From: Streptomyces sp. NA02950
GTDB lineage: Bacteria > Actinomycetota > Actinomycetes > Streptomycetales > Streptomycetaceae
NCBI RefSeq assembly: GCF_013364155.1
Contig: NZ_CP054916.1
Span: 2,724,501-2,788,500 of the forward strand
Direction of reading: 5' to 3'
DNA length: 64,000 nt
Shown here: positions 1 through 64,000 of the stretch, one piece after another
How the letters are laid out: each line of letters opens with the position of its first letter
Numbering within the stretch: the stretch's first letter is position 1
Notes under the pieces: generated by a model
The model's database searches: none
The model's input: the letters and a program-made list of their open reading frames with translations, nothing else
What the model was told of the DNA's origin: nothing
Position numbers and translations under genes: made by a program

Positions 1-567
1 AGAGCGGGGTCGCGGGCGCGGGCTTGAGGATGATCGGCGCGCCGACGGCGATGGCCGGGGCGACCTTGTGGGCGCACAGGTTCAACGGGAAGTTGAACGG
101 CGCGATGCCCAGCACGGTGCCGCGCGGGAAGCGGCGGGTCAGCGCGAGACGGCCGACGCCACCGGCGTCGGTGTCCAGCCGCTGGGCCTCCCCGCCGTTG
201 AACCGGCGGGCCTCCTCGGCCGCGAACCGGAAGACGGAGACGGCACGGCCGACCTCACCGCGCGCCCACTTCATGGGCTTGCCGTTCTCGTCGGAGATCA
301 GCCGGGCGATCTCCTCGGTGCGCTCGGCGAGCCGCCGGGAGACATGGTCGAGCGCGGCGGCCCGGACATGGGCGGGCGTCGCGGCGAACTCGTCCCGGAC
401 GGCGTCCGCCGCGGCGACGGCCTCCTCGATCTGCGCCTCGGTGGGAACGCTCACCGCGCCGACGCGACGGCCGTCCCAGGGGGACGTGACCTCGAGCGTG
501 CTCTCGCCCGTCGCCTTGCGGCCGGCGAGCCAGAACGCGTGGGTGACAGCTTCGGTTGTCTCTGGCA
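1..567 (-). CDS. Aldehyde dehydrogenase, N-terminal part (runs off the left edge)
   Basis: Reading leftwards from a GTG at 567 gives an open frame to the window edge (189 codons) that looks like the NAD(P)-dependent aldehyde dehydrogenase N-terminal half. It contains the conserved PFNFPLN segment, the Asn-bearing coenzyme loop of the fold, followed by a run ending IILKPAP that holds the cofactor-binding Lys. The catalytic Glu and Cys lie beyond the window, so the substrate cannot be fixed. GTG is chosen because a GGGAT ribosome-binding sequence sits five bases upstream and no ATG is in frame nearby. It lies downstream of a PucR regulator on the same strand, near GABA and amine genes, so a semialdehyde dehydrogenase is a fair guess. 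Confidence 0.85.
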
Positions 568-755
568 CGGCGGATCCCGACCCTTCTGGAGTGGTGGGGT
601 GATGGTGCGGATGTCTCTGCCTCCCACCGTAGGCGCGCGCGGCGCGCCGGGTGTTTGTCCGGGGCGTAGCAGTCGGCGGCGGGAGTGCTCCGCTATGGCG
701 TGGCGGCGGGACGGCGGTCCGCGGTGGTCAGGAGGGGGTGCGGTGGCCGGGGAGG

Positions 756-2552
756 TCAGGGTGCGGTGGCCGGGGAGGTCGCCTTCAGGGCGAGCCACAG
801 CTCCATCCGGACGTCCGGGTCGTCCAGGGAGCGGCCGAGGATCTCCTCGACCCGGCGCATGCGGTAGCGCAGGGTGTGCCGGTGAACGCCGAGGTCGGCG
901 GCGGCCGCGTCCCACTGGCCATGGCGGGAGAGCCAGGCGCGCAGCGAGGCGACGAGATCGCCGCGGCCGGTGGCGTCGTGTTCGTGCAGGGCGCGCAGCA
1001 TGCCATCGGCGAAGGCCCGTACGGCGTCGTCGGCGAGCAGCGGCAGCACCGAGCCCGCGGCCACCTGTTCATGCTCGACCAGCACCCGGCCGCGACGGCG
1101 CGCCACCGACAGCGCCTGCTCCGCCTGGCGGTAGGCGGTCGCGGCGGCGATGGGGCCCGCGGGGGCGGACATCCCGACGACCAGGTGGTCGCCCGGGGTG
1201 GTGCCGGCGGCGCGGTCGCGGGGGCGGGCGGCGGTGCCGCGGCGGTTCTCGATCGCCGCGGCGTGCTCCCCGCACACGGCGACGGCGGCGCCGCCGTCGG
1301 GGGCCAGCACGATCAGCCGTCCGCCGTCGGGCACGACGAGCACCGCTTCCCCGCTGCGGGCCGCGGCGGACTCCATCGCGTCGGCGAGGGTGGCGAGAGG
1401 GTCTGCGGCGACCGCCTCACCGCTCGCGGCGGGGACGGATCCGGTGTCGGCGGGGTGCTCGGCCGGGGCCTCGTCCGACGCGGCCGCGGAGGCCGGGACG
1501 GTCGGCGCGGCCCCGGGGCCGGACGCGGCGGTGCCGGGCACGGCGGATCCGGACTTGGCGGCGCCGGACGCCCCGGCACCGGGCGCGGCCTCGGCGACGA
1601 GCATCCGGAACGGCGCGTCCAGCAGACTTCCGTACAGCCGCCCGGCGACCGCCCGCGCGTGATCGGGCTCGCCCGCGAGCAGCATCCGCAGCACCGCGGC
1701 GCCGAGGCGCTGTTCGGCCTCCTGGAGGGCGCGGGACCGCTCGGTGGTCAAGGTCAGCAGCGCCACGGCGGAGTGCACGGCGTAGCGCTCGGCGGTGCCC
1801 AGCGGGGCGCCCGTGCCGACGGCGAGTACGCCCCGGGTACGGCGCCCGGTGCCCAGCGTCTGGAGCTCCACCCGGTCCGAGACGGCCGCGTCCGACGCGG
1901 ACTCCGCGCCGTCCCCGCCGACCACGACGCTGGCGGGGGCGGGCCGGGCGTGCAGCCGCTCGACATCGGTGGTGAGCCGGGCGGCGCGGCGGGCGGCCCA
2001 GTCGGGCGCGGCGGCGACCACGGAGCCGGAGGCGTCGTAGAGGGCCGCCCAGCCGTCGAGATGGGAGGCGAGCCGGGCGAGCAGCGCGGCGGGGCCCTCG
2101 GCGCCGATGGCGGCGCGGGTCAGCTCGCGCTGTGCCTCGAACCCGGCGGTCACCGCCCGGTACTGGTCGGCGGCTATCGCCGCGGAGACGGCCTTGCTGA
2201 TGGCGATGAAGGGCGTGCGGCGCGGCACGGCGAGCAGCGGCAGCCGCTCCTCCTTGGCCGCGGCCACCAGCGCGGCCGGGACCTCGTCGTACTTGACGCC
2301 GATCGCGAAGCCGAGCCCGACGACACCCGCGCCGACCAGCCGCCGCACATAGCGGCCCATCTCCTCCGGATCCTCGGCCCGGAGCTGCATCGCGGTGATG
2401 AGCAGCAGTTCGCCGCCGTCCATATAGGGCACGGGGTCGGCGAGCTCGCTGACATGGGCCCAGCGCACAGGTGTCTCCAGCCGGTCCTCGCCCGCGAGGA
2501 CGGTCAGCTTGAGCGCGGTGTGGTGAACGAGAGAGGCGAGCGTGGGAGGCAT
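756..2552 (-). CDS. PucR family transcriptional regulator
   Basis: 598 residues with the PucR family layout. The N-terminal purine-catabolism-type domain (about residues 5-125) contains the family-typical WAHVSEL and GGELLL segments. A long variable middle is rich in Ala and Gly. The C-terminal helix-turn-helix (about 530-595) contains DLGVHRHTLRYRM and ends MELWLAL. Family members activate purine, amine or proline catabolism genes. It stands between a minus-strand aldehyde dehydrogenase and a VirD4-like ATPase gene. The Ala-rich insert around residues 320-390 makes it longer than the second PucR in this window (515 residues). The effector is not predictable. Confidence 0.9.
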   Translation of the reverse strand: MPPTLASLVHHTALKLTVLAGEDRLETPVRWAHVSELADPVPYMDGGELLLITAMQLRAEDPEEMGRYVRRLVGAGVVGLGFAIGVKYDEVPAALVAAAKEERLPLLAVPRRTPFIAISKAVSAAIAADQYRAVTAGFEAQRELTRAAIGAEGPAALLARLASHLDGWAALYDASGSVVAAAPDWAARRAARLTTDVERLHARPAPASVVVGGDGAESASDAAVSDRVELQTLGTGRRTRGVLAVGTGAPLGTAERYAVHSAVALLTLTTERSRALQEAEQRLGAAVLRMLLAGEPDHARAVAGRLYGSLLDAPFRMLVAEAAPGAGASGAAKSGSAVPGTAASGPGAAPTVPASAAASDEAPAEHPADTGSVPAASGEAVAADPLATLADAMESAAARSGEAVLVVPDGGRLIVLAPDGGAAVAVCGEHAAAIENRRGTAARPRDRAAGTTPGDHLVVGMSAPAGPIAAATAYRQAEQALSVARRRGRVLVEHEQVAAGSVLPLLADDAVRAFADGMLRALHEHDATGRGDLVASLRAWLSRHGQWDAAAADLGVHRHTLRYRMRRVEEILGRSLDDPDVRMELWLALKATSPATAP

Positions 2553-2605
2553 GGCACCTTCGAAGCGAATGCGATGACTTCACCGCCCCGTATGAACGGC
2601 TACTG

Positions 2606-2632
2606 CCGATTCTGCCTCAATGGAGGAATCGG
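2606..2632. promoter_or_regulatory. Inverted repeat upstream of the PucR gene
   Basis: CCGATTC (2606-2612) is mirrored by GAATCGG (2626-2632) with a 13-base spacer, 54 bases upstream of the PucR start. It could be an autoregulatory operator. No other copy was noticed, so the call is tentative. Confidence 0.3.
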
Positions 2633-2795
2633 TGGAATCCGCGTCCGGAGTGCGGCGGGCGGCAGGCGGTGGCACCGCGGGCCGCGGCCGTACGCGGGGC
2701 TGGTACGGCGGTCGGCCCGCGCGCCGGGGGTGCATATATGCCGGTCCATGCGTCCCGGTCCGGGTGCGCCGGCCGATGTGCGCCGGCCGTGCATG

Positions 2796-5063
2796 TCATC
2801 CGCGGAGGTCCACCAGGACGGGAGGCCCGCCCTCGCCCCGTACGGAGGTGACGGACAGCACCGCGTGCCCGGCGGGGACGGAGTGCGCCAGCTCGGAGGC
2901 GGACCAGCGTTCGCGCTCCACCTTCCGCACGGTCACCGACTGGGTGGTCACGGCCTTGCCGGTGACCACCTTGCGGATGAAGTGCAGGACCTTGGTGAAC
3001 GGCTCGTCCGAGATGATCTGCCGGTCGGTGATGTCCCGCGTCTCCACCCACTCCGTGCCCCACACCTCGGCGAACCGCGCCCCGTCCCAGGTCGTCACCC
3101 CGGCGTAGGCCATCCGGCAGCCGACCGCGCCGAGCAGCGCGCTGCGCAGCGCGTCGGGGACGTCGTCGAGGGTGCGGAGGGTGAGCACGGCACCGGCGTG
3201 GGCGGAGCGGAGGCGCTGGATGCCGCGCAGCGCCTCGGGGGTGATGGTGTGCGAGGCGTCGTCGAGGACGAGACAGGCGAAGAGCGAACGGTCGGCGCGG
3301 CCGACGGCGCACTCGGTGAACTGCGCGAGCACGAGCCGTGCGAGCATCCGGGACGCCTCGGCGTGACCGCGCTCGGGGAGGTCGATCCGGACGCGCAGCG
3401 GGTGTTCGAGGGCGCGCAGCGAGAACGGGCGGCGGTCGCCGGTGGTGTCGAAGAAGTCGGCGAAGGCGGGCCGGTCGAGCAGCGCGATCCGGTCGGCGAG
3501 CAGCGCGCCCGCGTCCCCGGGCGCCCCCGACTGACGCACCCGCGCCTCCAGCTCACGCGCCTGGGCGCGCTCCCCGGCGGCGTCGAGCGCTTCGCGGAGC
3601 GCGCCGACCGCCGTCTTCGAACCGTCGAGCAGCTCGCGCAGCTCGGGCACGGAGGGGAAGCGACCGTGGGCGGCGCGGTAGGGGCCGAGCAGCTGGGCCA
3701 GCGCGGTGGCGGCCCGGCGGCTGTCGCCGCCCGGGAGCGAGGCGGCCATGTCGCCGATGAGTGCCTCGGCGAGGATGCCCGCGGCCTCGTCGGGGTCGGT
3801 GGTGCCGCCGTAGAGGTCGAAGTCGTAGGCGGAGTCGGGGCGGCCGATCTTCACGACGACGTCGAACGCCTCGTCGCCCCCGAGCCCCGCCCCCGCGGGA
3901 CCGACCGCGACGACGGCGGTCCGTCCGGCGAGTGCCTGGAGGCACAGCGACTCCACGACCGGCCGCACCAGCCGCCCGGTCTTCCCCGCACCGGGCGGCC
4001 CGACGGCGAGCAGCGAGGTGCCGAGCACATCGGGATCGAGGGCGAGGCCGACTCCGCGGTGGTGGTAGGGGTTGCGGGGGTCCTCGGGCGCGGTGCCGAT
4101 ACGGACCTGGTGGGCGATGAGGTCGTGGTGCGCCGTGCGCGCGGGCAGGTCGCGGGCGCCCGAGGGGTGGCCGTGGGCGGCGGCGCCGTGGCGCAGCACG
4201 GTGTCGGTGAAGGCCGCGAGCGAGTTCCGGCCGGCCCGCACGGCCTGCCAGGCGCGCTCGATCCGGGCGTGGTCGACGTCGTTCATCGCGCCGGCCCTCG
4301 CCTCGGCCGCCAGCCGGTCAGCCGCACTGTGCGCCCCGGCGGCCCGCAACTGCGGCCACTCGGCCGGATCGGTCTCGGGGTGAGCGGCGGCCTGGGCGGC
4401 GGCGCCGTTCGGATCGGCGGCGGGGTCGTCCCAGGCACGGCGGAAGAGGGGGGCGACGTAGCGGCGGAAGACTTCGCCCCAGTGGCCGACGCGGCTGAAG
4501 ATGGCGGCGAGGATGGCGATGACAATGCCGATGTAGATGCGCTGTGCCCACCAGCCCGCTTCGGTGTTGCCGCCACGCTCGTACCAGGAATCTGGAGTCA
4601 GCAAGTACAGCGGCCAATTCCAATAGCCGCCGAGATATCCGTTCCAGAGCAGCGACCACACCAGCCAGCCGCAGAGAGCGGAGATCAACGCACCACCGAG
4701 CAGACGACGCCCGGGGATCCGGTCGGGATCCTCCGGTGGTTTCGGCTTGTACTCGTACGTCCAGACACCCGGGCCCGCCCCGGGGCGGGGGGCGCGCAGC
4801 CAGGTGAGGAAGGACGGGCGTGCGGCGGCGCCCGGGACCGTGCCGGGGCTCGTCGAGGGCATCGGCGGCGGGCCCGCGGGCCGGTCCACGGGCGGGGTGG
4901 GCGGATGCGACGGCGGTGCCTGGCCGGGGGGCGGCGGGACCGCTCGGCTGCCCTGGGGCGGGGTGGTGGGGGCCGCGGGGTAGGGGGGTGGGGTCGGGGG
5001 CGCGGGGGTTGGCACCGCATCGCGCCGCGTGCCGCGTGAATCGAACGTGCCCTCGGTGTCCAT
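2796..5063 (-). CDS. Membrane-anchored VirD4/TraG-like ATP-binding protein
   Basis: The protein starts at the ATG at 5063 (755 residues), preceded by a purine-rich ribosome-binding stretch. About 120 Pro-rich residues lead to two hydrophobic segments (about 155-245), then a Walker A motif GPPGAGKTG near residue 375 and a long cytoplasmic domain. That layout, two membrane helices and then a P-loop ATPase, is that of type IV coupling proteins (VirD4/TraG/TraD). No relaxase, secretion or other conjugation gene lies nearby, so a role in classical conjugation is not supported. It is probably a chromosomally conserved actinobacterial ATPase of unknown task. A divergent gabT lies 404 bases upstream. 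Confidence 0.75.
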   Translation of the reverse strand: MDTEGTFDSRGTRRDAVPTPAPPTPPPYPAAPTTPPQGSRAVPPPPGQAPPSHPPTPPVDRPAGPPPMPSTSPGTVPGAAARPSFLTWLRAPRPGAGPGVWTYEYKPKPPEDPDRIPGRRLLGGALISALCGWLVWSLLWNGYLGGYWNWPLYLLTPDSWYERGGNTEAGWWAQRIYIGIVIAILAAIFSRVGHWGEVFRRYVAPLFRRAWDDPAADPNGAAAQAAAHPETDPAEWPQLRAAGAHSAADRLAAEARAGAMNDVDHARIERAWQAVRAGRNSLAAFTDTVLRHGAAAHGHPSGARDLPARTAHHDLIAHQVRIGTAPEDPRNPYHHRGVGLALDPDVLGTSLLAVGPPGAGKTGRLVRPVVESLCLQALAGRTAVVAVGPAGAGLGGDEAFDVVVKIGRPDSAYDFDLYGGTTDPDEAAGILAEALIGDMAASLPGGDSRRAATALAQLLGPYRAAHGRFPSVPELRELLDGSKTAVGALREALDAAGERAQARELEARVRQSGAPGDAGALLADRIALLDRPAFADFFDTTGDRRPFSLRALEHPLRVRIDLPERGHAEASRMLARLVLAQFTECAVGRADRSLFACLVLDDASHTITPEALRGIQRLRSAHAGAVLTLRTLDDVPDALRSALLGAVGCRMAYAGVTTWDGARFAEVWGTEWVETRDITDRQIISDEPFTKVLHFIRKVVTGKAVTTQSVTVRKVERERWSASELAHSVPAGHAVLSVTSVRGEGGPPVLVDLRG

Positions 5064-5467
5064 GTGCTGCCCCTTGCCCCCTGACCGGCTGTGCCTGTGC
5101 TGACGCGCACCGCTCAATCTAGTGTTCCCGCCCGGGGAGTTCAGCGACCCGGCCGGTACGAGGTCTCCCGAGCCGCCCGTCGGCCGCCCTCTCGGCCACC
5201 CTCCCAGCCGCCCACCCGGCCACCTCCCCCGCCGCCCCGCGGAGTGCCCGCCGCTATGGCCGCCGCGGACAACGCAACACGCGCACTGCTACCGAACGGA
5301 ACATGCCTGATCCACCCCAGCGCGCCTAGCCTGCGAAGAAGCGACCGATCTGCCTCGACCGACGACCCGCCTTCGTTCCGGGCAGGTGAAGCAGTTCCGA
5401 TAGCTCCCATAGTTCCGATGGTCGAGACATCTCAGACCCCCGCCCCTCCTCCCCCCTGGAGCACCTC
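5064..5467. other. 404-bp divergent intergenic region before gabT
   Basis: No gene is supported here. It separates the minus-strand ATPase gene from the plus-strand gabT. The first 200 bases are Pro-codon-like C-rich sequence without visible motifs. The last 100 bases hold three spaced GTTCCG copies (separate entry). No clear -10/-35 pair could be chosen. Confidence 0.6.
5375..5417 (+). promoter_or_regulatory. Three evenly spaced GTTCCG repeats upstream of gabT
   Basis: GTTCCG occurs at 5375, 5394 and 5412, spaced 19 and 18 bases. The last two extend to the identical 9-mer AGTTCCGAT. They end about 50 bases before the gabT start, where an activator or repressor could bind on nearly one face of the helix. 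Either PucR regulator is a candidate binder; nothing proves it. Confidence 0.35.
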
Positions 5468-6817
5468 ATGACCGCACTGTCCGGAGGCCCGTCCCTCCCC
5501 CAGGAGCGCCGCGTCGTCACCGCGATCCCCGGCCCGAAGTCCCAGGAGCTGCTCGCCCGCAAGACCGCGACGGTCGCCGACGGGGTCGGCAATGTGCTGC
5601 CGGTCTTCACCGTGCGCGCGGGCGGCGGGGTGATCGAGGACGTGGACGGGAACTCGCTCATCGACTTCGGCTCCGGTATCGCCGTGACCTCGGTCGGCTC
5701 CAGCGCGGAGGCCGTCGTACGCCGGGCCTCGGCTCAGCTGGCCGACTTCACCCACACCTGTTTCATGGTCACGCCGTACGAGGGCTATGTGGAGGTCTGC
5801 GAGGAGCTGGCCGCGCTCACCCCCGGTGACCACGCCAAGAAGTCGGCGCTGTTCAACTCCGGCGCCGAGGCGGTGGAGAACGCGGTGAAGATCGCCCGCT
5901 CTTACACCAAGCGCCAGGCGGTCGTCGTCTTCGACCACGGCTATCACGGCCGCACCAACCTCACCATGGCGCTCACCGCCAAGAACATGCCGTACAAGCA
6001 CGGTTTCGGGCCCTTCGCCCCCGAGGTCTACCGCGTTCCGCTCGCCTACCCCTACCGCTGGCTGACCGGTGCGGAGAACTGTGCCGAGGAGGCCGCGGCG
6101 CAGGCCATCGACATGATCAGCAAGCAGGTCGGGGCGGAGAACGTGGCCGCGATCGTCATTGAGCCGATCGCCGGCGAGGGCGGCTTCATCGAGCCCGCCA
6201 AGGGCTTCCTGCCCAGGATCCTGGAGTTCGCCCGCGCCAACGGCATCGTCTTCGTCGCCGACGAGATCCAGACCGGTTTCTGCCGTACCGGCCAGTGGTT
6301 CGCCTGTGAGGACGAGGGCGTCGTCCCGGACCTGATCACCACCGCCAAGGGCATCGCGGGCGGTCTGCCGCTCGCCGCCGTCACCGGCCGCGCCGAGATC
6401 ATGGACGCCGCGCACTCCGGCGGCCTCGGCGGCACCTACGGCGGCAACCCGGTGGCGTGCGCCGCCGCCCTCGGCTCGATCGAGACCATGCGCGAGCTGG
6501 ACCTCAACTCCAGGGCCCGGCGCATCGAGGAGGTCATGAAGGGCCGCCTCTCCGCGATGCAGGAGAAGTACGACATCATCGGCGACCTCCGCGGCCGCGG
6601 CGCGATGATCGCGATCGAACTGGTGAAGTCCGGCACCAAGGACCCCAACCCCGAGGCGACCGCCGCCGTGGCCAAGGCCTGCCACTCCGCCGGGCTGGTG
6701 GTTCTGACCTGCGGAACCTACGGAAATGTGCTGCGTTTCCTGCCCCCGCTGGTGATCGGCGAGGAGCTGCTCAACGAGGGTCTGGACATCATCGAGAGCG
6801 CCTTCGCCAAGCTGTGA
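5468..6817 (+). CDS. gabT: 4-aminobutyrate aminotransferase
   Basis: 449 residues, full length for a class III PLP-dependent aminotransferase. It converts GABA and 2-oxoglutarate to succinate semialdehyde and glutamate in the cytosol. Visible landmarks are the FNSGAEAVENAVKIAR cofactor-phosphate segment, DHGYHGRTN with the aromatic ring-stacking residue, ADEIQTGFCRTG with the PLP-contacting Asp, and the Schiff-base Lys294 in TTAKGIAGG. The set matches bacterial GabT closely. It lies downstream of a repeat-containing upstream region and near PucR, PotABCD and two aminobutyraldehyde dehydrogenases, consistent with the GABA step of putrescine degradation. Confidence 0.95.
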   Translation: MTALSGGPSLPQERRVVTAIPGPKSQELLARKTATVADGVGNVLPVFTVRAGGGVIEDVDGNSLIDFGSGIAVTSVGSSAEAVVRRASAQLADFTHTCFMVTPYEGYVEVCEELAALTPGDHAKKSALFNSGAEAVENAVKIARSYTKRQAVVVFDHGYHGRTNLTMALTAKNMPYKHGFGPFAPEVYRVPLAYPYRWLTGAENCAEEAAAQAIDMISKQVGAENVAAIVIEPIAGEGGFIEPAKGFLPRILEFARANGIVFVADEIQTGFCRTGQWFACEDEGVVPDLITTAKGIAGGLPLAAVTGRAEIMDAAHSGGLGGTYGGNPVACAAALGSIETMRELDLNSRARRIEEVMKGRLSAMQEKYDIIGDLRGRGAMIAIELVKSGTKDPNPEATAAVAKACHSAGLVVLTCGTYGNVLRFLPPLVIGEELLNEGLDIIESAFAKL

Positions 6818-6919
6818 CCGTGCGTGATCGATGAGTGGCGTGAAGAAGATGTGCGGGGCCGATGACAGGAGGGTGATCGGCCTGTCGGGCGGAGCTCCGC
6901 TGCCGTACGGTCATTGCAG

Positions 6920-7900
6920 ATGAGAGAAACACCCCGCTCGCAGGGGACTGCGGGCGACGCCGAGCCGGTGCTTCCCCAGCCCCGACCCGGCTGTGCCCTC
7001 GCGCACACCGCTGGAGCCTCTGGCTCCAGATCTCCTCACCGATCGGACGGCCGCCCGCCCCAAACCCCCCGGGGCGCGCGGCACACCGGTCGCCACGGCG
7101 GCCCCGGAACCACCCCCCCTGTTCCGGGGCCGCCGACCGTTTCCTCCCGTTCCTCCCCTTCCTGCCGTTCCTGCCGTTCCTGCCGTTCTTCCCGTTCTTC
7201 CCGTTCTTTCTTCTCTCGCTCCTCCGTCTTCTTCACACCCGCCGCGCTGCTCGCCCTCCTCGCGCTGTGCACCTGGCAGATCGCCTCCCACGGTCCGCTG
7301 CGCTCCCTGGACGAGCGGCTCGGCCGGGCGATCGCCGGATCCGCCGTCCCCTCCCCCGTCGCCGGGTTCCTCGCGGACCTCGGCCATACGGCGGTGGCGC
7401 TCCCGGTGCTCGGCGCCGCCCTCGGCTGGGCGCTGTGGCGTGCCCGGCGTACGGGCGCGGCCCGCTGGTGGCTCCCGGCCCTCACCGCCGCGGTGGCGAT
7501 GGCGGCGGTCCCGGCGCTGGTCGTCCCGTTCAAGGCGCTGATCGGCCGCCCGGGGCCGCCCGGACCGCCGGCGGACGAGACCGGCTTCTTCCCCTCCGGG
7601 CACACCGCGACGGCCGCGGTCGCCTACGGTGCCGCGGCCCTGCTGCTGTGCCCGCGCCCGGGGCAGCGGCTACGGCGCACGGTCCTCGCGGCCGTCGCCC
7701 TCCTCAACGTCGGCGTGGGGGTGGGGCTGGTGCGGTGCGCGTACCACTGGCCGCTCGATGTGGTCGCCAGTTGGTGTGTGACCGGCTGTCTGCTGTGGGC
7801 GGTGGTACGGCTGAGCCGGTCGAGCCACCTGAGCCGGCCGAGCCGGTCGGCCCCCGCCTCCGAGGCCCCCGGAACCACCGCGACGACCCCACCGAGCTGA
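6920..7900 (+). CDS. PAP2 family membrane phosphatase
   Basis: About 326 residues. After roughly 110 low-complexity Arg/Ser/Pro residues comes a membrane-rich PAP2 core. The three phosphatase signature pieces are present: KALIGRPGPP, PSGH (with the catalytic His) and RCAYHWPLDV with the second His. Such enzymes dephosphorylate lipid phosphates such as phosphatidate or undecaprenyl diphosphate on the outer membrane face. The start is uncertain. The ATG at 6920 is used, but the low-complexity front, which includes a 9-bp tandem repeat, suggests that translation could begin further in. It converges on an FAD oxidase gene. Confidence 0.8.
   Translation: MRETPRSQGTAGDAEPVLPQPRPGCALAHTAGASGSRSPHRSDGRPPQTPRGARHTGRHGGPGTTPPVPGPPTVSSRSSPSCRSCRSCRSSRSSRSFFSRSSVFFTPAALLALLALCTWQIASHGPLRSLDERLGRAIAGSAVPSPVAGFLADLGHTAVALPVLGAALGWALWRARRTGAARWWLPALTAAVAMAAVPALVVPFKALIGRPGPPGPPADETGFFPSGHTATAAVAYGAAALLLCPRPGQRLRRTVLAAVALLNVGVGVGLVRCAYHWPLDVVASWCVTGCLLWAVVRLSRSSHLSRPSRSAPASEAPGTTATTPPS
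7147..7209 (+). repeat. 9-bp tandem repeat inside the PAP2 gene (7 units)
   Basis: Seven units of CCGTTCCTG or near variants run head to tail, 63 bases in all. Units have diverged at two or three positions (CCGTTCTTC, CCCTTCCTG). Because the unit is a multiple of three, copy change keeps the frame and varies a short Arg/Ser/Cys stretch before the first membrane helix. Confidence 0.85.
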
Positions 7901-7912
7901 ACAAGGGCACAT

Positions 7913-7955
7913 GGCCGGGGCCGGAGCCCGGCGGACACACCACCGGACCCCGGCC
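7913..7955. terminator. Bidirectional terminator hairpin between convergent genes
   Basis: GGCCGGGG (7913-7920) pairs with CCCCGGCC (7948-7955) and an inner CCGG/CCGG pair extends the stem. It lies 13 bases after the PAP2 stop and between that gene and the end of the minus-strand FAD oxidase gene, as expected for a shared terminator without a T-run. Just beyond it CAGGTAC occurs three times (7964-7993). Confidence 0.6.
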
Positions 7956-8015
7956 CCAGGAAGCAGGTACGGGAGCAGGTACAGGACAGGTACAGGAGGG
8001 CCGAAGCCCCGGACC

Positions 8016-9461
8016 TCAGCTGTCGAAGCCCAGCCCCACCTTGTCCATCGCCTTCAGCCACACGTTCCGGCGGCCGCCGTTCTCGTCCGCGCGGGTCATC
8101 GACCACTGCGTGATCCCGATGCCCGCCCAGCGCACCGGCTCCGGCGGGAACGGCAGCGGCTTGCTGCGCACCATCTCCAGCCGGGTGCGCTCACTCCGCT
8201 CGCCGCCGAGCAGATCGAGCATCACCTCCGCGCCGAAACGGGTCGCCCCGACACCGAGCCCTGTGTACCCGAGGGCGTAGGCCACCCGTCCCCCGTGCGC
8301 GCTGCCGAAGAACGCGGAGAAGCGCGAACAGGTGTCGATCGCACCGCCCCACGCGTGGCTGAAGCGCACGCCCTCCAGCTGCGGGAAGCAGCGGAAGAAG
8401 TGCCGGGCCAGGGTGCGGTAGGTGGCCGGGCGGTGGTCGTACTCGGCACGCACCCGGCCGCCGTAGCGGTAGATGATGTCGTAGCCGCCCCACAGGATGC
8501 GGTGGTCGGCGGTGATCCGGAAGTAGTGGAAGTGGTTGTTGGTGTCGCTCAGCCCCTGCCGCCGCTTCCAGCCGATCGCGTCGAGCTGCTCCTCGGTCAG
8601 CGGCTCGGTCATCAGCGCGTGGTCGTAGACGGGCACGACGTACGGGCGGACGCGGCGCACCAGGGCGGGGAAGGCGTTGGTGGCGAGCGCCACCTGGCGG
8701 GCGCGCACCCGGCCGTACGGGGTGCGGACCGCCATGGCCGCCCCGGCGCTCGCCAGCCGCTCGGCCGGGGTGTGCTCGTAGATCCGTACGCCCAGTTCGG
8801 CGCAGGCGCGCTTCAGCCCCCAGGCCAGCTTGGCGGGGTGCACCATCGCCACGCCCTTGCGGTCCCACAGCCCGGCGAGGAACGTCGGTGAGTCGACCTC
8901 GGCGCGTACCGCGTCGCGGTCGAGGAACTGCTGCTCCGCGACACCGAGCCGGGCGGCCAGTTCGGCGGTCTCGCGCAGTTCCTCGATCTGGTGCGGCTCG
9001 GTGGCCACGTCGATCTCGCCGGTGCGCTCGAAGTCGCAGTCGATGCCGTAGCGGGCGACGGCGGCCTCGATCCCGTCGAGGTTCCGGTGGCCGAGCCGTT
9101 CGAGTTCGGCCTGTTCACCGGGCCAGCGGGCCAGGCCGTTGCCGAGGCCGTGGGTGATGGAGGCGGCGCAGAAGCCGCCGTTGCGCCCGGAGGCGGCCCA
9201 GCCGACCTCCTGGCCCTCGAGCAGCACCACATCGCGGCCGGGGTCGCGCTCCTTGGCGATCAGCGCGGTCCACAGTCCGCTGTAGCCGCCGCCGATGACC
9301 AGCAGATCGCACGTCTCGTCCCCGACGAGGGCGGGACGGGCGCGGGGCCGGCCGGGGTCCTCCAGCCAGTACGGGGTGTACGCGGCGTCGGCCAGGGATT
9401 CCAGGACGGACGGTCCGGGGGTGCTGCCCCCGGCAGAGCGCGTCATGGCGTCTGCGGCCAT
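8016..9461 (-). CDS. FAD-dependent amine/amino-acid oxidase (PuuB/DAO type)
   Basis: 481 residues from the ATG at 9461. The N-terminal dinucleotide fold is clear: DLLVIGGGYSGLWTAL for the FAD ADP-binding loop, then GRNGGF, typical of DAO-family oxidases such as gamma-glutamylputrescine oxidase. The C-terminus holds GYTGLGVG, the second FAD contact. The reaction would be oxidative deamination of an amine to an aldehyde, ammonia and hydrogen peroxide. It is the last gene of the pot-type operon, 5 bases after the permease stop, and the first gene is an aminobutyraldehyde dehydrogenase that could take the product. No glutamyl-polyamine ligase is in the window, so the true substrate is open. Confidence 0.85.
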   Translation of the reverse strand: MAADAMTRSAGGSTPGPSVLESLADAAYTPYWLEDPGRPRARPALVGDETCDLLVIGGGYSGLWTALIAKERDPGRDVVLLEGQEVGWAASGRNGGFCAASITHGLGNGLARWPGEQAELERLGHRNLDGIEAAVARYGIDCDFERTGEIDVATEPHQIEELRETAELAARLGVAEQQFLDRDAVRAEVDSPTFLAGLWDRKGVAMVHPAKLAWGLKRACAELGVRIYEHTPAERLASAGAAMAVRTPYGRVRARQVALATNAFPALVRRVRPYVVPVYDHALMTEPLTEEQLDAIGWKRRQGLSDTNNHFHYFRITADHRILWGGYDIIYRYGGRVRAEYDHRPATYRTLARHFFRCFPQLEGVRFSHAWGGAIDTCSRFSAFFGSAHGGRVAYALGYTGLGVGATRFGAEVMLDLLGGERSERTRLEMVRSKPLPFPPEPVRWAGIGITQWSMTRADENGGRRNVWLKAMDKVGLGFDS

Positions 9462-9466
9462 GGTTC

Positions 9467-10261
9467 TCAGCTCCTCTTGCGGCGGGTGCCGGCCAGTTGA
9501 CCGGCGAGGACGCACAGCACCGCGATCGCGAACATCGCCGTTCCGATCACATTGATCTGCACGGGTGTACCGCGCTGCGCGGATCCCCACACGAACATGG
9601 GGAAGGTCACGGTCGATCCGGCGTTGAAGTTGGTGATGATGAAGTCGTCGAAGGAGAGCGCGAAGGACAGCAGCGCACCGGCGGCGATACCGGGGGCGGC
9701 GATCGGCAGGGTGACGCGCAGGAAGGTCTGCGCCGGGGAGGCGTAGAGGTCCTGGGCGGCCTGTTCCAGCCGGGGGTCCATGCTCATCACCCGCGCCTTG
9801 ACGGCCGTCACGACGAAGCTCAGGCAGAACATGATGTGGGCGATGAGGATCGTCCAGAAGCCGAAGTCCACGCCCATGTTGAGGAAGAGGGTGGCGAGCG
9901 AGGCCGCCATGACGACCTCGGGCATCGCCATCGGCAGGAAGATCAGGCTGTTGACTGCCGGGCGGGCCCGGAAGCGGTACCGGGCCAGCGCGAAGGCGAT
10001 CATGGTGCCCAGGACGGTGGCGCCGATGGTGGCCCACACCGCGATCTTCAGGCTCAGCGAGAGCGAGCCGCACAGGTCGGCGACACCGCAGGGGTCGGTC
10101 CAGGCGTCGGTGGAGAACCGCTGCCATTCGTAGTTGAACCGGCCGTTGGGCTTGTTGAAGGAGAAGATCAGGACGACGACGTTGGGCAGGATCAGATACG
10201 CGAGCGTGCCGAGCCCCGCGATGACGACCAGGTTCCGCCGTATCCAGCGTGTCAGAGCCAT
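9467..10261 (-). CDS. potC: Spermidine/putrescine-type ABC permease (PotC-like)
   Basis: 264 residues with about six hydrophobic segments and a typical binding-protein-dependent permease EAA loop (EQAAQDLYASPAQTF, about residue 170). It resembles PotC, the shorter of the two polyamine permeases. Its ATG at 10261 overlaps the previous permease stop by one base (TGATG), so translation is probably coupled. It would form the membrane channel with the gene at 10261-11202, energised by the ATPase at 11199-12362. Confidence 0.88.
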   Translation of the reverse strand: MALTRWIRRNLVVIAGLGTLAYLILPNVVVLIFSFNKPNGRFNYEWQRFSTDAWTDPCGVADLCGSLSLSLKIAVWATIGATVLGTMIAFALARYRFRARPAVNSLIFLPMAMPEVVMAASLATLFLNMGVDFGFWTILIAHIMFCLSFVVTAVKARVMSMDPRLEQAAQDLYASPAQTFLRVTLPIAAPGIAAGALLSFALSFDDFIITNFNAGSTVTFPMFVWGSAQRGTPVQINVIGTAMFAIAVLCVLAGQLAGTRRKRS

Positions 10262-11198
10262 CAGACCAGATCCTCCGTCCCGGACTTGCGGATGTAGACG
10301 GTGACCATCCCGAGGATCGCCGCCATGAGGATGAAGGACAGCGCCGCGGCCGTCGGGTAGTCGAGTACCCGCAGGAACTGCGACTGGATGACGTTGCCGA
10401 CCATCTTCTGGTCGGTGGAGCCCAGCAGCTCGGCGTTGATGTAGTCGCCCGCGGCCGGGATGAAGGTGAGCAGGGTGCCCGCGACGACGCCCGGCATGGA
10501 CAGCGGGAAGGTCACCTTGCGGAAGATGGTGAAGGGCTTGGCGTAGAGGTCGCCTGCCGCCTCGTGCAGCCTGCCGTCGATGCGCTCCAGCGAGCTGTAG
10601 AGCGGAAGGATCATGAAGGGCAGGAAGTTGTACGTCAGACCGCAGACCACGGCCAGCGGTGTGGCCAGCACCCGTTCGCCCTCGGTGAGCCCGAGCTGAC
10701 TGGTGACGTCCAGGATGTGCAGGGAGTTCAGGACGCCGACCACCGGGCCGCTGTCGGACAGGATGGTCTTCCAGGCCAGCGTGCGGATCAGGAAGCTGGT
10801 GAAGAACGGCGCGATGACCAGGATCATCACCAGGTTGCGCCAGCGGCCCGCGCGGAACGCGATGAGGTACGCGAGCGGGTAGCCGAGCAGCAGGCACAGC
10901 ACGGTGGCGGTCGCCGCGTACATCACCGAGCGCAGGAACTGCGGGTAGTACTCGGTGAGGGCGTCCCAGTAGGTCTGGAAGTGCCAGGTGACCTTGAAGC
11001 CCTCTTCGAGGGAGCCGGTCTGGACCGAGGTGGACGCCTGGTAGACCAGCGGTGCCGCGAAGAAGATCACCAGCCACAGGATGCCGGGGAACAGCAGCCA
11101 GTAGGGGACCAGCTTCTTGCGGCGCGCGGCCTTGCGGACGCCCGCCGGGGCTGCCGGGGGCGGCGCCGGTGGTGCCGTCTCGGGGGCGGTGGTCGCGC

Positions 11199-11202
<4 letters not shown>
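10261..11202 (-). CDS. potB: Spermidine/putrescine-type ABC permease (PotB-like)
   Basis: 313 residues from a GTG at 11202 that overlaps the ATPase gene stop (GTGA). After an Ala/Pro-rich tail of about 30 residues come six predicted membrane helices and the EAA-type loop HEAAGDLYAKPFTIF near residue 215, which docks on the ATPase. The longer N-terminus and gene position fit PotB. It pairs with the PotC-like gene downstream. Confidence 0.88.
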
Positions 11203-12362
<1,160 letters not shown>

Positions 12363-12381
12363 GGGTGGCTTCCCTCGTCTG

Positions 12382-13632
12382 TCAGGCGCCGGTGAGCTTG
12401 GCGAACTTTTCCTCGAAGGCTGTCTCTTCCTTGCTCGACAGTGAGCGGAAGGCATGTGACTTGGCGGTCATCTCCTCGTCGGGGATGATCAGGGGGTTGT
12501 CCGCCAGGTCCTTGTCGATCTTCGCGAGCTCTTCGCGGACTCCGTCGACCGGGCAGACGTAGTTGATGTAGGCGGCGACCTTCGCGGCGACCTTGGGCTC
12601 GTAGTAGTAGTCGATGAGCCGCTCGGCGTTCTTCTTGTGGCGCGCCTTGCTCGGGACCAGCAGGTTGTCGGTGGAGGTCATATAGCCCGCGTCCGGGATG
12701 GTGAACTCCACCTGGGGCTTGTCCAGTTGCAGCTGGACGAGGTCGCCCGCCCAGGCCACGCATGCCGCCAGGTCGCCATTGCCGAGGTCGCCGGTGTACT
12801 CACCGCCGGTGAACTTGCGGATCTGCCCCCGGTCCACGGCCTTCTGGATCCGGGCGATGGCGGCGTCGTAGTCGTCGGCGGTGACGTTCTCCGGCCGCTT
12901 GCCCATGTCGAGCAGGGTCAGCCCGACGGTGTCGCGCATCTCGGTCAGCATGCCGACCCGGCCCTTGAGCTTCGGGTCCTCCAGGAGCTGCGAGATGGAG
13001 GTGATCTTGCGGCCGCCGGTGGCCTTCTTGTTGTACGCGATGACGGCGGGGATACCCGTCCAGGTGTAGGAGTAGGCGCGGCCCGGGTCCCAGTCGGGGC
13101 TGCGGAAGCCCTCTGCCAGATTGGCGTAGGCGTGCGGCAGGTTGGCCGCGTCCAGCTTCTGCATCCAGCCCAGCTTGATCATGCGGGCCGCCAGCCAGTC
13201 GGTGACGCAGATGAGGTCACGGCCGGTGCTCTGGCCCGCCGCCAGCTGCGGCTTGACCTTCCCGAAGAACTCCACGTTGTCGTTGATGTCCTCGGTGTAC
13301 TTCACCGCGATGCCGGTGCGCCGCCGGAACTCCTCCAGCGTGGGGTGGTGCTTCTTGTCATCGCTGATGTCCATGTACTCCGCCCAGTTGGAGAAGTTGA
13401 TCCGCTTCTCCTCGTCGGAGTGGTCATCCGAGGGGTTGTCCGCCTCGGCGCGCCCCGCGGGCGGGATACCGCAGCCGCTCAGCGCCCCGAGCCCGCCGAT
13501 GGCGAACGCTCCGGCGCCGCCCGCGCGCAGCAGGCCGCGGCGGGTCAGTGCCATCCGGCCGCTGGTCATGCTGCGGCGGATCGCGGCGATCTGCGGTGGG
13601 GACAGGCTCTCGGGCTCGTGCGTCGGTTCCAT
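12382..13632 (-). CDS. potD: Polyamine-type ABC substrate-binding protein (PotD-like)
   Basis: 416 residues from the ATG at 13632. About 30 polar residues precede a twin-arginine motif (TRRGLL) and a hydrophobic stretch ending in lipobox LSGC, so it is probably a Tat-exported lipoprotein held outside the membrane. The mature part carries INFSNWAEYM near its start, like PotD/PotF-type binding proteins, and two lobes ending in a YYEPKVAAKVAAYINYV segment typical of the family. Ligand is likely putrescine or spermidine, inferred from the neighbouring dehydrogenase and oxidase. Confidence 0.88.
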   Translation of the reverse strand: MEPTHEPESLSPPQIAAIRRSMTSGRMALTRRGLLRAGGAGAFAIGGLGALSGCGIPPAGRAEADNPSDDHSDEEKRINFSNWAEYMDISDDKKHHPTLEEFRRRTGIAVKYTEDINDNVEFFGKVKPQLAAGQSTGRDLICVTDWLAARMIKLGWMQKLDAANLPHAYANLAEGFRSPDWDPGRAYSYTWTGIPAVIAYNKKATGGRKITSISQLLEDPKLKGRVGMLTEMRDTVGLTLLDMGKRPENVTADDYDAAIARIQKAVDRGQIRKFTGGEYTGDLGNGDLAACVAWAGDLVQLQLDKPQVEFTIPDAGYMTSTDNLLVPSKARHKKNAERLIDYYYEPKVAAKVAAYINYVCPVDGVREELAKIDKDLADNPLIIPDEEMTAKSHAFRSLSSKEETAFEEKFAKLTGA

Positions 13633-13701
13633 GAAGCTGTGCCTTTCGAGGGTGTCGGCAGGTCTCGGCCGGCCGATGGCCACACGCGGTGGCCGCACGA
13701 A

Positions 13702-15222
13702 TCAGATCTCTCGGTCCCCGAAGACCGTGCGGTGCCAGTCCTTGCGGACCTCCGCCGTGTTGTCGAACATCACATGCTTGACCTGGGTGTACTCCTCGAA
13801 GGAGTAGGCCGACATGTCCTTGCCGTAGCCGGAGGCGCGCATCCCGCCGTGCGGCATCTCGCTGAGGATCGGGATGTGGTCGTTGATCCACACGCATCCG
13901 GCCTTGATCTCGCGGGAGGCGCGGTTGGTCCGGTAGACGTCCCGGCTCCAGGCGGAGGCGGCGAGGCCGTAGGGGGTGTCGTTGGCCAGGGCCAGGCCCT
14001 CGTCGTCGGTGTCGAAGGGGAGGACGACCAGGACCGGGCCGAAGATCTCGGACTGGACGATCTCGCTGTCCTGGGGGGCGCCGGTGATGAGGGTGGGCCG
14101 GTAGTAGGCGCCCTTGGCGAGATCGCCGCCGGGGGCCTCACCGCCGGTGACGACGGTGGCGTAGCCGCGGGCCCGCTCGACGAATCCCGCGACGCGGTCG
14201 CGTTGGGTCTGCGAGATGAGCGGGCCGAGGTCGGTGTGCGGGTCGAAGGGGTCGCCGAGGCGGACGGAGGCCATCAGATCGGCGACGGCGGCCACGAACG
14301 CGTCGTACAGCGGACGCTGGACATAGGCGCGGGTGGCCGCGGTGCAGTCCTGGCCGGTGTTGATCAGGGCGCCCGCGACGGCGCCGTGGGCGGCGGCCTC
14401 GACGTCCGCGTCGTCGAAGACGACGAAGGGCGCCTTGCCGCCGAGTTCGAGGTGGAGCCGCTTGACGGTGGCGGTGGCCAGTTCGGCCACCCGCTTGCCG
14501 ACCGCGGTCGATCCGGTGAAGGAGGCCATGGCCACGCCGGGGTGGCCGACCAGATGTTCACCGGCCTCCTGGCCGGTACCGGTCACGATGTTGACCACAC
14601 CGCCCGGAATACCCGCCTCGGTGGCCGCCTGCGCGAACATCAGCGAGGTCAGGGGGGTGAGTTCGGCGGGCTTGAGGACGATGGTGTTGCCCGCGGCGAT
14701 GGCCGGGAGGACCTTCCACGCCGCCATCTGGAGCGGGTAGTTCCAGGGGGCGATGGAGCCGACGACACCGATCGGCTCGCGGCGGATGTACGAGGTGTGG
14801 TCACCGCTGTACTCGGCGGCGGCCTTGCCCTCCAGATGGCGGGCGGCGCCCGCGAAGAAGGCGGTGTTGTCGATGCTGCCGGGGACATCGAACTCGGTGC
14901 TGAGCTTGATCGGCTTACCGCACTGCAACGACTCGGCACGGGCGAGTTCCTCCGCCCGCTCCCCGAGCGCGGCGGCGAACCGGTGCATGGCGTCCGACCG
15001 CTCACCGGGGGTGGCGCCGGCCCATACGGGAAAGGCGGCCTCCGCCGCCGCCACTGCGTCGTCGACATCGGCCGGACCGGCGAGCCGGTAGGTGTACACC
15101 TGCTCGCCGGTGGCCGGGTCGACGACCGCGTGTATGCGTTCCGAGCCGCCCGTGCGCAGCCGTCCCGCAATGTACTGCGCGCCCTGGGCGAACCGCTCCG
15201 TCACATCGAACCGCTGATCCAT
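13702..15222 (-). CDS. Gamma-aminobutyraldehyde dehydrogenase (first copy)
   Basis: 506 residues from the ATG at 15222, which has a strong GGAGGAG ribosome site. Aldehyde dehydrogenase landmarks are complete: PWNYP (Asn161), catalytic Glu259 in HLELGGK and catalytic Cys293 in NTGQDCTAATR. The GQDC context and gene neighbours fit 4-aminobutyraldehyde dehydrogenase, which makes GABA with NAD+. It is the first gene of the operon with PotDABC and the FAD oxidase and would consume the aldehyde that the oxidase forms. It is clearly paralogous to 20603-22057 but not recent. Its upstream region shares a motif with that copy. Confidence 0.9.
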   Translation of the reverse strand: MDQRFDVTERFAQGAQYIAGRLRTGGSERIHAVVDPATGEQVYTYRLAGPADVDDAVAAAEAAFPVWAGATPGERSDAMHRFAAALGERAEELARAESLQCGKPIKLSTEFDVPGSIDNTAFFAGAARHLEGKAAAEYSGDHTSYIRREPIGVVGSIAPWNYPLQMAAWKVLPAIAAGNTIVLKPAELTPLTSLMFAQAATEAGIPGGVVNIVTGTGQEAGEHLVGHPGVAMASFTGSTAVGKRVAELATATVKRLHLELGGKAPFVVFDDADVEAAAHGAVAGALINTGQDCTAATRAYVQRPLYDAFVAAVADLMASVRLGDPFDPHTDLGPLISQTQRDRVAGFVERARGYATVVTGGEAPGGDLAKGAYYRPTLITGAPQDSEIVQSEIFGPVLVVLPFDTDDEGLALANDTPYGLAASAWSRDVYRTNRASREIKAGCVWINDHIPILSEMPHGGMRASGYGKDMSAYSFEEYTQVKHVMFDNTAEVRKDWHRTVFGDREI

Positions 15223-15318
15223 CGCGTGCTCTCCTCCGCCGGTCGCCCCGCGGGGCACGGCGTCGCTCCAACCGGAATCGAAGGCCGATCCTGACAGAGG
15301 ACCTTCTCTTCAACAAGG

Positions 15319-15360
15319 GATTCCGTTGTTGCTTTTTAGTTTCGCGACGGATTCAGTGAT
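15319..15360. promoter_or_regulatory. Candidate operator upstream of the first aminobutyraldehyde dehydrogenase
   Basis: The minus strand at 15319-15330 reads AACAACGGAATC, identical to 22145-22156 in front of the second aldehyde dehydrogenase. The 19-bp imperfect palindrome around it is AACAA/TTGTT flanking GGGATTCCG. A further element CGGATTCAGTGAT at 15348-15360 matches 12 of 13 bases of 22150-22162. The sites lie about 100-140 bases upstream of the gene. Confidence 0.5.
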
Positions 15361-15390
15361 CGGATAGGGCCGGAGGTCACCGATTCCGGG

Positions 15391-15828
15391 CTAGAACACG
15401 GAGTCGATGGCGGCGTCCAGCGCGGCGAGGTAGATGGCCGGGATGACCATGCCGATGATGCCGCAGACCAGCCCGGCGGTCGCCGAGCCCCCGTTGGCCG
15501 CCTCGCCCCGGCTGACCTTGCCCTTGCCGATGGCGCCGAAGATGATCGCGAGGATGCCGAGGATGACCGCGAAGACCCACAGGAAGTAGGTGATCCCGCA
15601 GACCAGGCCGATGATGCCGCAGACCAGGGCGGCGGTGCCCATGCCGTTGCTCTGCTGCACGGGCATCCCGGTCTGCCCCGGGTGGACCGGCGGCGCGGCG
15701 GGGTAGCCGCCGCCTCCGGCGGGGTACTGCGGTGGCGCGGGTGGGGGCTGGTACCCCTGCTGGGGCGCGGAGTAGGGCTGGTTGGGGTCGTACGGGCCCT
15801 GCTGCGGGCCCGGCGTGCTGGTGGACAT
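15391..15828 (-). CDS. DUF4190 small membrane protein
   Basis: 145 residues from the ATG at 15828. A Pro/Gln/Tyr/Gly-rich cytoplasmic front (about 60 residues) is followed by two hydrophobic hairpins with the DUF4190 pattern: A-LV-GIIGLV first, then a short basic linker GKGKVSRGEAANGG and a second AGLVCGIIGMV. Such proteins are frequent in actinobacteria and their function is unknown. A paralogue with the same linker layout is at 16509-17324, with a NADAR gene between the two. Confidence 0.85.
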   Translation of the reverse strand: MSTSTPGPQQGPYDPNQPYSAPQQGYQPPPAPPQYPAGGGGYPAAPPVHPGQTGMPVQQSNGMGTAALVCGIIGLVCGITYFLWVFAVILGILAIIFGAIGKGKVSRGEAANGGSATAGLVCGIIGMVIPAIYLAALDAAIDSVF

Positions 15829-15936
15829 CGGTGGTCTCCCCTCCTGGTGAATATCGGCCAATGCTATGGGCATGACGCACGTCCGGTCAGCCGAGTAGCG
15901 GCGGCGGGGTCGGCACCGGGTGCGAGAATCCCCGGC

Positions 15937-16584
15937 ATGGAGACGAACGGGGTGACGGGGCGGTCACCGGCGGACGGCGGCCCCCGGTCCGTCGAGGAGC
16001 TGGTGGCGCTCACCGCGCGCGGTGAGCGGATGAAGTACGTCTGGTTCTGGGGCCACCGGCCCCGGCGGGACGGCGGCGTGGGCCCGGGGTGCTTCAGCCA
16101 GTGGTGGCCGTCGCCGTTCACCGTGGACGGCGTCACCTACGCCACCGCCGAGCACTGGATGATGGCCGGGAAGGCCCGGCTGTTCGGGGACACCGACGCC
16201 GAGCGGCGGGTGCTGGCGGCGGGCCATCCCAAGCAGGCCAAGGACGCGGGCCGTTCGGTGCGCGGATTCGACGAGGCGGTCTGGCGGGAGCATCGCTTCC
16301 GGCTCGTGGTCGACGGCAGCGTGCACAAGTTCGGGCAGCATCCGGCGCTGCGCGACCATCTGCTGGGCACCGGGGCGCGGGTGCTGGTCGAGGCGAGCCC
16401 GGTGGACCGGGTGTGGGGCATCGGGCTCGCGGCGGACGACGAGCGCGCGGCGGACCCGGCGCGCTGGCGCGGGCTGAACCTGCTGGGCTTCGCGCTGATG
16501 GAGGCGCGTCAGCGGCTCATACCGGCCGCGGCCGGCACGGACCGGGCGGACGGCAGCACCAGCGCCGTCGAGACATCGTCGTAG
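15937..16584 (+). CDS. NADAR family protein (YbiA-like)
   Basis: 215 residues from the ATG at 15937. NADAR signatures are visible: the FWGH segment, FSQWWPSPF, the AEHWMMAGKARLF helix and the terminal VWGIGLA and NLLGFALMEAR blocks. Family members are N-glycosidases acting on ADP-ribose-linked or damaged nucleotide compounds, such as riboflavin intermediates or ADP-ribosylated guanine. Which of these applies here is unknown. The last 76 bases overlap the end of the convergent DUF4190 gene. Confidence 0.88.
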   Translation: METNGVTGRSPADGGPRSVEELVALTARGERMKYVWFWGHRPRRDGGVGPGCFSQWWPSPFTVDGVTYATAEHWMMAGKARLFGDTDAERRVLAAGHPKQAKDAGRSVRGFDEAVWREHRFRLVVDGSVHKFGQHPALRDHLLGTGARVLVEASPVDRVWGIGLAADDERAADPARWRGLNLLGFALMEARQRLIPAAAGTDRADGSTSAVETSS

Positions 16585-17324
16585 GGGTCGTAGGGATCGT
16601 CGTCCGCCGCGTCCTGGGCGATGTACACGAAGATCATCACCACGCTCGCCACGACGGCGATCACCCCGAGGATCAGCCCGGCGAGGGCCATCCCGCCGTT
16701 GGTCGCCTCCCCGGTGGCGGCCTTGGAGCGGCCGAGCGCGCCGAAGATGATCGCGAGCACCCCGAGGATGACGCTGAACACGATGCTGAGGAACAGGGCC
16801 GCGCCGATGATGCCGAGCACCAGGGCGGCCGTGCCGTTGCCGTTGTTCGGGAAGTATCCGGGGCCCGGCACATACGGACCGGCCGGGCCCGGGTAGCCCG
16901 TGCCCGGGTGGCCGTAGCCGGGCACCCCGTACGGCGCGGGCTGCCCGTAGGACGGTGTCCCCGGGTACGGGGCCGCCTGGGCGCCGTACCCGGGCGCGCC
17001 GTACGGACCGCCCGGGTACGCGCTGGGGGTGCCGGGGCCGGTCGGCGCGGGCGGCGGCGGGGGCACCGCGCCCGGCGGGGGCGCGGAGCGCGGAGCGGGC
17101 GGGCCCTGCGGCGGCATCGGCGGCACCGGCGGCAGCCCGGGAGTGGAGGTGACCGTCGGCTGATCGGCCGCCGAGGGCCGTGGCGACGGCTTGTCCAGCG
17201 GTACCCGCTGTGCGGGCGGGGCCCACGGGTCGCGGTCGCGCGGCTCCGGCCGCCGGGGCCGCCCGGCCTCCGGCTGCCCTCCCGCCCCGTCCTGCCGGCT
17301 GGGCTGGTCGTGCTGGTCGGACAT
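16509..17324 (-). CDS. DUF4190 membrane protein with long Pro/Gly/Tyr-rich tail
   Basis: 271 residues. The first 155 are Pro/Gly/Tyr/Ala-rich with many PGYG-type units, likely disordered. Then come two hydrophobic DUF4190 segments (VLGIIGAALFLSIVFSVILG and ALAGLILGVIAVVASVVM) joined by a basic linker with ATGEATNGG. The C-terminal tail is Asp-rich (DDDPYDPYDD). It is paralogous to 15391-15828. Its 3' end overlaps the NADAR gene on the other strand by 76 bases. Function unknown. Confidence 0.85.
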   Translation of the reverse strand: MSDQHDQPSRQDGAGGQPEAGRPRRPEPRDRDPWAPPAQRVPLDKPSPRPSAADQPTVTSTPGLPPVPPMPPQGPPAPRSAPPPGAVPPPPPAPTGPGTPSAYPGGPYGAPGYGAQAAPYPGTPSYGQPAPYGVPGYGHPGTGYPGPAGPYVPGPGYFPNNGNGTAALVLGIIGAALFLSIVFSVILGVLAIIFGALGRSKAATGEATNGGMALAGLILGVIAVVASVVMIFVYIAQDAADDDPYDPYDDVSTALVLPSARSVPAAAGMSR

Positions 17325-17435
17325 GGATCTCCCCCCTGCGATGTCCGCCCATGCTACGGCCTGGGGCGGGCCTCCCGGGGCGCCCCTTTACGATGACCGG
17401 AGTCCGCCACGGACAGCCGTCTCCCGGAGGTTTCC

Positions 17436-18458
17436 TTGACCGATCTCAGCACCTTCATCGCCGGACTGCCCAAGGCGGAACTCCACGTCCACCACGTCGG
17501 ATCGGCGTCCCCGCGCATCGTGGCCGAGCTGGCCGCCCGCCACCCGGACTCCAAGGTGCCCACCGACCCCGAGGCGCTGGTCGACTACTTCGTCTTCCGG
17601 GACTTCGCCCACTTCATCGAGGTCTACCTCTCCGTGGTGGACCTGATCCGGGACGCCGACGACGTACGGCTGCTCACCTACGAGATCGCCCGGGACATGG
17701 CACGGCAGCACATCCGCTACGCCGAGCTGACCGTGACCCCCTTCAGCTCCACCAGCCGCGGTATCCCGGACACCGCCTTCGTCGAGGCCATCGAGGACGC
17801 CCGCAAGAGCGCCGAGGCCGACTTCGGCACCGTGCTGCGCTGGTGCTTCGACATCCCCGGCGAGGCCGGTCTGGCGGCCGCCGAGGAGACCGCCCGGATC
17901 GCCTGCGAGCTGCGCCCCGAGGGGCTGGTCAGCTTCGGTCTCGGCGGCCCGGAGATAGGTGTGCCGCGGCCCTGGTTCAAGCCGTACTTCGACCGCGCCA
18001 TCGCCGCCGGGCTGCACAGCGTGCCGCACGCGGGCGAGACCACCGGTCCGCAGACGATCTGGGACGCCCTCACCGACCTGCGCGCCGAGCGCATCGGCCA
18101 CGGCACCAGCGCCGTGCGGGACCCGAAGCTGCTCACCCACCTCGCCGAGCACCGCATTCCGCTGGAGGTGTGCCCGACCTCCAACATCGCCACGCGCGCG
18201 GTCGCCACGCTCGACGAGCACCCGATCCGGCAGATGGTCGAGGCCGGGGTGATCGTCACGATCAACAGCGACGACCCGCCGATGTTCGGCACCGACCTCA
18301 ACACCGAGTACGCGGTGGCCGCCCGGCTGCTCGGCCTGGACGCGGCCGGGATCGCGGCCCTCGCCAAGAACGCGGTCGCGGCGTCCTTCCTGGACGCCGA
18401 GGGCAAGGCGCGGCTCAGCGCGGAGATCGACGCCTACACGGCGGTCGCGGGCCGGTGA
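17436..18458 (+). CDS. add: Adenosine deaminase
   Basis: 340 residues. TTG at 17436 is the start because GGAGG lies five bases upstream. Zinc hydrolase signatures are in order: ELHVHHVG (first metal His pair), HAGET with the catalytic Glu near residue 200, ERIGHG and the terminal INSDDPPMF metal Asp motif. It would deaminate adenosine or deoxyadenosine to inosine for salvage. One oddity is that the usual L after the HxH pair is H. The GDPD gene that follows overlaps its stop by four bases, suggesting coupling. Confidence 0.92.
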   Translation: MTDLSTFIAGLPKAELHVHHVGSASPRIVAELAARHPDSKVPTDPEALVDYFVFRDFAHFIEVYLSVVDLIRDADDVRLLTYEIARDMARQHIRYAELTVTPFSSTSRGIPDTAFVEAIEDARKSAEADFGTVLRWCFDIPGEAGLAAAEETARIACELRPEGLVSFGLGGPEIGVPRPWFKPYFDRAIAAGLHSVPHAGETTGPQTIWDALTDLRAERIGHGTSAVRDPKLLTHLAEHRIPLEVCPTSNIATRAVATLDEHPIRQMVEAGVIVTINSDDPPMFGTDLNTEYAVAARLLGLDAAGIAALAKNAVAASFLDAEGKARLSAEIDAYTAVAGR

Positions 18459-19162
18459 CCGCACCGGGCGGGGCGGACACGGCGGACAGGGGTTGCGTCC
18501 CGGTCGGCCACCGCGGCGATCCGTACGTCCACCGCGAGAACACCCTGGCGTCGGTACGCTCCGCGGTGCGCGCCGGGGCGGGCGCCGTGGAGATCGACGT
18601 ACGGCTCACCCGCGACGGGGTGCCGGTCCTGCTCCACGACGCCACGCTCAACCGGCTGTGGGGCCATGACCGGCCGCTCTCCGGGCTGACCGCCGACCAG
18701 GTGCGGGAGCTGACCGGCGGCGCGGTGCCGACCCTGCGCGACGCCCTGGCCTCGGCCGACTCGGCCCGGCTGCTCATCGACCTGCCCGACGCCGCGGCCG
18801 CCCCGGCCGCCGTCGACGAGGTGCGCGCGAGCGGGGCGCACCGGCGGGTGTACTACTGCGGGGCGCTCGCCGCCCTGCACACCGTGCGCCGCGCCGACCC
18901 GGACGCCGAGATCGCGCTGACCTGGACCACACTGGCACCGCCCCGCCCGGAGCTGCTGACCGCCCTGCGCCCCCGGTGGCTCAACTACCGCTTCGGGCTG
19001 GTCTCCGAGGAGTTGGTGACCCGCAACCACGCCGACGGACTGCTGGTCTCGGCCTGGACCGCCGACACCCGCCGTTCGATGTCCCGGCTGCTGCGCGCGG
19101 GCGTCGACGCGATCACCACCAATCGCGTCGGTGCCCTGTGCGCGCTGCTCGGCCGCCGCTGA
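18455..19162 (+). CDS. Glycerophosphodiester phosphodiesterase
   Basis: 235 residues from a GTG that overlaps the adenosine deaminase stop (GTGA). GDPD landmarks: GHRGDPYVHRENTLAS with the catalytic His-Arg and metal Glu-Asn, AVEIDVRLTRDGVPVLLHDATLNR with the ExD metal pair and second catalytic His, and SAWTAD near the end. It hydrolyses glycerophosphodiesters to glycerol-3-phosphate and an alcohol. No signal peptide is visible, so it is cytosolic. The coupled arrangement with adenosine deaminase suggests co-expression for scavenging. Confidence 0.9.
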   Translation: MTAPGGADTADRGCVPVGHRGDPYVHRENTLASVRSAVRAGAGAVEIDVRLTRDGVPVLLHDATLNRLWGHDRPLSGLTADQVRELTGGAVPTLRDALASADSARLLIDLPDAAAAPAAVDEVRASGAHRRVYYCGALAALHTVRRADPDAEIALTWTTLAPPRPELLTALRPRWLNYRFGLVSEELVTRNHADGLLVSAWTADTRRSMSRLLRAGVDAITTNRVGALCALLGRR

Positions 19163-19175
19163 CGGCCGCCGCCCG

Positions 19176-20453
19176 TCAGCCGGCGGCGCTGCCGCCCACC
19201 CACAGGTCGTTGCTGCCCGCGATGACGACCTTTCCGTCGGCGCGGGTGGTGAGGGCCGTGGGCAGCGACTTCGCACAGCCCAGCTCGGCCCGCCGGGCGC
19301 CCTTACCGAAGCCGCCCGTCCACACCATCCCGCAGGAGATGTTCCTGCCGCTGCGGCGTCCGAGGAGCACCAGCTTCCCGGCGCCGTCGACCGTCGCCCC
19401 CTGGATCCAGCCCTCGCCCAGCGCCGAGGTGTTCTCGACCGTCCAGTGCAGACCGTCGGCGCTGGTCATCGCGAAGGGCCGCTCGGGCTTGCCGTAGTCC
19501 TCGGTACCGCCGTACCCCCGGGCGCCGTAGACGATCCACCGCCCGTCGTGCCACAGCATGCCCCGCACCGGGGAGTAGCCGTGGAGCCGGGGGGTGAGCG
19601 CGGCCTTCCAGGTGCGTCCGGCGTCCGATGACACCCACACCGGCAGCCGCGGCCTGCCCTGGCCCAGGGAGTCGCCGCCGACGGCCACGATCCGGCGGCC
19701 CTCCGCCGCCATGGTCACCACACCCGTGCTGATACGGGCGGGGGCGCTGCCGCCGTCCGTGCGGACTGCCGGGAGCGAGGTGCGCCGGACGGTCTTCCCG
19801 TTGTCCTCGGAGATCCAGACCACGGCCTCGGAGCGCTTCTGCACGGCCTCCGTGCCGCCGATGACCAGCCGTCCGCCGCTGCGCACCATGGCCCGCGCAC
19901 CGTCGTTGGCCCGGCCGCCGGGCTCGGCGTCCGGGTCCGGGGCCCTGTCCGGCACCTCGAGGTCGGCCAGGCCGTGGATCCGGCCGGACGCGTCACGGCG
20001 CGCGATACGGCTCTGCGCGGCGTACACGGAGCCGTCCGGGGCGGCCAGCACCGCCCGGCCGAACAGCCCGCCCCCGTTCCAGCCCCCGGCCTCCTGGCCG
20101 GGCGCCAGCTCCGGTCCGTCGGATCCACCCGTGCCCGGCGCCGGGTCGAGCGAGAGCTCGGTGCAGTCCTTGTCCCCGGTCCAGTTGACGCCCACGTCGC
20201 GGTAGCCGTTGCTGTACATACCGAGGCCGAGGACACAATCGCCGTACGGAACCAGCGCGTTGAGGCCGTTCTGCCCGCCGCCGTCCTTGTCCACACCCGG
20301 GTACTGCACCGCTCCGCGGTAGTGCCGGAAGCCCAGTTCCGAGGCGTCCGCCCCGGCGTCCGCCGCCTTCTGGTCACCGCATCCGGCGAGGGGCAGCAGC
20401 AGCGCGGCGGCCGCCGCTGTACGGATGGTTCCGGACTTCCCCCACATGGTCAT
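19176..20453 (-). CDS. Lipoprotein with BNR/sialidase-like repeats
   Basis: 425 residues from the ATG at 20453, with a short charged start, a hydrophobic stretch and lipobox LAGC. The mature protein contains at least two Asp-box-type repeats (SEDNGKTV and SSDAGRTWK), which fold as beta-propeller blades. A catalytic sialidase Arg triad is not evident, so enzyme activity should not be assumed. It is exposed on the cell surface. The start could also be the second ATG six bases downstream. It converges on the GDPD gene with 13 bases between. Confidence 0.75.
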   Translation of the reverse strand: MTMWGKSGTIRTAAAAALLLPLAGCGDQKAADAGADASELGFRHYRGAVQYPGVDKDGGGQNGLNALVPYGDCVLGLGMYSNGYRDVGVNWTGDKDCTELSLDPAPGTGGSDGPELAPGQEAGGWNGGGLFGRAVLAAPDGSVYAAQSRIARRDASGRIHGLADLEVPDRAPDPDAEPGGRANDGARAMVRSGGRLVIGGTEAVQKRSEAVVWISEDNGKTVRRTSLPAVRTDGGSAPARISTGVVTMAAEGRRIVAVGGDSLGQGRPRLPVWVSSDAGRTWKAALTPRLHGYSPVRGMLWHDGRWIVYGARGYGGTEDYGKPERPFAMTSADGLHWTVENTSALGEGWIQGATVDGAGKLVLLGRRSGRNISCGMVWTGGFGKGARRAELGCAKSLPTALTTRADGKVVIAGSNDLWVGGSAAG

Positions 20454-20507
20454 GACAGTGATCCTGCCACGGCCGCGCCGACGGCCCGTCACCACCCGGC
20501 CCCGCGG

Positions 20508-20548
20508 CACGGTCCCGCACGGTCCGCACGGTCCGCACGGTCCGCACG
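20508..20548. repeat. Short tandem repeat CACGGTCCG
   Basis: Four head-to-tail units, the first carrying one extra C, in the gap between the lipoprotein gene and the aldehyde dehydrogenase gene. It is too short and regular for a CRISPR. Confidence 0.85.
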
Positions 20549-20552
20549 CGAA

Positions 20553-20587
20553 AGGGGCACGGACGCGGTGCGCGCGCCCGTGCCCCT
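20553..20587 (-). terminator. Terminator of the second aminobutyraldehyde dehydrogenase gene
   Basis: AGGGGCACGG (20553-20562) pairs perfectly with CCGTGCCCCT (20578-20587). The stem of ten pairs with a 15-base loop lies 15 bases beyond the gene's stop. No T-run follows, which is usual in such GC-rich genomes. Confidence 0.7.
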
Positions 20588-20602
20588 CGGGGTTTCGCGG
20601 GC

Positions 20603-22057
20603 TCAGCCGTCCAGCGACGTCATCACGTGCTTGATCCGGGTGTAGTCCTCGAAGCCGTAGGCCGACAGGTCCTTGCCGTAGCCGGACTTCTTGAAGCCGC
20701 CGTGCGGCATCTCGGCGACCAGCGGGATGTGGGTGTTGATCCACACACAGCCGAAGTCCAGGGCCTTGGACATCCGCATCGCCCGGGAGTGGTCCTTGGT
20801 CCACACCGACGACGCGAGCGCGTACTCCACGCCGTTGGCGTAGGAGACGGCCTGGGCCTCGTCCGAGAAGGACTGGACGGTGATGACCGGACCGAAGACC
20901 TCGTGCTGGACGATCTCGTCGTCCTGCTTGAGCCCGGAGACCACGGTGGGCGCGTAGAAGTAGCCCTTGTCGCCGACCCGGTGGCCGCCCGCCTCGACCT
21001 TGGCGTGCGCGGGCAGCCGGTCGATGAAGCCGCTGACCTGGGCCAGCTGGTTGGCGTTGTTGAGCGGTCCGAAGAGCACGTCCTCGTCGTCCGGGGCACC
21101 GGTCCTGGTCTCGGACGCGGCCTTGGCCAGGGCGCTCACGAACTCGTCGTGGATGGACTCGTGGACCAGCACCCGGGTAGCCGCCGTACAGTCCTGACCG
21201 GCGTTGAAGAAGCCCGCGACCGAGATGTCCTCGACGGCCTTGGCGATGTCGCTGTCCTCGAAGACCACGACGGGCGCCTTGCCGCCGAGTTCCAGGTGGA
21301 CCCGCTTGAGGTCCTTGGACGCGCTCTCGGCGACCTGCATACCGGCCCGTACCGACCCGGTGATGGACGCCATGGCGGGCACGGAGTGCTCGACCATCAG
21401 CCGCCCGGTCTCGCGGTCACCGCAGATGACGTTGAACACACCCTGCGGATGACCCAGTTCCGCCAGCACCCCGCCGATGATCTCGGCGATCAGCACGGTG
21501 GAGGCGGGGGTGGTGTCCGAGGGCTTGATGACGACCGTGTTGCCCGCGGCGAGCGCCGGGGCGAACTTCCACACGGCCATCATCATCGGGTAGTTCCACG
21601 GCGCGACCTGCGCGCACACCCCGATCGGCTCCCGCCGGATGATCGAGGTCAGCCCGTCCATGTACTCACCGGCCGAGCGGCCCTCGAGCAGCCGGGCCGC
21701 ACCCGCGAAGAAGCGGATCTGGTCGATCATCGGCGGGATCTCCTCGTCCCGCGTGAGACCGAGCGGCTTGCCGGTGTTCTGGGACTCGGCGGCGATCAGT
21801 TCCTCCGCCCGGGCCTCGAAGGCGTCGGCGATCTTCAGCAGCGTCTTCTGCCGCTCGCCGGGCACGAGGTCGCGCCACGCGGGGAAGGCGGCCTGGGCCG
21901 CGGTCATCGCCGCGTCCACGTCCGCCGGTCCGGAGAGCGGTGCCGTGGCGTACGCCTCGCCCGTGGCCGGGTTGACCACCTCCGTGGTCCGCCCGTCCGC
22001 GGCGTCCCGGAACTCTCCGTCGATGTAGTTGCGCAGACGACGCAGTTCGGTGGTCAC
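20603..22057 (-). CDS. Gamma-aminobutyraldehyde dehydrogenase (second copy)
   Basis: 484 residues from a GTG at 22057. Key residues are present: PWNYP, catalytic Glu256 in HLELGGK and Cys290 in NAGQDCTAATR. GQDCTAATR and the PLSGPADVDAA front match actinobacterial 4-aminobutyraldehyde dehydrogenases. It is divergent from an Lrp-type regulator and a class III aminotransferase, a layout in which the aminotransferase would make the aldehyde and this enzyme would oxidise it. It shares an upstream motif with the first copy at 13702-15222. Confidence 0.92.
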   Translation of the reverse strand: MTTELRRLRNYIDGEFRDAADGRTTEVVNPATGEAYATAPLSGPADVDAAMTAAQAAFPAWRDLVPGERQKTLLKIADAFEARAEELIAAESQNTGKPLGLTRDEEIPPMIDQIRFFAGAARLLEGRSAGEYMDGLTSIIRREPIGVCAQVAPWNYPMMMAVWKFAPALAAGNTVVIKPSDTTPASTVLIAEIIGGVLAELGHPQGVFNVICGDRETGRLMVEHSVPAMASITGSVRAGMQVAESASKDLKRVHLELGGKAPVVVFEDSDIAKAVEDISVAGFFNAGQDCTAATRVLVHESIHDEFVSALAKAASETRTGAPDDEDVLFGPLNNANQLAQVSGFIDRLPAHAKVEAGGHRVGDKGYFYAPTVVSGLKQDDEIVQHEVFGPVITVQSFSDEAQAVSYANGVEYALASSVWTKDHSRAMRMSKALDFGCVWINTHIPLVAEMPHGGFKKSGYGKDLSAYGFEDYTRIKHVMTSLDG

Positions 22058-22110
22058 GTTGCCACCCCTCCTGTCAGCTGTCCGATGGGTGAGACATCCA
22101 CCCTAGTCTG

Positions 22111-22182
22111 CTGGACGACGCTTTCAACATACCCGCCACACCGGAACAACGGAATCAGTGATTTGGGAGTCCCTGGACGACG
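22111..22182. promoter_or_regulatory. Divergent regulatory region with repeats (aldehyde dehydrogenase / Lrp)
   Basis: CTGGACGACG occurs at 22111-22120 and 22173-22182, 62 bases apart, each followed within three bases by TTTCA. Between them lies AACAACGGAATCAGTGAT (22145-22162), shared with the other aminobutyraldehyde dehydrogenase promoter. The region separates divergent genes, so the Lrp protein encoded next door is the most likely binder. Confidence 0.5.
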
Positions 22183-22236
22183 AATTTCATCGATTGAGGG
22201 TTGCGAGACAGCCGACCCTCGTGCACAGTGAGGTGC

Positions 22237-22710
22237 GTGGCCACACCTGACAAGAACGGCACGCCGTCGATCGACTCCGTTTCCCTGGCGATCATCGAGC
22301 AGCTCCAGGAGGACGGCCGCCGACCGTACGCCGCCATCGGAAAGGCCGTGGGCCTGTCCGAGGCGGCCGTGCGGCAGCGCGTGCAGAAGCTGCTCGACCA
22401 GGGCGTGATGCAGATCGTCGCCGTCACCGATCCTCTCACTGTGGGGTTCCGGCGCCAGGCGATGGTGGGCATCAACGTCGATGGCGATCTCGACCCGGTC
22501 GCGGACGCGCTGACCGACATGGACGAGGTCGAGTACGTGGTCGTCACCACGGGCTCCTTCGATCTCCTCATCGAGATCGTCTGCGAGGACGACGATCACC
22601 TCCTCGAAACGATCAACAAGCGGATCCGCACGCTGCCCGGCGTGCGCTCCACCGAGAGCTTCGTCTACCTCAAGCTCCGGAAGCAGACCTATACCTGGGG
22701 AACGAGATAG
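22237..22710 (+). CDS. Lrp/AsnC family transcriptional regulator
   Basis: About 157 residues. An N-terminal winged helix (LDxxL-like DSVSLAIIEQLQEDGRRPYAAI, then SEAAVRQRVQKLLDQGV) is followed by a RAM ligand-binding domain (GSFDLLIEIVCEDDDHL, SFVYLKL). Such proteins form octamers and sense amino acids or related amines. The start is a choice between GTG at 22237, used here with GAGG three bases upstream, and GTG at 22228. The aminotransferase start is only two bases after its stop, so the two are one operon divergent from the aldehyde dehydrogenase gene. Confidence 0.92.
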   Translation: MATPDKNGTPSIDSVSLAIIEQLQEDGRRPYAAIGKAVGLSEAAVRQRVQKLLDQGVMQIVAVTDPLTVGFRRQAMVGINVDGDLDPVADALTDMDEVEYVVVTTGSFDLLIEIVCEDDDHLLETINKRIRTLPGVRSTESFVYLKLRKQTYTWGTR

Positions 22711-22712
22711 CA

Positions 22713-24074
22713 ATGAGCGCCGACCTCTCCAAGACGGCGTACGACCACCTGTGGATGCACTTCACCCGCATGTCGTCGTACGAGAACTCCCCCGTGCCCA
22801 CGATCGTGCGCGGCGAGGGCACGTACATCTACGACGACAAGGGCAAGCGCTACATCGACGGCCTCGCGGGGCTGTTCGTGGTCAACGCGGGCCACGGCCG
22901 TGTCGAGCTCGCGGAGACCGCGTACAAGCAGGCCCAGGAGCTCGCCTTCTTCCCGGTGTGGAGCTACGCCCACCCCAAGGCCGTCGAGCTCGCCGAGCGG
23001 CTGGCCGGCCATGCCCCCGGCGACCTCAACAAGGTCTTCTTCACCACCGGCGGCGGTGAGGCGGTCGAGACCGCCTGGAAGCTGGCCAAGCAGTACTTCA
23101 AGCTCACCGGCAAGCCCACCAAGTACAAGGTGATATCCCGGGCGGTCGCCTACCACGGCACCCCCCAGGGCGCCCTGTCCATCACCGGACTGCCGGGGCT
23201 GAAGGCCCCGTTCGAGCCGCTGGTCCCCGGTGCGCACAAGGTGCCCAACACCAACATCTACCGGGCGCCGATCCACGGTGACGACCCCGAGGCGTTCGGC
23301 CGCTGGTGCGCCGACCAGATCGAGCAGCAGATCCTCTTCGAGGGCCCGGAGACGGTGGCCGCGGTCTTCCTGGAGCCGGTGCAGAACGCGGGCGGCTGCT
23401 TCCCGCCGCCGCCCGGGTACTTCCAGCGGGTCCGCGAGATCTGCGACCAGTACGACGTACTGCTCGTCTCGGACGAGGTCATCTGCGCCTTCGGGCGGCT
23501 GGGCACGATCTTCGCCTGTGACAAGTTCGGCTACGTCCCGGACATGATCACCTGCGCCAAGGGCATGACCTCGGGCTACTCCCCGATCGGCGCGTGCATC
23601 GTCTCCGACCGGCTCGCCGAGCCCTTCTACCACGGCGACAACACCTTCCTGCACGGCTACACCTTCGGCGGCCACCCGGTCTCGGCCGCGGTGGGCGTCG
23701 CCAACCTCGACATCTTCGAGCGCGAGGGCCTCAACCAGCATGTGCTGGACAACGAGGGCGCGTTCCGGGCCACGCTGGAGCGGCTGCACGATCTGCCGAT
23801 CGTCGGCGATGTCCGGGGGAACGGTTTCTTCTACGGCATCGAGCTGGTGAAGGACAAGGCCACCAAGGAGTCGTTCAACGAGGAGGAGACCGAGCGGATC
23901 CTCTACGGCTTCCTCTCCAAGGCGCTGTTCGAGAACGGCCTGTACTGCCGGGCCGACGACCGCGGAGACCCGGTCGTGCAGCTCGCGCCGCCGCTGATCG
24001 CCGACCAGTCGGTGTTCGACGAGATCGAGCAGGTGCTGCGCGGGGTGCTGACGGAGGCGTGGGCCAAGCTCTGA
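22713..24074 (+). CDS. Class III PLP aminotransferase, probably amine/putrescine type
   Basis: 453 residues. The fold-type I landmarks are TTGGGEAVETAWKLAKQYF (phosphate site), YHGTPQGAL, SDEVICAFGRLG with the PLP Asp, and Schiff-base Lys283 in CAKGMTSGYSP. These fit the omega-aminotransferase group that transfers amino groups from diamines or beta-alanine to pyruvate or 2-oxoglutarate. Next to an aminobutyraldehyde dehydrogenase, putrescine is the best candidate, giving 4-aminobutyraldehyde. Lrp-type control is suggested by the two-base gap from the regulator gene. Confidence 0.88.
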   Translation: MSADLSKTAYDHLWMHFTRMSSYENSPVPTIVRGEGTYIYDDKGKRYIDGLAGLFVVNAGHGRVELAETAYKQAQELAFFPVWSYAHPKAVELAERLAGHAPGDLNKVFFTTGGGEAVETAWKLAKQYFKLTGKPTKYKVISRAVAYHGTPQGALSITGLPGLKAPFEPLVPGAHKVPNTNIYRAPIHGDDPEAFGRWCADQIEQQILFEGPETVAAVFLEPVQNAGGCFPPPPGYFQRVREICDQYDVLLVSDEVICAFGRLGTIFACDKFGYVPDMITCAKGMTSGYSPIGACIVSDRLAEPFYHGDNTFLHGYTFGGHPVSAAVGVANLDIFEREGLNQHVLDNEGAFRATLERLHDLPIVGDVRGNGFFYGIELVKDKATKESFNEEETERILYGFLSKALFENGLYCRADDRGDPVVQLAPPLIADQSVFDEIEQVLRGVLTEAWAKL

Positions 24075-24113
24075 GCGGTCACCCCGGTGTGCGGGCTCCT
24101 CGGTGCGGGGCCC

Positions 24114-25661
24114 TCACCGCCACTTGAGGGCGAACCACAACTCCATACGGACGTCCGCGTCGGCCAGGTCCGCCCCCAACAGGGCCGCGGCGCGGGCGAT
24201 CCGCTGCCGGACCGTATTGCGGTGGACCTCGAGCGCCACCGCGGTACGGTCCCAGCTGCCGTGCAGCGACAGCCACACCCGCAGCGTCTCCAGCAGCGCG
24301 GGGGAGTCCTCCAACGGGGCGAGCAGGGCCCGGCCGTGCGCCCCCGCCTCGGCCGGGTCCACCAGCGAGGCGACCCCGCCGGCCCGGTCCGGGGCGTGCC
24401 GCACCACGGGCGTCCGCCCGGCCACGGCCCGGCGTAGCGCGCGGTCGGCGTCGTCCGCGCCGCGGGCCAGCTCCCCGGCCCGTACGGGCGCCGCGGCCCC
24501 CAGGGTCCAGCCGGGCTGGGCGCGCACCTCCCCCTCGCCGGGAACCAGGGCGCACAGCTCGTCCCCGGCCAGGTCGATCAGCGGTGTCCCGAGCCCGGCC
24601 GCGAGCGCGGCGGCGGCCAGCGGTCCGGCGTCCCCGGCGCGGCCGCGCCGCCGTCCGCGCACGACCGTCCACGCTCCGCCGTCCTCGTCCCCGGCGGGTT
24701 CTTCCGCTCCCGCGCCCGTCAGGGAGCGCCGGACCAGCCCCGCCACCTCGTCCGGGGCCGCGCCGAGCATCAGCCGGACCAGCGCCGCCGTCCGCGCGGT
24801 CTCCGCGGTGACCGTCCGCCGCCCCGTGAGCAGCGCGAGCAGGACGACGGCCAACCCGACGACGGCCCTGTCGGCCCCGTTCGTCCCGTCCGCCGCGTCG
24901 CGGCGCGGGGCGCACACCCCGAGCGCGAGCCGCCGCTCCGACTGCCCCAGGCCGTAGGCGCTGAGGTACAGCGGGGCGCCGTCCGCGTCCGCCGCGGTGT
25001 CCGCCGCCGAGGACGGCCCCGGGCGCAGCCGGGCGGCGAGCGCCTCCAGTGCGCTACGGGCCGGTTGCGGCGGGCGCGGTCCGGCGTCGGCCAGTTCGGC
25101 GCCGTCCGGGCCGTGCAGGACCGTCCAGCCGCCGAGGTGCCGGCTCAGCCGGCGCAGCACCTCGGGGACGGGGTGGGGGCGGGCCGCGGCCGTCGCGAGG
25201 GACTGCTGTGCCTCGGTGATCCGGCGCAGTTCGTGGTGGCGGCGCTCGGCCATGGCGTCCCACACCGCGCTGGCGACGGCCGTGAACGTCGTCCGGCGCT
25301 CCACCTCGACCAGCGGCAGCCCGTGCCGGTCGCACGCCTCGGCCAGCGCCCGCGGCACCGTCTGGTGCACCGGTGCGATCCCGAAGCCGAGCGCGGCGGC
25401 GCCCGCCTGGACCGTACGGGAGACATAGCGGTCCCAGGAGTCGTCGGTGCCCTCCGGGTCCGGGGTGTGCACACCGGCGCTGAGCAGCAGTTCCCCGCCG
25501 AGCAGATACGGGACGGGGTCTTCCATCTCGCTGGTGTGCACCAGGTACACCCAGGTCTCCGGCTCGCGCGGGCCCGCGACCTGGCGCAGCCCGAGCGCGG
25601 GGTGGGTGAGCAGGGCGGAGAGCGGGACGGGGGCGGTCGGGGGTACGCGGTCGTTCCTCAC
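24114..25661 (-). CDS. PucR family transcriptional regulator (second)
   Basis: 515 residues. The N-terminal purine-catabolism-like domain (about 10-135) carries WVYLVHTSEM and LLGGELLL. A middle GGDEF-like or spacer part is Ala-rich. The C-terminal helix-turn-helix has ALEVHRNTVRQRIARAA and ends MELWFALKWR. It converges on the aminotransferase with 39 bases between and is divergent from the SSS symporter gene, which it may regulate. It is a paralogue of 756-2552. Confidence 0.9.
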   Translation of the reverse strand: MRNDRVPPTAPVPLSALLTHPALGLRQVAGPREPETWVYLVHTSEMEDPVPYLLGGELLLSAGVHTPDPEGTDDSWDRYVSRTVQAGAAALGFGIAPVHQTVPRALAEACDRHGLPLVEVERRTTFTAVASAVWDAMAERRHHELRRITEAQQSLATAAARPHPVPEVLRRLSRHLGGWTVLHGPDGAELADAGPRPPQPARSALEALAARLRPGPSSAADTAADADGAPLYLSAYGLGQSERRLALGVCAPRRDAADGTNGADRAVVGLAVVLLALLTGRRTVTAETARTAALVRLMLGAAPDEVAGLVRRSLTGAGAEEPAGDEDGGAWTVVRGRRRGRAGDAGPLAAAALAAGLGTPLIDLAGDELCALVPGEGEVRAQPGWTLGAAAPVRAGELARGADDADRALRRAVAGRTPVVRHAPDRAGGVASLVDPAEAGAHGRALLAPLEDSPALLETLRVWLSLHGSWDRTAVALEVHRNTVRQRIARAAALLGADLADADVRMELWFALKWR

Positions 25662-25874
25662 GGGTGGGACCTCACCGATGGCGCGAATGGACGGTTCTCA
25701 CATCCCGATGACCAGGAATGGATGAAACGTACACTTCCACGCCGTCCACGGCGACACCTAGGGTCTCGGTCACTCCCCACAGCGCGATCCGCACCACCCC
25801 CGCGGATCCCCCTCCACCGCCCCCACCCCGTCTCCCCCCGCTATCCCGACCTCGCGTCGGACCGAGGAGCACCC

Positions 25875-27356
25875 ATGAGCGCTGTCGACTACACGGTGAT
25901 CGTCATCTATCTCGCGGGCATGCTCGCGCTCGGCTGGTGGGGGATGCGCCGCACCACCTCGACCAGCGACTTCCTGGTCGCGGGCCGCCGTCTGGGACCG
26001 GCCATGTACTCCGGCACCATGGCGGCGATCGTCCTCGGTGGCGCGTCCACCATCGGCGGGGTGGGCCTGGGCTACCAGTACGGGCTGTCCGGCGCCTGGA
26101 TGGTGCTCACCATCGGCCTCGGCCTGCTGGCGCTGTCCGTCTTCTTCTCCGCGCGCATCGCCCGGCTGAAGGTCTACACGGTCAGCCAGATGCTGGACCT
26201 GCGCTACGGCGGCTCCTCCGGGCTGATCTCGGGCATCGTCATGTGGGCCTACACCCTGATGCTGGCGGTCACCTCGACCATCGCCTACGCCACCATCTTC
26301 GACGTGATCTTCGGTCTGGACCGGATGATCGCGATCGTGCTCGGCGGGGCGATCGTGATCTGTTACTCGACGCTCGGCGGGATGTGGTCCATCACCCTCA
26401 CCGACATGGTGCAGTTCGTGGTCAAGACGGTCGGTGTGCTGCTTCTGCTGCTGCCGATCGCCGTGGTCAAGGCGGGCGGCTTCGGCGCCATGCGGGACGA
26501 ACTGCCGGACGCCTACTTCTCCCCCATGGGCATCGGTGCGCAGACGGTCTTCACCTATGTGCTGATCTACTCCTTCGGCATGCTCATCGGGCAGGACATC
26601 TGGCAGCGCGTGTTCACCGCCCGCGACGACCGGGTCGCCCGCAGCGGCGGCACCGCGGCCGGGACGTACTGTCTGGTCTACGCGGTCGCGGGCGCCGTCA
26701 TCGGCACGGCGGCGAAGGTGCTCTACCCCGAACTCGGCTCGCCCGACGACGCGTTCGCCACCATCGTCCAGGACGCCCTCCCGGTGGGGGTGAAGGGACT
26801 GGTGCTGGCCGCGGCGCTGTCCGCGGTGATGTCGACCTCCTCGGGCGCGCTCATCGCCTGCGCCACGGTCGCCAACAACGACATCTGGGCGCGACTGCGC
26901 GGGCGCACCCTGCGCACCGGCGACGGCCCGCACGACGAGGTCGCGGGCAACCGGCTGTTCATCCTGATCATGGGCATCGCGGTGGTCGGCATCTCGATCG
27001 TGCTCAACGATGTGGTCGAGGCGCTGACGGTGGCCTACAACGTGCTGGTCGGCGGGTTGCTGATGCCGATCCTGGGCGGGCTGCTGTGGAAGCGCGGCAC
27101 CGGCGCGGGCGCGCTGGCCTCGGTCGGCGTCGGCGGTGTGACCGTGATCGGTCTGATGGCGTGGAAGGGCATCCTCGCCAACGAGCCCATCTACGGCGGT
27201 CTGCTGGCCTCCCTCGCCGCATACGTGGTCGTCAGCCTCGCCACCAAGCCGACGGACGCGGCGGTGCTCGACGTCTGGCGCCGCCGGCTGGCCGGGGATG
27301 AGACCGTCCCCGCCGACGAGCCCACGGCCACGCCCGCGGCCACGACGGGCGCCTAG
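25875..27356 (+). CDS. Sodium:solute symporter (SSS family)
   Basis: 493 residues from the ATG at 25875, with about 13 hydrophobic segments as expected for SSS transporters. The early GRRLGPAMYSGTMAAIVLGG and central GQDIWQRVFTARD segments are family-typical. The substrate is probably a small amine, purine or carboxylate. Genomic context (divergent PucR, downstream ThDP enzyme) favours an amine or ureide over proline. The C-terminus carries an Ala/Thr-rich tail. Confidence 0.9.
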   Translation: MSAVDYTVIVIYLAGMLALGWWGMRRTTSTSDFLVAGRRLGPAMYSGTMAAIVLGGASTIGGVGLGYQYGLSGAWMVLTIGLGLLALSVFFSARIARLKVYTVSQMLDLRYGGSSGLISGIVMWAYTLMLAVTSTIAYATIFDVIFGLDRMIAIVLGGAIVICYSTLGGMWSITLTDMVQFVVKTVGVLLLLLPIAVVKAGGFGAMRDELPDAYFSPMGIGAQTVFTYVLIYSFGMLIGQDIWQRVFTARDDRVARSGGTAAGTYCLVYAVAGAVIGTAAKVLYPELGSPDDAFATIVQDALPVGVKGLVLAAALSAVMSTSSGALIACATVANNDIWARLRGRTLRTGDGPHDEVAGNRLFILIMGIAVVGISIVLNDVVEALTVAYNVLVGGLLMPILGGLLWKRGTGAGALASVGVGGVTVIGLMAWKGILANEPIYGGLLASLAAYVVVSLATKPTDAAVLDVWRRRLAGDETVPADEPTATPAATTGA

Positions 27357-27443
27357 CGGCACCCGTACTCCTCCGTACGTCCCCTTCTCCCCCGTCGTCC
27401 CCTCGTTCTCACCGTCGTCCCCACCCGAAAGGCACCTCCCTCC

Positions 27444-29099
27444 ATGCACACCGCACCGCGTGAGCGTCACGGCGGCGATCTCGTCGTGGAATCCCTCACC
27501 GCACTCGGCGCGACCACCGTCTTCGGACTTCCCGGGCAGCACGCGCTCGGGGCGTTCGACGCGCTGCGCCGCTCGGGGCTGGCGTACGTGGGGCTGCGGG
27601 TGGAGAACAACGCGGGCTTCGCCGCCGACGCGTTCGCCCGGGTCACCGGGTCGGTCGCGCCGCTGCTGGTCTCCACCGGCCCCGGTGCGCTGATGACGCT
27701 CGCCGCGCTCCAGGAGGCGGCCGCGGCCTCCGCGCCCGTCCTGGCGATCGGCAGCCAGGTGCCGACCGCCGGGCTCGGCGGCGGACGCAAGGGCTATCTG
27801 CATGAACTGACCGACCAGAAAGCGTCGTTCCGCGATGTGGTGAAGTCCGTGCACACCGTCCGCGCCGCCTCCCAGATCCCCTCAGCGCTGGCCGCCGCGT
27901 GGGCGTCCGCGCTGGAGGCACCCGCCGGTCCGGTGTGGCTGGAGATCCCGCAGGACGTACTGCTCGAGCCGGTGTCCGTCCCCCCGGTGACCGCGCTGCG
28001 CGCCGAGCCCCGGCCGCTGCCGCCCCGGCCCGAACTGATCACGCACGCGGCCGAGTTGCTGCGGGACGCCGAGCGGCCGGTGATCCTGGCCGGGGGCGGG
28101 GTGGTGCGTTCGGGGGCGTGCGAGGAGCTGCGGGTGCTGGCCGAACGGCTGGACGCGCCGGTGGCCACCACCTTCGGCGGCAAGGGCGCGTTCCCCTGGG
28201 ACCATCCGCTGTCCCTCCAGTCCTGGATGGAGGACCGGCACACCACCGCGTTCCTCGAGGACGCCGATGTGCTGCTGGTCGTCGGCTCCGGACTCGGTGA
28301 ACTCTCCTCCAATTACCACACGTTCCAGCCATGCGGCCGGCTCGTCCAGATCGAGGCCGACCTCGGCAAACTGGAGTCCAACCACCCGGCACTCGGGATC
28401 CACGCCGACGCGCGCGCGGCGCTGGCCGCCCTCGCCGACGCGGTCCCCGCCCGCGCCGCGGAGACGGCGTACGCCTCGGGGACAGCGGCGAAGGCCGCGG
28501 CGGAGCTGCTGGCCCGGGTGCGGGAGCGGATCGACGGACAGGGCCTGGAGCTGGAGCAGCGGGTCCTCGCGGCGGTGCGGGAGGCGCTGCCCGACGACTC
28601 CCCCAGCTTCTGGGACATGACGATCCTCGCCTACTGGGCCTGGTCCGCCTTCGACCCGCGTGCGGGCGCCCTGCACTCGGCGCAGGGCGCGGGCGGTCTC
28701 GGCTACGGCTTCCCCGCCGCCCTCGGCGCCGCCGCCGCGGACCGGACCCGGCCGGTGCTGGCGGTCTCGGGCGACGGCGGGGCGATGTACTCGATCGCCG
28801 AACTGGCCACCGCCCGTCAGTACGACCTGCCCGTCACCTGGCTGATCGTGGACGACGGCGGCTACGGCATCCTGCGCGCCTATATGACGGACGCCTTCGG
28901 CGAGGCGACCGGCACCGAGCTGGCCCGCCCCGACTTCGTGGCGCTCGCCGAGTCGTTCGGTGTCCCGGCGGTCCGTACCACAGCCGGGCGGCTGGCCGAG
29001 GACCTGGGCGCGGCGCTGACCGCCCCGGGACCGTCGGTCGTGGTACTGCCCGCGGTGCTGCGCATGTTCGCCCCCACCCACCTCGCGGGCCAGGGCTGA
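27444..29099 (+). CDS. Thiamine diphosphate-dependent enzyme (acetolactate synthase-like)
   Basis: 551 residues with the three-domain layout of the acetohydroxy acid synthase/decarboxylase superfamily. The catalytic Glu is in LRVENNAGF (about residue 54). The ThDP-binding motif is SGDGGAMYSIAEL through DDGGYG (about 447-480), with D replacing the usual N in the second half. No regulatory subunit gene is adjacent, so it is probably not a biosynthetic AHAS but a decarboxylase or lyase of unknown substrate. It lies 87 bases after the symporter and may share its operon. Confidence 0.85.
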   Translation: MHTAPRERHGGDLVVESLTALGATTVFGLPGQHALGAFDALRRSGLAYVGLRVENNAGFAADAFARVTGSVAPLLVSTGPGALMTLAALQEAAAASAPVLAIGSQVPTAGLGGGRKGYLHELTDQKASFRDVVKSVHTVRAASQIPSALAAAWASALEAPAGPVWLEIPQDVLLEPVSVPPVTALRAEPRPLPPRPELITHAAELLRDAERPVILAGGGVVRSGACEELRVLAERLDAPVATTFGGKGAFPWDHPLSLQSWMEDRHTTAFLEDADVLLVVGSGLGELSSNYHTFQPCGRLVQIEADLGKLESNHPALGIHADARAALAALADAVPARAAETAYASGTAAKAAAELLARVRERIDGQGLELEQRVLAAVREALPDDSPSFWDMTILAYWAWSAFDPRAGALHSAQGAGGLGYGFPAALGAAAADRTRPVLAVSGDGGAMYSIAELATARQYDLPVTWLIVDDGGYGILRAYMTDAFGEATGTELARPDFVALAESFGVPAVRTTAGRLAEDLGAALTAPGPSVVVLPAVLRMFAPTHLAGQG

Positions 29100-29242
29100 T
29101 CGGAGGAAATGGGCCCCGCCCGGCGCCGAGCCTGGGCGCGGCCCTCCCGCCGAGTCCTTACCGTGCCAGTGACCCATTGGCTCCGCGCTCGTTCACCCAA
29201 CCGGGGGAACGAGACGATCGCAGGTAAGGCGAGGTGCTCTGG

Positions 29243-29974
29243 ATGGTGGCTCCGCCGGACAACGATGATGTGCTCCGGGCACGCACCCTGTCGTATGCCT
29301 ACGGCGGTTCGCCCGCCCTCCTCGGTGTCTCCATCGGCGCGCGGGAGGGGGAGATCCTGGCCGTCACCGGACCGCGTGGCTGCGGGAAGACCACCCTGCT
29401 GCGGTGTCTGTCGGGCCAGCTCGTCCCGGACCACGGCGAGGTGTGGTTCGACGACGTCGCCGTGCACAGCCTTCCCCCCCTGGACCGTGAGCGGCTGCGG
29501 TGCGACCGCTTCGGCTGGATCGGCACCGAGCCCCAACTCGTCCCCGAACTCACCGCCTGGGAGAACGCGGCGCTGCCGCTGCTGCTGCGCGGCACCGCGC
29601 GGCGCACCGCCAAGAGCACGGCCTGCGAATGGCTGGACCGGCTCGACGTCGGCGAATGCGCCCGGGTGCGCCCGGCCGGGCTGGTGCAGGCGCAGCGGCA
29701 GCGGATCGCCATCGCCCGCGCGCTGGCCGCCACCCCGGGGGTGCTCTTCGCCGACGAACCCACCGCGCCGCTGCACCGCGCCGACCGCGCCCAGGTGCTG
29801 CGCACCCTCACCTCTGCGGCGCGCTCGCACGGCATCACCGTCCTGTTGGCCACCCACGACGAGGAGGTGGCCACCCTCGCCGACCGCACGGTCGCGCTGC
29901 TGGACGGCCGCCAGGTGGGCTCGGCGCCCGCCTCCGAGGAGGAGGGCAGGGCCGCGTGCTCAGTCTCCGCCTAG
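29243..29974 (+). CDS. ABC transporter ATP-binding protein with degenerate signature
   Basis: About 243 residues, start taken at the ATG at 29243 with GAGG eight bases upstream (GTG at 29234 is possible). Walker A GPRGCGKTT, Q-loop TEPQLVPE, Walker B VLFADEPTAPLH and H-loop ATHDEE are present. The ABC signature LSGGQ is replaced by LVQAQ directly before RQRIAIARAL. The small size and the Q-loop context resemble LolD/MacB-type ATPases that work with FtsX-like permeases. The partner permease gene overlaps by 19 bases. Confidence 0.82.
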   Translation: MVAPPDNDDVLRARTLSYAYGGSPALLGVSIGAREGEILAVTGPRGCGKTTLLRCLSGQLVPDHGEVWFDDVAVHSLPPLDRERLRCDRFGWIGTEPQLVPELTAWENAALPLLLRGTARRTAKSTACEWLDRLDVGECARVRPAGLVQAQRQRIAIARALAATPGVLFADEPTAPLHRADRAQVLRTLTSAARSHGITVLLATHDEEVATLADRTVALLDGRQVGSAPASEEEGRAACSVSA

Positions 29975-31191
29975 CCCGCGGTTCCCGTCCGGCCGTCCTG
30001 CTGCGCAGGGCGCTGGTCGTCGCCGCCGCCGCGGGCGCGAGTTTCCTGCTGCTGTACGCCCTGGGGTTCGCGGCGGGCCATCCCACCGAGTCCGGCGGCG
30101 GAGTGGCGCGGCTGCTGTGGTGCGTGGTGCCGCTGGCCGCCACCGTCCATCTGACCGTGGCCGTCGCCCGCGCCGACCCCGGCACCCGCCCCTCCTCCGG
30201 GCTCTCCGCGGTGGGGCTGGGCCCGGCCCGCTCGGCGCTGCTCGCGGCCACCGGGGCTGCGCTCTCCTGTGCGGCCGGGTCCGCGCTGGCCCTGCTGACC
30301 TTCCTCCATCTGCGCGGCGGGCTCGGCGGCTCCTGGCTGCTGTGGGCGGGCAGCGGGGCGGCGGGCCGGGAGCTCGGCGCCGGGCGGCCGCTGCCGCTGG
30401 CCGGTGCGATCACCCTGGTGGCGCTGGTCCCGGTGCTCGCGGGCGGGGTGTGCGCGGCGGTGCTGTGGCCGCGCCGGACCGGTGACGGGCGGACCGCTGT
30501 CGATGCTCGGCCGGGTGCCACCCCGACGGTCGCCACGGGCGCGGTCGGCCCCCGGCCGGACCGGACGGCCTCCGGACTGCCGTGGGGCGTCGCCCTGACC
30601 GCGGCCGGGCTCGCCCTGGAGGCGTACGCGGGCAGCGGCGCGGCCCCGCGCCATGACGCCCTGCTCCATCTGCCCGGACGGCTCGGCGAGACGCCGCCCG
30701 GTGTGGCGGGCGGCTGGGCGCTGACCATGGCCGGGCTGGTGCTGGCCGGGCCGGGCCTGACCCATCGGTGCGGCTGGCTGCTGTCCGTGGGACGGCCGGG
30801 CGCGCTGCGGCTGCTGGCCGGGCGTGTGCTCCAGCAGGAGGCCGGGCTGATCGGCCGCCCGGTCGGGGTGCTGTGCGTCATCGCCTCCGCCGGTTACGCC
30901 GTGGCGCGGCTGGACGGCACCGGCACCGACCGCTCCGGGGACCATCTGCTCGGCCCGCTCACCGTCCTGGGCGCGGCGCTGGTCGTGGTGTGCGCCGTGG
31001 CCACCACCCTCACCGCGGCGCTGGAGGCGCGGGCCGCGCGGCGACGCACCACCGCCGCCCTGCTGCGCCTGGGCGCCCCGTCCCGTCTGCTGCGGGGGGC
31101 CGCCGCTCTGCGCGCGGCGGCCCTGGTGGCCCTGCTGTCCCCGCTGACGTGGGCGGTGGCGCATCTGACCACGATGCCGGTCAGCCACTGA
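29956..31191 (+). CDS. Multi-pass membrane protein, permease partner of the preceding ATPase
   Basis: 411 residues from a GTG at 29956, inside the ATPase gene. About eight hydrophobic segments are spread over the chain with short charged loops. No enzyme motif is visible. The layout, a membrane protein overlapping a LolD-like ATPase, suggests an FtsX/MacB-type ABC exporter permease, but a conserved MacB periplasmic domain was not recognised. The C-terminus ends shortly before a strong terminator. Confidence 0.7.
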   Translation: MLSLRLARGSRPAVLLRRALVVAAAAGASFLLLYALGFAAGHPTESGGGVARLLWCVVPLAATVHLTVAVARADPGTRPSSGLSAVGLGPARSALLAATGAALSCAAGSALALLTFLHLRGGLGGSWLLWAGSGAAGRELGAGRPLPLAGAITLVALVPVLAGGVCAAVLWPRRTGDGRTAVDARPGATPTVATGAVGPRPDRTASGLPWGVALTAAGLALEAYAGSGAAPRHDALLHLPGRLGETPPGVAGGWALTMAGLVLAGPGLTHRCGWLLSVGRPGALRLLAGRVLQQEAGLIGRPVGVLCVIASAGYAVARLDGTGTDRSGDHLLGPLTVLGAALVVVCAVATTLTAALEARAARRRTTAALLRLGAPSRLLRGAAALRAAALVALLSPLTWAVAHLTTMPVSH

Positions 31192-31200
31192 GACCACAGA

Positions 31201-31254
31201 TGCCCCTGCCGCCACGGGCGCCACGGGGGCTGGCGGGGACCGGCGGCGGGGGCA
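31201..31254 (+). terminator. Terminator after the ABC pair
   Basis: TGCCCC-T-GCCGCC (31201-31213) pairs with GGCGGC-G-GGGGCA (31242-31254), a 13-base stem with one mismatch and a 28-base loop, nine bases after the permease stop. Confidence 0.65.
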
Positions 31255-31288
31255 GACCGGTGCGTTGCGGTGTGATTAGCATGTCGCG

Positions 31289-32407
31289 ATGCAGACCGAT
31301 GACGCTTCCTCCACCGCGCCCGACCGGGAGATCGAGTCCCTCGAGGAGTTCGACCAGGTCGTGGCCCGCGGCACCCTGGCCGGATTCCGGCTCCAGTCCG
31401 TCGACTTGACGGACCGCACCTCCGCGCTGCTCTCCACCGACACCGCGGAGGCCGTCTTCCTGGGCTGTCCGATGGACCCCGAGGCCGCGGCGAAGGTGCG
31501 GGCCGGGGGCGCGCTGGTCTTCCCGCCGCTGCCGGACCTGCCGTTCGACCCATACCGCGGCACGCTCTACTCCCCGGCGGAGCTGTTCGAGGGCCTGGCC
31601 GCGGAGGGCTACGAGCGGACGCCGGACGCGCTGGCCTACACCTGGTTCCAGCGGACCAGGACGGACGGCGACATCTTCGGCTCGATGCTGCGCGCCATCC
31701 ACGACGACGCGGTCTCCGACGCCCTCGACGAACTCCTCACCGGCACCCGGGTGGTGGGTGTCATGGGCGGACACGCGCTGAAGCGCGGCTCCGACGGCTA
31801 CGCGGGCGCCGCCCGGCTCGGCCGGACCCTCACGCGGGCGGGGCTGACGGTCGCCACGGGCGGCGGTCCGGGCGCCATGGAAGCGGCGAACCTGGGGGCC
31901 TACGCGGCGCCGTTCGCGGATCCCATGCTGGACGAGGCGCTGGAGCTGCTCACCAAGGCGCCCTCGTTCACCCCGTCCATCGGCGCCTGGGCCGATGTCG
32001 CGTTCGCGGTCCGGGAGCGCTGGCCGGACGGCGGCACCTCGGTCGGCATCCCGACCTGGTTCTACGGCCATGAGCCGCCGAACGCGTTCGCCTCGCACAT
32101 CGCGAAGTACTTCGCCAACGCCACCCGTGAGGACGGTCTGCTGGCGCGGTCGACCGCGGGCGTGGTCTTCCTGCCGGGCGCGGCCGGGACCGTGCAGGAG
32201 ATCTTCGACAACGCGACGCCGAACTACTACGAGTCGCGCGGGGAACCGACCCCGATGGTGCTCGTGGACCGCGACCACTGGACGCGGCGGCTGCCGACCT
32301 GGCCGCTGCTGGAGGCGCTCGCGGAGGGCCGTTCCATGAAGTCCCGGATCGCGCTGGTGGATTCGGTGGACGAAGCACCGGACGCGCTGGCCGCGCTGCG
32401 GGGCTGA
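31289..32407 (+). CDS. LOG family (lysine-decarboxylase-like fold) protein, long form
   Basis: 372 residues, longer than the usual 190-residue LOG phosphoribohydrolases. After about 140 residues of unassigned front come the Rossmann LOG core VVGVMGGHALKRGSD, the ATGGGPGAMEAAN nucleotide loop and FLPGAAGTVQEIFD, a variant of PGGxGTxxE. LOG proteins release free cytokinin-type bases from nucleotide monophosphates. Long forms like this are conserved in actinobacteria with no assigned substrate. It converges on thiQ. Confidence 0.82.
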   Translation: MQTDDASSTAPDREIESLEEFDQVVARGTLAGFRLQSVDLTDRTSALLSTDTAEAVFLGCPMDPEAAAKVRAGGALVFPPLPDLPFDPYRGTLYSPAELFEGLAAEGYERTPDALAYTWFQRTRTDGDIFGSMLRAIHDDAVSDALDELLTGTRVVGVMGGHALKRGSDGYAGAARLGRTLTRAGLTVATGGGPGAMEAANLGAYAAPFADPMLDEALELLTKAPSFTPSIGAWADVAFAVRERWPDGGTSVGIPTWFYGHEPPNAFASHIAKYFANATREDGLLARSTAGVVFLPGAAGTVQEIFDNATPNYYESRGEPTPMVLVDRDHWTRRLPTWPLLEALAEGRSMKSRIALVDSVDEAPDALAALRG

Positions 32408-32445
32408 GACGGCGTCAGTCGTTCGGGGAATGGCCGGGCCGGTCT

Positions 32446-33483
32446 TCAGGCATCCGGCTCCAGCACCACCACCTCCGCCGCGTCGAAGGCCGCCCCGACC
32501 CGCTCCCCCGTCCCGGGGGCGTCGCGCAGCGCGCAGGACGCCTCCAGGCGGGGGGCGCCGGAGTCGGACGGCCGGAGGACGAGCGCCACCCGGTCGCCGC
32601 GGAAGGTGCGCGCGGCCACCGTGCACTCCAGCCCGTCCCGGGGGTCCGTCAGCCGTACCCCGGCCGGGCGGACCAGCAGCCGGCACGGGCCGGACCGGGT
32701 CCCCGGCGGCACGGGCAGCTTCCCCCAGCAGGTGTCGGCCACGGCGCCGCGCACCGTGGCCTCGACCACGTTGTCGAAACCGAGGAAGCGGGCGACGAAC
32801 TCGCTCGCGGGCCGCTGCCACACCTCCAGCGGGGTGCCGCTCTGCGCGATCCGGCCGCGGTCCATCACCACCACCCGGTCCGCGAGCGCGAACGCCTCCC
32901 CCTGGTCGTGGGTGACCGCCAGCACCGTGGTGCCCAACCGGCCGAACAGCTCGCGCAGTTCGACCACCAGCCGCTCCCGCAGCCCGCGGTCGAGCTGGCC
33001 CAGCGGCTCGTCGAGCATCAGCAGCCGGGGCCGCGGGGCGAGGGCCCGGGCCAGCGCCACCCGCTGCTGCTCACCGCCGGACAGCGAGTCGACGGCGCGC
33101 CGCTGGGCGCCGGGCAGCCCGACCAGGTCCAGCAGTTCGGCGACGGTGCGCTCGGTCTCCGTACGCCCCGCCCGGCGCATCCGCAGCCCGAAGGCGACAT
33201 TGCCGCCCACGTCCCGCTGCGGGAAGAGCTGGTGGTCCTGGAACATCAGGCCCACTCCGCGCCGGTGGGCGGGGACGCCGGTCTGGTCGCGGCCCGCGAG
33301 CCAGACCCGGCCCGCGTCGGCGCGCTGGAGCCCGGCCACCACCCGTAGCAGGGTGGACTTGCCGCTGCCGCTCGGCCCCAGCACACACACCGTCCGGTGC
33401 TCGGCGACCTCCAGGTCCACGGCGGCCAGCGCGTCATGGCGGCCGAACCTGACCGACACCCCGTCAAGGCGCAGCAGCGTCAT
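32446..33483 (-). CDS. thiQ: Thiamine ABC transporter ATPase (ThiQ-like)
   Basis: 345 residues. Walker A GPSGSGKSTLL (about 32-42), Q-loop MFQDHQLFPQ, signature LSGGEQQR, Walker B LLMLDEPLGQLD and VTHDQGEA. The C-terminal TOBE-type domain is about 110 residues. The start codon directly follows the thiP stop codon, so translation is coupled. It energises uptake of thiamine or a phosphate ester together with ThiB and ThiP. The TPP riboswitch ahead of thiB makes the thiamine assignment firm; on sequence alone, iron or sulfate would be possible. Confidence 0.88.
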   Translation of the reverse strand: MTLLRLDGVSVRFGRHDALAAVDLEVAEHRTVCVLGPSGSGKSTLLRVVAGLQRADAGRVWLAGRDQTGVPAHRRGVGLMFQDHQLFPQRDVGGNVAFGLRMRRAGRTETERTVAELLDLVGLPGAQRRAVDSLSGGEQQRVALARALAPRPRLLMLDEPLGQLDRGLRERLVVELRELFGRLGTTVLAVTHDQGEAFALADRVVVMDRGRIAQSGTPLEVWQRPASEFVARFLGFDNVVEATVRGAVADTCWGKLPVPPGTRSGPCRLLVRPAGVRLTDPRDGLECTVAARTFRGDRVALVLRPSDSGAPRLEASCALRDAPGTGERVGAAFDAAEVVVLEPDA

Positions 33484-35211
33484 TCAGAACTCCCCGGAAC
33501 GGTCGGTGCGGATGCGCTCCAGCGCCACCAGGGACGCGGCGCAGACCAGCATCAGGATCGTGCTCAGCGCCATCGCCTGCCCGTAGCTGAGCTCACCGGC
33601 GCGGCCCAGGAAGCGGGCGACGGCCACCGGCAGGGTCGGGTGGTCGGGCCGGGCGATGAACACCGTCGCCCCGAACTCGCCCAGCGACACGGCGAACGCG
33701 AAGCCCGCGGCCACCGCCAGGGCCCGCCCCACCAGCGGCAGGTCCACCTCCCGCCAGACGCGCAACGGGGAGGCGCCCAGCACCGCCGCGGCCTCGCGCA
33801 GCCGGTGGTCCACCGCCCGCAGCACCGGCAGCATGGTCCGTACCACGAACGGCACGCCCACCAGGGCCTGGGCCAGCGGCACCAGGATCCAGGAGGCGCG
33901 CAGATCCAGCGGGGGCTCGTCCAGGGCGATGAGGAAGCCGAAGCCGACGGTGACGGCGGAGGTGCCCAGCGGCAGCATCAGCAGCGCGTCGAACCCCCGC
34001 ACCAGCCTGCCCGCCCGCCGGGTGAGGGCGGCGGCCGCGAGACCGCCCACGACCAGGGCGATGACGGTGGAGACGGCCGCGTACCGCAGGGAGTTCCCGA
34101 CGGCCTCCAACGGGGCCACGAAGAACGTTCCGCCGCTGTCGGCCGCCGACTGGAGTGCCCGGTAGTAGGTGAACCCGTAGCCGTCGGGCCCGTGGAGCGA
34201 GCGTTCCACCAGCACCGCGAGCGGGGTCACGATCAGCAGCGCGGCGACGGACAGCACACTTCCCAGCAGCGCCCACTGCGCCGGTCCCTGGGGGCGGCGC
34301 GCGGTGCGGGCGGGGTCGACCAGCCGCAGGGCGCTCTCCCGGCGCCGCACCGTCCACGCGTGCAGGGCCAGCACACCCCCGACCGCCGCGAACTGGACGA
34401 GGGTGAGCACCGCGGCGGTCGGCAGATCGAGCAGCTGCGCGGTCTCCCGGTAGATCGCCACCTCCAGGGTGGCGTAGCGCGGGCCGCCGAGGATCTGCAC
34501 CACCCCGAAGGAGGTGAAGGTGAAGAGGAAGACCATCAGGGCCGCGGCGGCCACGGCGGGTGCCAGCGCGGGCAGGGTGACCCGTCGCCAGGCGCCCAGG
34601 CGGCTCGCGCCGAGCATCCGCGCGGCCTCCTCCTGTCGCGGGTCGAGCTGGGCCCACAGCCCGCCCACGGTCCGTACCACCACCGCGTAGTTGAAGAAGA
34701 CATGGGCGAGGAGGATCGCCCAGACCGAGGTGTCCAGCCGCACCCCCCACAGCTCGTCCAGCAGTCCGCCGCGGCCGAGCAGCGCCAGGAACGCCGAGCC
34801 GACAACAACGGTGGGCAGGACGAAGGGCACGGTGACCACCGCCCGCAGCAGTCCCTTGCCGGGGAAGGCGAAACGGGCGAAGGCATAGGCGCCGGGCAGG
34901 GCGATCAGCAGGGTCAGGGCGGTGGAGACGGCGGCCTGCCAGCCGGTGAACCACAGGATGTCCACCACGGCCGGATCGCCCACCACCTCCGGGATCCGGC
35001 CGATCCGCCACCGGCCGTCGGCGCGCAGGCCCCGGGCGACGATGGCGGCCACCGGATACGCGAAGAAGATCCCGAAGAACGCGAGGGGCACGGCCATCAG
35101 GGCGAGCCGCAGCGCCGCACCGCGCGGATCGCGCCGCCGCGGCCCCGGCCCCCGCTTCTCCTCGGTCTCCCCGGTGGTCTCGGCGGTCCCTACAGGACGA
35201 GCGAGGACCAT
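33484..35211 (-). CDS. thiP: Thiamine ABC transporter permease (ThiP-like)
   Basis: About 575 residues with two fused permease halves, each with six hydrophobic segments and an EAA-type loop (EEAARMLGASRLGAWRRV near 210 and REAAAVLGASPLRVWREV near 490), the pattern of ThiP and FbpB. ATG at 35211 is used; GTG at 35223 is also in frame. Either choice overlaps the thiB 3' end by about 20-35 bases. Confidence 0.88.
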   Translation of the reverse strand: MVLARPVGTAETTGETEEKRGPGPRRRDPRGAALRLALMAVPLAFFGIFFAYPVAAIVARGLRADGRWRIGRIPEVVGDPAVVDILWFTGWQAAVSTALTLLIALPGAYAFARFAFPGKGLLRAVVTVPFVLPTVVVGSAFLALLGRGGLLDELWGVRLDTSVWAILLAHVFFNYAVVVRTVGGLWAQLDPRQEEAARMLGASRLGAWRRVTLPALAPAVAAAALMVFLFTFTSFGVVQILGGPRYATLEVAIYRETAQLLDLPTAAVLTLVQFAAVGGVLALHAWTVRRRESALRLVDPARTARRPQGPAQWALLGSVLSVAALLIVTPLAVLVERSLHGPDGYGFTYYRALQSAADSGGTFFVAPLEAVGNSLRYAAVSTVIALVVGGLAAAALTRRAGRLVRGFDALLMLPLGTSAVTVGFGFLIALDEPPLDLRASWILVPLAQALVGVPFVVRTMLPVLRAVDHRLREAAAVLGASPLRVWREVDLPLVGRALAVAAGFAFAVSLGEFGATVFIARPDHPTLPVAVARFLGRAGELSYGQAMALSTILMLVCAASLVALERIRTDRSGEF

Positions 35212-36260
35212 GCCTTGACCCACGGCTCACGGTTCTTGGCGATCTTCTGCGGGGACAGGATGGCCGGATCGGCGATCTCGACCCCGTACCGGGTGAAGAG
35301 CTCGGGCAGCTTGACGTCCTCGCGCGCGGGGTTGACGTACATATTGAGCGGAACGTCCGCCTGGAACCGCTTGCTCAGCAGGAAGTCCAGCAGCGCCTTG
35401 CCGCCCTTGGGGTTGGACGCGCCGTTCAGCAGCCCGGCGAATTCCACCTGCCGGAAACAGGTTCCCGTCGCCACCCCGGTCGGAGCCTTCGCGGGCTTGG
35501 TCTTGGCGTCCGCCACCCCGGCGGGCGGGCTGGAGGCGTAGGAGACGACAAGCGGCTTGTCGCCCTTGCCGCCGCCGGAGAAGCGGTCGAAGTACGCCTG
35601 CTCCCAGCCGTCGACGACCTCGACCCCGTTGGCCCGCAGCTTCTTCCAGTAGCCCTTCCAGCCGTCGTCGCCGTACCTGGCGGCCGTGCCGAGGAGGAAG
35701 CCGAGGCCGGGAGAGGAGGTGGCCGCGTTCTCGGTGACGAGCAGGTTCTTGTAGGCGGGCTTGGTGAGGTCCGCGAACGTCCGGGGCGGCGCCAGCCTCT
35801 TGTCGGCGAAGTACTTCCGGTCGTAGTTGACGCAGATGTCGCCGTAGTCGACCGGGGTGACGCGGTGCCGGTCCGCGTCCAGCTGGAGCGCGGCCGGGAC
35901 CTTGTCCAGGCCCTTGGCCCGGTACGGCGTGAACAGGCCGTGGTCGAGCGCGCGGGAGAGCAGGGTGTTGTCGACGCCGAAGAAGACATCGCCCTGCGGA
36001 TGGTCCTTGGACAGGATGGCCTGGTTGACGGCCGAGCCCGCGTCACCGCCGGTCTGCGTGCGCACCGTGTATCCGGTCTTGTCGGTGAACTCCTTGAGCA
36101 CGGACTTGGAGACCGCGAAGGAGTCGTGCGAGACCAGGGTCACGGTCTTGGAGTCCGCGCCGCCGGAGCTTTGGGAATCCTCCCCGCAGCCCGCGAGGGC
36201 CATCAGGCCGAGCGAACCGGCGAGGGCGGTGCCGATGGCACGCCGGAGGTGGCTGTTCAT
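35190..36260 (-). CDS. thiB: Thiamine ABC transporter substrate-binding lipoprotein (ThiB-like)
   Basis: 356 residues from the ATG at 36260. The signal segment ends in lipobox ALAGC, followed by a Ser/Gly linker. The body has the type 2 binding-protein layout with SHDSFAVSKSVLKEF, VDYGDICVNYDRKYF and LTKPAYKNLLVTENAATSSPG, closely resembling thiamine/TPP-binding ThiB. It captures extracellular thiamine and delivers it to ThiP. The leader contains a TPP riboswitch 11 bases upstream, so it is repressed when thiamine pyrophosphate is plentiful. Confidence 0.92.
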   Translation of the reverse strand: MNSHLRRAIGTALAGSLGLMALAGCGEDSQSSGGADSKTVTLVSHDSFAVSKSVLKEFTDKTGYTVRTQTGGDAGSAVNQAILSKDHPQGDVFFGVDNTLLSRALDHGLFTPYRAKGLDKVPAALQLDADRHRVTPVDYGDICVNYDRKYFADKRLAPPRTFADLTKPAYKNLLVTENAATSSPGLGFLLGTAARYGDDGWKGYWKKLRANGVEVVDGWEQAYFDRFSGGGKGDKPLVVSYASSPPAGVADAKTKPAKAPTGVATGTCFRQVEFAGLLNGASNPKGGKALLDFLLSKRFQADVPLNMYVNPAREDVKLPELFTRYGVEIADPAILSPQKIAKNREPWVKAWSSLVL

Positions 36261-36271
36261 GCTGATGCTGA

Positions 36272-36352
36272 CTCCCTACGCCGGTATGACCCGGATCAGG
36301 TCCGAGGGTCTGCGGCCGTGCCGCACTCTCAGCGCCCTGAGCGCTCCCCTGT
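36272..36352 (-). ncRNA. TPP (thi-box) riboswitch controlling thiBPQ
   Basis: On the minus strand this stretch has the conserved thi-box pieces in order: GGGGAGC, CTGAGAGTG with the CUGAGA core, ACCCTCGGACCTGATC, then the CATACCGGCGTAGGGA tail. That is the classical TPP aptamer. The 3' arm (GTAGGGAG) contains the Shine-Dalgarno sequence of thiB, whose ATG lies 11 bases downstream. Ligand binding therefore probably hides the ribosome binding site (translational control). Confidence 0.95.
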
Positions 36353-36409
36353 CGGAATGTTCATTTGTACGACGGTGCGACGTCGCGAAGGCACGGTATC
36401 AGCCGTCGT

Positions 36410-37516
36410 TCAGCGCTCCGTGGCCGCCAGCTGCCCGCAGGCCCCGTCGATCTCCTGCCCCCGGGTGTCCCGGACGGTCACCGGCACACCGTGCGCCTCC
36501 AGGGCCGCCACGAACGCTTTCTCGTCCTCGGGGCGGGAGGCCGTCCACTTGGAGCCGGGCGTCGGGTTGAGCGGGATCAGGTTGACATGCACCCGGTGGC
36601 CCTTGAGCAGCCGGCCGAGCAGATCGGCCCGCCACGCCTGGTCGTTGATGTCCTTGATCAGGGCGTACTCGATGGAGATCCGGCGGCCGGACTTCTCCGC
36701 GTACTCCCACGCGGCGTCCAGGACCTCACGGACCTTCCAGCGCGTGTTGACCGGGACGAGGGTGTCGCGCAGCTCGTCGTCGGGGGCGTGCAGCGAGACC
36801 GCGAGCCGGCACTTGAAGCCCTCGTCGGCGAAGCGCAGCATCGCCGGAACCAGTCCGACGGTGGAGACGGTGATCCCGCGCTGGGACAGGCCAAGACCGT
36901 CCGGCTCGGGGTCGGTGAGCCTGCGGACGGCGCCCACGACCCGGTTGTAATTGGCCAGCGGCTCGCCCATGCCCATGAAGACGATGTTGGACAGCCGGGC
37001 CGGACCGCCGGGGATCTCGCCGTCCCGCAGCGCCCGCATCCCGTCGACGATCTGGTGGACGATCTCGGCGGTGGACAGATTGCGGTCCAGACCCGCCTGG
37101 CCGGTGGCGCAGAACGGGCAGTTCATCCCGCAGCCCGCCTGGGAGCTGATGCACATGGTGACCCGGTCCGGGTAGCGCATCAGCACGGACTCCACCAGCG
37201 TGCCGTCGAAGAGCCGCCACAGGGTCTTGCGGGTCGTGTCGTCGTCACAGCTGATGTGACGCACCACGCTCATCAGGTCCGGAAGCAGCCCGCCCGCCAG
37301 CTTCTCGCGCGCGGCGGCGGGGATGTCCGTCCACCGGGCCGGATCGTCGGTGTACCGCGCGAAGTAGTGGCGCGACACCTGACCGGCCCGAAAGGGCTTC
37401 TCCCCCAGCGCCGCGACGGCCTCTCGGCGCTCGGCGGGGGTGAGGTCGGCAAGGTGCCGCGGGGGCTTCTTGGCCCCGCGCGGCGCGACGAAAGTGAGTT
37501 CTCCGGGCTTAGGCAT
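36410..37516 (-). CDS. rlmN: 23S rRNA/tRNA (adenine-C2) methyltransferase RlmN
   Basis: 368 residues. The radical-SAM 4Fe-4S cluster motif CGMNCPFC has Cys129, Cys133 and Cys136. Supporting blocks are [17 protein letters not shown] and the C-terminal Cys360 in GACGQ, which together define RlmN. It methylates A2503 of 23S rRNA and A37 of some tRNAs. The ORF is intact although its first six codons and ribosome binding site lie inside the integrated element's 40-bp direct repeat. Its former neighbour cdsA is now 13.7 kb away, so its upstream region comes from the element. Confidence 0.95.
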
Positions 37517-37536
37517 GGTCCACCCAGTGTCGCAGA
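37497..37536. repeat. Left attachment site (40-bp direct repeat, rlmN side)
   Basis: Perfectly identical to 51213-51252. It contains the rlmN start codon (37514-37516), the first 20 coding bases and 20 upstream bases including GGGTGG as ribosome site. Bases diverge on both sides: G versus C before, T versus C after. Confidence 0.95.
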
Positions 37537-37643
37537 TCGATTCCTGTGACCTGCGGCCGTCGCCCCGGAGGGTGGTCGTTGACGGTCGTTGTTGGTCGTC
37601 GTTGGCCGCCCTCGGACGGCCCCCAGACGGCCCCGCCGTCGCC

Positions 37644-38891
37644 CTACGAGGGAAGGAATCCAGGCTTGGCCTGGCCGAGGTCTCGCAGGTGAGACAGGTA
37701 CTCCTGTGCTGCTGGCTCGGTCGCGTACCGTTTCTTGACCACGGCCGCCAGTTCCCGGCTGGTCATGATGAGCGACGGAACAGACTGCCGCTCCCCTTGA
37801 AGTGCACGCTCGCCATGGATCAGTGCCTGTTCGAGGTCTCCCTCTCGGGCCGCCGTCACACCGAGCGTGACCCGCGCTTCGGCGTTCCGCATCGGGCTGC
37901 GCTCCGTGCCATCGAAGTCCGTACCAGTCCGCAGCACCTCATCAGCCAAGGTGCGGGCGAGCTTGTCTTCGCCGACGAGCCGATAGCAGTCCATCGCGTA
38001 GAAGTCGAACTTCGCCGGATCCACCACGAAGTGGTGATCGAGGTTGTCAGGGTGCGGCATCCCTTCAAGCAGGCGCCGCCCGCGGTCGAGAGCAACCTCT
38101 GTCTGCCGACGGTCGCCGAGACGGGCCCACGCCTTGGCTTCCTGGGCAGCGAGCTGCACAGCCACGCTGTGGTTCCCCGCTCGCTCGGCGCCCGCTTGGG
38201 CCGCAGCGATGACGCCCCGGTAGTCGCCCGTGGTCAGCGCGAACCACGCGCGCATCTCATGCGCCCAGCCCGCCACCTCCGCGTGATCAGACTCAGTCGC
38301 CAACGAGAGAGCCGCGCGGCGGGTGGACTCCGCGGCGTGGCGGTCACCGGAGTCGTATTCCACACAGCCGACGAGAAGAGCCAGCCAGCCGGAAAGCGCC
38401 AGCACCTCACGATGCTGTGCGAGCGTGAGGTTCTTCGAGGTGAGGTCGACGACGCGCTTCAGCCATTGGCGCCCCTCCAGGAGGAGCTGTTCGCTCGGCA
38501 AATGCGGATACTCCGAGCAAAGGCGATCCGTGGTCATGCGGAGCGCATCCAAGGTGGCATTGTCCACGTCGGATCGGTTGAGGCGACTGACAATTTCGAG
38601 CGTCTCCATGCCACTCGCAACAAGGATTTCCGCATCGCCATTCCGACGTGACGGCGCAGGAAACAACGCGTGCGTCACGGTCCCGAATGTGGCCGCGATG
38701 ATGGGGCGGTAGAACTCTCCGGGCATGGCCCCGGACTCCCAGCGCTTCCACTGGCGCACCATGCTGTCGTCGGCTGGCAGCTCCGTCGAGGCATGCGCCC
38801 TCATCGCCTTGACCGCGTCGAGCTGGGACCAGTCACGCGCCATCCGCTCCGCTGCGATACGTCGCGCCCATGCGGGCCTGCCGTCGCTCAT
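37644..38891 (-). CDS. XRE-family regulator with TPR-like C-terminus
   Basis: 415 residues from the ATG at 38891, where GGAGGAGG precedes the start. The N-terminal 90 residues resemble a helix-turn-helix of the XRE group ([20 protein letters not shown]). The rest is an all-helical array of about 35-residue units, typical of TPR-type sensor domains of Streptomyces regulators ([53 protein letters not shown]). It is the leftmost gene of the element and reads toward rlmN; read-through could supply rlmN transcripts. It is likely a regulator of excision, replication or transfer. Confidence 0.8.
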
Positions 38892-38937
38892 CTCGCCCTC
38901 CTCCGGGTATCTACCGCGAGTCTGGTCCGTCGGCCGA

Positions 38938-38986
38938 GGGGACACGCAAGAGGACAGAACGGTGACACCTCAAGTGTCCCCTGTCC
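38938..38986. promoter_or_regulatory. Nested GACA/TGTC inverted repeats upstream of the XRE gene
   Basis: GGGGACAC (38938-38945) faces GTGTCCCC (38974-38981). Inside, GACAC-ctcaa-GTGTC is a tight palindrome (38964-38978). GGACAG (38952) and CTGTCC (38981) add a third pair. It lies 47-95 bases upstream of the XRE start, so an autoregulatory operator is likely. Confidence 0.5.
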
Positions 38987-39049
38987 GATCCTGCTGCCCC
39001 TTCGCTGTCACTTATTTCGAGTGGCGCGACCTGTCATGGTTATTTCAGA

Positions 39050-39403
39050 TCACATACCACCCGAGTTGGCGCGCTCTTCGAGTGCCGCCACGCGCTCCGC
39101 CAATACCTGAATCTGGAGGCGCAATTCCTTGAGTTCTTCGCCGACGCCCCGGCTGCCCTCTGACAGCTCCGACTTACCTCCCGCGACGAAATACCCACGA
39201 TTCCCCGCAGAGACAACCAACCCTTCGTCCATCAGGATGCGCATTCCGTCTCGGACGGTCTGCGTGGCGTATCCGAACTCCTGCGCCATCTCCTTGACCG
39301 TCGGCAGCTTGCCGTCCGGGTAGCTGCCGCTCTCGATCCGACCGCGCATCGCGTCGGCCACCTTCACCGGCTTGGGCCTCGGGTCGCTCGCCACACCACT
39401 CAT
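39050..39403 (-). CDS. GntR-family regulator (KorSA-like)
   Basis: About 117 residues from the ATG at 39403 (a longer ATG at 39469 is in frame but overlaps a palindromic region). The winged helix (KVADAMRGRIESGSYPDGKLPTVKEMAQEFG, then TVRDGMRILMDEGLV) is GntR type, and a coiled-coil-like tail ends in LQIQVLAERVAALEERA. There is no effector domain. In pSAM2 a GntR-type protein, KorSA, represses the activator of replication and transfer; this gene is a plausible counterpart, but no pra-like activator was recognised here. It reads away from the transfer genes. Confidence 0.85.
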   Translation of the reverse strand: MSGVASDPRPKPVKVADAMRGRIESGSYPDGKLPTVKEMAQEFGYATQTVRDGMRILMDEGLVVSAGNRGYFVAGGKSELSEGSRGVGEELKELRLQIQVLAERVAALEERANSGGM

Positions 39404-39461
39404 GGCTTCGAGGGTATCCGGCGGCGCCAACTCCGACCGGGCCGTGCATACCCAGTTGCGA

Positions 39462-39497
39462 ACTAGCATGAGCTAGTGCAAGCTAGCTTCCGTTAGC
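39462..39497. promoter_or_regulatory. CTAG palindromes upstream of the GntR-type gene
   Basis: ACTAGC-atga-GCTAGT (39462-39477) and AAGCTAGCTT (39480-39489) are perfect palindromes, followed by GTTAGC. CTAG is rare in bacterial DNA, so this cluster is likely an operator, best explained by autoregulation of the adjacent GntR protein. Confidence 0.55.
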
Positions 39498-39886
39498 CCG
39501 CGAGAGCCGATCCGGTGACCAACGACTGACCTGCACAAACACGCCCGGAGGGCCCCGTGAAACGGGTTCAAAGGAAGCGCTCGTTGCTTCAGAACTGAAC
39601 AGTGAATCGAGATGGGGTGAGAGCCCCCATCCCCGAGGACGACCGGGTTACGTCGTCGGCGGCATCACCACGTGCTGGCTCTGGAGAACACCCCTCAGGG
39701 TGCCACCCGGCCGCGCCGCCCTGCTCGCGTCAGAGCAGCGACGATGACGCACCGGAATCCAGGGCCCGGATGGGTTGGCACCCAAGTCCCTACATGCGCT
39801 TCGAGCGCGCACGGTCCTCGACAACGGCCGCCAGCGGCTGGTGTCGAGAGGCCGCGTCCGCTCGACACCGAGTGGTCGAAACCAGA

Positions 39887-39919
39887 GCGGTCCCCCGGGT
39901 TGCCCCCCCGGAGGACCGC
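39887..39919 (+). terminator. Strong hairpin just upstream of the zinc-ribbon genes
   Basis: GCGGTCC-c-CCGGG pairs with CCCGG-a-GGACCGC, 12 pairs with one mismatch and a short loop. It ends 16 bases before the GAGAGG ribosome site of the first zinc-ribbon gene. It may act as attenuator or leader structure. Confidence 0.5.
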
Positions 39920-39947
39920 GTACAGGCACCTGAATGAGAGGCAACCT

Positions 39948-40076
39948 GTGATCACCAGCATGACATGCGGCTCCTGCGGGGGCGCCGGCGGTCGGACCGA
40001 GACCACCTCGGAAGGCGGAGTCACCCGCCAGACCTGGCGCACCTGCGGCTCCTGCTGCGGAAGCGGGACCCGCTGA
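39948..40076 (+). CDS. Mini zinc-ribbon protein (DnaJ-like CxxCxGxG), 42 residues
   Basis: GTG start at 39948 with GAGAGG seven bases upstream. The 42 residues carry CGSCGGAGG near the start and CGSCCGSG at the end, two CxxCxGxG repeats like those binding zinc in the DnaJ cysteine-rich domain. No J domain is attached. Its stop overlaps the next start by one base. Function unknown. Possible roles are an RNA/DNA-binding knuckle or a chaperone-like adaptor. Confidence 0.7.
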   Translation: MITSMTCGSCGGAGGRTETTSEGGVTRQTWRTCGSCCGSGTR

Positions 40077-40198
40077 TGGGCGCCCCGATCCGCTGCACCA
40101 CCTGCAACGGCACCGGCGGAGGCCAATGGGTCATCACCGGCAACGGTTCCCAGACCCGCCAGCCCTGCGGCTCGTGCGGCGGTAGCGGGACCCGGTAG
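40076..40198 (+). CDS. Second mini zinc-ribbon protein, 40 residues
   Basis: ATG at 40076 overlaps the previous stop (TGATG). It also has two CxxCxGxG repeats, CTTCNGTGGG and CGSCGGSG, at the same spacing as its neighbour and ends in the same GTR, so the pair arose by tandem duplication. Between the repeats lies a Gly/Gln/Thr/Ser stretch. A 47-bp leader repeat follows its stop. Confidence 0.72.
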   Translation: MGAPIRCTTCNGTGGGQWVITGNGSQTRQPCGSCGGSGTR

Positions 40199-40227
40199 CC
40201 GACCTCTGTCACCTCAAGCGCCCGGGT

Positions 40228-40274
40228 GCGGTCGTCCTCTCGCCAAAGACCGCGACCGCCCCGGGCCCTACCCC
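40228..40274 (+). repeat. Leader repeat, copy 1 (47 bp)
   Basis: Matches 47431-47476 with one substitution and one single-base indel. It contains GCGGTCG/CGACCGC, a 7-bp inverted repeat, ends in CTACCCC and lies 29 bases ahead of the next start codon (40304). It marks the beginning of a gene block and is probably a transcriptional boundary or shared control site. Confidence 0.85.
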
Positions 40275-40303
40275 CTGCCTGACCAGGCAGCAGGAGTTCC
40301 GTG

Positions 40304-40621
40304 ATGCGTACATTCATAGGAGATCAGGAGGCCGTCAGTGCCTCTGAGTTCGAGGAGTTGGCTTTCGGCTTCGATGAGGGGCCTGTCGGCCTGGACCGTG
40401 AGTTGTTCGTCGGTCCGCCGCACCCGGAATCGGCGAAGGACCGCCAGGCGCGGCTGGCCGTGGCGCGGGAGGTCCTGCGCGACCTGCGTGAGGCTGCTGC
40501 CGCTGGCGATGAGATCGCCGGATGGGACGCGCTCTACGCCAAGGAGCTGACCAAGACGGTCCCGCTGTTGCGGTCCGCCGCGCGCACGCGCCGTTCCTCG
40601 AGGAAGGGGGCGGCGGCATGA
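40304..40621 (+). CDS. Conserved-type element protein of unknown function
   Basis: 105 residues from the ATG at 40304 (GTG at 40301 is in frame; CAGGAG lies seven bases upstream). Acidic at the front, then an Ala/Arg-rich helix (RQARLAVAREVLRDLREAAAAG) and a basic tail. No domain is recognised. It starts a run of overlapping genes leading to traB: its stop overlaps the start of the DUF2786 gene. Confidence 0.6.
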   Translation: MRTFIGDQEAVSASEFEELAFGFDEGPVGLDRELFVGPPHPESAKDRQARLAVAREVLRDLREAAAAGDEIAGWDALYAKELTKTVPLLRSAARTRRSSRKGAAA

Positions 40622-41364
40622 GCGAGTACATCTCTGACGGTCTGCTGGCGAAGGTCCGTGCTTTGCTGGCCAAGGCGGAGGATGCCGGAGCCACAGAGGC
40701 CGAGGCGGAAGCGTTCACCGCGAAAGCGGCCGATCTGATGGCCAAGCACGGCATCGAGCGGGCGCTGCTGGCCGATGCCCAGCCGGAGACGGACAGGCCC
40801 ACCGATCGCGTAGTGCTGGTCGACAACCCGTGGGGCGGTCCGAAGAAGTCACTGCTGTGCTACCTGGCACAGGCGATGCGCTGCGAAGGCATCTACACCA
40901 CCCGCCGGGACGCGCCGGGCTACCGGGTCCACCTCTTCGGCTATGCCTCGGACCTGGAACGGCTAGAGGTGCTGTACACCTCTCTGCTGCTCCAGATGGC
41001 CAACGGTGCCGCTCACCTGGACATCCCGTATTGGGACACACCCCGCCGGTACAGATTCTCCTGGATGGTCGGCTTCGCTTCAACCGTGGCCCATCGGGTC
41101 AAAGCGGCCGAGGATCACGCCCGATGGCAGGCCGGTAACACCACCGCACAGACTGGTACCGGTCGCAGTGCGGAGCTGGTGCTTGCCGACCGGTCCGCCG
41201 TCGTGGGCGCGATGGTCAAGGAGCACTACGGGCGCGTGCGCTCCCGCAAGGTCACGGTTACCGGAACCGGCTACCGAGCAGGCCAGGAAGCCGGACGGCG
41301 GGCCGACATCGGCACCACCCGGCTCGGCGCCTCCGCCGCACGGCAGATCGGCGGTGCCCGATGA
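40618..41364 (+). CDS. DUF2786 domain protein
   Basis: 248 residues. The ATG at 40618 overlaps the previous stop (ATGA). Residues 1-50 match DUF2786: LLAKVRALLAKAEDAGATEAEAEAFTAKAADLMAKHGI, a short helical motif seen in phage- and plasmid-linked proteins of unknown role. The remainder is mixed alpha/beta (DNPWGGPKKSLLCYLAQAM, FGYASDLERLEVLYTSLLLQM) with a conserved-looking YWDTPRRYRFSWMVGFA. No catalytic motif is obvious. It is coupled to the GGDEF gene by a 4-base overlap. Confidence 0.78.
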   Translation: MSEYISDGLLAKVRALLAKAEDAGATEAEAEAFTAKAADLMAKHGIERALLADAQPETDRPTDRVVLVDNPWGGPKKSLLCYLAQAMRCEGIYTTRRDAPGYRVHLFGYASDLERLEVLYTSLLLQMANGAAHLDIPYWDTPRRYRFSWMVGFASTVAHRVKAAEDHARWQAGNTTAQTGTGRSAELVLADRSAVVGAMVKEHYGRVRSRKVTVTGTGYRAGQEAGRRADIGTTRLGASAARQIGGAR

Positions 41365-42260
41365 GTCACACACTCGCCGCCCTGTCCGCCGCCGCCCCGC
41401 TGGCCACCGGATGGGCCGTCCACGGGCTGTGGTTCCGCCGCAGCCTCGACCGGGCCCGCCGCGATCCTCTGACCGGTCTGCCCACACGGGCCGGGTTCGA
41501 GAAGGGTGCCGGGCAGCTGCTGCGCAAGGAGCGGTGCGCGGTGCTGCTCATCGATTTGGACGGCTTCAAAGCCCTGAACGACACGATGGGCCACGCGGCC
41601 GGGGACGCGGCCATCCGCGCGGCCGGTGAGCGCCTGGGCGTCTGGGTGCACGTGCAGAACGGGGCCGTTGGCCGGTTGGGCGGTGATGAGTTCGCTGCCG
41701 TAGTCAGCATGCCGCACCCGTCTGATCTGCCCGTGGAGCTGTCCACGCTGCACCGGATGGTGTGTGAGCCGGTGGAGTTCGACGGCCACCTGATCCCGTT
41801 GGGCGCCTCGATCGGCGCCTACCACGGCCCTCACCCCGCCCCGGCCCTGTCCGTCGCGCTCCGCCGGGCGGATGAGGCGATGTACGCCGCCAAGCAGTCC
41901 GGCGGCGGCTGGGCCATCACCGACAACCCCACTCCCGCATACCGCACCGTGAACGGCCGTCGCGACGGCCGCAACGGCACCAGCAACGGCACCAGCAATG
42001 AGGACCCCATGAGCACCCGCTACGACGGCTATGACCTCTTCGAAGAGGCCGACGACTACGCCGACTTCGAGGACGAGGAGTTCGAGGACGCGGAGGAGTG
42101 GCAGCCGGACGCCGGCCAGTGTGACCGCTGTTCGATGGCGCCGGGTGAGGTCATCGAGCCGCTTGGCTTGTGCTGCGCCTGCTCGATCGGCCAGGGCGCC
42201 GATCCGGAGAACTGCGTGTGCGGCCCCGCCCCGGACGACGGCGCGGAAGGGGCCTCGTGA
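41361..42260 (+). CDS. GGDEF-domain protein (putative diguanylate cyclase) with cysteine-rich tail
   Basis: 299 residues. After a short hydrophobic start comes a near-canonical GGDEF domain: DPLTGLPTRAGF, DLDGFKALNDTMGH, intact GGDEF at 107-111. The inhibitory RxxD site five residues upstream is absent (VQNG). So it could make c-di-GMP without product feedback, if active. Residues 170-215 are Ala/Gly/Asn-rich. The last 80 residues, from a possible internal ATG at 42009 with AGGA upstream, are acidic and Cys-rich (CDRCSMAPG, CCACSIGQG) and may be a separately translated small protein. It overlaps both neighbours by 4 and 1 bases. Confidence 0.82.
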   Translation: MSHTLAALSAAAPLATGWAVHGLWFRRSLDRARRDPLTGLPTRAGFEKGAGQLLRKERCAVLLIDLDGFKALNDTMGHAAGDAAIRAAGERLGVWVHVQNGAVGRLGGDEFAAVVSMPHPSDLPVELSTLHRMVCEPVEFDGHLIPLGASIGAYHGPHPAPALSVALRRADEAMYAAKQSGGGWAITDNPTPAYRTVNGRRDGRNGTSNGTSNEDPMSTRYDGYDLFEEADDYADFEDEEFEDAEEWQPDAGQCDRCSMAPGEVIEPLGLCCACSIGQGADPENCVCGPAPDDGAEGAS

Positions 42261-43315
42261 TGACCACAGTGGCCGAGACTGACCAGGTCGCCGCTCCGCA
42301 GGTGCCGCCGCTGTCCCGTCGGGAACGGATCCTGCTGGTGGTGGTCGGTGCTGCGGGCATCGGCGTGGGCGGGCTGGGGTTCGCGGCATCGTTCGATGCG
42401 GTGTCGGCGGCCGGGGCCCGCTGGGGGTTCCGGTATCCGTGGATGCTGCCGGTGGGCATCGACGCTGCCGTGCCGGTGTTCACCGTGGCCAACCTGCTGC
42501 TGATCCGGATGAACATGCCGCTCGCATGGGTGCGCTTCGTGCCCTGGGCGCTGACGCTGGTCACCTGCTGGCTGAACGTCGCGGCCGGGCACTCGCTGTC
42601 GGCCAAGGTCGCGCACGGGACGATGCCGCTGCTGTGGGTCGTGCTCTCCGAAGTGGCCGCGCACGTCTACGCCGTGCGGATCGGCGCCGCGATCGGCAGC
42701 CGCATGGAGCGCATCCGGCGCTCGCGCTGGCTGCTCGCTCCGCTGTCGACGTTCGCCCTGTGGCGCCGCATGACTCTGTGGGAGATCACCTCCTACGCCG
42801 ACGCCCTCGCCCGCGAGCGCGAGCGGCAGCTGGCCCGCGCCGAGCTGCGTGAGCAGCATGGGCGGCGGTGGCGCTCGAAGACCCCGCGCCGGGAACGCGT
42901 GCTGCTCAAGCTCGGCGACCAGGCCCCCGCCACCGCAGCCGAGCCGGACCCCATGCCGGCACCTCCGCCCCCGGCGGAGCCGAAGCAGGAGCACCGCCAG
43001 GCCGAGGAGCCCAAGGCCGAGCCGAAGCCGCGGCGGCGGCCGGGCAGGGCGGCCAAGCCCTCCCGGAAGGTCCGCGGTTTCGATGAGCTGCTCACCGAGG
43101 CCCGCGAGGTCACGGCCGACTGGCCGGAGGAGCGGCTGAAGGCCGAGCCGATCCGGAAGGAGCTTCGCTGTAGCGCGGAGCACGCCCGCTCACTGCGCGA
43201 TGCGCTGAAGGCCGAACGCGCCGCCGACAGCCCTGCGCTGCATCCCGTGGCCACCGAGCCCGACACCACCACCGCCGAAGACGAGACCGATCACACCGAG
43301 GAAGAAGCAGCATGA
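42260..43315 (+). CDS. DUF2637 membrane protein
   Basis: 351 residues from the ATG at 42260, overlapping the GGDEF stop (TGATG). The front half (about 30-165) has four hydrophobic segments with FGFRYPWMLPVGIDAAVPVF-like features, matching DUF2637, a family found beside FtsK/TraB genes on Streptomyces plasmids and AICEs. The rear half is highly charged (Arg/Lys/Glu/Pro) with a short helix-turn-helix-like end (LKAEPIRKELRCSAEHARSL). It is perhaps a spread or transfer accessory that could anchor DNA or TraB at the membrane. Confidence 0.78.
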   Translation: MTTVAETDQVAAPQVPPLSRRERILLVVVGAAGIGVGGLGFAASFDAVSAAGARWGFRYPWMLPVGIDAAVPVFTVANLLLIRMNMPLAWVRFVPWALTLVTCWLNVAAGHSLSAKVAHGTMPLLWVVLSEVAAHVYAVRIGAAIGSRMERIRRSRWLLAPLSTFALWRRMTLWEITSYADALARERERQLARAELREQHGRRWRSKTPRRERVLLKLGDQAPATAAEPDPMPAPPPPAEPKQEHRQAEEPKAEPKPRRRPGRAAKPSRKVRGFDELLTEAREVTADWPEERLKAEPIRKELRCSAEHARSLRDALKAERAADSPALHPVATEPDTTTAEDETDHTEEEAA

Positions 43316-43602
43316 CCAAGACCACCAGCCATCACCCCGCCACCCAACACACCCTGGTGCGCTACACCGGCAAGCCGCACACGCTGACGTGCCGCCCGGA
43401 GCGGCTCACCGTCCACACCGCACGGGCGTGTGTCAGCCGGGGCCGCCGTACCGCCGAAGCTGTCCACGTCTACGAGACGACCGACCGCGACGGCACCCAA
43501 ATCCACGTCGTCCACGTCCACTTCGGCTCTGGCCACTGGACGGGCGTCGACTTCGTCACCGACATCTACGAGATCCCCACCGAGGCCCTCACCGCGCTCT
43601 AG
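43312..43602 (+). CDS. Hypothetical element protein, 96 residues
   Basis: ATG at 43312 overlaps the previous stop by four bases. It is His/Thr-rich and seems beta-rich (HVYETTDRDGTQIHVVHVHF, then DFVTDIYEIPTEAL). No known domain. It is the last gene before the traB terminator hairpin. The overlap shows co-expression with the DUF2637 gene. Confidence 0.65.
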   Translation: MTKTTSHHPATQHTLVRYTGKPHTLTCRPERLTVHTARACVSRGRRTAEAVHVYETTDRDGTQIHVVHVHFGSGHWTGVDFVTDIYEIPTEALTAL

Positions 43603-43628
43603 GGATCACCAGCACCGCACAACCGCGA

Positions 43629-43669
43629 CGGGCCCGGCCTCCCACCTCTCACAGCGTCGGCCGGGCCCG
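43629..43669 (+). terminator. Terminator hairpin ahead of traB
   Basis: CGGGCCCGGCC (43629-43639) pairs with GGCCGGGCCCG (43659-43669), 11 perfect pairs and a 19-base loop. It ends the preceding operon, or attenuates it, before traB, which has its own GGAAGGA ribosome site. Confidence 0.65.
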
Positions 43670-43699
43670 CCCATCCCTCCTAGTTGGAAGGAACCACCA

Positions 43700-45946
43700 G
43701 TGAACCACCCCGACGACGACAACGAATTCTTCGACCGACTCGAAGCCGAGATAGCCGCCGACTACCCGCCCGACTCCGGGGGCGAGGTAGTCGACTTCAC
43801 CAAGGCCCGATCCGCCCGTGCCGAGTCGGCCAACCCCACCACCCGACCCGACGCCGACGCGTCGCCCGACTCAACGGCGCCCCGGTCGGCAGACCCGTCG
43901 GGTGGCGAGTCGGGCGACCCGACCACACCCCAGGTGGTCGACCAGCCGACCCGACCGGACGGCCCCGGGTACCTGGGTCGGCTGCTGGCCGCCAAGCGCC
44001 GTCCGGTCGTTCCGGTCTGGCTGCGGTCGACGGCGGAGCTGAAGACGGCCGCCGCGTGGGTGGCCCGGCACTACACGCACACCGCCGGATACCACGCCCT
44101 TCGGTCTCCGGTCTACGCCGCCCGCCTCACCTTCCAGGCGCCCACCGGGGCCGCGCGGTTCATCGGCGGCACGCTGCGGTGGATGGCCGACCGTGAGGGT
44201 GAGCCGGTCCGCCTCGCCGCTGTCCGGCGCGAGGATGCGGCCGACTACCTCAAGCTCTCGCGCCAGCGGGACGGACGGGTCCGGCTGCGCACCCTCGTGA
44301 CGGTGCTGGCCATGTTCGTCGGCCTGGGCGCCGCGCTGGCCATCTACGTGCTCGCTCCCGACTGGCTTCAGGCCGTCTCCGTGGGCGCGGTCGTGATGGC
44401 TCTCGGCTTCGCTGGCCGGAAGGCCGATGCCCCCGTGATCCATCGGGCGGTCGAGCTGCCCAAGGCGACCAAGCTGACCAGTGACATCGTGCTGCGCGCG
44501 TTGGGGTCGCTGGCCATTCCCGCGATCAATCAGGCCCAGGCCAAGGGCCGGGACGGGTTCACCTTCACCGCCCCGATCACCCGCGACGGCCCCGGCTGGC
44601 GTGCCGAGGGTGACCTGCCGTTCGGTGTGACGGTCACCGACATCATCGAGCGCCGGGAACGCCTCGCCTCAGGGCTCCGCCGTCCGCTGGGCTGCGTGTG
44701 GCCTGAGGCGGTGCCGGATGAGCACACCGGGCACCTGGTGCTGTGGGTCGGGGATCAGGACATGTCCCGGGCGAAGCAGCCGACGTGGCCGCTGCTGAAG
44801 TCCGGCCGTGTGGACCTGTTCAAGCCGGTCGCCTACGGCACCGACCAGCGCGGCCGGTGGGTCGAGGCCACGCTGATGTACATCGCGGGCGTGATCGGCG
44901 CGATCCCCCGCATGGGCAAGACGTTCCTGCTCCGTCTCCTGCTCCTCATCGCCGCCCTGGACCCCCGGGCCGAGCTGCACACCTACGACATGAAGGGCAC
45001 CGGCGACCTTGACCCGGTCGGCAACGCCGTCTCCCACCGGCACGCCGCTGGCGACGATGACGAGGCGATCGAGTACGCCATCGCCGACTTCCGCGCGCTG
45101 CGCGAGGAGTTGCGCCGCCGCACCAAGGTGATCCGGTCCCTGCCCCGGGACATCTGCCCGGAGTCGAAGGTGACCAGCGCTCTCGCCGACAAGCGGTCGC
45201 TGGGGCTGCACCCGATCGTGGTCGGCGTGGATGAGTGCCAGGTGCTCTTTGAGCACCCGAAGTACAAGGATGAGTTCGAGGAGATCGCCACGGACCTGGT
45301 CAAGCGTGGTCCGGCCACCGGCATCGTGCTGCTCCTGGCGACCCAGCGCCCCGACGCCAAGGCGCTGCCCACGGGCATCTCCGCGAACGCCTCGGCCCGC
45401 TGGTGCCTGAAGGTCATGGGCCAGCTGGAGAACGACATGGTCCTGGGCACCTCCGCCTACAAGCGCGGCGTGCGCGCGACCATGTTCGCCTGGGCCGACA
45501 AGGGCATCCATTACTTCGTCGGCGAAGGCTCCGACGCCCGGATCGTGCGCGCCATCTACATCGACGGACGCGACGCCGAAGCCATCGGCGCCCGCGCCCG
45601 CAAGGCGCGCGAGGCGGCGGGCACTCTCTCCGGGCACGCGCTGGGGGAAGAGCCGGAGCCCACGACCAGCGCGTATGACCTGCTCGCCGACATCCTCGCC
45701 GTCGTCCCCGCCAAGGAGTCCAAGGCGTGGTCGGAGACGGTTGCCGCGCGGCTGGCGGAGCTGCGGCCGGAGGTCTACGACGGCTGGGACCCCGAAGCGC
45801 TCTCCGCAGCGCTCAAGCCGCTCGGTGTCTCCACGATCCAGGTGGGCCGCCGGGTGGACGGCAAGGTCGTCAACCGGCGCGGTATCGACCGCTCCCACAT
45901 CACCACCGCGATTGCGGAGCGTGACGGAAAGCGGGACGCGGGCTGA
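43700..45946 (+). CDS. traB: TraB/FtsK-type DNA translocase for conjugative transfer
   Basis: 748 residues from a GTG at 43700 with GGAAGGA seven bases upstream. Layout: about 190 polar residues, two hydrophobic segments (about 200-240), then an FtsK/SpoIIIE-type ATPase with a Walker-A-like IPRMGKT (Gly406-Lys407-Thr408) and Walker B VVGVDECQ (Asp511-Glu512), and a C-terminal 90 residues that could be a winged helix. TraB proteins of Streptomyces plasmids pump double-stranded DNA as hexamers and recognise clt repeats through that tail. The CTAG palindromes 11 bases after its stop are candidate targets. No relaxase is present, as expected. Confidence 0.9.
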   Translation: MNHPDDDNEFFDRLEAEIAADYPPDSGGEVVDFTKARSARAESANPTTRPDADASPDSTAPRSADPSGGESGDPTTPQVVDQPTRPDGPGYLGRLLAAKRRPVVPVWLRSTAELKTAAAWVARHYTHTAGYHALRSPVYAARLTFQAPTGAARFIGGTLRWMADREGEPVRLAAVRREDAADYLKLSRQRDGRVRLRTLVTVLAMFVGLGAALAIYVLAPDWLQAVSVGAVVMALGFAGRKADAPVIHRAVELPKATKLTSDIVLRALGSLAIPAINQAQAKGRDGFTFTAPITRDGPGWRAEGDLPFGVTVTDIIERRERLASGLRRPLGCVWPEAVPDEHTGHLVLWVGDQDMSRAKQPTWPLLKSGRVDLFKPVAYGTDQRGRWVEATLMYIAGVIGAIPRMGKTFLLRLLLLIAALDPRAELHTYDMKGTGDLDPVGNAVSHRHAAGDDDEAIEYAIADFRALREELRRRTKVIRSLPRDICPESKVTSALADKRSLGLHPIVVGVDECQVLFEHPKYKDEFEEIATDLVKRGPATGIVLLLATQRPDAKALPTGISANASARWCLKVMGQLENDMVLGTSAYKRGVRATMFAWADKGIHYFVGEGSDARIVRAIYIDGRDAEAIGARARKAREAAGTLSGHALGEEPEPTTSAYDLLADILAVVPAKESKAWSETVAARLAELRPEVYDGWDPEALSAALKPLGVSTIQVGRRVDGKVVNRRGIDRSHITTAIAERDGKRDAG

Positions 45947-45956
45947 TCGTCCGGGG

Positions 45957-46044
45957 CCGCTAGCGCTAGCGGCATACCCCGCTAACGTTAGCGGCCCCGC
46001 TAGCGCCCCACACCGCATCTGATCAGGCCGCTAGCGGATAGCGG
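45957..46044. repeat. CCGCTA palindrome cluster downstream of traB (possible clt)
   Basis: Two perfect 16-bp palindromes (45957-45972 CCGCTAGC/GCTAGCGG and 45979-45994 CCGCTAAC/GTTAGCGG), a half site CCGCTAGCG at 45997, a perfect 10-bp palindrome CCGCTAGCGG at 46028-46037 and a half site TAGCGG at 46039. The 6-mer CCGCTA or its complement occurs eight times in 88 bases. Its place next to traB fits a cis-acting transfer locus, or the operator of an element regulator. Confidence 0.7.
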
Positions 46045-46087
46045 CCCACCTGCGGAAACCCCTCGAAGCCGCCCGGGAGGGCCCTCC

Positions 46088-46339
46088 ATGACCCCCATCA
46101 CCCTTGCTATCACCTGCCTGCTCGCCATCACACTCGGTTACGCATCTCTGTGTGCGGTCTCGCCGTTCGGCGACTGCCGGAAGTGCCACGGCATGGGCCA
46201 CGCCATCAAGACCGACCGCAAAGGCCGCATGAAGCGCGGCAAGGACTGCCGCCGCTGCGACGCCACCGGCAAGCGCATACGCGCCGGTCGCTGGCTCTAC
46301 AACCGCGCCGCCCGCATCCACCGCGACGGCACCCGCTGA
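46088..46339 (+). CDS. Small membrane protein with zinc-ribbon-like CxxC pairs
   Basis: 83 residues, GGGAGG eight bases before the ATG. One hydrophobic N-terminal segment (about 4-26) and then CRKCHGMGHA and CRRCDATGK, a DnaJ-like CxxCxGxG type pair, in a very basic context. It resembles the small proteins that follow traB in plasmid spread operons, but the exact family was not recognised. The cysteine pairs echo the two mini zinc-ribbon genes at 39948 and 40076. Confidence 0.7.
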   Translation: MTPITLAITCLLAITLGYASLCAVSPFGDCRKCHGMGHAIKTDRKGRMKRGKDCRRCDATGKRIRAGRWLYNRAARIHRDGTR

Positions 46340-46366
46340 CCCGCTCCCAGAAAGGGGCTCACACCC

Positions 46367-46561
46367 ATGACCGTCACCGTCTCCCTGGTGCTGCTGCTCG
46401 CCATCGGCCTGGGCGCTCTGTTCAAGGGCGGGCATCTGCGCGTCGGGGCCGCTGTCATCGCCGTGCTGTTCGGCTTCTACCTCGCCAACACCGACGCCGC
46501 TCCCTCGGTGAACAAGACCGTCACCTCCATCACCGACGCCATCACCGGCATCGGCAACTGA
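46367..46561 (+). CDS. Small hydrophobic protein, spread (Spd) type
   Basis: 64 residues from the ATG at 46367. Two hydrophobic segments (VSLVLLLAIGLGALF and VGAAVIAVLFGFYLA) joined by a short basic loop, then a Thr/Ser-rich amphipathic end. Size and position match SpdB/SpdD-type membrane proteins that help spread transferred DNA between septated compartments of the recipient mycelium. The identity is inferred only from position and size. Confidence 0.6.
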   Translation: MTVTVSLVLLLAIGLGALFKGGHLRVGAAVIAVLFGFYLANTDAAPSVNKTVTSITDAITGIGN

Positions 46562-46581
46562 CCTCCACGGGGCCGGTCCAC

Positions 46582-46782
46582 GTGAACGAGCGCATCACGC
46601 TCATGGCCGCTGGCGAACTCCGCGACGCCCTCGCCGCCCACCAACGCGGCGACGTCCCCGCGACCCTCGGCGCGCTGATGAGCATCGATCCCGAGTCCTG
46701 GCAGGCCATCGAACGCCGCCTCGCCTCCCTCGGCGGCAACCTCCCCGACGTCCTCGCCGCTCTCCGAGGAGAAACCCCGTGA
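46582..46782 (+). CDS. Small helical protein, 66 residues
   Basis: GTG at 46582 is used; ATG at 46603 is in frame. Ala/Leu-rich helices with SIDPESWQAIERRLASLG. No domain is recognised. Its stop overlaps the GTG of the next gene (GTGA), so they are translated together. Its place in the spread operon suggests a transfer accessory. Confidence 0.5.
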   Translation: MNERITLMAAGELRDALAAHQRGDVPATLGALMSIDPESWQAIERRLASLGGNLPDVLAALRGETP

Positions 46783-47036
46783 CTCCCGAACTGATCACCG
46801 CCGCCGCGCTGCTGGCGCCCGGCGCGATCCTCGGCCCGGTGTGCCTCGCCGGACACCGCCGCGCCCGCCGCCGCGACGCCATCGAAGCCGCGGTATGCGC
46901 CGCCTACCGGCCCGGCCCGCCCGACGAGGACCCCGAGCCCCCGCCCAAGGGCCGCATGAAGGGCAAGCCCCAGACCGCGCCCGCTCGCCTCGCCCAGGTC
47001 ATCGACTTCCCCACCAACCGCCGCAACGCCGCCTGA
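46779..47036 (+). CDS. Small basic membrane-tethered protein, 85 residues
   Basis: GTG at 46779 overlaps the preceding stop, with GAGGAGAAA upstream. One hydrophobic segment (ITAAALLAPGAILGPVCLAG), then a strongly basic, Pro/Lys-rich tail (RMKGKPQTAPARL). It may sit at the membrane with its tail on DNA. No family was recognised. Confidence 0.6.
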   Translation: MTPELITAAALLAPGAILGPVCLAGHRRARRRDAIEAAVCAAYRPGPPDEDPEPPPKGRMKGKPQTAPARLAQVIDFPTNRRNAA

Positions 47037-47057
47037 ACAGGCCAGGAGCGATCCACC

Positions 47058-47420
47058 ATGCCGCAGCAGACCATGACCGCCGCCGAACTCTCCGACGCCG
47101 CTGCCGAAGCCATCCGCCAGCTCAACCACCTCACCCGCCCGGCGGGGAACGGTCTGGAGTACCCGGGCGACGCGTACAGCACCGTCTCCAACCTCAAGAC
47201 CCTCGTACAGCGCCTCCCGCAGACCTTCGAGCAGATCTTTGCCTTCCTCGCCGATCTGCACGAGGGCGGGAACCTGCGCAGCGACCGGGGCCCGAACGCC
47301 GATGACGACGTGGCCGCCGTCAAGGCCGCCCTCGACTGGGCTGCGGACGACGCCCGGAACCTCGCCGAAACCCTCGACAGCGCGCACTCCGCACTGAGCC
47401 CCATCAGCTACGCCGCATAG
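47058..47420 (+). CDS. Helical hypothetical protein, 120 residues
   Basis: ATG at 47058, with CAGGAGCGA 12 bases upstream. Predicted largely helical (AAEAIRQLNHLTRP, NLKTLVQRLPQTFEQIFAFLADLHEGGNL, VAAVKAALDWAADDARNLAETLDSAHSAL). No domain is recognised. It closes the spread-type operon; the leader repeat follows 10 bases after its stop. Confidence 0.62.
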   Translation: MPQQTMTAAELSDAAAEAIRQLNHLTRPAGNGLEYPGDAYSTVSNLKTLVQRLPQTFEQIFAFLADLHEGGNLRSDRGPNADDDVAAVKAALDWAADDARNLAETLDSAHSALSPISYAA

Positions 47421-47430
47421 CTGCACCGGG

Positions 47431-47476
47431 GCGGTCGCCCTCTCGCCAAAGACCGCGACCGCCCCGGCCCTACCCC
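47431..47476 (+). repeat. Leader repeat, copy 2 (46 bp), ahead of the replication gene
   Basis: Matches 40228-40274 except for one substitution and one indel. It contains the GCGGTCG/CGACCGC inverted repeat and lies 32 bases before the rep start (GTG 47509). Confidence 0.85.
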
Positions 47477-47508
47477 ATCCATCCGCAGACAGACAGGAGG
47501 ACTCAATA

Positions 47509-49314
47509 GTGGCACCCGAGCCCGCCCCGTCGCCGTACGACAACGTGCGTACGCTGCACGGCGGCGCCGAGCCTGGCATTGACCGGATGCCCCCGCAGGA
47601 TCTCGAAGCCGAGCAGTCCGTTCTAGGCGCCATGCTGCTGTCCGCCGCCGCCATCGACGATGTGGTCGCAGCGATGGACCCCGCCGACCACTACCGGCCC
47701 GCGCACGAGACGATTCACCGCGCCATTCGCGAGCTGCACGACCAGGGCCAGCCCGTCGACCCCATCACCCTCACGCACCACCTCGACAAGCGCGGCGACC
47801 TGGCACGCGTCGGCGGCGCGAGCTACCTGCACACCCTCGTGCAGACCGTGCCGACCACCGCCAACGCCGAGTACTACGCCGAGATCGTGCGGGACAAGGC
47901 CGATCGCCGCCGCCTGATCGAGGCCGGTAACCGGCTCGCGCAACTGGCCGCCGAACCCGGCACAGATGCCGAAGAGGTCCGGGCCACCATGCTCGCCGAG
48001 GTCACCGCGCTCGCCCCGAGCCCGGCCGGGCAGGAGAGCGACAGTGCCGGCACCCCAGCCGGACCCCCAAACCCCCTCTACGACCCGCACTCAAGCATCC
48101 GCCGCCCGCACCGGCCGGGGCCCACCCCGCACCCGGATGTGTTCTGCGGCTGGGTCGGCGAGACCGTGCGCGAGCTGGACCCCACCACCGAAGCGGACCC
48201 GGTTGCCGTGCTCGCCAACCTCCTGTCCGCCGCCGGGGCCGTTATCGGCCGCCGCCCGCACCTCATGGTGGGCAACGACCGGCACCCCTGCCTGATCTGG
48301 GCCCTGACCATCGGCCCCACCTCCTCAGGCCGCAAGGGCTCGGCCACCTCGACCGTGCGGCGGGTGCTCGCCGAGGCCCTGCCCGACTTCTTCGGCCCCG
48401 AGCACACCCCGCGCGGCCTGAACTCCGGGGAAGGGCTGATCGAGTACGTCAAGGACGACGACAGCGAGGACGCCAACCCGGCCAGCGTCGACAAGCGGCT
48501 GTGGGTCCTGGAGTCGGAATACGCCGTGACCATGAGCAGAGGGCGGCGCGAGGGCAGCAGCCTGCCCGGTGTGCTGCGGCAGGCATGGGACGGGGATTCG
48601 CTCGGCTCAATGGTCCGCGACTCACTCAAGGCCACGGACCCGCACATCGCGATCCTGGGCCACATCACCCCGGAGGAGTTCCGGGCCAAGATGCAGGACT
48701 CCGAGATGGCCGGGGGCACTTACAACCGGTTCCTGCCGATCTTCTGCCACCGCAACCTGATCCTTCCTGGCTCGCGCGGCGCCAGCCCGGAGCTGGTGAC
48801 CAACCTCGCCACTGGTTGGCGGACCGTCCTCGCCGACGCGGCCCAGGTTGATGAGGTGAAGTTCAGCCCAGACGCATGGGCTCTGTACTGCGACGAGGTG
48901 TATCCAGCGCTCAGCGAGGACGACGCGGCGGGCGGTGTGATCGCCCAGTTCACCGCCCGAGCGGCCCCGTACGTCCAGCGGACCGCCATGGTCTACGCCC
49001 TGTGCGACCACACCGACACCATCGCCGAGCACCACATGCGCGCCGCCTGGCACCTCCTCGACTACGCCCGCGCCTCCGCCGTCCACCTGCTCGGCAACGT
49101 CTCCGGTGACCCCAAGGTGGACAAGCTCGCGACCGCCGTCCGCGCGGCCGGAGCGGACGGGCTCACAGGCGAGCAGGTTCGGAAGCTGTTCAAGAGCACG
49201 GGCAAGGCAGAGCGTGAACGGCTCACGGCCGCACTACTGGACCTGCCCGGCTACAGCCGCACGCAGAAGCCCACCGCAGGCCGTCCGACCACTGTCCTCG
49301 CCTACACGGGCTGA
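47509..49314 (+). CDS. Replication protein: DnaB-like N-domain fused to a P-loop module
   Basis: 601 residues from a GTG with ACAGGAGG eight bases upstream. Residues 27-145 match the replicative-helicase (DnaB) N-terminal domain: DLEAEQSVLGAMLLS, GGASYLHTL and the RRRLIEAGNRLAQLA linker. Residues about 205-500 resemble DUF3987 primase/helicase-like proteins, with GPTSSGRKG at 269-277 as a shifted P-loop and LWVLESEYA as Walker B-like. The end is helical with a possible wHTH. This is probably the element's replication initiator/helicase. RepSA-type rolling-circle or Prim-Pol motifs, usual in AICEs, were not seen. Iteron-like repeats follow. Confidence 0.7.
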   Translation: MAPEPAPSPYDNVRTLHGGAEPGIDRMPPQDLEAEQSVLGAMLLSAAAIDDVVAAMDPADHYRPAHETIHRAIRELHDQGQPVDPITLTHHLDKRGDLARVGGASYLHTLVQTVPTTANAEYYAEIVRDKADRRRLIEAGNRLAQLAAEPGTDAEEVRATMLAEVTALAPSPAGQESDSAGTPAGPPNPLYDPHSSIRRPHRPGPTPHPDVFCGWVGETVRELDPTTEADPVAVLANLLSAAGAVIGRRPHLMVGNDRHPCLIWALTIGPTSSGRKGSATSTVRRVLAEALPDFFGPEHTPRGLNSGEGLIEYVKDDDSEDANPASVDKRLWVLESEYAVTMSRGRREGSSLPGVLRQAWDGDSLGSMVRDSLKATDPHIAILGHITPEEFRAKMQDSEMAGGTYNRFLPIFCHRNLILPGSRGASPELVTNLATGWRTVLADAAQVDEVKFSPDAWALYCDEVYPALSEDDAAGGVIAQFTARAAPYVQRTAMVYALCDHTDTIAEHHMRAAWHLLDYARASAVHLLGNVSGDPKVDKLATAVRAAGADGLTGEQVRKLFKSTGKAERERLTAALLDLPGYSRTQKPTAGRPTTVLAYTG

Positions 49315-49316
49315 GG

Positions 49317-49502
49317 CCGGTAAGGGCGAAAAGGTAGATAAGCCTGCTGACCTGCGAAAACAGCGATCCGGTAAGGGAGTCGGTAAGCGGGGTGGAAAGT
49401 CCGCAGAGCCAATGGCCAAGACTTACCGACCACCTTTCCAACCCCCTTACCGGCGCCGTAAAAGCCCAGCTCAAGCGGCTTATCACCCTTATCGCCCTTA
49501 CC
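49317..49502. repeat. Iteron-like GGTAAG repeats between rep and xis (possible origin)
   Basis: CCGGTAAGGG at 49317-49326 and 49368-49377, CGGTAAGCGG at 49381, and the inverted copies CTTACCG at 49422, CCCTTACCGG at 49444-49453 and CCCTTACC at 49495. Degenerate GATAAG/CTTATC variants at 49337, 49479 and 49488. The arrangement, direct repeats on one side and inverted on the other within 190 bases, fits initiator-binding iterons. The spacing is irregular. Confidence 0.6.
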
Positions 49503-49533
49503 TCCCCGCCCGGACATACGAAGGGAACTGACC

Positions 49534-49788
49534 ATGTCCGCCCATGGGGCCAGGACTCAGCCGCCCGCTAGCGACCCCCGCACCACGCTGCGGGCCGGAC
49601 TCCCGGATCGCTACCTCACCCCCGACGACATCGCCGAGATGTTCGAAGTCTCGAGAGAGACCGTCTACACCTGGCGCAAGAAGCGCATCGGCCCGCCCGG
49701 ATTCCGCGTCGGCAAGCACGTGCGCTACGACCCCACCGCCGTCCAGCGCTGGGCCGCTGAGCGTATGGCGGCCGACACCGCCGCCTGA
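49534..49788 (+). CDS. xis: Excisionase / MerR-like helix-turn-helix protein
   Basis: 84 residues from the ATG at 49534, with GAAGGGA seven bases upstream. The helix-turn-helix DIAEMFEVSRETVYTWRKKRIGPPGFRVGKHVRYDPTAV is the common Xis type that bends DNA at attachment sites so that Int can excise the element. It lies before the integrase gene, as in pSAM2. A CCGCTAGCG copy lies inside the gene (49565-49573). Confidence 0.88.
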   Translation: MSAHGARTQPPASDPRTTLRAGLPDRYLTPDDIAEMFEVSRETVYTWRKKRIGPPGFRVGKHVRYDPTAVQRWAAERMAADTAA

Positions 49789-49818
49789 ACGACGACCAAC
49801 TGAGCGCATCACCACCCC

Positions 49819-49850
49819 GCAGGGGCGGAGCCACTGGGCTCCGCCCCTGC
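49819..49850. terminator. Very strong hairpin between xis and int
   Basis: GCAGGGGCGGAGCC (49819-49832) pairs perfectly with GGCTCCGCCCCTGC (49837-49850), 14 pairs around a four-base loop. It ends 32 bases before the int start, so it should limit read-through of int from the rep-xis transcript. Confidence 0.75.
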
Positions 49851-49882
49851 TCTGATCTGTCCGAGAAGGGATCACGCCTCAA

Positions 49883-51145
49883 ATGGCTGGCCACATCCAA
49901 GACCGCTGGTACAAGAACGAACCCGGCCCCAACGGCAAACCCCACCGCGTCAAGACCAACCGTCACGGCACGGGCATGCGCTACCGCGCCCGGTACGTCG
50001 GCCCCGATGGCACCGAGAAGTCCAAGTCATTCCGCGACGGACAGAAGCGCCTAGCCGAGAAGTGGCTCAACAACACCGCGTCTGACATGTCGCGAGGTCA
50101 GTACATTGATCCGCGCGCCGCCCGGATCACCTTCAAGGGCTACGCCGACAAATGGCTCAAGGCTCACACCACGGATCCGTCCAGCCAGATCGTGACCGAA
50201 CAGCGGCTTCGCCTGCACGCGTTCCCACTCATCGGCTCGCGACCGCTGGACTCGTTCCGCCCCGAGCACATACGCGGACTGGTGGGCGCCTTGGAGGCGA
50301 ACCCATCTGTCAGCGGTGGGTACGCGCGCAACATCTACGGCGACGTTCGAGCCGTCCTGAGCGCGGCCGTGGACGACGGTCCATTGCCTCGGAATCCGTG
50401 CACCGCGAAGTCTGTCCGCCCTCCAACAGCCGAGCGGCGCCGCGTCGCGCCGTGGCTGACCACCCAAGTGCACGCCGTCCGCGCAGCGCTCCCCGGGCGG
50501 TACCGGACCATGGTGGACACGGGTGCGGGGTGCGGACTCCGACAGGGTGAGATCGTAGGGCTCGCTGAAGACGCCCTCGACTTCGAAGGCGGCATCCTGC
50601 GAGTGGTCCGGCAGGTGAAGCTGATCCAGGGGAAGGCCGTGTTCGCCCCGCCGAAGTGCGGCAAGGAGAGGGACGTGCCCCTGCCGTCGTCGGTGGCTGA
50701 GGCTCTGCGCGGTCACATGGACGCCTACAAGCCGGTGGAGATCACGCTCCCGTGGCGGAAGCCGGACGGCCCGAAGGTGTCGGCCCGTCTCCTGTTCACG
50801 AACACCGCGAGTGGGGTCGTGTGGCGCAGTAACTTCAACATCCAGGAGTGGAAGCCCGCGCTCGCCGTCGCTGGCCTCATCCCGGACGCCGGGGCGGACG
50901 GCAAGTACGAGTCCGCGCGTGAGCACGGCATGCACGCGCTGAGGCACTTCTACGCGTCCGTGCTGCTGGATGCTGGAGAGAGCATCAAGGCCGTCAGCCA
51001 GTATCTGGGGCACACCGACCCCGCGCTGACGCTGCGGGTATACGCGCACCTCATGCCGTCGAGCCAGGAGCGTACGAGGAAGGCCATCGATCGAGCGTTC
51101 CAACCCACTCCGCGCGAGACTGACGGCCCAGAGACGGCCCAGTGA
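49883..51145 (+). CDS. int: Tyrosine recombinase integrase
   Basis: 420 residues from the ATG at 49883, with GAAGGGA 11 bases upstream. N-terminal Arm-type DNA-binding and core-binding parts precede the catalytic domain, with all key residues visible: Arg220 (GCGLRQGE), His351 and Arg354 (HALRH), His377 (LGHTD) and the nucleophile Tyr387 (RVYAHL). It integrates the element into the rlmN 5' end and, with Xis, excises it. It ends 67 bases from the right attachment site, the normal place for such genes. Confidence 0.95.
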   Translation: MAGHIQDRWYKNEPGPNGKPHRVKTNRHGTGMRYRARYVGPDGTEKSKSFRDGQKRLAEKWLNNTASDMSRGQYIDPRAARITFKGYADKWLKAHTTDPSSQIVTEQRLRLHAFPLIGSRPLDSFRPEHIRGLVGALEANPSVSGGYARNIYGDVRAVLSAAVDDGPLPRNPCTAKSVRPPTAERRRVAPWLTTQVHAVRAALPGRYRTMVDTGAGCGLRQGEIVGLAEDALDFEGGILRVVRQVKLIQGKAVFAPPKCGKERDVPLPSSVAEALRGHMDAYKPVEITLPWRKPDGPKVSARLLFTNTASGVVWRSNFNIQEWKPALAVAGLIPDAGADGKYESAREHGMHALRHFYASVLLDAGESIKAVSQYLGHTDPALTLRVYAHLMPSSQERTRKAIDRAFQPTPRETDGPETAQ

Positions 51146-51148
51146 CCC

Positions 51149-51197
51149 GCGAAGGGCCCCCTACCGACGCCAAACGCGCAGGTAGGGGGCCCTTCGC
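51149..51197. terminator. Terminator beside the right attachment site
   Basis: GCGAAGGGCCCCCTACC (51149-51165) pairs perfectly with GGTAGGGGGCCCTTCGC (51181-51197), 17 pairs around a 15-base loop. It lies right after the int stop and insulates int and the chromosomal cdsA end in both directions. Confidence 0.9.
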
Positions 51198-51232
51198 CCC
51201 CGGATCACTTCCAGTTCTCCGGGCTTAGGCAT
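51161..51232 (-). pseudogene. rlmN 5' remnant fused to element DNA at the right end
   Basis: The right repeat copy retains the rlmN ATG (51232) and first six codons. Reading on leftwards into element DNA gives a 23-residue mini ORF ending in TAG near 51161. It carries the ribosome site of rlmN and sits in the old rlmN upstream context, a scar that shows the direction of insertion. Confidence 0.7.
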
Positions 51233-51252
51233 GGTCCACCCAGTGTCGCAGA
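51213..51252. repeat. Right attachment site (40-bp direct repeat, cdsA side)
   Basis: Perfect copy of 37497-37536. On the minus strand it reads through the rlmN ribosome site, ATG and first codons. Flanking bases differ from the left copy. Together the two repeats define the element ends. Confidence 0.95.
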
Positions 51253-51261
51253 CGTACGAAG

Positions 51262-51289
51262 GGCCCCGCGCCGCCCGGGGCGCGGGGCC
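51262..51289 (-). terminator. Hairpin downstream of cdsA
   Basis: GGCCCCGCGCC (51262-51272) pairs with GGCGCGGGGCC (51279-51289), 11 perfect pairs and a six-base loop, 16 bases after the cdsA stop. Before the insertion it separated cdsA from rlmN (about 72 bases). Confidence 0.7.
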
Positions 51290-51304
51290 GGTCGGCGGGC
51301 CGGA

Positions 51305-52483
51305 TCAGCCTCCGCCGACGAAGATCACCAGCAGCAGCCACACCACCGGCGCGGTGGGCAGCAGCGAGTCCAGCCGGTCCATGATCCCGCCGTGGCCGGG
51401 CAGCAGCTTGCCCATGTCCTTGATGCCCAGATCGCGCTTGATCATGGATTCGCCGAGGTCACCGAGGGTCGCGCTGACCGCGACGGCGAGGCCGAGCACC
51501 AGCCCCTGCCACCACGCGCCGCCGTCGATGAGGAACTCCATGCACAATGCGCCCGCGACCATGGCGAACGCCACCGCGCCCATCAGCCCCTCGCGGGTCT
51601 TCCCCGGGCTGATCCGCGGCGCGAGCGGATGCTTGCCGAACCGCCAGCCGACCGCGTACGCGCCGGTGTCGCTGACCACGGTCAGCAGCAGGAAGGTGAG
51701 CACCCGCCACGGGCCGTCCTCGGTGTCGAGCATGAGGGCCACGAAGGTGGCGAGGAACGGCACGTAGAAGGCGGCGAAAACACCGGCCGTGACATCCCTG
51801 AGGTAGTTGTCCGGCGGTTCGGTCATCCGCCACACCAGCACCGCGAGGGCCGTGAGCGCCACCGCCACCCAGGCGCCCTGGGCGCCGCGCACATATCCGG
51901 CGACGATCATGGCGACGCCGCCGACGGCGAGCGGCGCGAGCGGCACCCGGATGTCCTTGCGCTCGGCCAGCCGCGAGGTCAACTCCCAGAGCCCGACGAC
52001 CACCGCGACCGCTATCACGCCGATGAACACCGGCTTGTAGATGAAGAGCGAGGCCACGATGATCACACCGAGGCCGACGCCCACCCCTATCGCGGCACGC
52101 AGGTTCCGGCCCGCGCTCTTCTTCTTCGCCTGCCCGCCGCCGGTGCTCCGCGCGCCGTCGGAGCGCGCCGGATCGGGTGCGGGGTCGGGAGACGTCGGAG
52201 GGCGCCCGGCCGCCTGCCGGGGCCCGGGCCGCTGCTCCCGCTCGTCACGGAAGAGGGGACCGCCCAGTCCGGCGGCCCCCCGGTCACGGTCGGCGGCATC
52301 GCCGGGTTCGCCGCCTGCGTGCGGCACGGTGGGCATGGGGCGAGTGTGCGCCGCTTCACCCACGTCGTGCGCGGGACCCGCCGAAGAAGGGGGCACCTCC
52401 CAGCCGTATCCGGAGGAGGTGCCCTGATCGGCGGGTCCCCAGAGTCCGGCGCGCGGCGGGGCCCCCCAGGAAGAGTCGTTCAT
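51305..52483 (-). CDS. cdsA: Phosphatidate cytidylyltransferase
   Basis: 392 residues. A Pro/Gly/Asp-rich front of about 125 residues precedes seven or eight hydrophobic segments and the CDP-alcohol signature MIKRDLGIKDMGKLLPGHGGIMDRLDS (given here in pieces: KRDLGIKD and PGHGGIMDRLD), essential for CDP-diacylglycerol synthesis from CTP and phosphatidate. It is the last gene of the tsf-pyrH-frr-cdsA run, coupled to frr by a one-base overlap (TGATG), and was followed by rlmN before the element came in. Confidence 0.95.
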   Translation of the reverse strand: MNDSSWGAPPRAGLWGPADQGTSSGYGWEVPPSSAGPAHDVGEAAHTRPMPTVPHAGGEPGDAADRDRGAAGLGGPLFRDEREQRPGPRQAAGRPPTSPDPAPDPARSDGARSTGGGQAKKKSAGRNLRAAIGVGVGLGVIIVASLFIYKPVFIGVIAVAVVVGLWELTSRLAERKDIRVPLAPLAVGGVAMIVAGYVRGAQGAWVAVALTALAVLVWRMTEPPDNYLRDVTAGVFAAFYVPFLATFVALMLDTEDGPWRVLTFLLLTVVSDTGAYAVGWRFGKHPLAPRISPGKTREGLMGAVAFAMVAGALCMEFLIDGGAWWQGLVLGLAVAVSATLGDLGESMIKRDLGIKDMGKLLPGHGGIMDRLDSLLPTAPVVWLLLVIFVGGG

Positions 52484-53043
52484 CAGACCTCGAGCAGCTC
52501 GGCTTCCTTGTGCTTGAGCAGCTCATCCACCTGCGCGACATACTTCGCGGTGGTGTCGTCGAGCTCCTTCTCGGCGCGCCGCCCCTCGTCCTCGCCGACC
52601 TCGCCGTCCTTGATCAGCTTGTCGATGGACTCCTTGGCCTTGCGGCGGACGCTGCGGATCGAGATCTTCGCGTCCTCGCCCTTGCCCTTGGCGACCTTGA
52701 TGAACTCCTTGCGGCGCTGCTCGGTGAGCTCCGGGAACACCACCCGGATGATGTTGCCGTCATTGCTGGGGTTGACGCCCAGGTCGGAGTCGCGGATCGC
52801 CTGCTCGATGTTGCGCAGCGCACTCTTGTCGAACGGGGTCACCACGGCCATCCGCGGCTCCGGCACCGAGAACGACGCCAGCTGGTTGATCGGCGTCAGC
52901 GCACCGTAGTAGTCCGCCACGATCTTGTTGAACATCGCCGGGTGCGCACGCCCGGTGCGGATCGCGGCGAAGTCCTCCTTGGCGACCACAACGGCCTTCT
53001 CCATCTTCTCCTCGGCCTCGAGGAGGATCTCTTCGATCACCAC
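52483..53043 (-). CDS. frr: Ribosome recycling factor
   Basis: 186 residues, the standard length. The GTG at 53043 has AGGAG about five bases upstream. Features: the [19 protein letters not shown] loop, [16 protein letters not shown] and a long two-helix bundle ending RRAEKELDD. Works with EF-G to split post-termination ribosomes. Its stop overlaps the cdsA start. Confidence 0.97.
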
Positions 53044-53144
53044 TTGCTCCTGGTGTTGTCCGTAGGCAGAGCCTCGCCCCTGCGTGCGTCTTCTCCTGCA
53101 CGGTGTCCGACCGGCAGGCCGTTGTCCATCCCCCGTTCGAGCCG

Positions 53145-53927
53145 TCAGGCCCGGGAGCCCTGGTCGCTCACGAGCGTGCCGATCTTCTCACCCTTCACCG
53201 CACGCGCGATGTTTCCTTCGGCGAGGAGCTCGAACACGAGGATCGGCAGCTTGTTGTCCCGGCACAGGGTGATCGCGGTGGCGTCGGCGACCTTGAGGTC
53301 GCGGGTGATCACCTCGCCGTACTCCAGGGCGTCGAACTTCACCGCGTCCGGATTGCGAGCGGGGTCGGAGTCGTAGACCCCGTCCACCCCGTTCTTACCC
53401 ATGAGCAGGGCCTCGGCATCAATCTCCAGGGCGCGCTGGGCGGCGGTGGTGTCCGTGGAGAAGTACGGCATGCCCATGCCCGCGCCGAAGATGACCACGC
53501 GCCCCTTCTCCAGGTGGCGCACCGCACGCAGCGGAATGTACGGCTCCGCGACCTGGCCCATGGTGATGGCGGTCTGGACGCGGGAGTCGATGCCCTCCTT
53601 CTCCAGGAAGTCCTGGAGCGCCAGGCAGTTCATGACCGTGCCGAGCATGCCCATGTAGTCCGAGCGCGCCCGGTCCATTCCGCGCTGCTGGAGCTCCGCC
53701 CCGCGGAAGAAGTTGCCGCCGCCGATGACGATGGCGATCTGCGCGCCGTCCCGGACCACGGCGGCGACCTCGCGGGCGATGGCGTGCACGACGTCGGGGT
53801 CGACACCGAGGCCCCCGCCTCCGGCGAACGCCTCGCCGGACAGCTTCAGCAGGAACCGGCCGTGTGGGGCTGTGCCGCGCGCGTGCTTGTCGTCGGCGGC
53901 CTGTTTGGCGTCCACGCCGTGATTCAT
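53145..53927 (-). CDS. pyrH: UMP kinase
   Basis: 260 residues from the ATG at 53927 (GAGGAGATCTCC upstream). Amino-acid-kinase fold: [23 protein letters not shown] for the phosphate loop, then [11 protein letters not shown] near the end for the nucleotide site. It phosphorylates UMP to UDP using ATP. It lies between tsf and frr, with a strong hairpin before it, suggesting a partial terminator. Confidence 0.96.
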
Positions 53928-53955
53928 TGGAGATCTCCTCGTGCGCATACGAAGA

Positions 53956-54002
53956 AGGCCATTGCCGGGTGGGTCCTGGTACGACCTCTGCGGCAATGGC
54001 CT
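53956..54002 (-). terminator. Hairpin between tsf and pyrH
   Basis: AGGCCATTGCCG (53956-53967) pairs perfectly with CGGCAATGGCCT (53991-54002), a 12-base stem and 23-base loop, in the tsf-pyrH gap. It is likely a partial terminator separating the abundant rpsB-tsf transcript from the pyrH-frr-cdsA genes. Confidence 0.7.
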
Positions 54003-54082
54003 CCTCGTCACATCTGCGGCCGACCGGATGACGGTTGGCTGCCTTCGACCCTATCGGGGTCGCCGGTCATTCGCTGCTCGGC

Positions 54083-54919
54083 TCAGACACCGACGCGGAA
54101 ACGGGCGAAGCGCTTGAGCGAAACACCGGCCTCGTCCAGAACCTTCTGGACGGTCTTCTTGTTGTCCTTGGCGAACGGCTGGTCCACCAGCACGTTCTCC
54201 TTGAAGAAGCCGGTGACGCGACCCTCGACGATCTTCGGCAGGGCGGCCTCGGGCTTGCCCTCCTCGCGCGCGGTGGCCTCGGCGACCCGGCGCTCGTTCT
54301 CGACCGTCTCGGCCGAGATGTCGTCGCGGCTGAGGAACTTCGGCGCGAACGCGGCGATGTGCTGCGCGACGTCCTTGGCTACCTCGGCGTTCTCCTTGTC
54401 CAGCTCGACCAGGACGCCGACCTGCGGCGGCAGGTCCGGGCTGGTGCGGTGCATGTACGCGGCGACGTAGCCGCCGGAGAACTGCGCGAAGCGGTCCAGG
54501 ACGATCTTCTCACCGAGGGTGGCGTTGGCTTCGTCCACGAACGCCTGGACGGTCTTGCCGGACTCGATCTCGGAGGCGAGCAGCGTCTCCAGGTCGGCCG
54601 GGGCGGTCTTGGCGACGTGCGCGGCGATGGCGTCGGCGACGGCGACGAACTTGTCGCCCTTGGCCACGAAGTCGGTCTCGCACTTCAGCTCGACCAGCAC
54701 GCCGGAGGACTTGTCGTCGGCGATCAGGGAGACGACGGCACCGTTCTCGGCGCTGCGGCTCTCGCGCTTGGCCACGCCCTTCTGGCCCTTGACGCGGAGG
54801 ATCTCGACGGCCTTGTCGACGTTGCCCTCGGCCTCGTCCAGCGCCTTCTTGCAGTCCATCATGCCGGCGCCGGTGAGCTCACGGAGCTTCTTGACGTCAG
54901 CGGCGGTGAAGTTCGCCAT
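54083..54919 (-). CDS. tsf: Elongation factor Ts
   Basis: 278 residues. The N-terminal UBA-like domain has the motif [21 protein letters not shown], then [10 protein letters not shown] and [10 protein letters not shown], hallmarks of EF-Ts. It recharges EF-Tu with GTP. It is 99 bases after rpsB and shares its operon. Confidence 0.97.
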
Positions 54920-55018
54920 GATCTGTGAATCTCTTCTCGAAAGTCGAAAGCTCTACGGGTGAACGGCGGGGGCGGCGCCTTTCGCACCGTCCCCCGCCGT
55001 CGTACACCGTCTGAGTGG

Positions 55019-55933
55019 TCAGCCCTGCTCGGCGCCCGCGGACGGGGCCTCGGCGGGCTTCTCGGCAGCGGCCTCGGCCGGCTTGTCAGCGGCGGCCTCG
55101 GCGGGCTTGTCAGCGGCAGCCTCGGCCGGCTTGGCGGCCTCGGGCTCGTCGGCCTTCTTCTCGCCCTCGAGCAGGTCGCGCTCCCACTCGGCCAGCGGCT
55201 CGCCCGCGGCCTTGTCGGCCTTCTCGTCACCGGTGGCGACGCCGGAGCGGGCGATCAGGCCCTCGGCGACCGCGTCGGCGATCACGCGGGTGAGCAGGGT
55301 GACGGAGCGGATCGCGTCGTCGTTGCCCGGGATCTTGTAGTCGACCTCGTCGGGGTCGCAGTTGGTGTCGAGGATCGCGACGACCGGGATCCGGAGCTTG
55401 CGCGCCTCACCGACGGCGATGTGCTCCTTCTTGGTGTCCACGATCCAGACGGCGCTCGGCACCTTCTGCATCTCGCGGATACCGCCGAGGGTCTTCTCCA
55501 GCTTGGCCTTCTCGCGGGAGAGGACCAGGAGCTCCTTCTTGGTGAGGCCGGAGGCGGCCACATCCTCGAAGTCGATCTGCTCGAGCTCCTTCAGGCGCTG
55601 CAGACGCTTGTAGACGGTCGAGAAGTTGGTGAGCATGCCGCCCAGCCAGCGCTGGTTGACGTAGGGCATGCCGACGCGGGTCGCCTGCTCGGCGATGGCC
55701 TCCTGCGCCTGCTTCTTCGTGCCGACGAACATGATGGAGCCGCCGTGGGCGACGGTCTCCTTGACGAACTCGTAGGCGCGGTCGATGTACGACAGCGACT
55801 GGAGCAGGTCGATGATGTAGATGCCGTTGCGCTCGGTGAAGATGAAGCGCTTCATCTTCGGGTTCCAGCGGCGGGTCTGGTGCCCGAAGTGGACGCCGCT
55901 CTCCAGCAGCTCCCGCATCGTGACGACGGCCAT
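55019..55933 (-). CDS. rpsB: 30S ribosomal protein S2 with C-terminal Lys/Pro/Ala/Glu repeat tail
   Basis: 304 residues from the ATG at 55933, with AAGGAG eight bases upstream. S2 signatures: [32 protein letters not shown] and LDTNCDPD. The last 40 residues hold three to four copies of KPAEAAAD/E, from a 24-bp DNA repeat, an actinobacterial extra tail whose length varies. First gene of the rpsB-tsf operon. Confidence 0.97.
55040..55136 (-). repeat. 24-bp tandem repeat in rpsB
   Basis: About four units encoding KPAEAAAD with single-base variation. A multiple of three, so copy-number changes keep the frame. Confidence 0.8.
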
Positions 55934-56246
55934 GGCCGTACTCCTTGAGGTACTCGGTTCCGCGGTGGCCGGGTGGCCGCCGCGCCTGACGCCCCGGCGC
56001 GCCTGCCACGGACGGGGCCTTGAGGGGCTCGTCCGAGGACCGAGGGGCGCGGCCGCCGTACTGTCCGATGCGAGATCGGGGCACCGGTGGCGGGGCGTGC
56101 GAAGTCGACCCGGTGACCCGGATCGCCATAAGAAGTGTACGGGACCGGTGCGGTGCCGGGTGACGGCGATATCCACAACCGGCGAGTAGTACCCAGATTC
56201 GCTCCATGATCCACCCGATGCGGCGCTCCGGGCCACGGTGGGTTCC
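55934..56246. other. 313-bp divergent region between rpsB and the M23 peptidase-like gene
   Basis: No gene is supported. It should hold the rpsB promoter and leader and the promoter of the peptidase-like gene. I could not choose a reliable -10/-35 pair, and no strong hairpin or repeat is visible. Confidence 0.6.
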
Positions 56247-57698
56247 ATGCGAAGGCTTCTGATGTGGTGGGCGCTTGTCCTGTGCGCCCTGACGTTATGG
56301 CCGACGGCCGCGCCCGTCGGACCGGGACCCGGGAGGTCCCCGGAGCCGGGGTCGGTGGCGGCCGCCGCGAGGGCGGTGTCAGGCCCGGGTCCGACGGCCT
56401 CGGGGGCGGGCGCGTGGCCGGGGCTGCGGCGCGCGGGGGCGTCCGGTCCGGGCCGGGCCGGGGACGGGCCGGCACCTGCCGCGGCGGCCCGGGGACCGGG
56501 TCCGGGATCGGTTTGGAGGTTTGTTCCGGGGTCGGTTCCGGGCATCCGCGGTGCGGTTCCGGCGCACCGCGGGCCGGAGCCGGTCACGGGCTCCAGGGTG
56601 GGCCGGGCCGACCGTGGTCCGGTGTCGGCCGCGGACCCTCGGCCGGTCCCGGGCGGCGGCGGTCGTGCGGGACCGGGGGACCACCGAGCGGGCCGGGGCG
56701 GCGGCCCGGCCGGTGGTGGTGAGACGAGGCCGGGCGAGCGGTCGTGGCCCGTGGACGGTGGTCCGGGGGCGGCACGGCCCGCCGTGCTGAGGGGCTGGCG
56801 GCCGCCTCCCGCACCCTGGGCCGCCGGTCATCGCGGGGTCGACCTTGCGGCACGTGCCGGGCAGCGAGTGCGGGCGGCGGCCGCGGGGCGGGTGACCTTC
56901 TCCGGTCCGGTCGCGGGCCGCGAGGTGCTCACCATCGAGCTGTCCGGGACCGGTACCCCTCCGCTGCGCACGACCTACGAGCCGGTGCGCGCGCTGGTGG
57001 ACAAGGGGGACCGGGTCTCGGCCGGGCAGGTGGTCGGGGTGATGCGGCCGGGCCCCTTCCACTGTCCGGCGGGCTGTCTGCACTGGGGGCTGCGGCGCGG
57101 GGACCGCTATCTCGACCCGCTCTCGCTGCTGCCGCCCTGGATGCTCCGCGGCGGCCCCTCCCGGCTCCTCCCGGTGTTCGGCGTCGCCGACAGCCCGGCT
57201 CCCGCCGCGGCGATCTCCCCTGCCGGATGGACCGGCCTCGCCCCGGCTGCTGCCCTGGCAGCCGCCTCCGCCTGGGCCCATGCCCGTCTGCGATCCGGCG
57301 CTGTACGGCGGGGCGGGTCAGGCGCGTCGGATCCAGCCGGACGGCTCCGGAAGGCGCGGGCGGGCGCACCGCTCAAGGAGGACCGGTACGCCCGGACCAG
57401 CCGGGGCCACGGCAGTCCGCGACCGGCCCGGCATACGGAACCGCAAGCAGAACCAACTGCCGGGTCGCGACCGTCGCGGCGCACAGAGCCCGAGCGCGCC
57501 CGGCACGGCGGCACGAACAGACGCCGAGCCGACGGCCGGGAACAACCGCCGTGGCACGCAAGGCCGGGCGCGGCCGGCACGGCGCGCAGAGCCAGGACGC
57601 GACAGACGTGGCACGCACAAGCGGCGGCACGACCGACCGGAGTCGTGCGCGCCGCCGGGGGCGAGCCAGCAGGGCTCGCAGAGATCAGCGGTGGGTGA
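56247..57698 (+). CDS. M23 (LytM-like) peptidase-domain protein
   Basis: About 483 residues from the ATG at 56247 (GTG at 56238 is in frame). Signal segment ([20 protein letters not shown]), then about 170 Gly/Pro/Arg-rich residues, then a lysostaphin/LytM-type domain (about 195-300) with HRGVD (two zinc ligands) and CLHWG. The usual HxH catalytic pair is CxH, with a second Cys three residues earlier. The domain could be structural or a disulfide-bearing variant. The last 150 residues are Arg-rich; the true end may be earlier. It ends inside the 3' end of the convergent TetR gene. Confidence 0.75.
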
Positions 57699-58269
57699 CG
57701 CCGTTCAGGGCCATGGTCACCGCGGCCTCGGTGATCCGCTCGGGGTCCTCGGCCGCACCGAGCTCGATACGGCGGACCGCCGCGTCCACGACGCCCTGGA
57801 GGAGCACGGCCGTCAGCCGGGGCTGCTCATGGCCCAGGGTGCTGAGGGCCTCGACCACCATGGCGATCAGCCCGCCGTGCGCGGCCCGGATCTTCTCCCG
57901 GGCCCCCGCGTCCAGCTCACCGGCCGAGATCGCCACGACGGCCCGGTGGCGGCGGTCACCGACGAGCGCCAGCTGTCGGCGCACATACGCCTCGATCTTC
58001 GCGTCGGGTGTGTCGGCCCGCTCCATGGCGGCTTCGACCTCAGCGGCCCAGACCGGGAAGTCGACGGCGCACAGCTCCTCGACCACGGCCGCGCGGGAGC
58101 GGAAGTACTCGTAGACGGAGGACCGCGCGAGGCCCGTGCGCTCGGCGAGGGCGGGGAAGGTCAGCGCCTCCGTACCGCCCTCGGACAGCAGGGAGCGGGC
58201 GGCCTCCAGCAGGGCGCCGCGCTGCATCGTCCGGTGCTCGGCCACTGAGGCCGCTCGAATCCTGGGCAC
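57685..58269 (-). CDS. TetR family transcriptional regulator
   Basis: 194 residues. The N-terminal helix-turn-helix LLEAARSLLSEGGTEALTFPALAERTGLARSSVYEYFRSRAAVV is TetR type (about 20-63), and the remaining helical part is the ligand-binding domain of unknown ligand. It lies between the convergent peptidase-like gene and whiG, with 51 bases to whiG. Overlap of 14 bases with the peptidase-like gene end. Confidence 0.92.
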   Translation of the reverse strand: MPRIRAASVAEHRTMQRGALLEAARSLLSEGGTEALTFPALAERTGLARSSVYEYFRSRAAVVEELCAVDFPVWAAEVEAAMERADTPDAKIEAYVRRQLALVGDRRHRAVVAISAGELDAGAREKIRAAHGGLIAMVVEALSTLGHEQPRLTAVLLQGVVDAAVRRIELGAAEDPERITEAAVTMALNGVTHR

Positions 58270-58320
58270 GCGACCACTGTACGAAAGAGGGCGCCTCGCG
58301 GGCGATGGTGGAGGGACGAT

Positions 58321-59154
58321 TCAGCGTCCGACGTCGGCGAGTTTCGCCCGCAGCTGGAGCACCGACTTGGTGTGGATCTGGCTGACCCGGCTCTCGGTGA
58401 CCCCGAGGACCTGGCCGATCTCGGCGAGGGTGAGCCCTTCGTAGTAGTAGAGGGTGACCACGGTCTTCTCCCGCTCGGGAAGGGTGTTGATGGCGCGGGC
58501 GAGCAGCCTGCGCAGCTCGCGGTCCTCGGCCACCTCGACCGGGTTGTCCGCGGCGGTGTCCTCGAGGGTGTCCATGAGGCTGAGCCGGTCGCCGCCTTCG
58601 CCGCCGACGTGCAGCAGCTCTTCCAGGGCCACCACATTGGCCAGGGACAACTGGCTGAAGACCCCGTGCAGTTCATCCAGGCCGATGTTCATCTCGGCGG
58701 CCACCTCGGCCTCCGAGGGAGTGCGCCGCAGCGCCGCCTCCAGCGTGGCGTAGGCCCGCTCGACGGCCCTGGCCTTCTGGCGGACCGAGCGCGGGATCCA
58801 GTCCAGCGCCCTCAGCTCGTCGATCATCGCGCCCCGGATCCGGGTGATCGCGTAGGTCTCGAACTTGATGGCGCGCTCGGGGTCGAACTTCTCGATGGCG
58901 TCGATGAGTCCGAAGACGCCGGACGATACGAAGTCCGCCTGCTCGACATTGGAGGGCAGTCCCACGCTGACCCGCCCGGCCACGTATTTCACCAGGGGCG
59001 AGTAGTGCAGGATCAGCTGCTCCCGCAGCCGGCCGTCGCCCGTGGTCTTGTACGACCGCCACAGCTCGTCGAGCGATGACGGTGCGGCCGGCCGCACCGC
59101 GCCGTGGGCAGCGGGCGGCGCCGCGCGGTCAGACCCGGAGATGTGCTGGGGCAT
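58321..59154 (-). CDS. whiG: RNA polymerase sigma factor WhiG (FliA family)
   Basis: 277 residues from the ATG at 59154. Sigma-70 regions are all present: region 2 ([44 protein letters not shown]), region 3 and region 4.2 helix ([23 protein letters not shown]). Matches WhiG, which turns on early sporulation genes in aerial hyphae and, in Streptomyces, is held by the c-di-GMP-dependent anti-sigma RsiG. Its presence identifies the host as a sporulating actinomycete. Confidence 0.95.
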
Positions 59155-59283
59155 TCGTCGCCTTGAGCCGTTCTGCCATGACATGGGTGAGGACGTGCGC
59201 TTCCGCCGGAAACCCTGTGAGCGTAGCGTGATCGGACCATCGCGGTATGCGAAGGGCGTCGGCTCGGCGGTGTGCGGATACGG

Positions 59284-60609
59284 TCATCGCCTCAACCCTT
59301 TCACCCGATTGCCCCGATTCGGGGGACCGCCTCGCCGTGCGCCGCCGTTCCGGCGCGCCGGAGGGACCAACTCCCATCGGTCGCCATGGCGTTCGACGAA
59401 TCCCAGGGCGAGCAGCTCATAGAGCCGGCTCAGGGTCTCGTCGCAGCCGGCCCCGGATTCCCGGGCCACCTCCCGCAGGTCGTTGCCACCCTGTGCCGAC
59501 AACGCTTCCAGCACCCGTGCCGTCACGGGATCGAGCAGGTCCCGCTCGACGAGCGGCCCCCGACGCTCCGGGGCGAGCTCACCGATGCTTCCGATCAGCT
59601 CCGCCACTTCATCGGCGTCGGTGACCACCACGGCCTCGCCACGCAGCAGTTCATGCACCCCGGCGGAGAGCCCGCTGGTGACCGGTCCTGGCACGCCCAT
59701 GGTGGAGCGGCCGAGCTCCTGGGCCCGGCGCGCGGTGACCAGCGAGCCGCTGCGGTACTGGGCCTCGACGACCACCGTGCCGCGGGTCAAGGCGGCGATG
59801 ACCCGGTTGCGGAGCACAAAGCGGCTGCGGGTCGGATGCGCTCCGGGCGGCAACTCGGCCACCACCAGACCCTGTTCCGCGATGCGCTCGATCAACTCGG
59901 TGTGGCCACGCGGATAGGGGACGTCCACCCCGGAGGCCAGCACGGCGACGGTGGCCCCTCCCGCCGCGAGCGCCCCTCGGTGCGCGGCGCCGTCCACCCC
60001 GTGGGCCGCCCCGGACACCACCACCCAGCCGCGATCGATGAGCCCGGCGGCGAGTATCGCTGCGACATGGGCGCCGTAGTCGCTACAGGCCCGCGCGCCC
60101 ACCACGGCGACCGAGCGCAGCGCCCACATCCGCAGGGACGCCCGGCCGCGCACCCATAACCCGACCGGGCGAGCGTCCCCGAGGTCATCGAGCTGACCGG
60201 GCCACTCCGGGTCCCCCGGGCACAGGAACCGTCCGCCGCGCCCGGCGGCCGTGGCGAGGTCCGCGGCCGGGTCCAGACCGGCGGCCCGCAGCGCGCATCC
60301 GGCCAGCCGCTGCCGGCTCGCTCCGGGCGGCGGCGCGCCCTGCCCGCTGAGCGCCCGGCGCAGCGCCACCGGTCCCATCCGGCGCAGCCAGCGCCCCACC
60401 GTCTCGTCGCCGGGCTCGACCAGCCGCGTGAGCGCCGCGCGCGCCAGCCGCTCTTCCTCGCTCACCCCCCGGCGGCCCTCCGGCTCCTGCCCGGCCCTCC
60501 CCCCAAGGCGATGTCCCTCCCCCGAACCGAGATCGTCCAGGGCTCCCGGGTCGGGTCCGTCCCCCGCACCCGGGCCGGGTGGGCGGCCGGTGGCCGGGCG
60601 CCCGCCCAT
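59284..60609 (-). CDS. dprA: DNA processing protein DprA
   Basis: 441 residues. The ATG at 60609 overlaps the comM stop (TGATG). Rossmann core: SVAVVGARACSDYG, VSGAAHGVDGAAH, GVDVPYPRGH, AELPPG and FVLRNRVIAALTRG. A Lys/Gly-rich front of about 50 residues precedes a helical SAM-like domain; a winged-helix-like end follows. It loads RecA on single-stranded DNA. In this Gram-positive class, transformation is not known, so the role may be recombination. Confidence 0.93.
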   Translation of the reverse strand: MGGRPATGRPPGPGAGDGPDPGALDDLGSGEGHRLGGRAGQEPEGRRGVSEEERLARAALTRLVEPGDETVGRWLRRMGPVALRRALSGQGAPPPGASRQRLAGCALRAAGLDPAADLATAAGRGGRFLCPGDPEWPGQLDDLGDARPVGLWVRGRASLRMWALRSVAVVGARACSDYGAHVAAILAAGLIDRGWVVVSGAAHGVDGAAHRGALAAGGATVAVLASGVDVPYPRGHTELIERIAEQGLVVAELPPGAHPTRSRFVLRNRVIAALTRGTVVVEAQYRSGSLVTARRAQELGRSTMGVPGPVTSGLSAGVHELLRGEAVVVTDADEVAELIGSIGELAPERRGPLVERDLLDPVTARVLEALSAQGGNDLREVARESGAGCDETLSRLYELLALGFVERHGDRWELVPPARRNGGARRGGPPNRGNRVKGLRR

Positions 60610-62234
60610 CAGTGCTCCCCCGCCCCGACCGGCACCCCGCGGCTGACGCCGGTGCGCAGCTGAAGGGCCCGGGCGACATCCGGCGCCTGGGGCCGGTCGT
60701 GCCCGGCCAGATCGGCGACGGTCCAGGCGACCCGCAGCACCCGGTCCAGGCCGCGGGCGGTGAGGAGTCCGCGCTCCATGTCCCGCTCGGCCTCGCGGAG
60801 CGCCCCGGAGCAGGGCTGCCACCGGGTGCGGAGCTCATGCCCCGGAACCTCGCTGTTGAGCCGCCAGGGGGTGTCCGCGAGCCGGGCCGCCGCACGCTCC
60901 CGGGCCTCCCGCACCCGGGCCGCGAGGGTCGCGGTGCTCTCGGCCAGGCAGCGCGCCCCGGTCAGCTCGGCCCGGGTGACCGCCTCGACATGGACCCGAA
61001 GGTCCACCCGGTCCAGCAGCGGCCCGGACAACCGCCCCTGATAGCGGCGGACCATCACCGGTGTGCATTCGCAGCCCTCGCCCATCAGCGCGTGGCGTCC
61101 GCAGGGGCAGGGGTTGGCCGCCAGCGTCAGCAGGAAGCGAGCGGGCATCCGCATCATGCCTCCGGAGCGGGCCACTACCACATGGCCCGATTCCAGGGGC
61201 TGCCGCAGCGCGTCCAGCGCCCGCCCGCTGAACTCCGGGGCCTCGTCCAGGAAGAGCACCCCGCGGTGGGCCAGCGAGACCGCGCCGGGCCGGGGCAGGC
61301 CATTGCCTCCGCCGACGAGGGCGGCCATGGTCGCCGAGTGGTGCGGGGCGCAGTACGGCGGTGTGTCCACCAGGGGCTGGCCGGGCGGCAGTACCCCGGC
61401 CACCGAGTGGACCGCGGTGACCTCCAGGGCCTCCTGCCGGGTGAGTGGTGGCAGCAGACCGGGGAGCCGCTCGGCGAGCATGGTCTTGCCCGCGCCAGGC
61501 GGGCCGATCAGGAACAGATGGTGACCTCCCGCGGCCGCGACCTCCAGGGCGCCGCGCGCGGCCCGCTGCCCGGCGACATCGGCCAGATCGGGGCTTCCCG
61601 CCCCGCTCCCGGGCCCCGCGGGCACCCCGCTGCCCATGCCCGCGCCCGGCACGGTGAGCCCCGCCAGCAGCGGATCGGGCCGCCCCGGCTCCGGTGGCTC
61701 GTGTTCCTCCTCGGGCACCGGCTCATCCGTCAGCACCGCGATCAGCTGGCGCAGACTCCGCACCCCGAGCACGGAGACCCCGGGGACGAGCGATGCCTCG
61801 GCCGCCGTCTGCTCCGGGACGACGACCTGCGGATAGCCCGCCTCGGCAGCCGCGAGCACCGCGGGGAGCACCCCGCGCACCGGGCGGACCCGGCCGTCGA
61901 GACCCAGCTCCCCGATCATCATCAGATCGGCGATCTGCCGCGGGTCGATGCGCTCGGCCGCGCCCAGCACCGCACAGGCCACCGCCAGGTCGAAGCCGCT
62001 GCCGCCCTTGGGGACGGACGCCGGGCTCAGCCCCACCGTGAGCTTCTTCTGCGGCCAGGCGGATCCGGAGTTCACCACGGCCGCCCGGACCCGGTCCCGG
62101 CTCTCCACCAGGCTTTTGTCCGGCAGCCCGACCAGGGTGAACGCGGCCACCCCGGGCTCCAGATCGGCCTGGACCTCGACCACCACCCCCTCGACCCCGA
62201 CCAGCGCGACCGAACAGGTGCGGGCGAACGCCAT
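60609..62234 (-). CDS. comM: YifB/ComM-type Mg-chelatase-like AAA ATPase
   Basis: 541 residues. N-terminal Lon-like domain (FTLVGLPDKSLVESRDRV, NSGSAWPQKKLTVGLSP), then AAA core with Walker A GPPGAGKTMLAERL near residue 220, Walker B GVLFLDEAPEF and a C-terminal helical lid. ComM is a helicase involved in branch migration of homologous DNA. It is coupled to yraN before it and dprA after it. Confidence 0.94.
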   Translation of the reverse strand: MAFARTCSVALVGVEGVVVEVQADLEPGVAAFTLVGLPDKSLVESRDRVRAAVVNSGSAWPQKKLTVGLSPASVPKGGSGFDLAVACAVLGAAERIDPRQIADLMMIGELGLDGRVRPVRGVLPAVLAAAEAGYPQVVVPEQTAAEASLVPGVSVLGVRSLRQLIAVLTDEPVPEEEHEPPEPGRPDPLLAGLTVPGAGMGSGVPAGPGSGAGSPDLADVAGQRAARGALEVAAAGGHHLFLIGPPGAGKTMLAERLPGLLPPLTRQEALEVTAVHSVAGVLPPGQPLVDTPPYCAPHHSATMAALVGGGNGLPRPGAVSLAHRGVLFLDEAPEFSGRALDALRQPLESGHVVVARSGGMMRMPARFLLTLAANPCPCGRHALMGEGCECTPVMVRRYQGRLSGPLLDRVDLRVHVEAVTRAELTGARCLAESTATLAARVREARERAAARLADTPWRLNSEVPGHELRTRWQPCSGALREAERDMERGLLTARGLDRVLRVAWTVADLAGHDRPQAPDVARALQLRTGVSRGVPVGAGEH

Positions 62235-62593
62235 CAGGCCACCCCCCGCACATGCTCGACGACGGGCGCGCCCCGGTGCGGCAGCACGACACCGACCAGA
62301 TCGATCCGCACCCCGCCCGGCGGCGGACCGCCGTGCCGCTCCAGCCAGCGCTCCGCCAGCAGCCTCAGCCGCTCGGCCTTGCCCGATCTGACAGCGGCCA
62401 TCGGGTGCTCATAGGAGCCCGCCCGGCGCGTCTTGACCTCGCACACCACCAGCGCTCCGCCATCGAGCGCGACGATGTCGATCTCGCCGTCCCGGCACCG
62501 CCAGTTGCGCTCCAGGACGGTCATCCCGGCCTCGGCCAGCCGTCGCACCGCCACATCCTCGCCGTAGCGGCCCAGTGCCCCTCGGGCGTTCAT
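62234..62593 (-). CDS. YraN family (UPF0102) protein
   Basis: 119 residues from the ATG at 62593. Contains [21 protein letters not shown], the restriction-endonuclease-fold core with Asp and Glu-x-Lys, as in YraN. Likely nuclease-like; function unproven. Stop overlaps the comM start by one base. Together with comM and dprA it forms one operon. Confidence 0.92.
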
Positions 62594-62685
62594 CGGCACC
62601 ACCTCCGGTACCGACTGTGACGCCCCGGTCACGCGCTATGGGATCATGGAGGATTTCTGTGGACCGACGACCGCCTGTGGACAAC

Positions 62686-62994
62686 TCAGCCACTCGGAAG
62701 GTCGAGGTCGCTCTTGTTCAGCTCCTCGATATTCACGTCCTTGAACGTCAGGACACGTACCTGCTTCACGAAGCGGGCCGGGCGGTACATGTCCCAGACC
62801 CAGGCGTCGGCCATCGACACCTCGAAGAAGACCTCACCCTGGACCGAGTGCACCTGCATCTCGTATTGGTTGGTGAGATAGAAGCGACGCTCGGTCTCGA
62901 TCACGTATTTGAACAGACCGACGACATCGCGGTACTCCCGGTAGAGCTTCAGCTCCATCTCGGTCTCGTACTTCTCGAGGTCCTCGGCGCTCAT
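62686..62994 (-). CDS. DUF2469 family protein
   Basis: 102 residues from the ATG at 62994. It matches the small actinobacterial DUF2469 family: MSAEDLEKYETEMELKLYREYRD at the front (shown here as two parts, SAEDLEKYE and MELKLYREYRD), RFYLTNQYEMQVH in the middle and acidic DLPSG at the end. Unknown function, very conserved in length. It precedes yraN by 92 bases on the same strand. Confidence 0.88.
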   Translation of the reverse strand: MSAEDLEKYETEMELKLYREYRDVVGLFKYVIETERRFYLTNQYEMQVHSVQGEVFFEVSMADAWVWDMYRPARFVKQVRVLTFKDVNIEELNKSDLDLPSG

Positions 62995-63033
62995 GGCATG
63001 TTCCCCTTCAGCCGTGCGTCCCCCCATTGTGCG

Positions 63034-63567
63034 TCAGACGCGCTCAGTCTCCAGGATCACCGGTTCACTCGGGGGTCCCTCGACGAGCAGCGTACGCAAC
63101 AGTTCCGGCAGGCGGGTCGGGTACACCGGTTCGTCGACCGCCGCCAGCTCCTCCGCGGTCCACCACCGCAGTCCGGCCACACTCCGCCGCTCCAGCTCCG
63201 TCAGTCCCCCGCCCGCGACCGTCGCGGTCTGCTCGGTACGCCCCAGGAAGTACCACTCGTCCTGGTCCCAGCGCTGTCCCGCGAAGGGGAACGAGCAGAT
63301 CCGCCGCCACAGCAGCGGGCCGAGCCGTACCTCGGTGATCCCGGTCTCCTCGGCCAGCTCCCGCCGGGCGGCCTCCTCCCGGCTCTCCTCGCCCTCCAGA
63401 CCGCCGCCTGGCGTGAACCACCAGGTCCTCGACGGATCGTCCGGTTCATAGCCGTGCAGCAGCAGAATCCGGTCCCGCGGGTCCAGCAGCACCACCCGGG
63501 CCACCTGCCGCAGCGGCCGCTCGTCCGCGCCGGCCTCCGGAGACCGTCCGGCCGCCCGCTCAGCCAC
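63034..63567 (-). CDS. NUDIX hydrolase
   Basis: 177 residues. The Nudix box is GGGLEGEESREEAARRELAEETGI (GX5EX7REUXEEXGU), with the metal-binding Glu pairs. Other features: DPRDRILLLHGYEP in the first strand. It hydrolyses a nucleoside diphosphate-linked substrate of unknown nature. Its start overlaps the lepB stop region by eight bases. Confidence 0.93.
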   Translation of the reverse strand: MAERAAGRSPEAGADERPLRQVARVVLLDPRDRILLLHGYEPDDPSRTWWFTPGGGLEGEESREEAARRELAEETGITEVRLGPLLWRRICSFPFAGQRWDQDEWYFLGRTEQTATVAGGGLTELERRSVAGLRWWTAEELAAVDEPVYPTRLPELLRTLLVEGPPSEPVILETERV

Positions 63568-64000
63568 TGGCCGTCACCGTCCCCCGCGCCTCCTCGCGCC
63601 GCGCGGCACCGGTGCGCCTGCGGCGGGCGATCGGCCCGTACGCCGCCCCCGCCAGGATGAGCACGGCGCCGCTGACCACCGCGATCACCATCAGCCGCAG
63701 CGGCCCCGGCTGTGAGACTCCGCCCGGCAGCGCCTGGAACGTCCGCGGCCGCTCGAGCATGCCGAAGCTGCTCATCGGCCAGGCGGTGGCGTCCACCCGG
63801 GCACTGACCGCGCTCCGCGGCACGGCCCCGTGGCCGCCGTCGGTGAGGTGCACCCGTGAGTCCAGCGAATCGCTGCGGTGGTCACCCATCAGGAACAGCC
63901 GCCCCTCGGGCACCGTGGTGGAGAAGCCGGTCAGCGACGCCTGGTCCTTCTTCTCCAGGTACGGCTCGTCGAGCGCCTTGCCGTCCACACTCAGCCGCCC
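63560..64000 (-). CDS. lepB: Type I signal peptidase, C-terminal part (runs off the right edge)
   Basis: The frame is open to the window edge. About 147 residues remain: LMGDHRSDSLDSR is signal peptidase box E, and a hydrophobic segment near the end (MVIAVVSGAVLILAGAAYGPIA) is a C-terminal membrane anchor typical of actinobacterial enzymes. The catalytic Ser and Lys lie outside. It removes signal peptides from exported proteins at the membrane. Confidence 0.88.
   Translation of the reverse strand, partial: GRLSVDGKALDEPYLEKKDQASLTGFSTTVPEGRLFLMGDHRSDSLDSRVHLTDGGHGAVPRSAVSARVDATAWPMSSFGMLERPRTFQALPGGVSQPGPLRLMVIAVVSGAVLILAGAAYGPIARRRRTGAARREEARGTVTASG

Follow-up and report, generated by a model that had tools for sequence, protein, structure and literature searches.

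An AICE-like element at the 5' end of rlmN in Streptomyces sp. NA02950

AICEs are known for restoring the 3' ends of tRNA genes. In the part of the source at hand, those of the pSAM2 type carry a tyrosine integrase, an excisionase and an FtsK-type translocase between direct repeats, and the AICE scheme leaves room for unforeseen replication modules (PMC3218068). According to the accessible part of a 2022 report, AICE03 of Streptomyces sp. RLB3-6 is inserted in rlmN and has an 11-nt direct repeat; its integrase and excisionase differ from those of family members located at tRNA-Val, so that the insertion site comes with a swapped module (PMC9513070). Within our literature coverage, which leaves most subscription journals outside, this was the only case found that links rlmN with an AICE or integrase. 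The published excerpts on SXT/R391 ICEs (in prfC) and on dusA islands such as IMEVchUSA3 likewise place these elements at the 5' end of a protein gene; they are gammaproteobacterial and belong to other element classes (PMC8409611, PMC4482086, PMC2791158).

Here we compare with these systems an element from a 64,000-nucleotide stretch of the NA02950 genome, hereafter the window. By the published description AICE03 resembles it in being an AICE in rlmN, and its repeat is as long as the 11-nt end segment CCCGGAGAACT found here. The preliminary description had set its protein-gene target against the usual tRNA genes; the rlmN target stands, but such a choice is not unheard of, given AICE03. With pSAM2-type elements, as far as their published scheme goes, our element has in common the integrase, excisionase and translocase between direct repeats, whereas it targets the start of a protein gene and its replication protein is of the DnaB_N and DUF3987 type, apparently in place of RepSA, RepAM or Prim-Pol. 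Like SXT in prfC and the dusA islands, it has entered a protein gene at the 5' end and left the frame intact: their strategy, it appears, in an AICE-type element. For IMEVchUSA3 the excerpts give an identity of only 61% over 35 residues for the new DusA N-terminus; by comparison, the copy seen here is nearly the same as the host's over some 30 bp and contains a compact, putative extended -10 box.

Borders and gene content of the element

The 40-bp direct repeat announced in the preliminary description is perfect and bounds 13.7 kb of the window (Table 1). With up to three mismatches allowed, the 9.77-Mb genome holds exactly two copies of it and none of its reversed control. As had been proposed, it covers the rlmN start codon, together with the first 6 2/3 codons, and rlmN remains in frame 13.7 kb from cdsA. 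The ribosome site also ascribed to the repeat was not borne out: across 83 Streptomyces rlmN 5' regions, positions -7 to -4 vary freely and a Shine-Dalgarno sequence is not conserved.

Table 1 Features of the element and its borders in the window.
Feature	Position	Strand	Evidence
rlmN, frame intact, first 20 nt inside left repeat	36410..37516	-	PF04055 and PF21016 above cut-off
attL, repeat copy adjoining rlmN	37497..37536	-	perfect repeat
GGAGAACT, likely strand-exchange segment, core positions 33-40	37497..37504	-	no differences in 32 pairs; placed in this copy by inference
TCTGCGACACT, extended -10-like box of rlmN; hexamer GACACT at 37526-37531	37526..37536	-	conservation; activity predicted
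Left tandem GGGCCGTC repeats, probable arm sites of the integrase	37615..37633	-	sequence
NsdA-family TPR-like regulator, reads towards rlmN	37644..38945	-	NF053720, 109 bits (cut-off 75)
GntR-type regulator	39050..39469	-	PF00392 above cut-off
DUF2786/DUF7168 protein, start uncertain	40522..41364	+	PF10979, PF23771
GGDEF protein	41361..42260	+	PF00990 and GGDEF motif
DUF2637 protein, start uncertain	42170..43315	+	PF10935
TraB-like FtsK-type DNA translocase	43700..45946	+	phrog_1358, E 1.3e-23
Replication gene, DnaB_N and DUF3987	47509..49314	+	PF00772, PF13148
Excisionase-like HTH gene (HTH_17)	49534..49788	+	PF12728; phrog_66 excisionase
Tyrosine integrase	49883..51145	+	PF00589; phrog_1, E 2.6e-53
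Right tandem GGGCCGT arm repeats, overlapping last int codons	51123..51142	-	sequence
Strong hairpin between int and right repeat	51149..51197	-	inverted repeat; fold -49.3 kcal/mol, z -5.9
attR, repeat copy on native cdsA side	51213..51252	-	perfect repeat
cdsA, native upstream neighbour of rlmN	51305..52483	-	PF01148; adjoins rlmN in empty-site relatives

Between the repeats, the integrase, excisionase, replication gene, traB and regulators of the preliminary description are each recognised by a family or profile match, and TraB also by a relative. Its "spread-type genes" are not: the further families recognised are DUF2637, DUF2786 and GGDEF only. The integrase gene lies beside one att site, ending 67 bp before the right repeat, and both HTH_17 and phrog_66 match the excisionase candidate. 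The NsdA-like gene is 127 bp upstream of rlmN, on the same strand. PADLOC gave no match among 10 element proteins.

The TraB-like protein, whose start near 43700 was placed by alignment to a relative, reaches 12.4 bits against PF01580, below the cut-off of 24. It is 76% identical to an FtsK-annotated protein of NZ_CP107792.1. Its structure model (748 residues) has a mean pLDDT of 65.6, with the motor part mostly above 74, and its best PDB match is the FtsK motor 6t8o (E 4.5e-16, TM 0.65 by target). Profile, relative and predicted structure together identify an FtsK/SpoIIIE-type TraB. Beside its two Pfam domains, the replication protein has only weak matches to primase and helicase phrogs; the scanned proteins gave no Pfam match to RepAM (DUF3631) or Prim-Pol, a scan that covers these two types only, as RepSA has no Pfam model.

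NZ_CP107792.1, an 18.5-kb circle of Streptomyces sp. NBC_00562, shares GntR, DUF2637, GGDEF, FtsK, DUF3987 and HTH proteins and the integrase (60%) with our element. It differs by the presence of a Prim-Pol gene and by its DUF3987 protein, 25% similar and only in part; at the mismatches allowed, the rlmN core was not found in it.

That an AICE-like element has inserted at the start of rlmN, as the preliminary description proposed from the letters of the DNA, is supported by the genes it carries, by empty sites and by relatives in the same place. Relatives with an empty site and conserved neighbours of the repeat, on which it had made this assignment depend, were both found; direct repeats at the two ends and an empty site in relatives are also characters of AICEs.

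Occupied, empty and scarred sites

Among 43 named Streptomyces loci retrieved through the integrase, 42 carry the core, 40 of the 43 having an int-side core and 11 an rlmN-joined one. Tandem arms stand beside all of these (40/40 and 11/11). The empty cdsA-rlmN junction of about 72 bp that had been predicted exists in two relatives (L041 and L044): the core begins 52 nt after the end of the cdsA stop codon and the ATG follows at 72 nt, a spacing also found where our element ends on the right. At the rlmN site, 13 of 32 repeat pairs are less than 6.2 kb apart, with a minimum of 706 bp; decay is thus common there.

The core lies downstream of 39 of 67 distinct integrases. At 68% identity or more it does so in 37 of 39, the exceptions being L121, at a contig end and with the core on its rlmN side, and L092, where cdsA is nearby and the core was not found. 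The integrases of L024 (60%) and L179 (46%) also have a downstream core, and at most other integrase loci about 1.5 kb downstream was covered, so that a farther core could be missed. That integrase identity alone sets the target is not borne out. No tRNA gene occurs within about 1.5 kb of 23 related integrase loci elsewhere, which would fit the pSLS integrase subfamily, which has no tRNA target; pSLS itself is not among the best 25 of 107 plasmid records (all below 60% identity).

Cores located away from rlmN (L157-L175) were considered as plain secondary-site insertions, a reading that we dropped because the integrase near the core in L157 and L159 belongs with other targets. Searches for the core gave no exact match in viral contigs and no match on plasmids.

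Position of the strand exchange

We compared attL with attR in 32 pairs by plain mismatch counting, leaving out the duplicates L109, L182 and L187, and L181 with its two rlmN-joined cores. Eleven pairs, the window's own included, are identical and 21 differ. Out of 73 differences, 72 fall at core positions 1-29 and one, from the 706-bp remnant L188, at position 31; positions 33-40 have none. The crossover is therefore most likely in codons 5-7 of rlmN, from which it follows that the promoter, the ATG and the codons next to it, as they stand at attL, would be element DNA mimicking the host's. Since the window's two repeats are identical, the exchange point in its copy is deduced from these relatives.

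Two loci are telling. L093 has at attR the very core of the empty relative L200 (98.7% in rlmN) and at attL another allele, with codon 3 changed; L111 shows the same pattern against L199 and L053, host-type at attR and not at attL. Several pairs with identical repeats (L107, L110) share alleles with nearby empty hosts, which the exchange model can accommodate only by assuming allele conversion or a traffic of elements between close hosts. Linkage of the core allele with the left flank is not strict.

With a probability of roughly 0.78, the locus is best explained by an AICE-type element that exchanged strands near the downstream end of the repeat, leaving its own copy as the 5' side of rlmN at attL. 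The integrase would recombine attP with the 5' end of rlmN, most likely within GGAGAACT. Upstream of the exchange point, attL would then be element DNA, from the extended -10 promoter through a near-leaderless start to codon four: the element would maintain a copy of the host's own rlmN 5' end. The gene would stay intact because the element brings look-alikes of its promoter and first codons; the frame of rlmN is preserved and its promoter would be of the native type, with the native upstream region now 13.7 kb off at attR. Presumably the element can excise, replicate and pass on double-stranded DNA by way of TraB. The earlier claim that the rlmN promoter is now element DNA can be kept in a modified form: promoter, start and first codons probably lie on the element side, as a close copy of the host's and not as foreign regulatory DNA. 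This was mapped in relatives (L093, L111 and the 32 pairs), the window's own repeats being identical. Observations that count against this explanation are the 11 identical pairs among 32, the non-linkage of allele and flank, the first base of the box and its missing -35, the absence of the box from 10 of 22 loci of other actinomycetes, its definition after the fact, and the non-classic replication gene.

If strands were instead exchanged near TCTGCG, at the repeat's upstream end, the attL core would be host DNA; rlmN would have retained its own promoter and start codon and lost only its cdsA-side context. This alternative would account for the identical pairs (11/32) and for the window, L107 and L110, where the attL alleles match those of nearby empty hosts or come close to them, but it is improbable: in all 21 differing pairs the differences stop before position 33, and in L093 and L111 it is the attR core, on native DNA, that equals the empty-site relative, the attL core differing. 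A decayed remnant that has lost its mobility would agree with the short pairs at the site (13/32 below 6.2 kb, down to 706 bp) and with a replication gene outside the classic AICE types. We consider this unlikely, though less so, as int, xis, TraB and replication genes are all open here between perfect repeats, and the relative with the 76% identical TraB is recorded as a circular plasmid. Between these two in likelihood, and rather doubtful, is the idea that rlmN is transcribed mainly by read-through from the NsdA-like gene or from a separate element promoter, the box being kept only as an integrase binding sequence. The NsdA-like gene does point towards rlmN and a consensus -35/-10 pair was not found at attL; yet a similar box precedes rlmN in 12 of 22 loci of other genera, and inside the repeat positions -7 to -4 vary and the box does not.

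The promoter-like box and the rlmN site

Just 5' of the start codon, the repeat holds what looks like the rlmN promoter, the extended -10-like box TCTGCGACACT, with a predicted transcript start near 37519. TCTG and ACACT are invariant in 83 of 83 Streptomyces rlmN 5' regions, most of them retrieved through the core itself, and all 83 have a purine at -3. Among the 22 loci of other actinomycetes, 10 lack a similar box, whose definition was fixed only after the sequences had been inspected. Compared with TANNNT, the first base of the box differs, and a -35 partner is absent. A sigma-70 scan of 37400-38000 gave no -35/-10 promoter in element DNA at attL. Its conservation suggests that the box is the active promoter; rlmN is presumably expressed.

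The AICE class, too, appears to use the 5'-end strategy known from SXT and the dusA islands, here with an exact crossover prediction and with sites across Streptomyces that range from occupied through scarred to empty. We suggest that rlmN suits as a target since its compact -10 box and near-leaderless start fit the roughly 40 bp that an element can carry. Tentatively, the 5' end of rlmN may be a genus-wide landing site where elements repeatedly replace promoter, start and first codons; rlmN expression, and with it methylation of 23S rRNA by RlmN, would depend on the last lander, each selected for a host-compatible near-leaderless promoter. At this site it is simple to ask whether the expression of a ribosome-modifying enzyme is governed by mobile elements. 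The int-xis-att module, which could serve as a site-specific integration tool, occurs with differing backbones.

Empty, occupied and scarred sites

The preliminary description gave correct coordinates for the element: its two 40-bp core copies are identical and spaced 13,716 bp apart. The left copy (attL) adjoins rlmN, and the right one (attR) adjoins intergenic DNA downstream of cdsA. No third copy with up to three mismatches was found in the genome (9.77 Mb, two contigs; reversed control also 0), and ARAGORN detected no tRNA gene within the window.

A relaxed core is present in 310 of 392 Streptomyces genomes (reversed control, 0). By hand count 57 of the 392 hold at least two, a figure that takes in cores far from rlmN and elements split over contigs. 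As empty or near-empty sites for comparison we used 23 rlmN copies, from 22 fetched loci and 21 genomes, with the end of cdsA at most 230 bp away; at three of them (L039, L129, L169) the left flanks resemble element scars. In the two nearest the window by rlmN, L044 and L041 (93.0 and 92.4%), 52 nt separate the cdsA stop from the core, equal to the element's right end, and therefore 72 lead to the ATG: the empty cdsA-rlmN junction of about 72 bp, previously a prediction, is present in relatives. The element-type left flank is found at many rlmN genes with no integrase nearby; we read these flanks as scars.

An integrase scan of named genomes returned 44 loci; the last one, matching at 42%, came from a Clostridiales bin and was excluded. 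Among the remaining 43 Streptomyces loci, 42 hold at least one core (the exception is L092), 40 an int-side core and 11 an rlmN-joined core; cdsA is contained in 40. Tandem GGGCCGT arms, with at most two mismatches, adjoin all 40 int-side and all 11 rlmN-joined cores.

Cores with an element-type left flank also occur at 13 places far from rlmN and not followed by it; the integrases near those of L157 and L159 group with other targets. One locus, L181, carries a pair of rlmN-joined cores at a distance of 8.9 kb; both have the same native left flank, and the pair is either a duplication or an assembly artefact. A hairpin-like repeat recurs in native cdsA-rlmN gaps (among them L037, L040, L047, L053), its middle being TTGTCCACAGG or nearly so, which resembles the Streptomyces DnaA box. 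The window's gap differs from this hairpin in sequence and folds no better than shuffles (z -0.8).

Probable exchange point and promoter-like box

The 32 distinct attL/attR pairs comprise 11 with identical copies and 21 with differing ones. The differences, 73 in all, fall at core positions 1-29 (72) and 31 (one, in the 706-bp remnant L188), with none at 33-40. At L093, attR has the core of an empty relative (L200, 98.7% in rlmN), and attL carries a different allele that departs from it at 10 positions, including codon 3 (AAG to GCA); at L111 the attR core is that of L199/L053 (one genome, rlmN 94.3%), and attL departs from it at 3 positions. Because the differences stop before position 33 and attR is of host type in L093 and L111, the element would most likely have brought the promoter, the start codon and the first four rlmN codons. 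Against an element-supplied 5' end stand the 11 identical pairs, the window's included, some of which share alleles with nearby empty hosts; the window's own exchange point is thus one that we infer. The T at position 32 in the attR core of L080, if it comes from the host, would be consistent with an exchange further right.

We aligned on the start codon 83 distinct Streptomyces rlmN 5' regions (rlmN at least 85% identical). TCTG (-20 to -17) and ACACT (-14 to -10) are invariant, an invariance partly built in, as core-holding patterns fetched most of these loci; every one of the 83 has a purine at -3. Positions -7 to -4 are not fixed, so there is no conserved Shine-Dalgarno before rlmN, and the ribosome site proposed within the repeat is not supported. 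TGC followed by GACACT is shaped like an extended -10 box, from which the rlmN transcript would start near -3.

The box and CCCGGAGAACT, the 11-nt end segment of the core, are found in all seven Streptomyces rlmN copies that a class-wide rlmN search yielded without the core pattern, the window's excluded. Among its 22 best-scoring non-Streptomyces loci, 12 carry the box 5-12 nt upstream of a potential start codon, always preceded by TGN, and 10 have none there; background windows of the same loci contain it (TGN not required) in 2.0%, a contrast that is descriptive because motif and spacing were defined after the sequences were seen and more than one start codon per locus was admitted. In S. 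coelicolor, 264 mRNAs are reported to have leaders below 10 nt (PMC4681348).

Related integrases and known systems

The core lies downstream of 37 of 39 distinct integrases at 68% identity or more, and of two further lineages (60% and 46%). Of the 39 integrases followed by a core, 23 have it starting 66-71 bp past the point where the int match ends. The core was not found in the DNA examined for 26 integrases at 59-67% identity, and at 23 such loci no tRNA gene lies within about 1.5 kb. Nine related loci have one downstream region in common, in which the gene end after int (L009, L030) is presumably that of phosphoglycerate mutase; four have another, with a gene (L021, L032) that we take to be glutamine synthetase-like. 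About 60-90 bp after int, L011 has a sequence resembling the CIRCE operator, with a groEL-like frame beyond; this is perhaps another 5'-region target.

AICE tyrosine integrases mostly use tRNA 3' ends, the pSLS subfamily excepted, according to Ghinet et al. (PMC3218068); the tally in PMC9513070 is 36 tRNA, 14 protein-gene and 1 intergenic sites. That rlmN is a target is already published: the AICE described there has 11-nt repeats, equal in length to CCCGGAGAACT. Set against the SXT/dusA-type 5'-end elements (PMC4482086), our element differs in its class and in how closely its copy follows the host 5' end.

Gene content

We call the element AICE-type because its replication gene fits neither of the classic AICE types tested, RepAM and Prim-Pol. 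Backbones around int and xis differ among the loci compared (L063-L126, L177-L190), where only L080 and L092 have a full-length TraB match at 75% identity or more. The element's TraB scores under the cut-off of PF01580, matches an FtsK/SpoIIIE-like phrog (1.3e-23) and is 76% identical to a protein annotated as FtsK on a circular Streptomyces plasmid (18.5 kb) of similar gene content. FtsK motor structures rank first for its model in the PDB (6t8o; E 4.5e-16, rmsd 8.7, TM 0.65 scaled to target length). Confidence in the full-length model is moderate, with a mean pLDDT of 65.6 and values below 50 at 249 of its 748 residues; across the motor part (261-640) the values are mostly above 74. The GGDEF gene may belong to the element backbone, not to chance cargo.

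Features of the element, in window positions, and sites in other loci (L-numbers)
Feature	Position	Strand	Remark
attL	37497-37536		
NsdA-family regulator		minus	left part
GntR regulator		minus	left part
48-nt palindromic-looking sequence	40220-40267; 47423-47470		two copies, 90% identity
DUF2786 gene		plus	before GGDEF gene
GGDEF gene	41361-42260	plus	intact motif; also in circular relative, L205:6002-6652 (51% over 186 residues)
DUF2637 gene		plus	after GGDEF gene
TraB-like translocase		plus	after DUF2637 gene
Long inverted repeat	45952-45999		directly after traB
Small genes, no clear family		plus	between TraB-like and replication genes
Replication gene (DnaB_N+DUF3987)		plus	
Long inverted repeats	49319-49354; 49467-49502		between replication gene and xis
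Excisionase-like HTH gene		plus	after replication gene
Tyrosine integrase		plus	after excisionase-like gene
Strong hairpin			between int and attR
23-codon frame, MPKPGELEVIRGRRAPYLRVWRR	51164-51235		opened by orphaned rlmN start at attR; toward element, antisense to int
attR	51213-51252		
Paired rlmN-joined cores	L181:1685; L181:10582		
Cores far from rlmN	L157:15888; L158:11475; L159:12233; L161:11066; L164:2547; L165:9756; L167:9928; L168:8730; L170:9305; L171:8867; L172:9495; L173:9112; L175:8965
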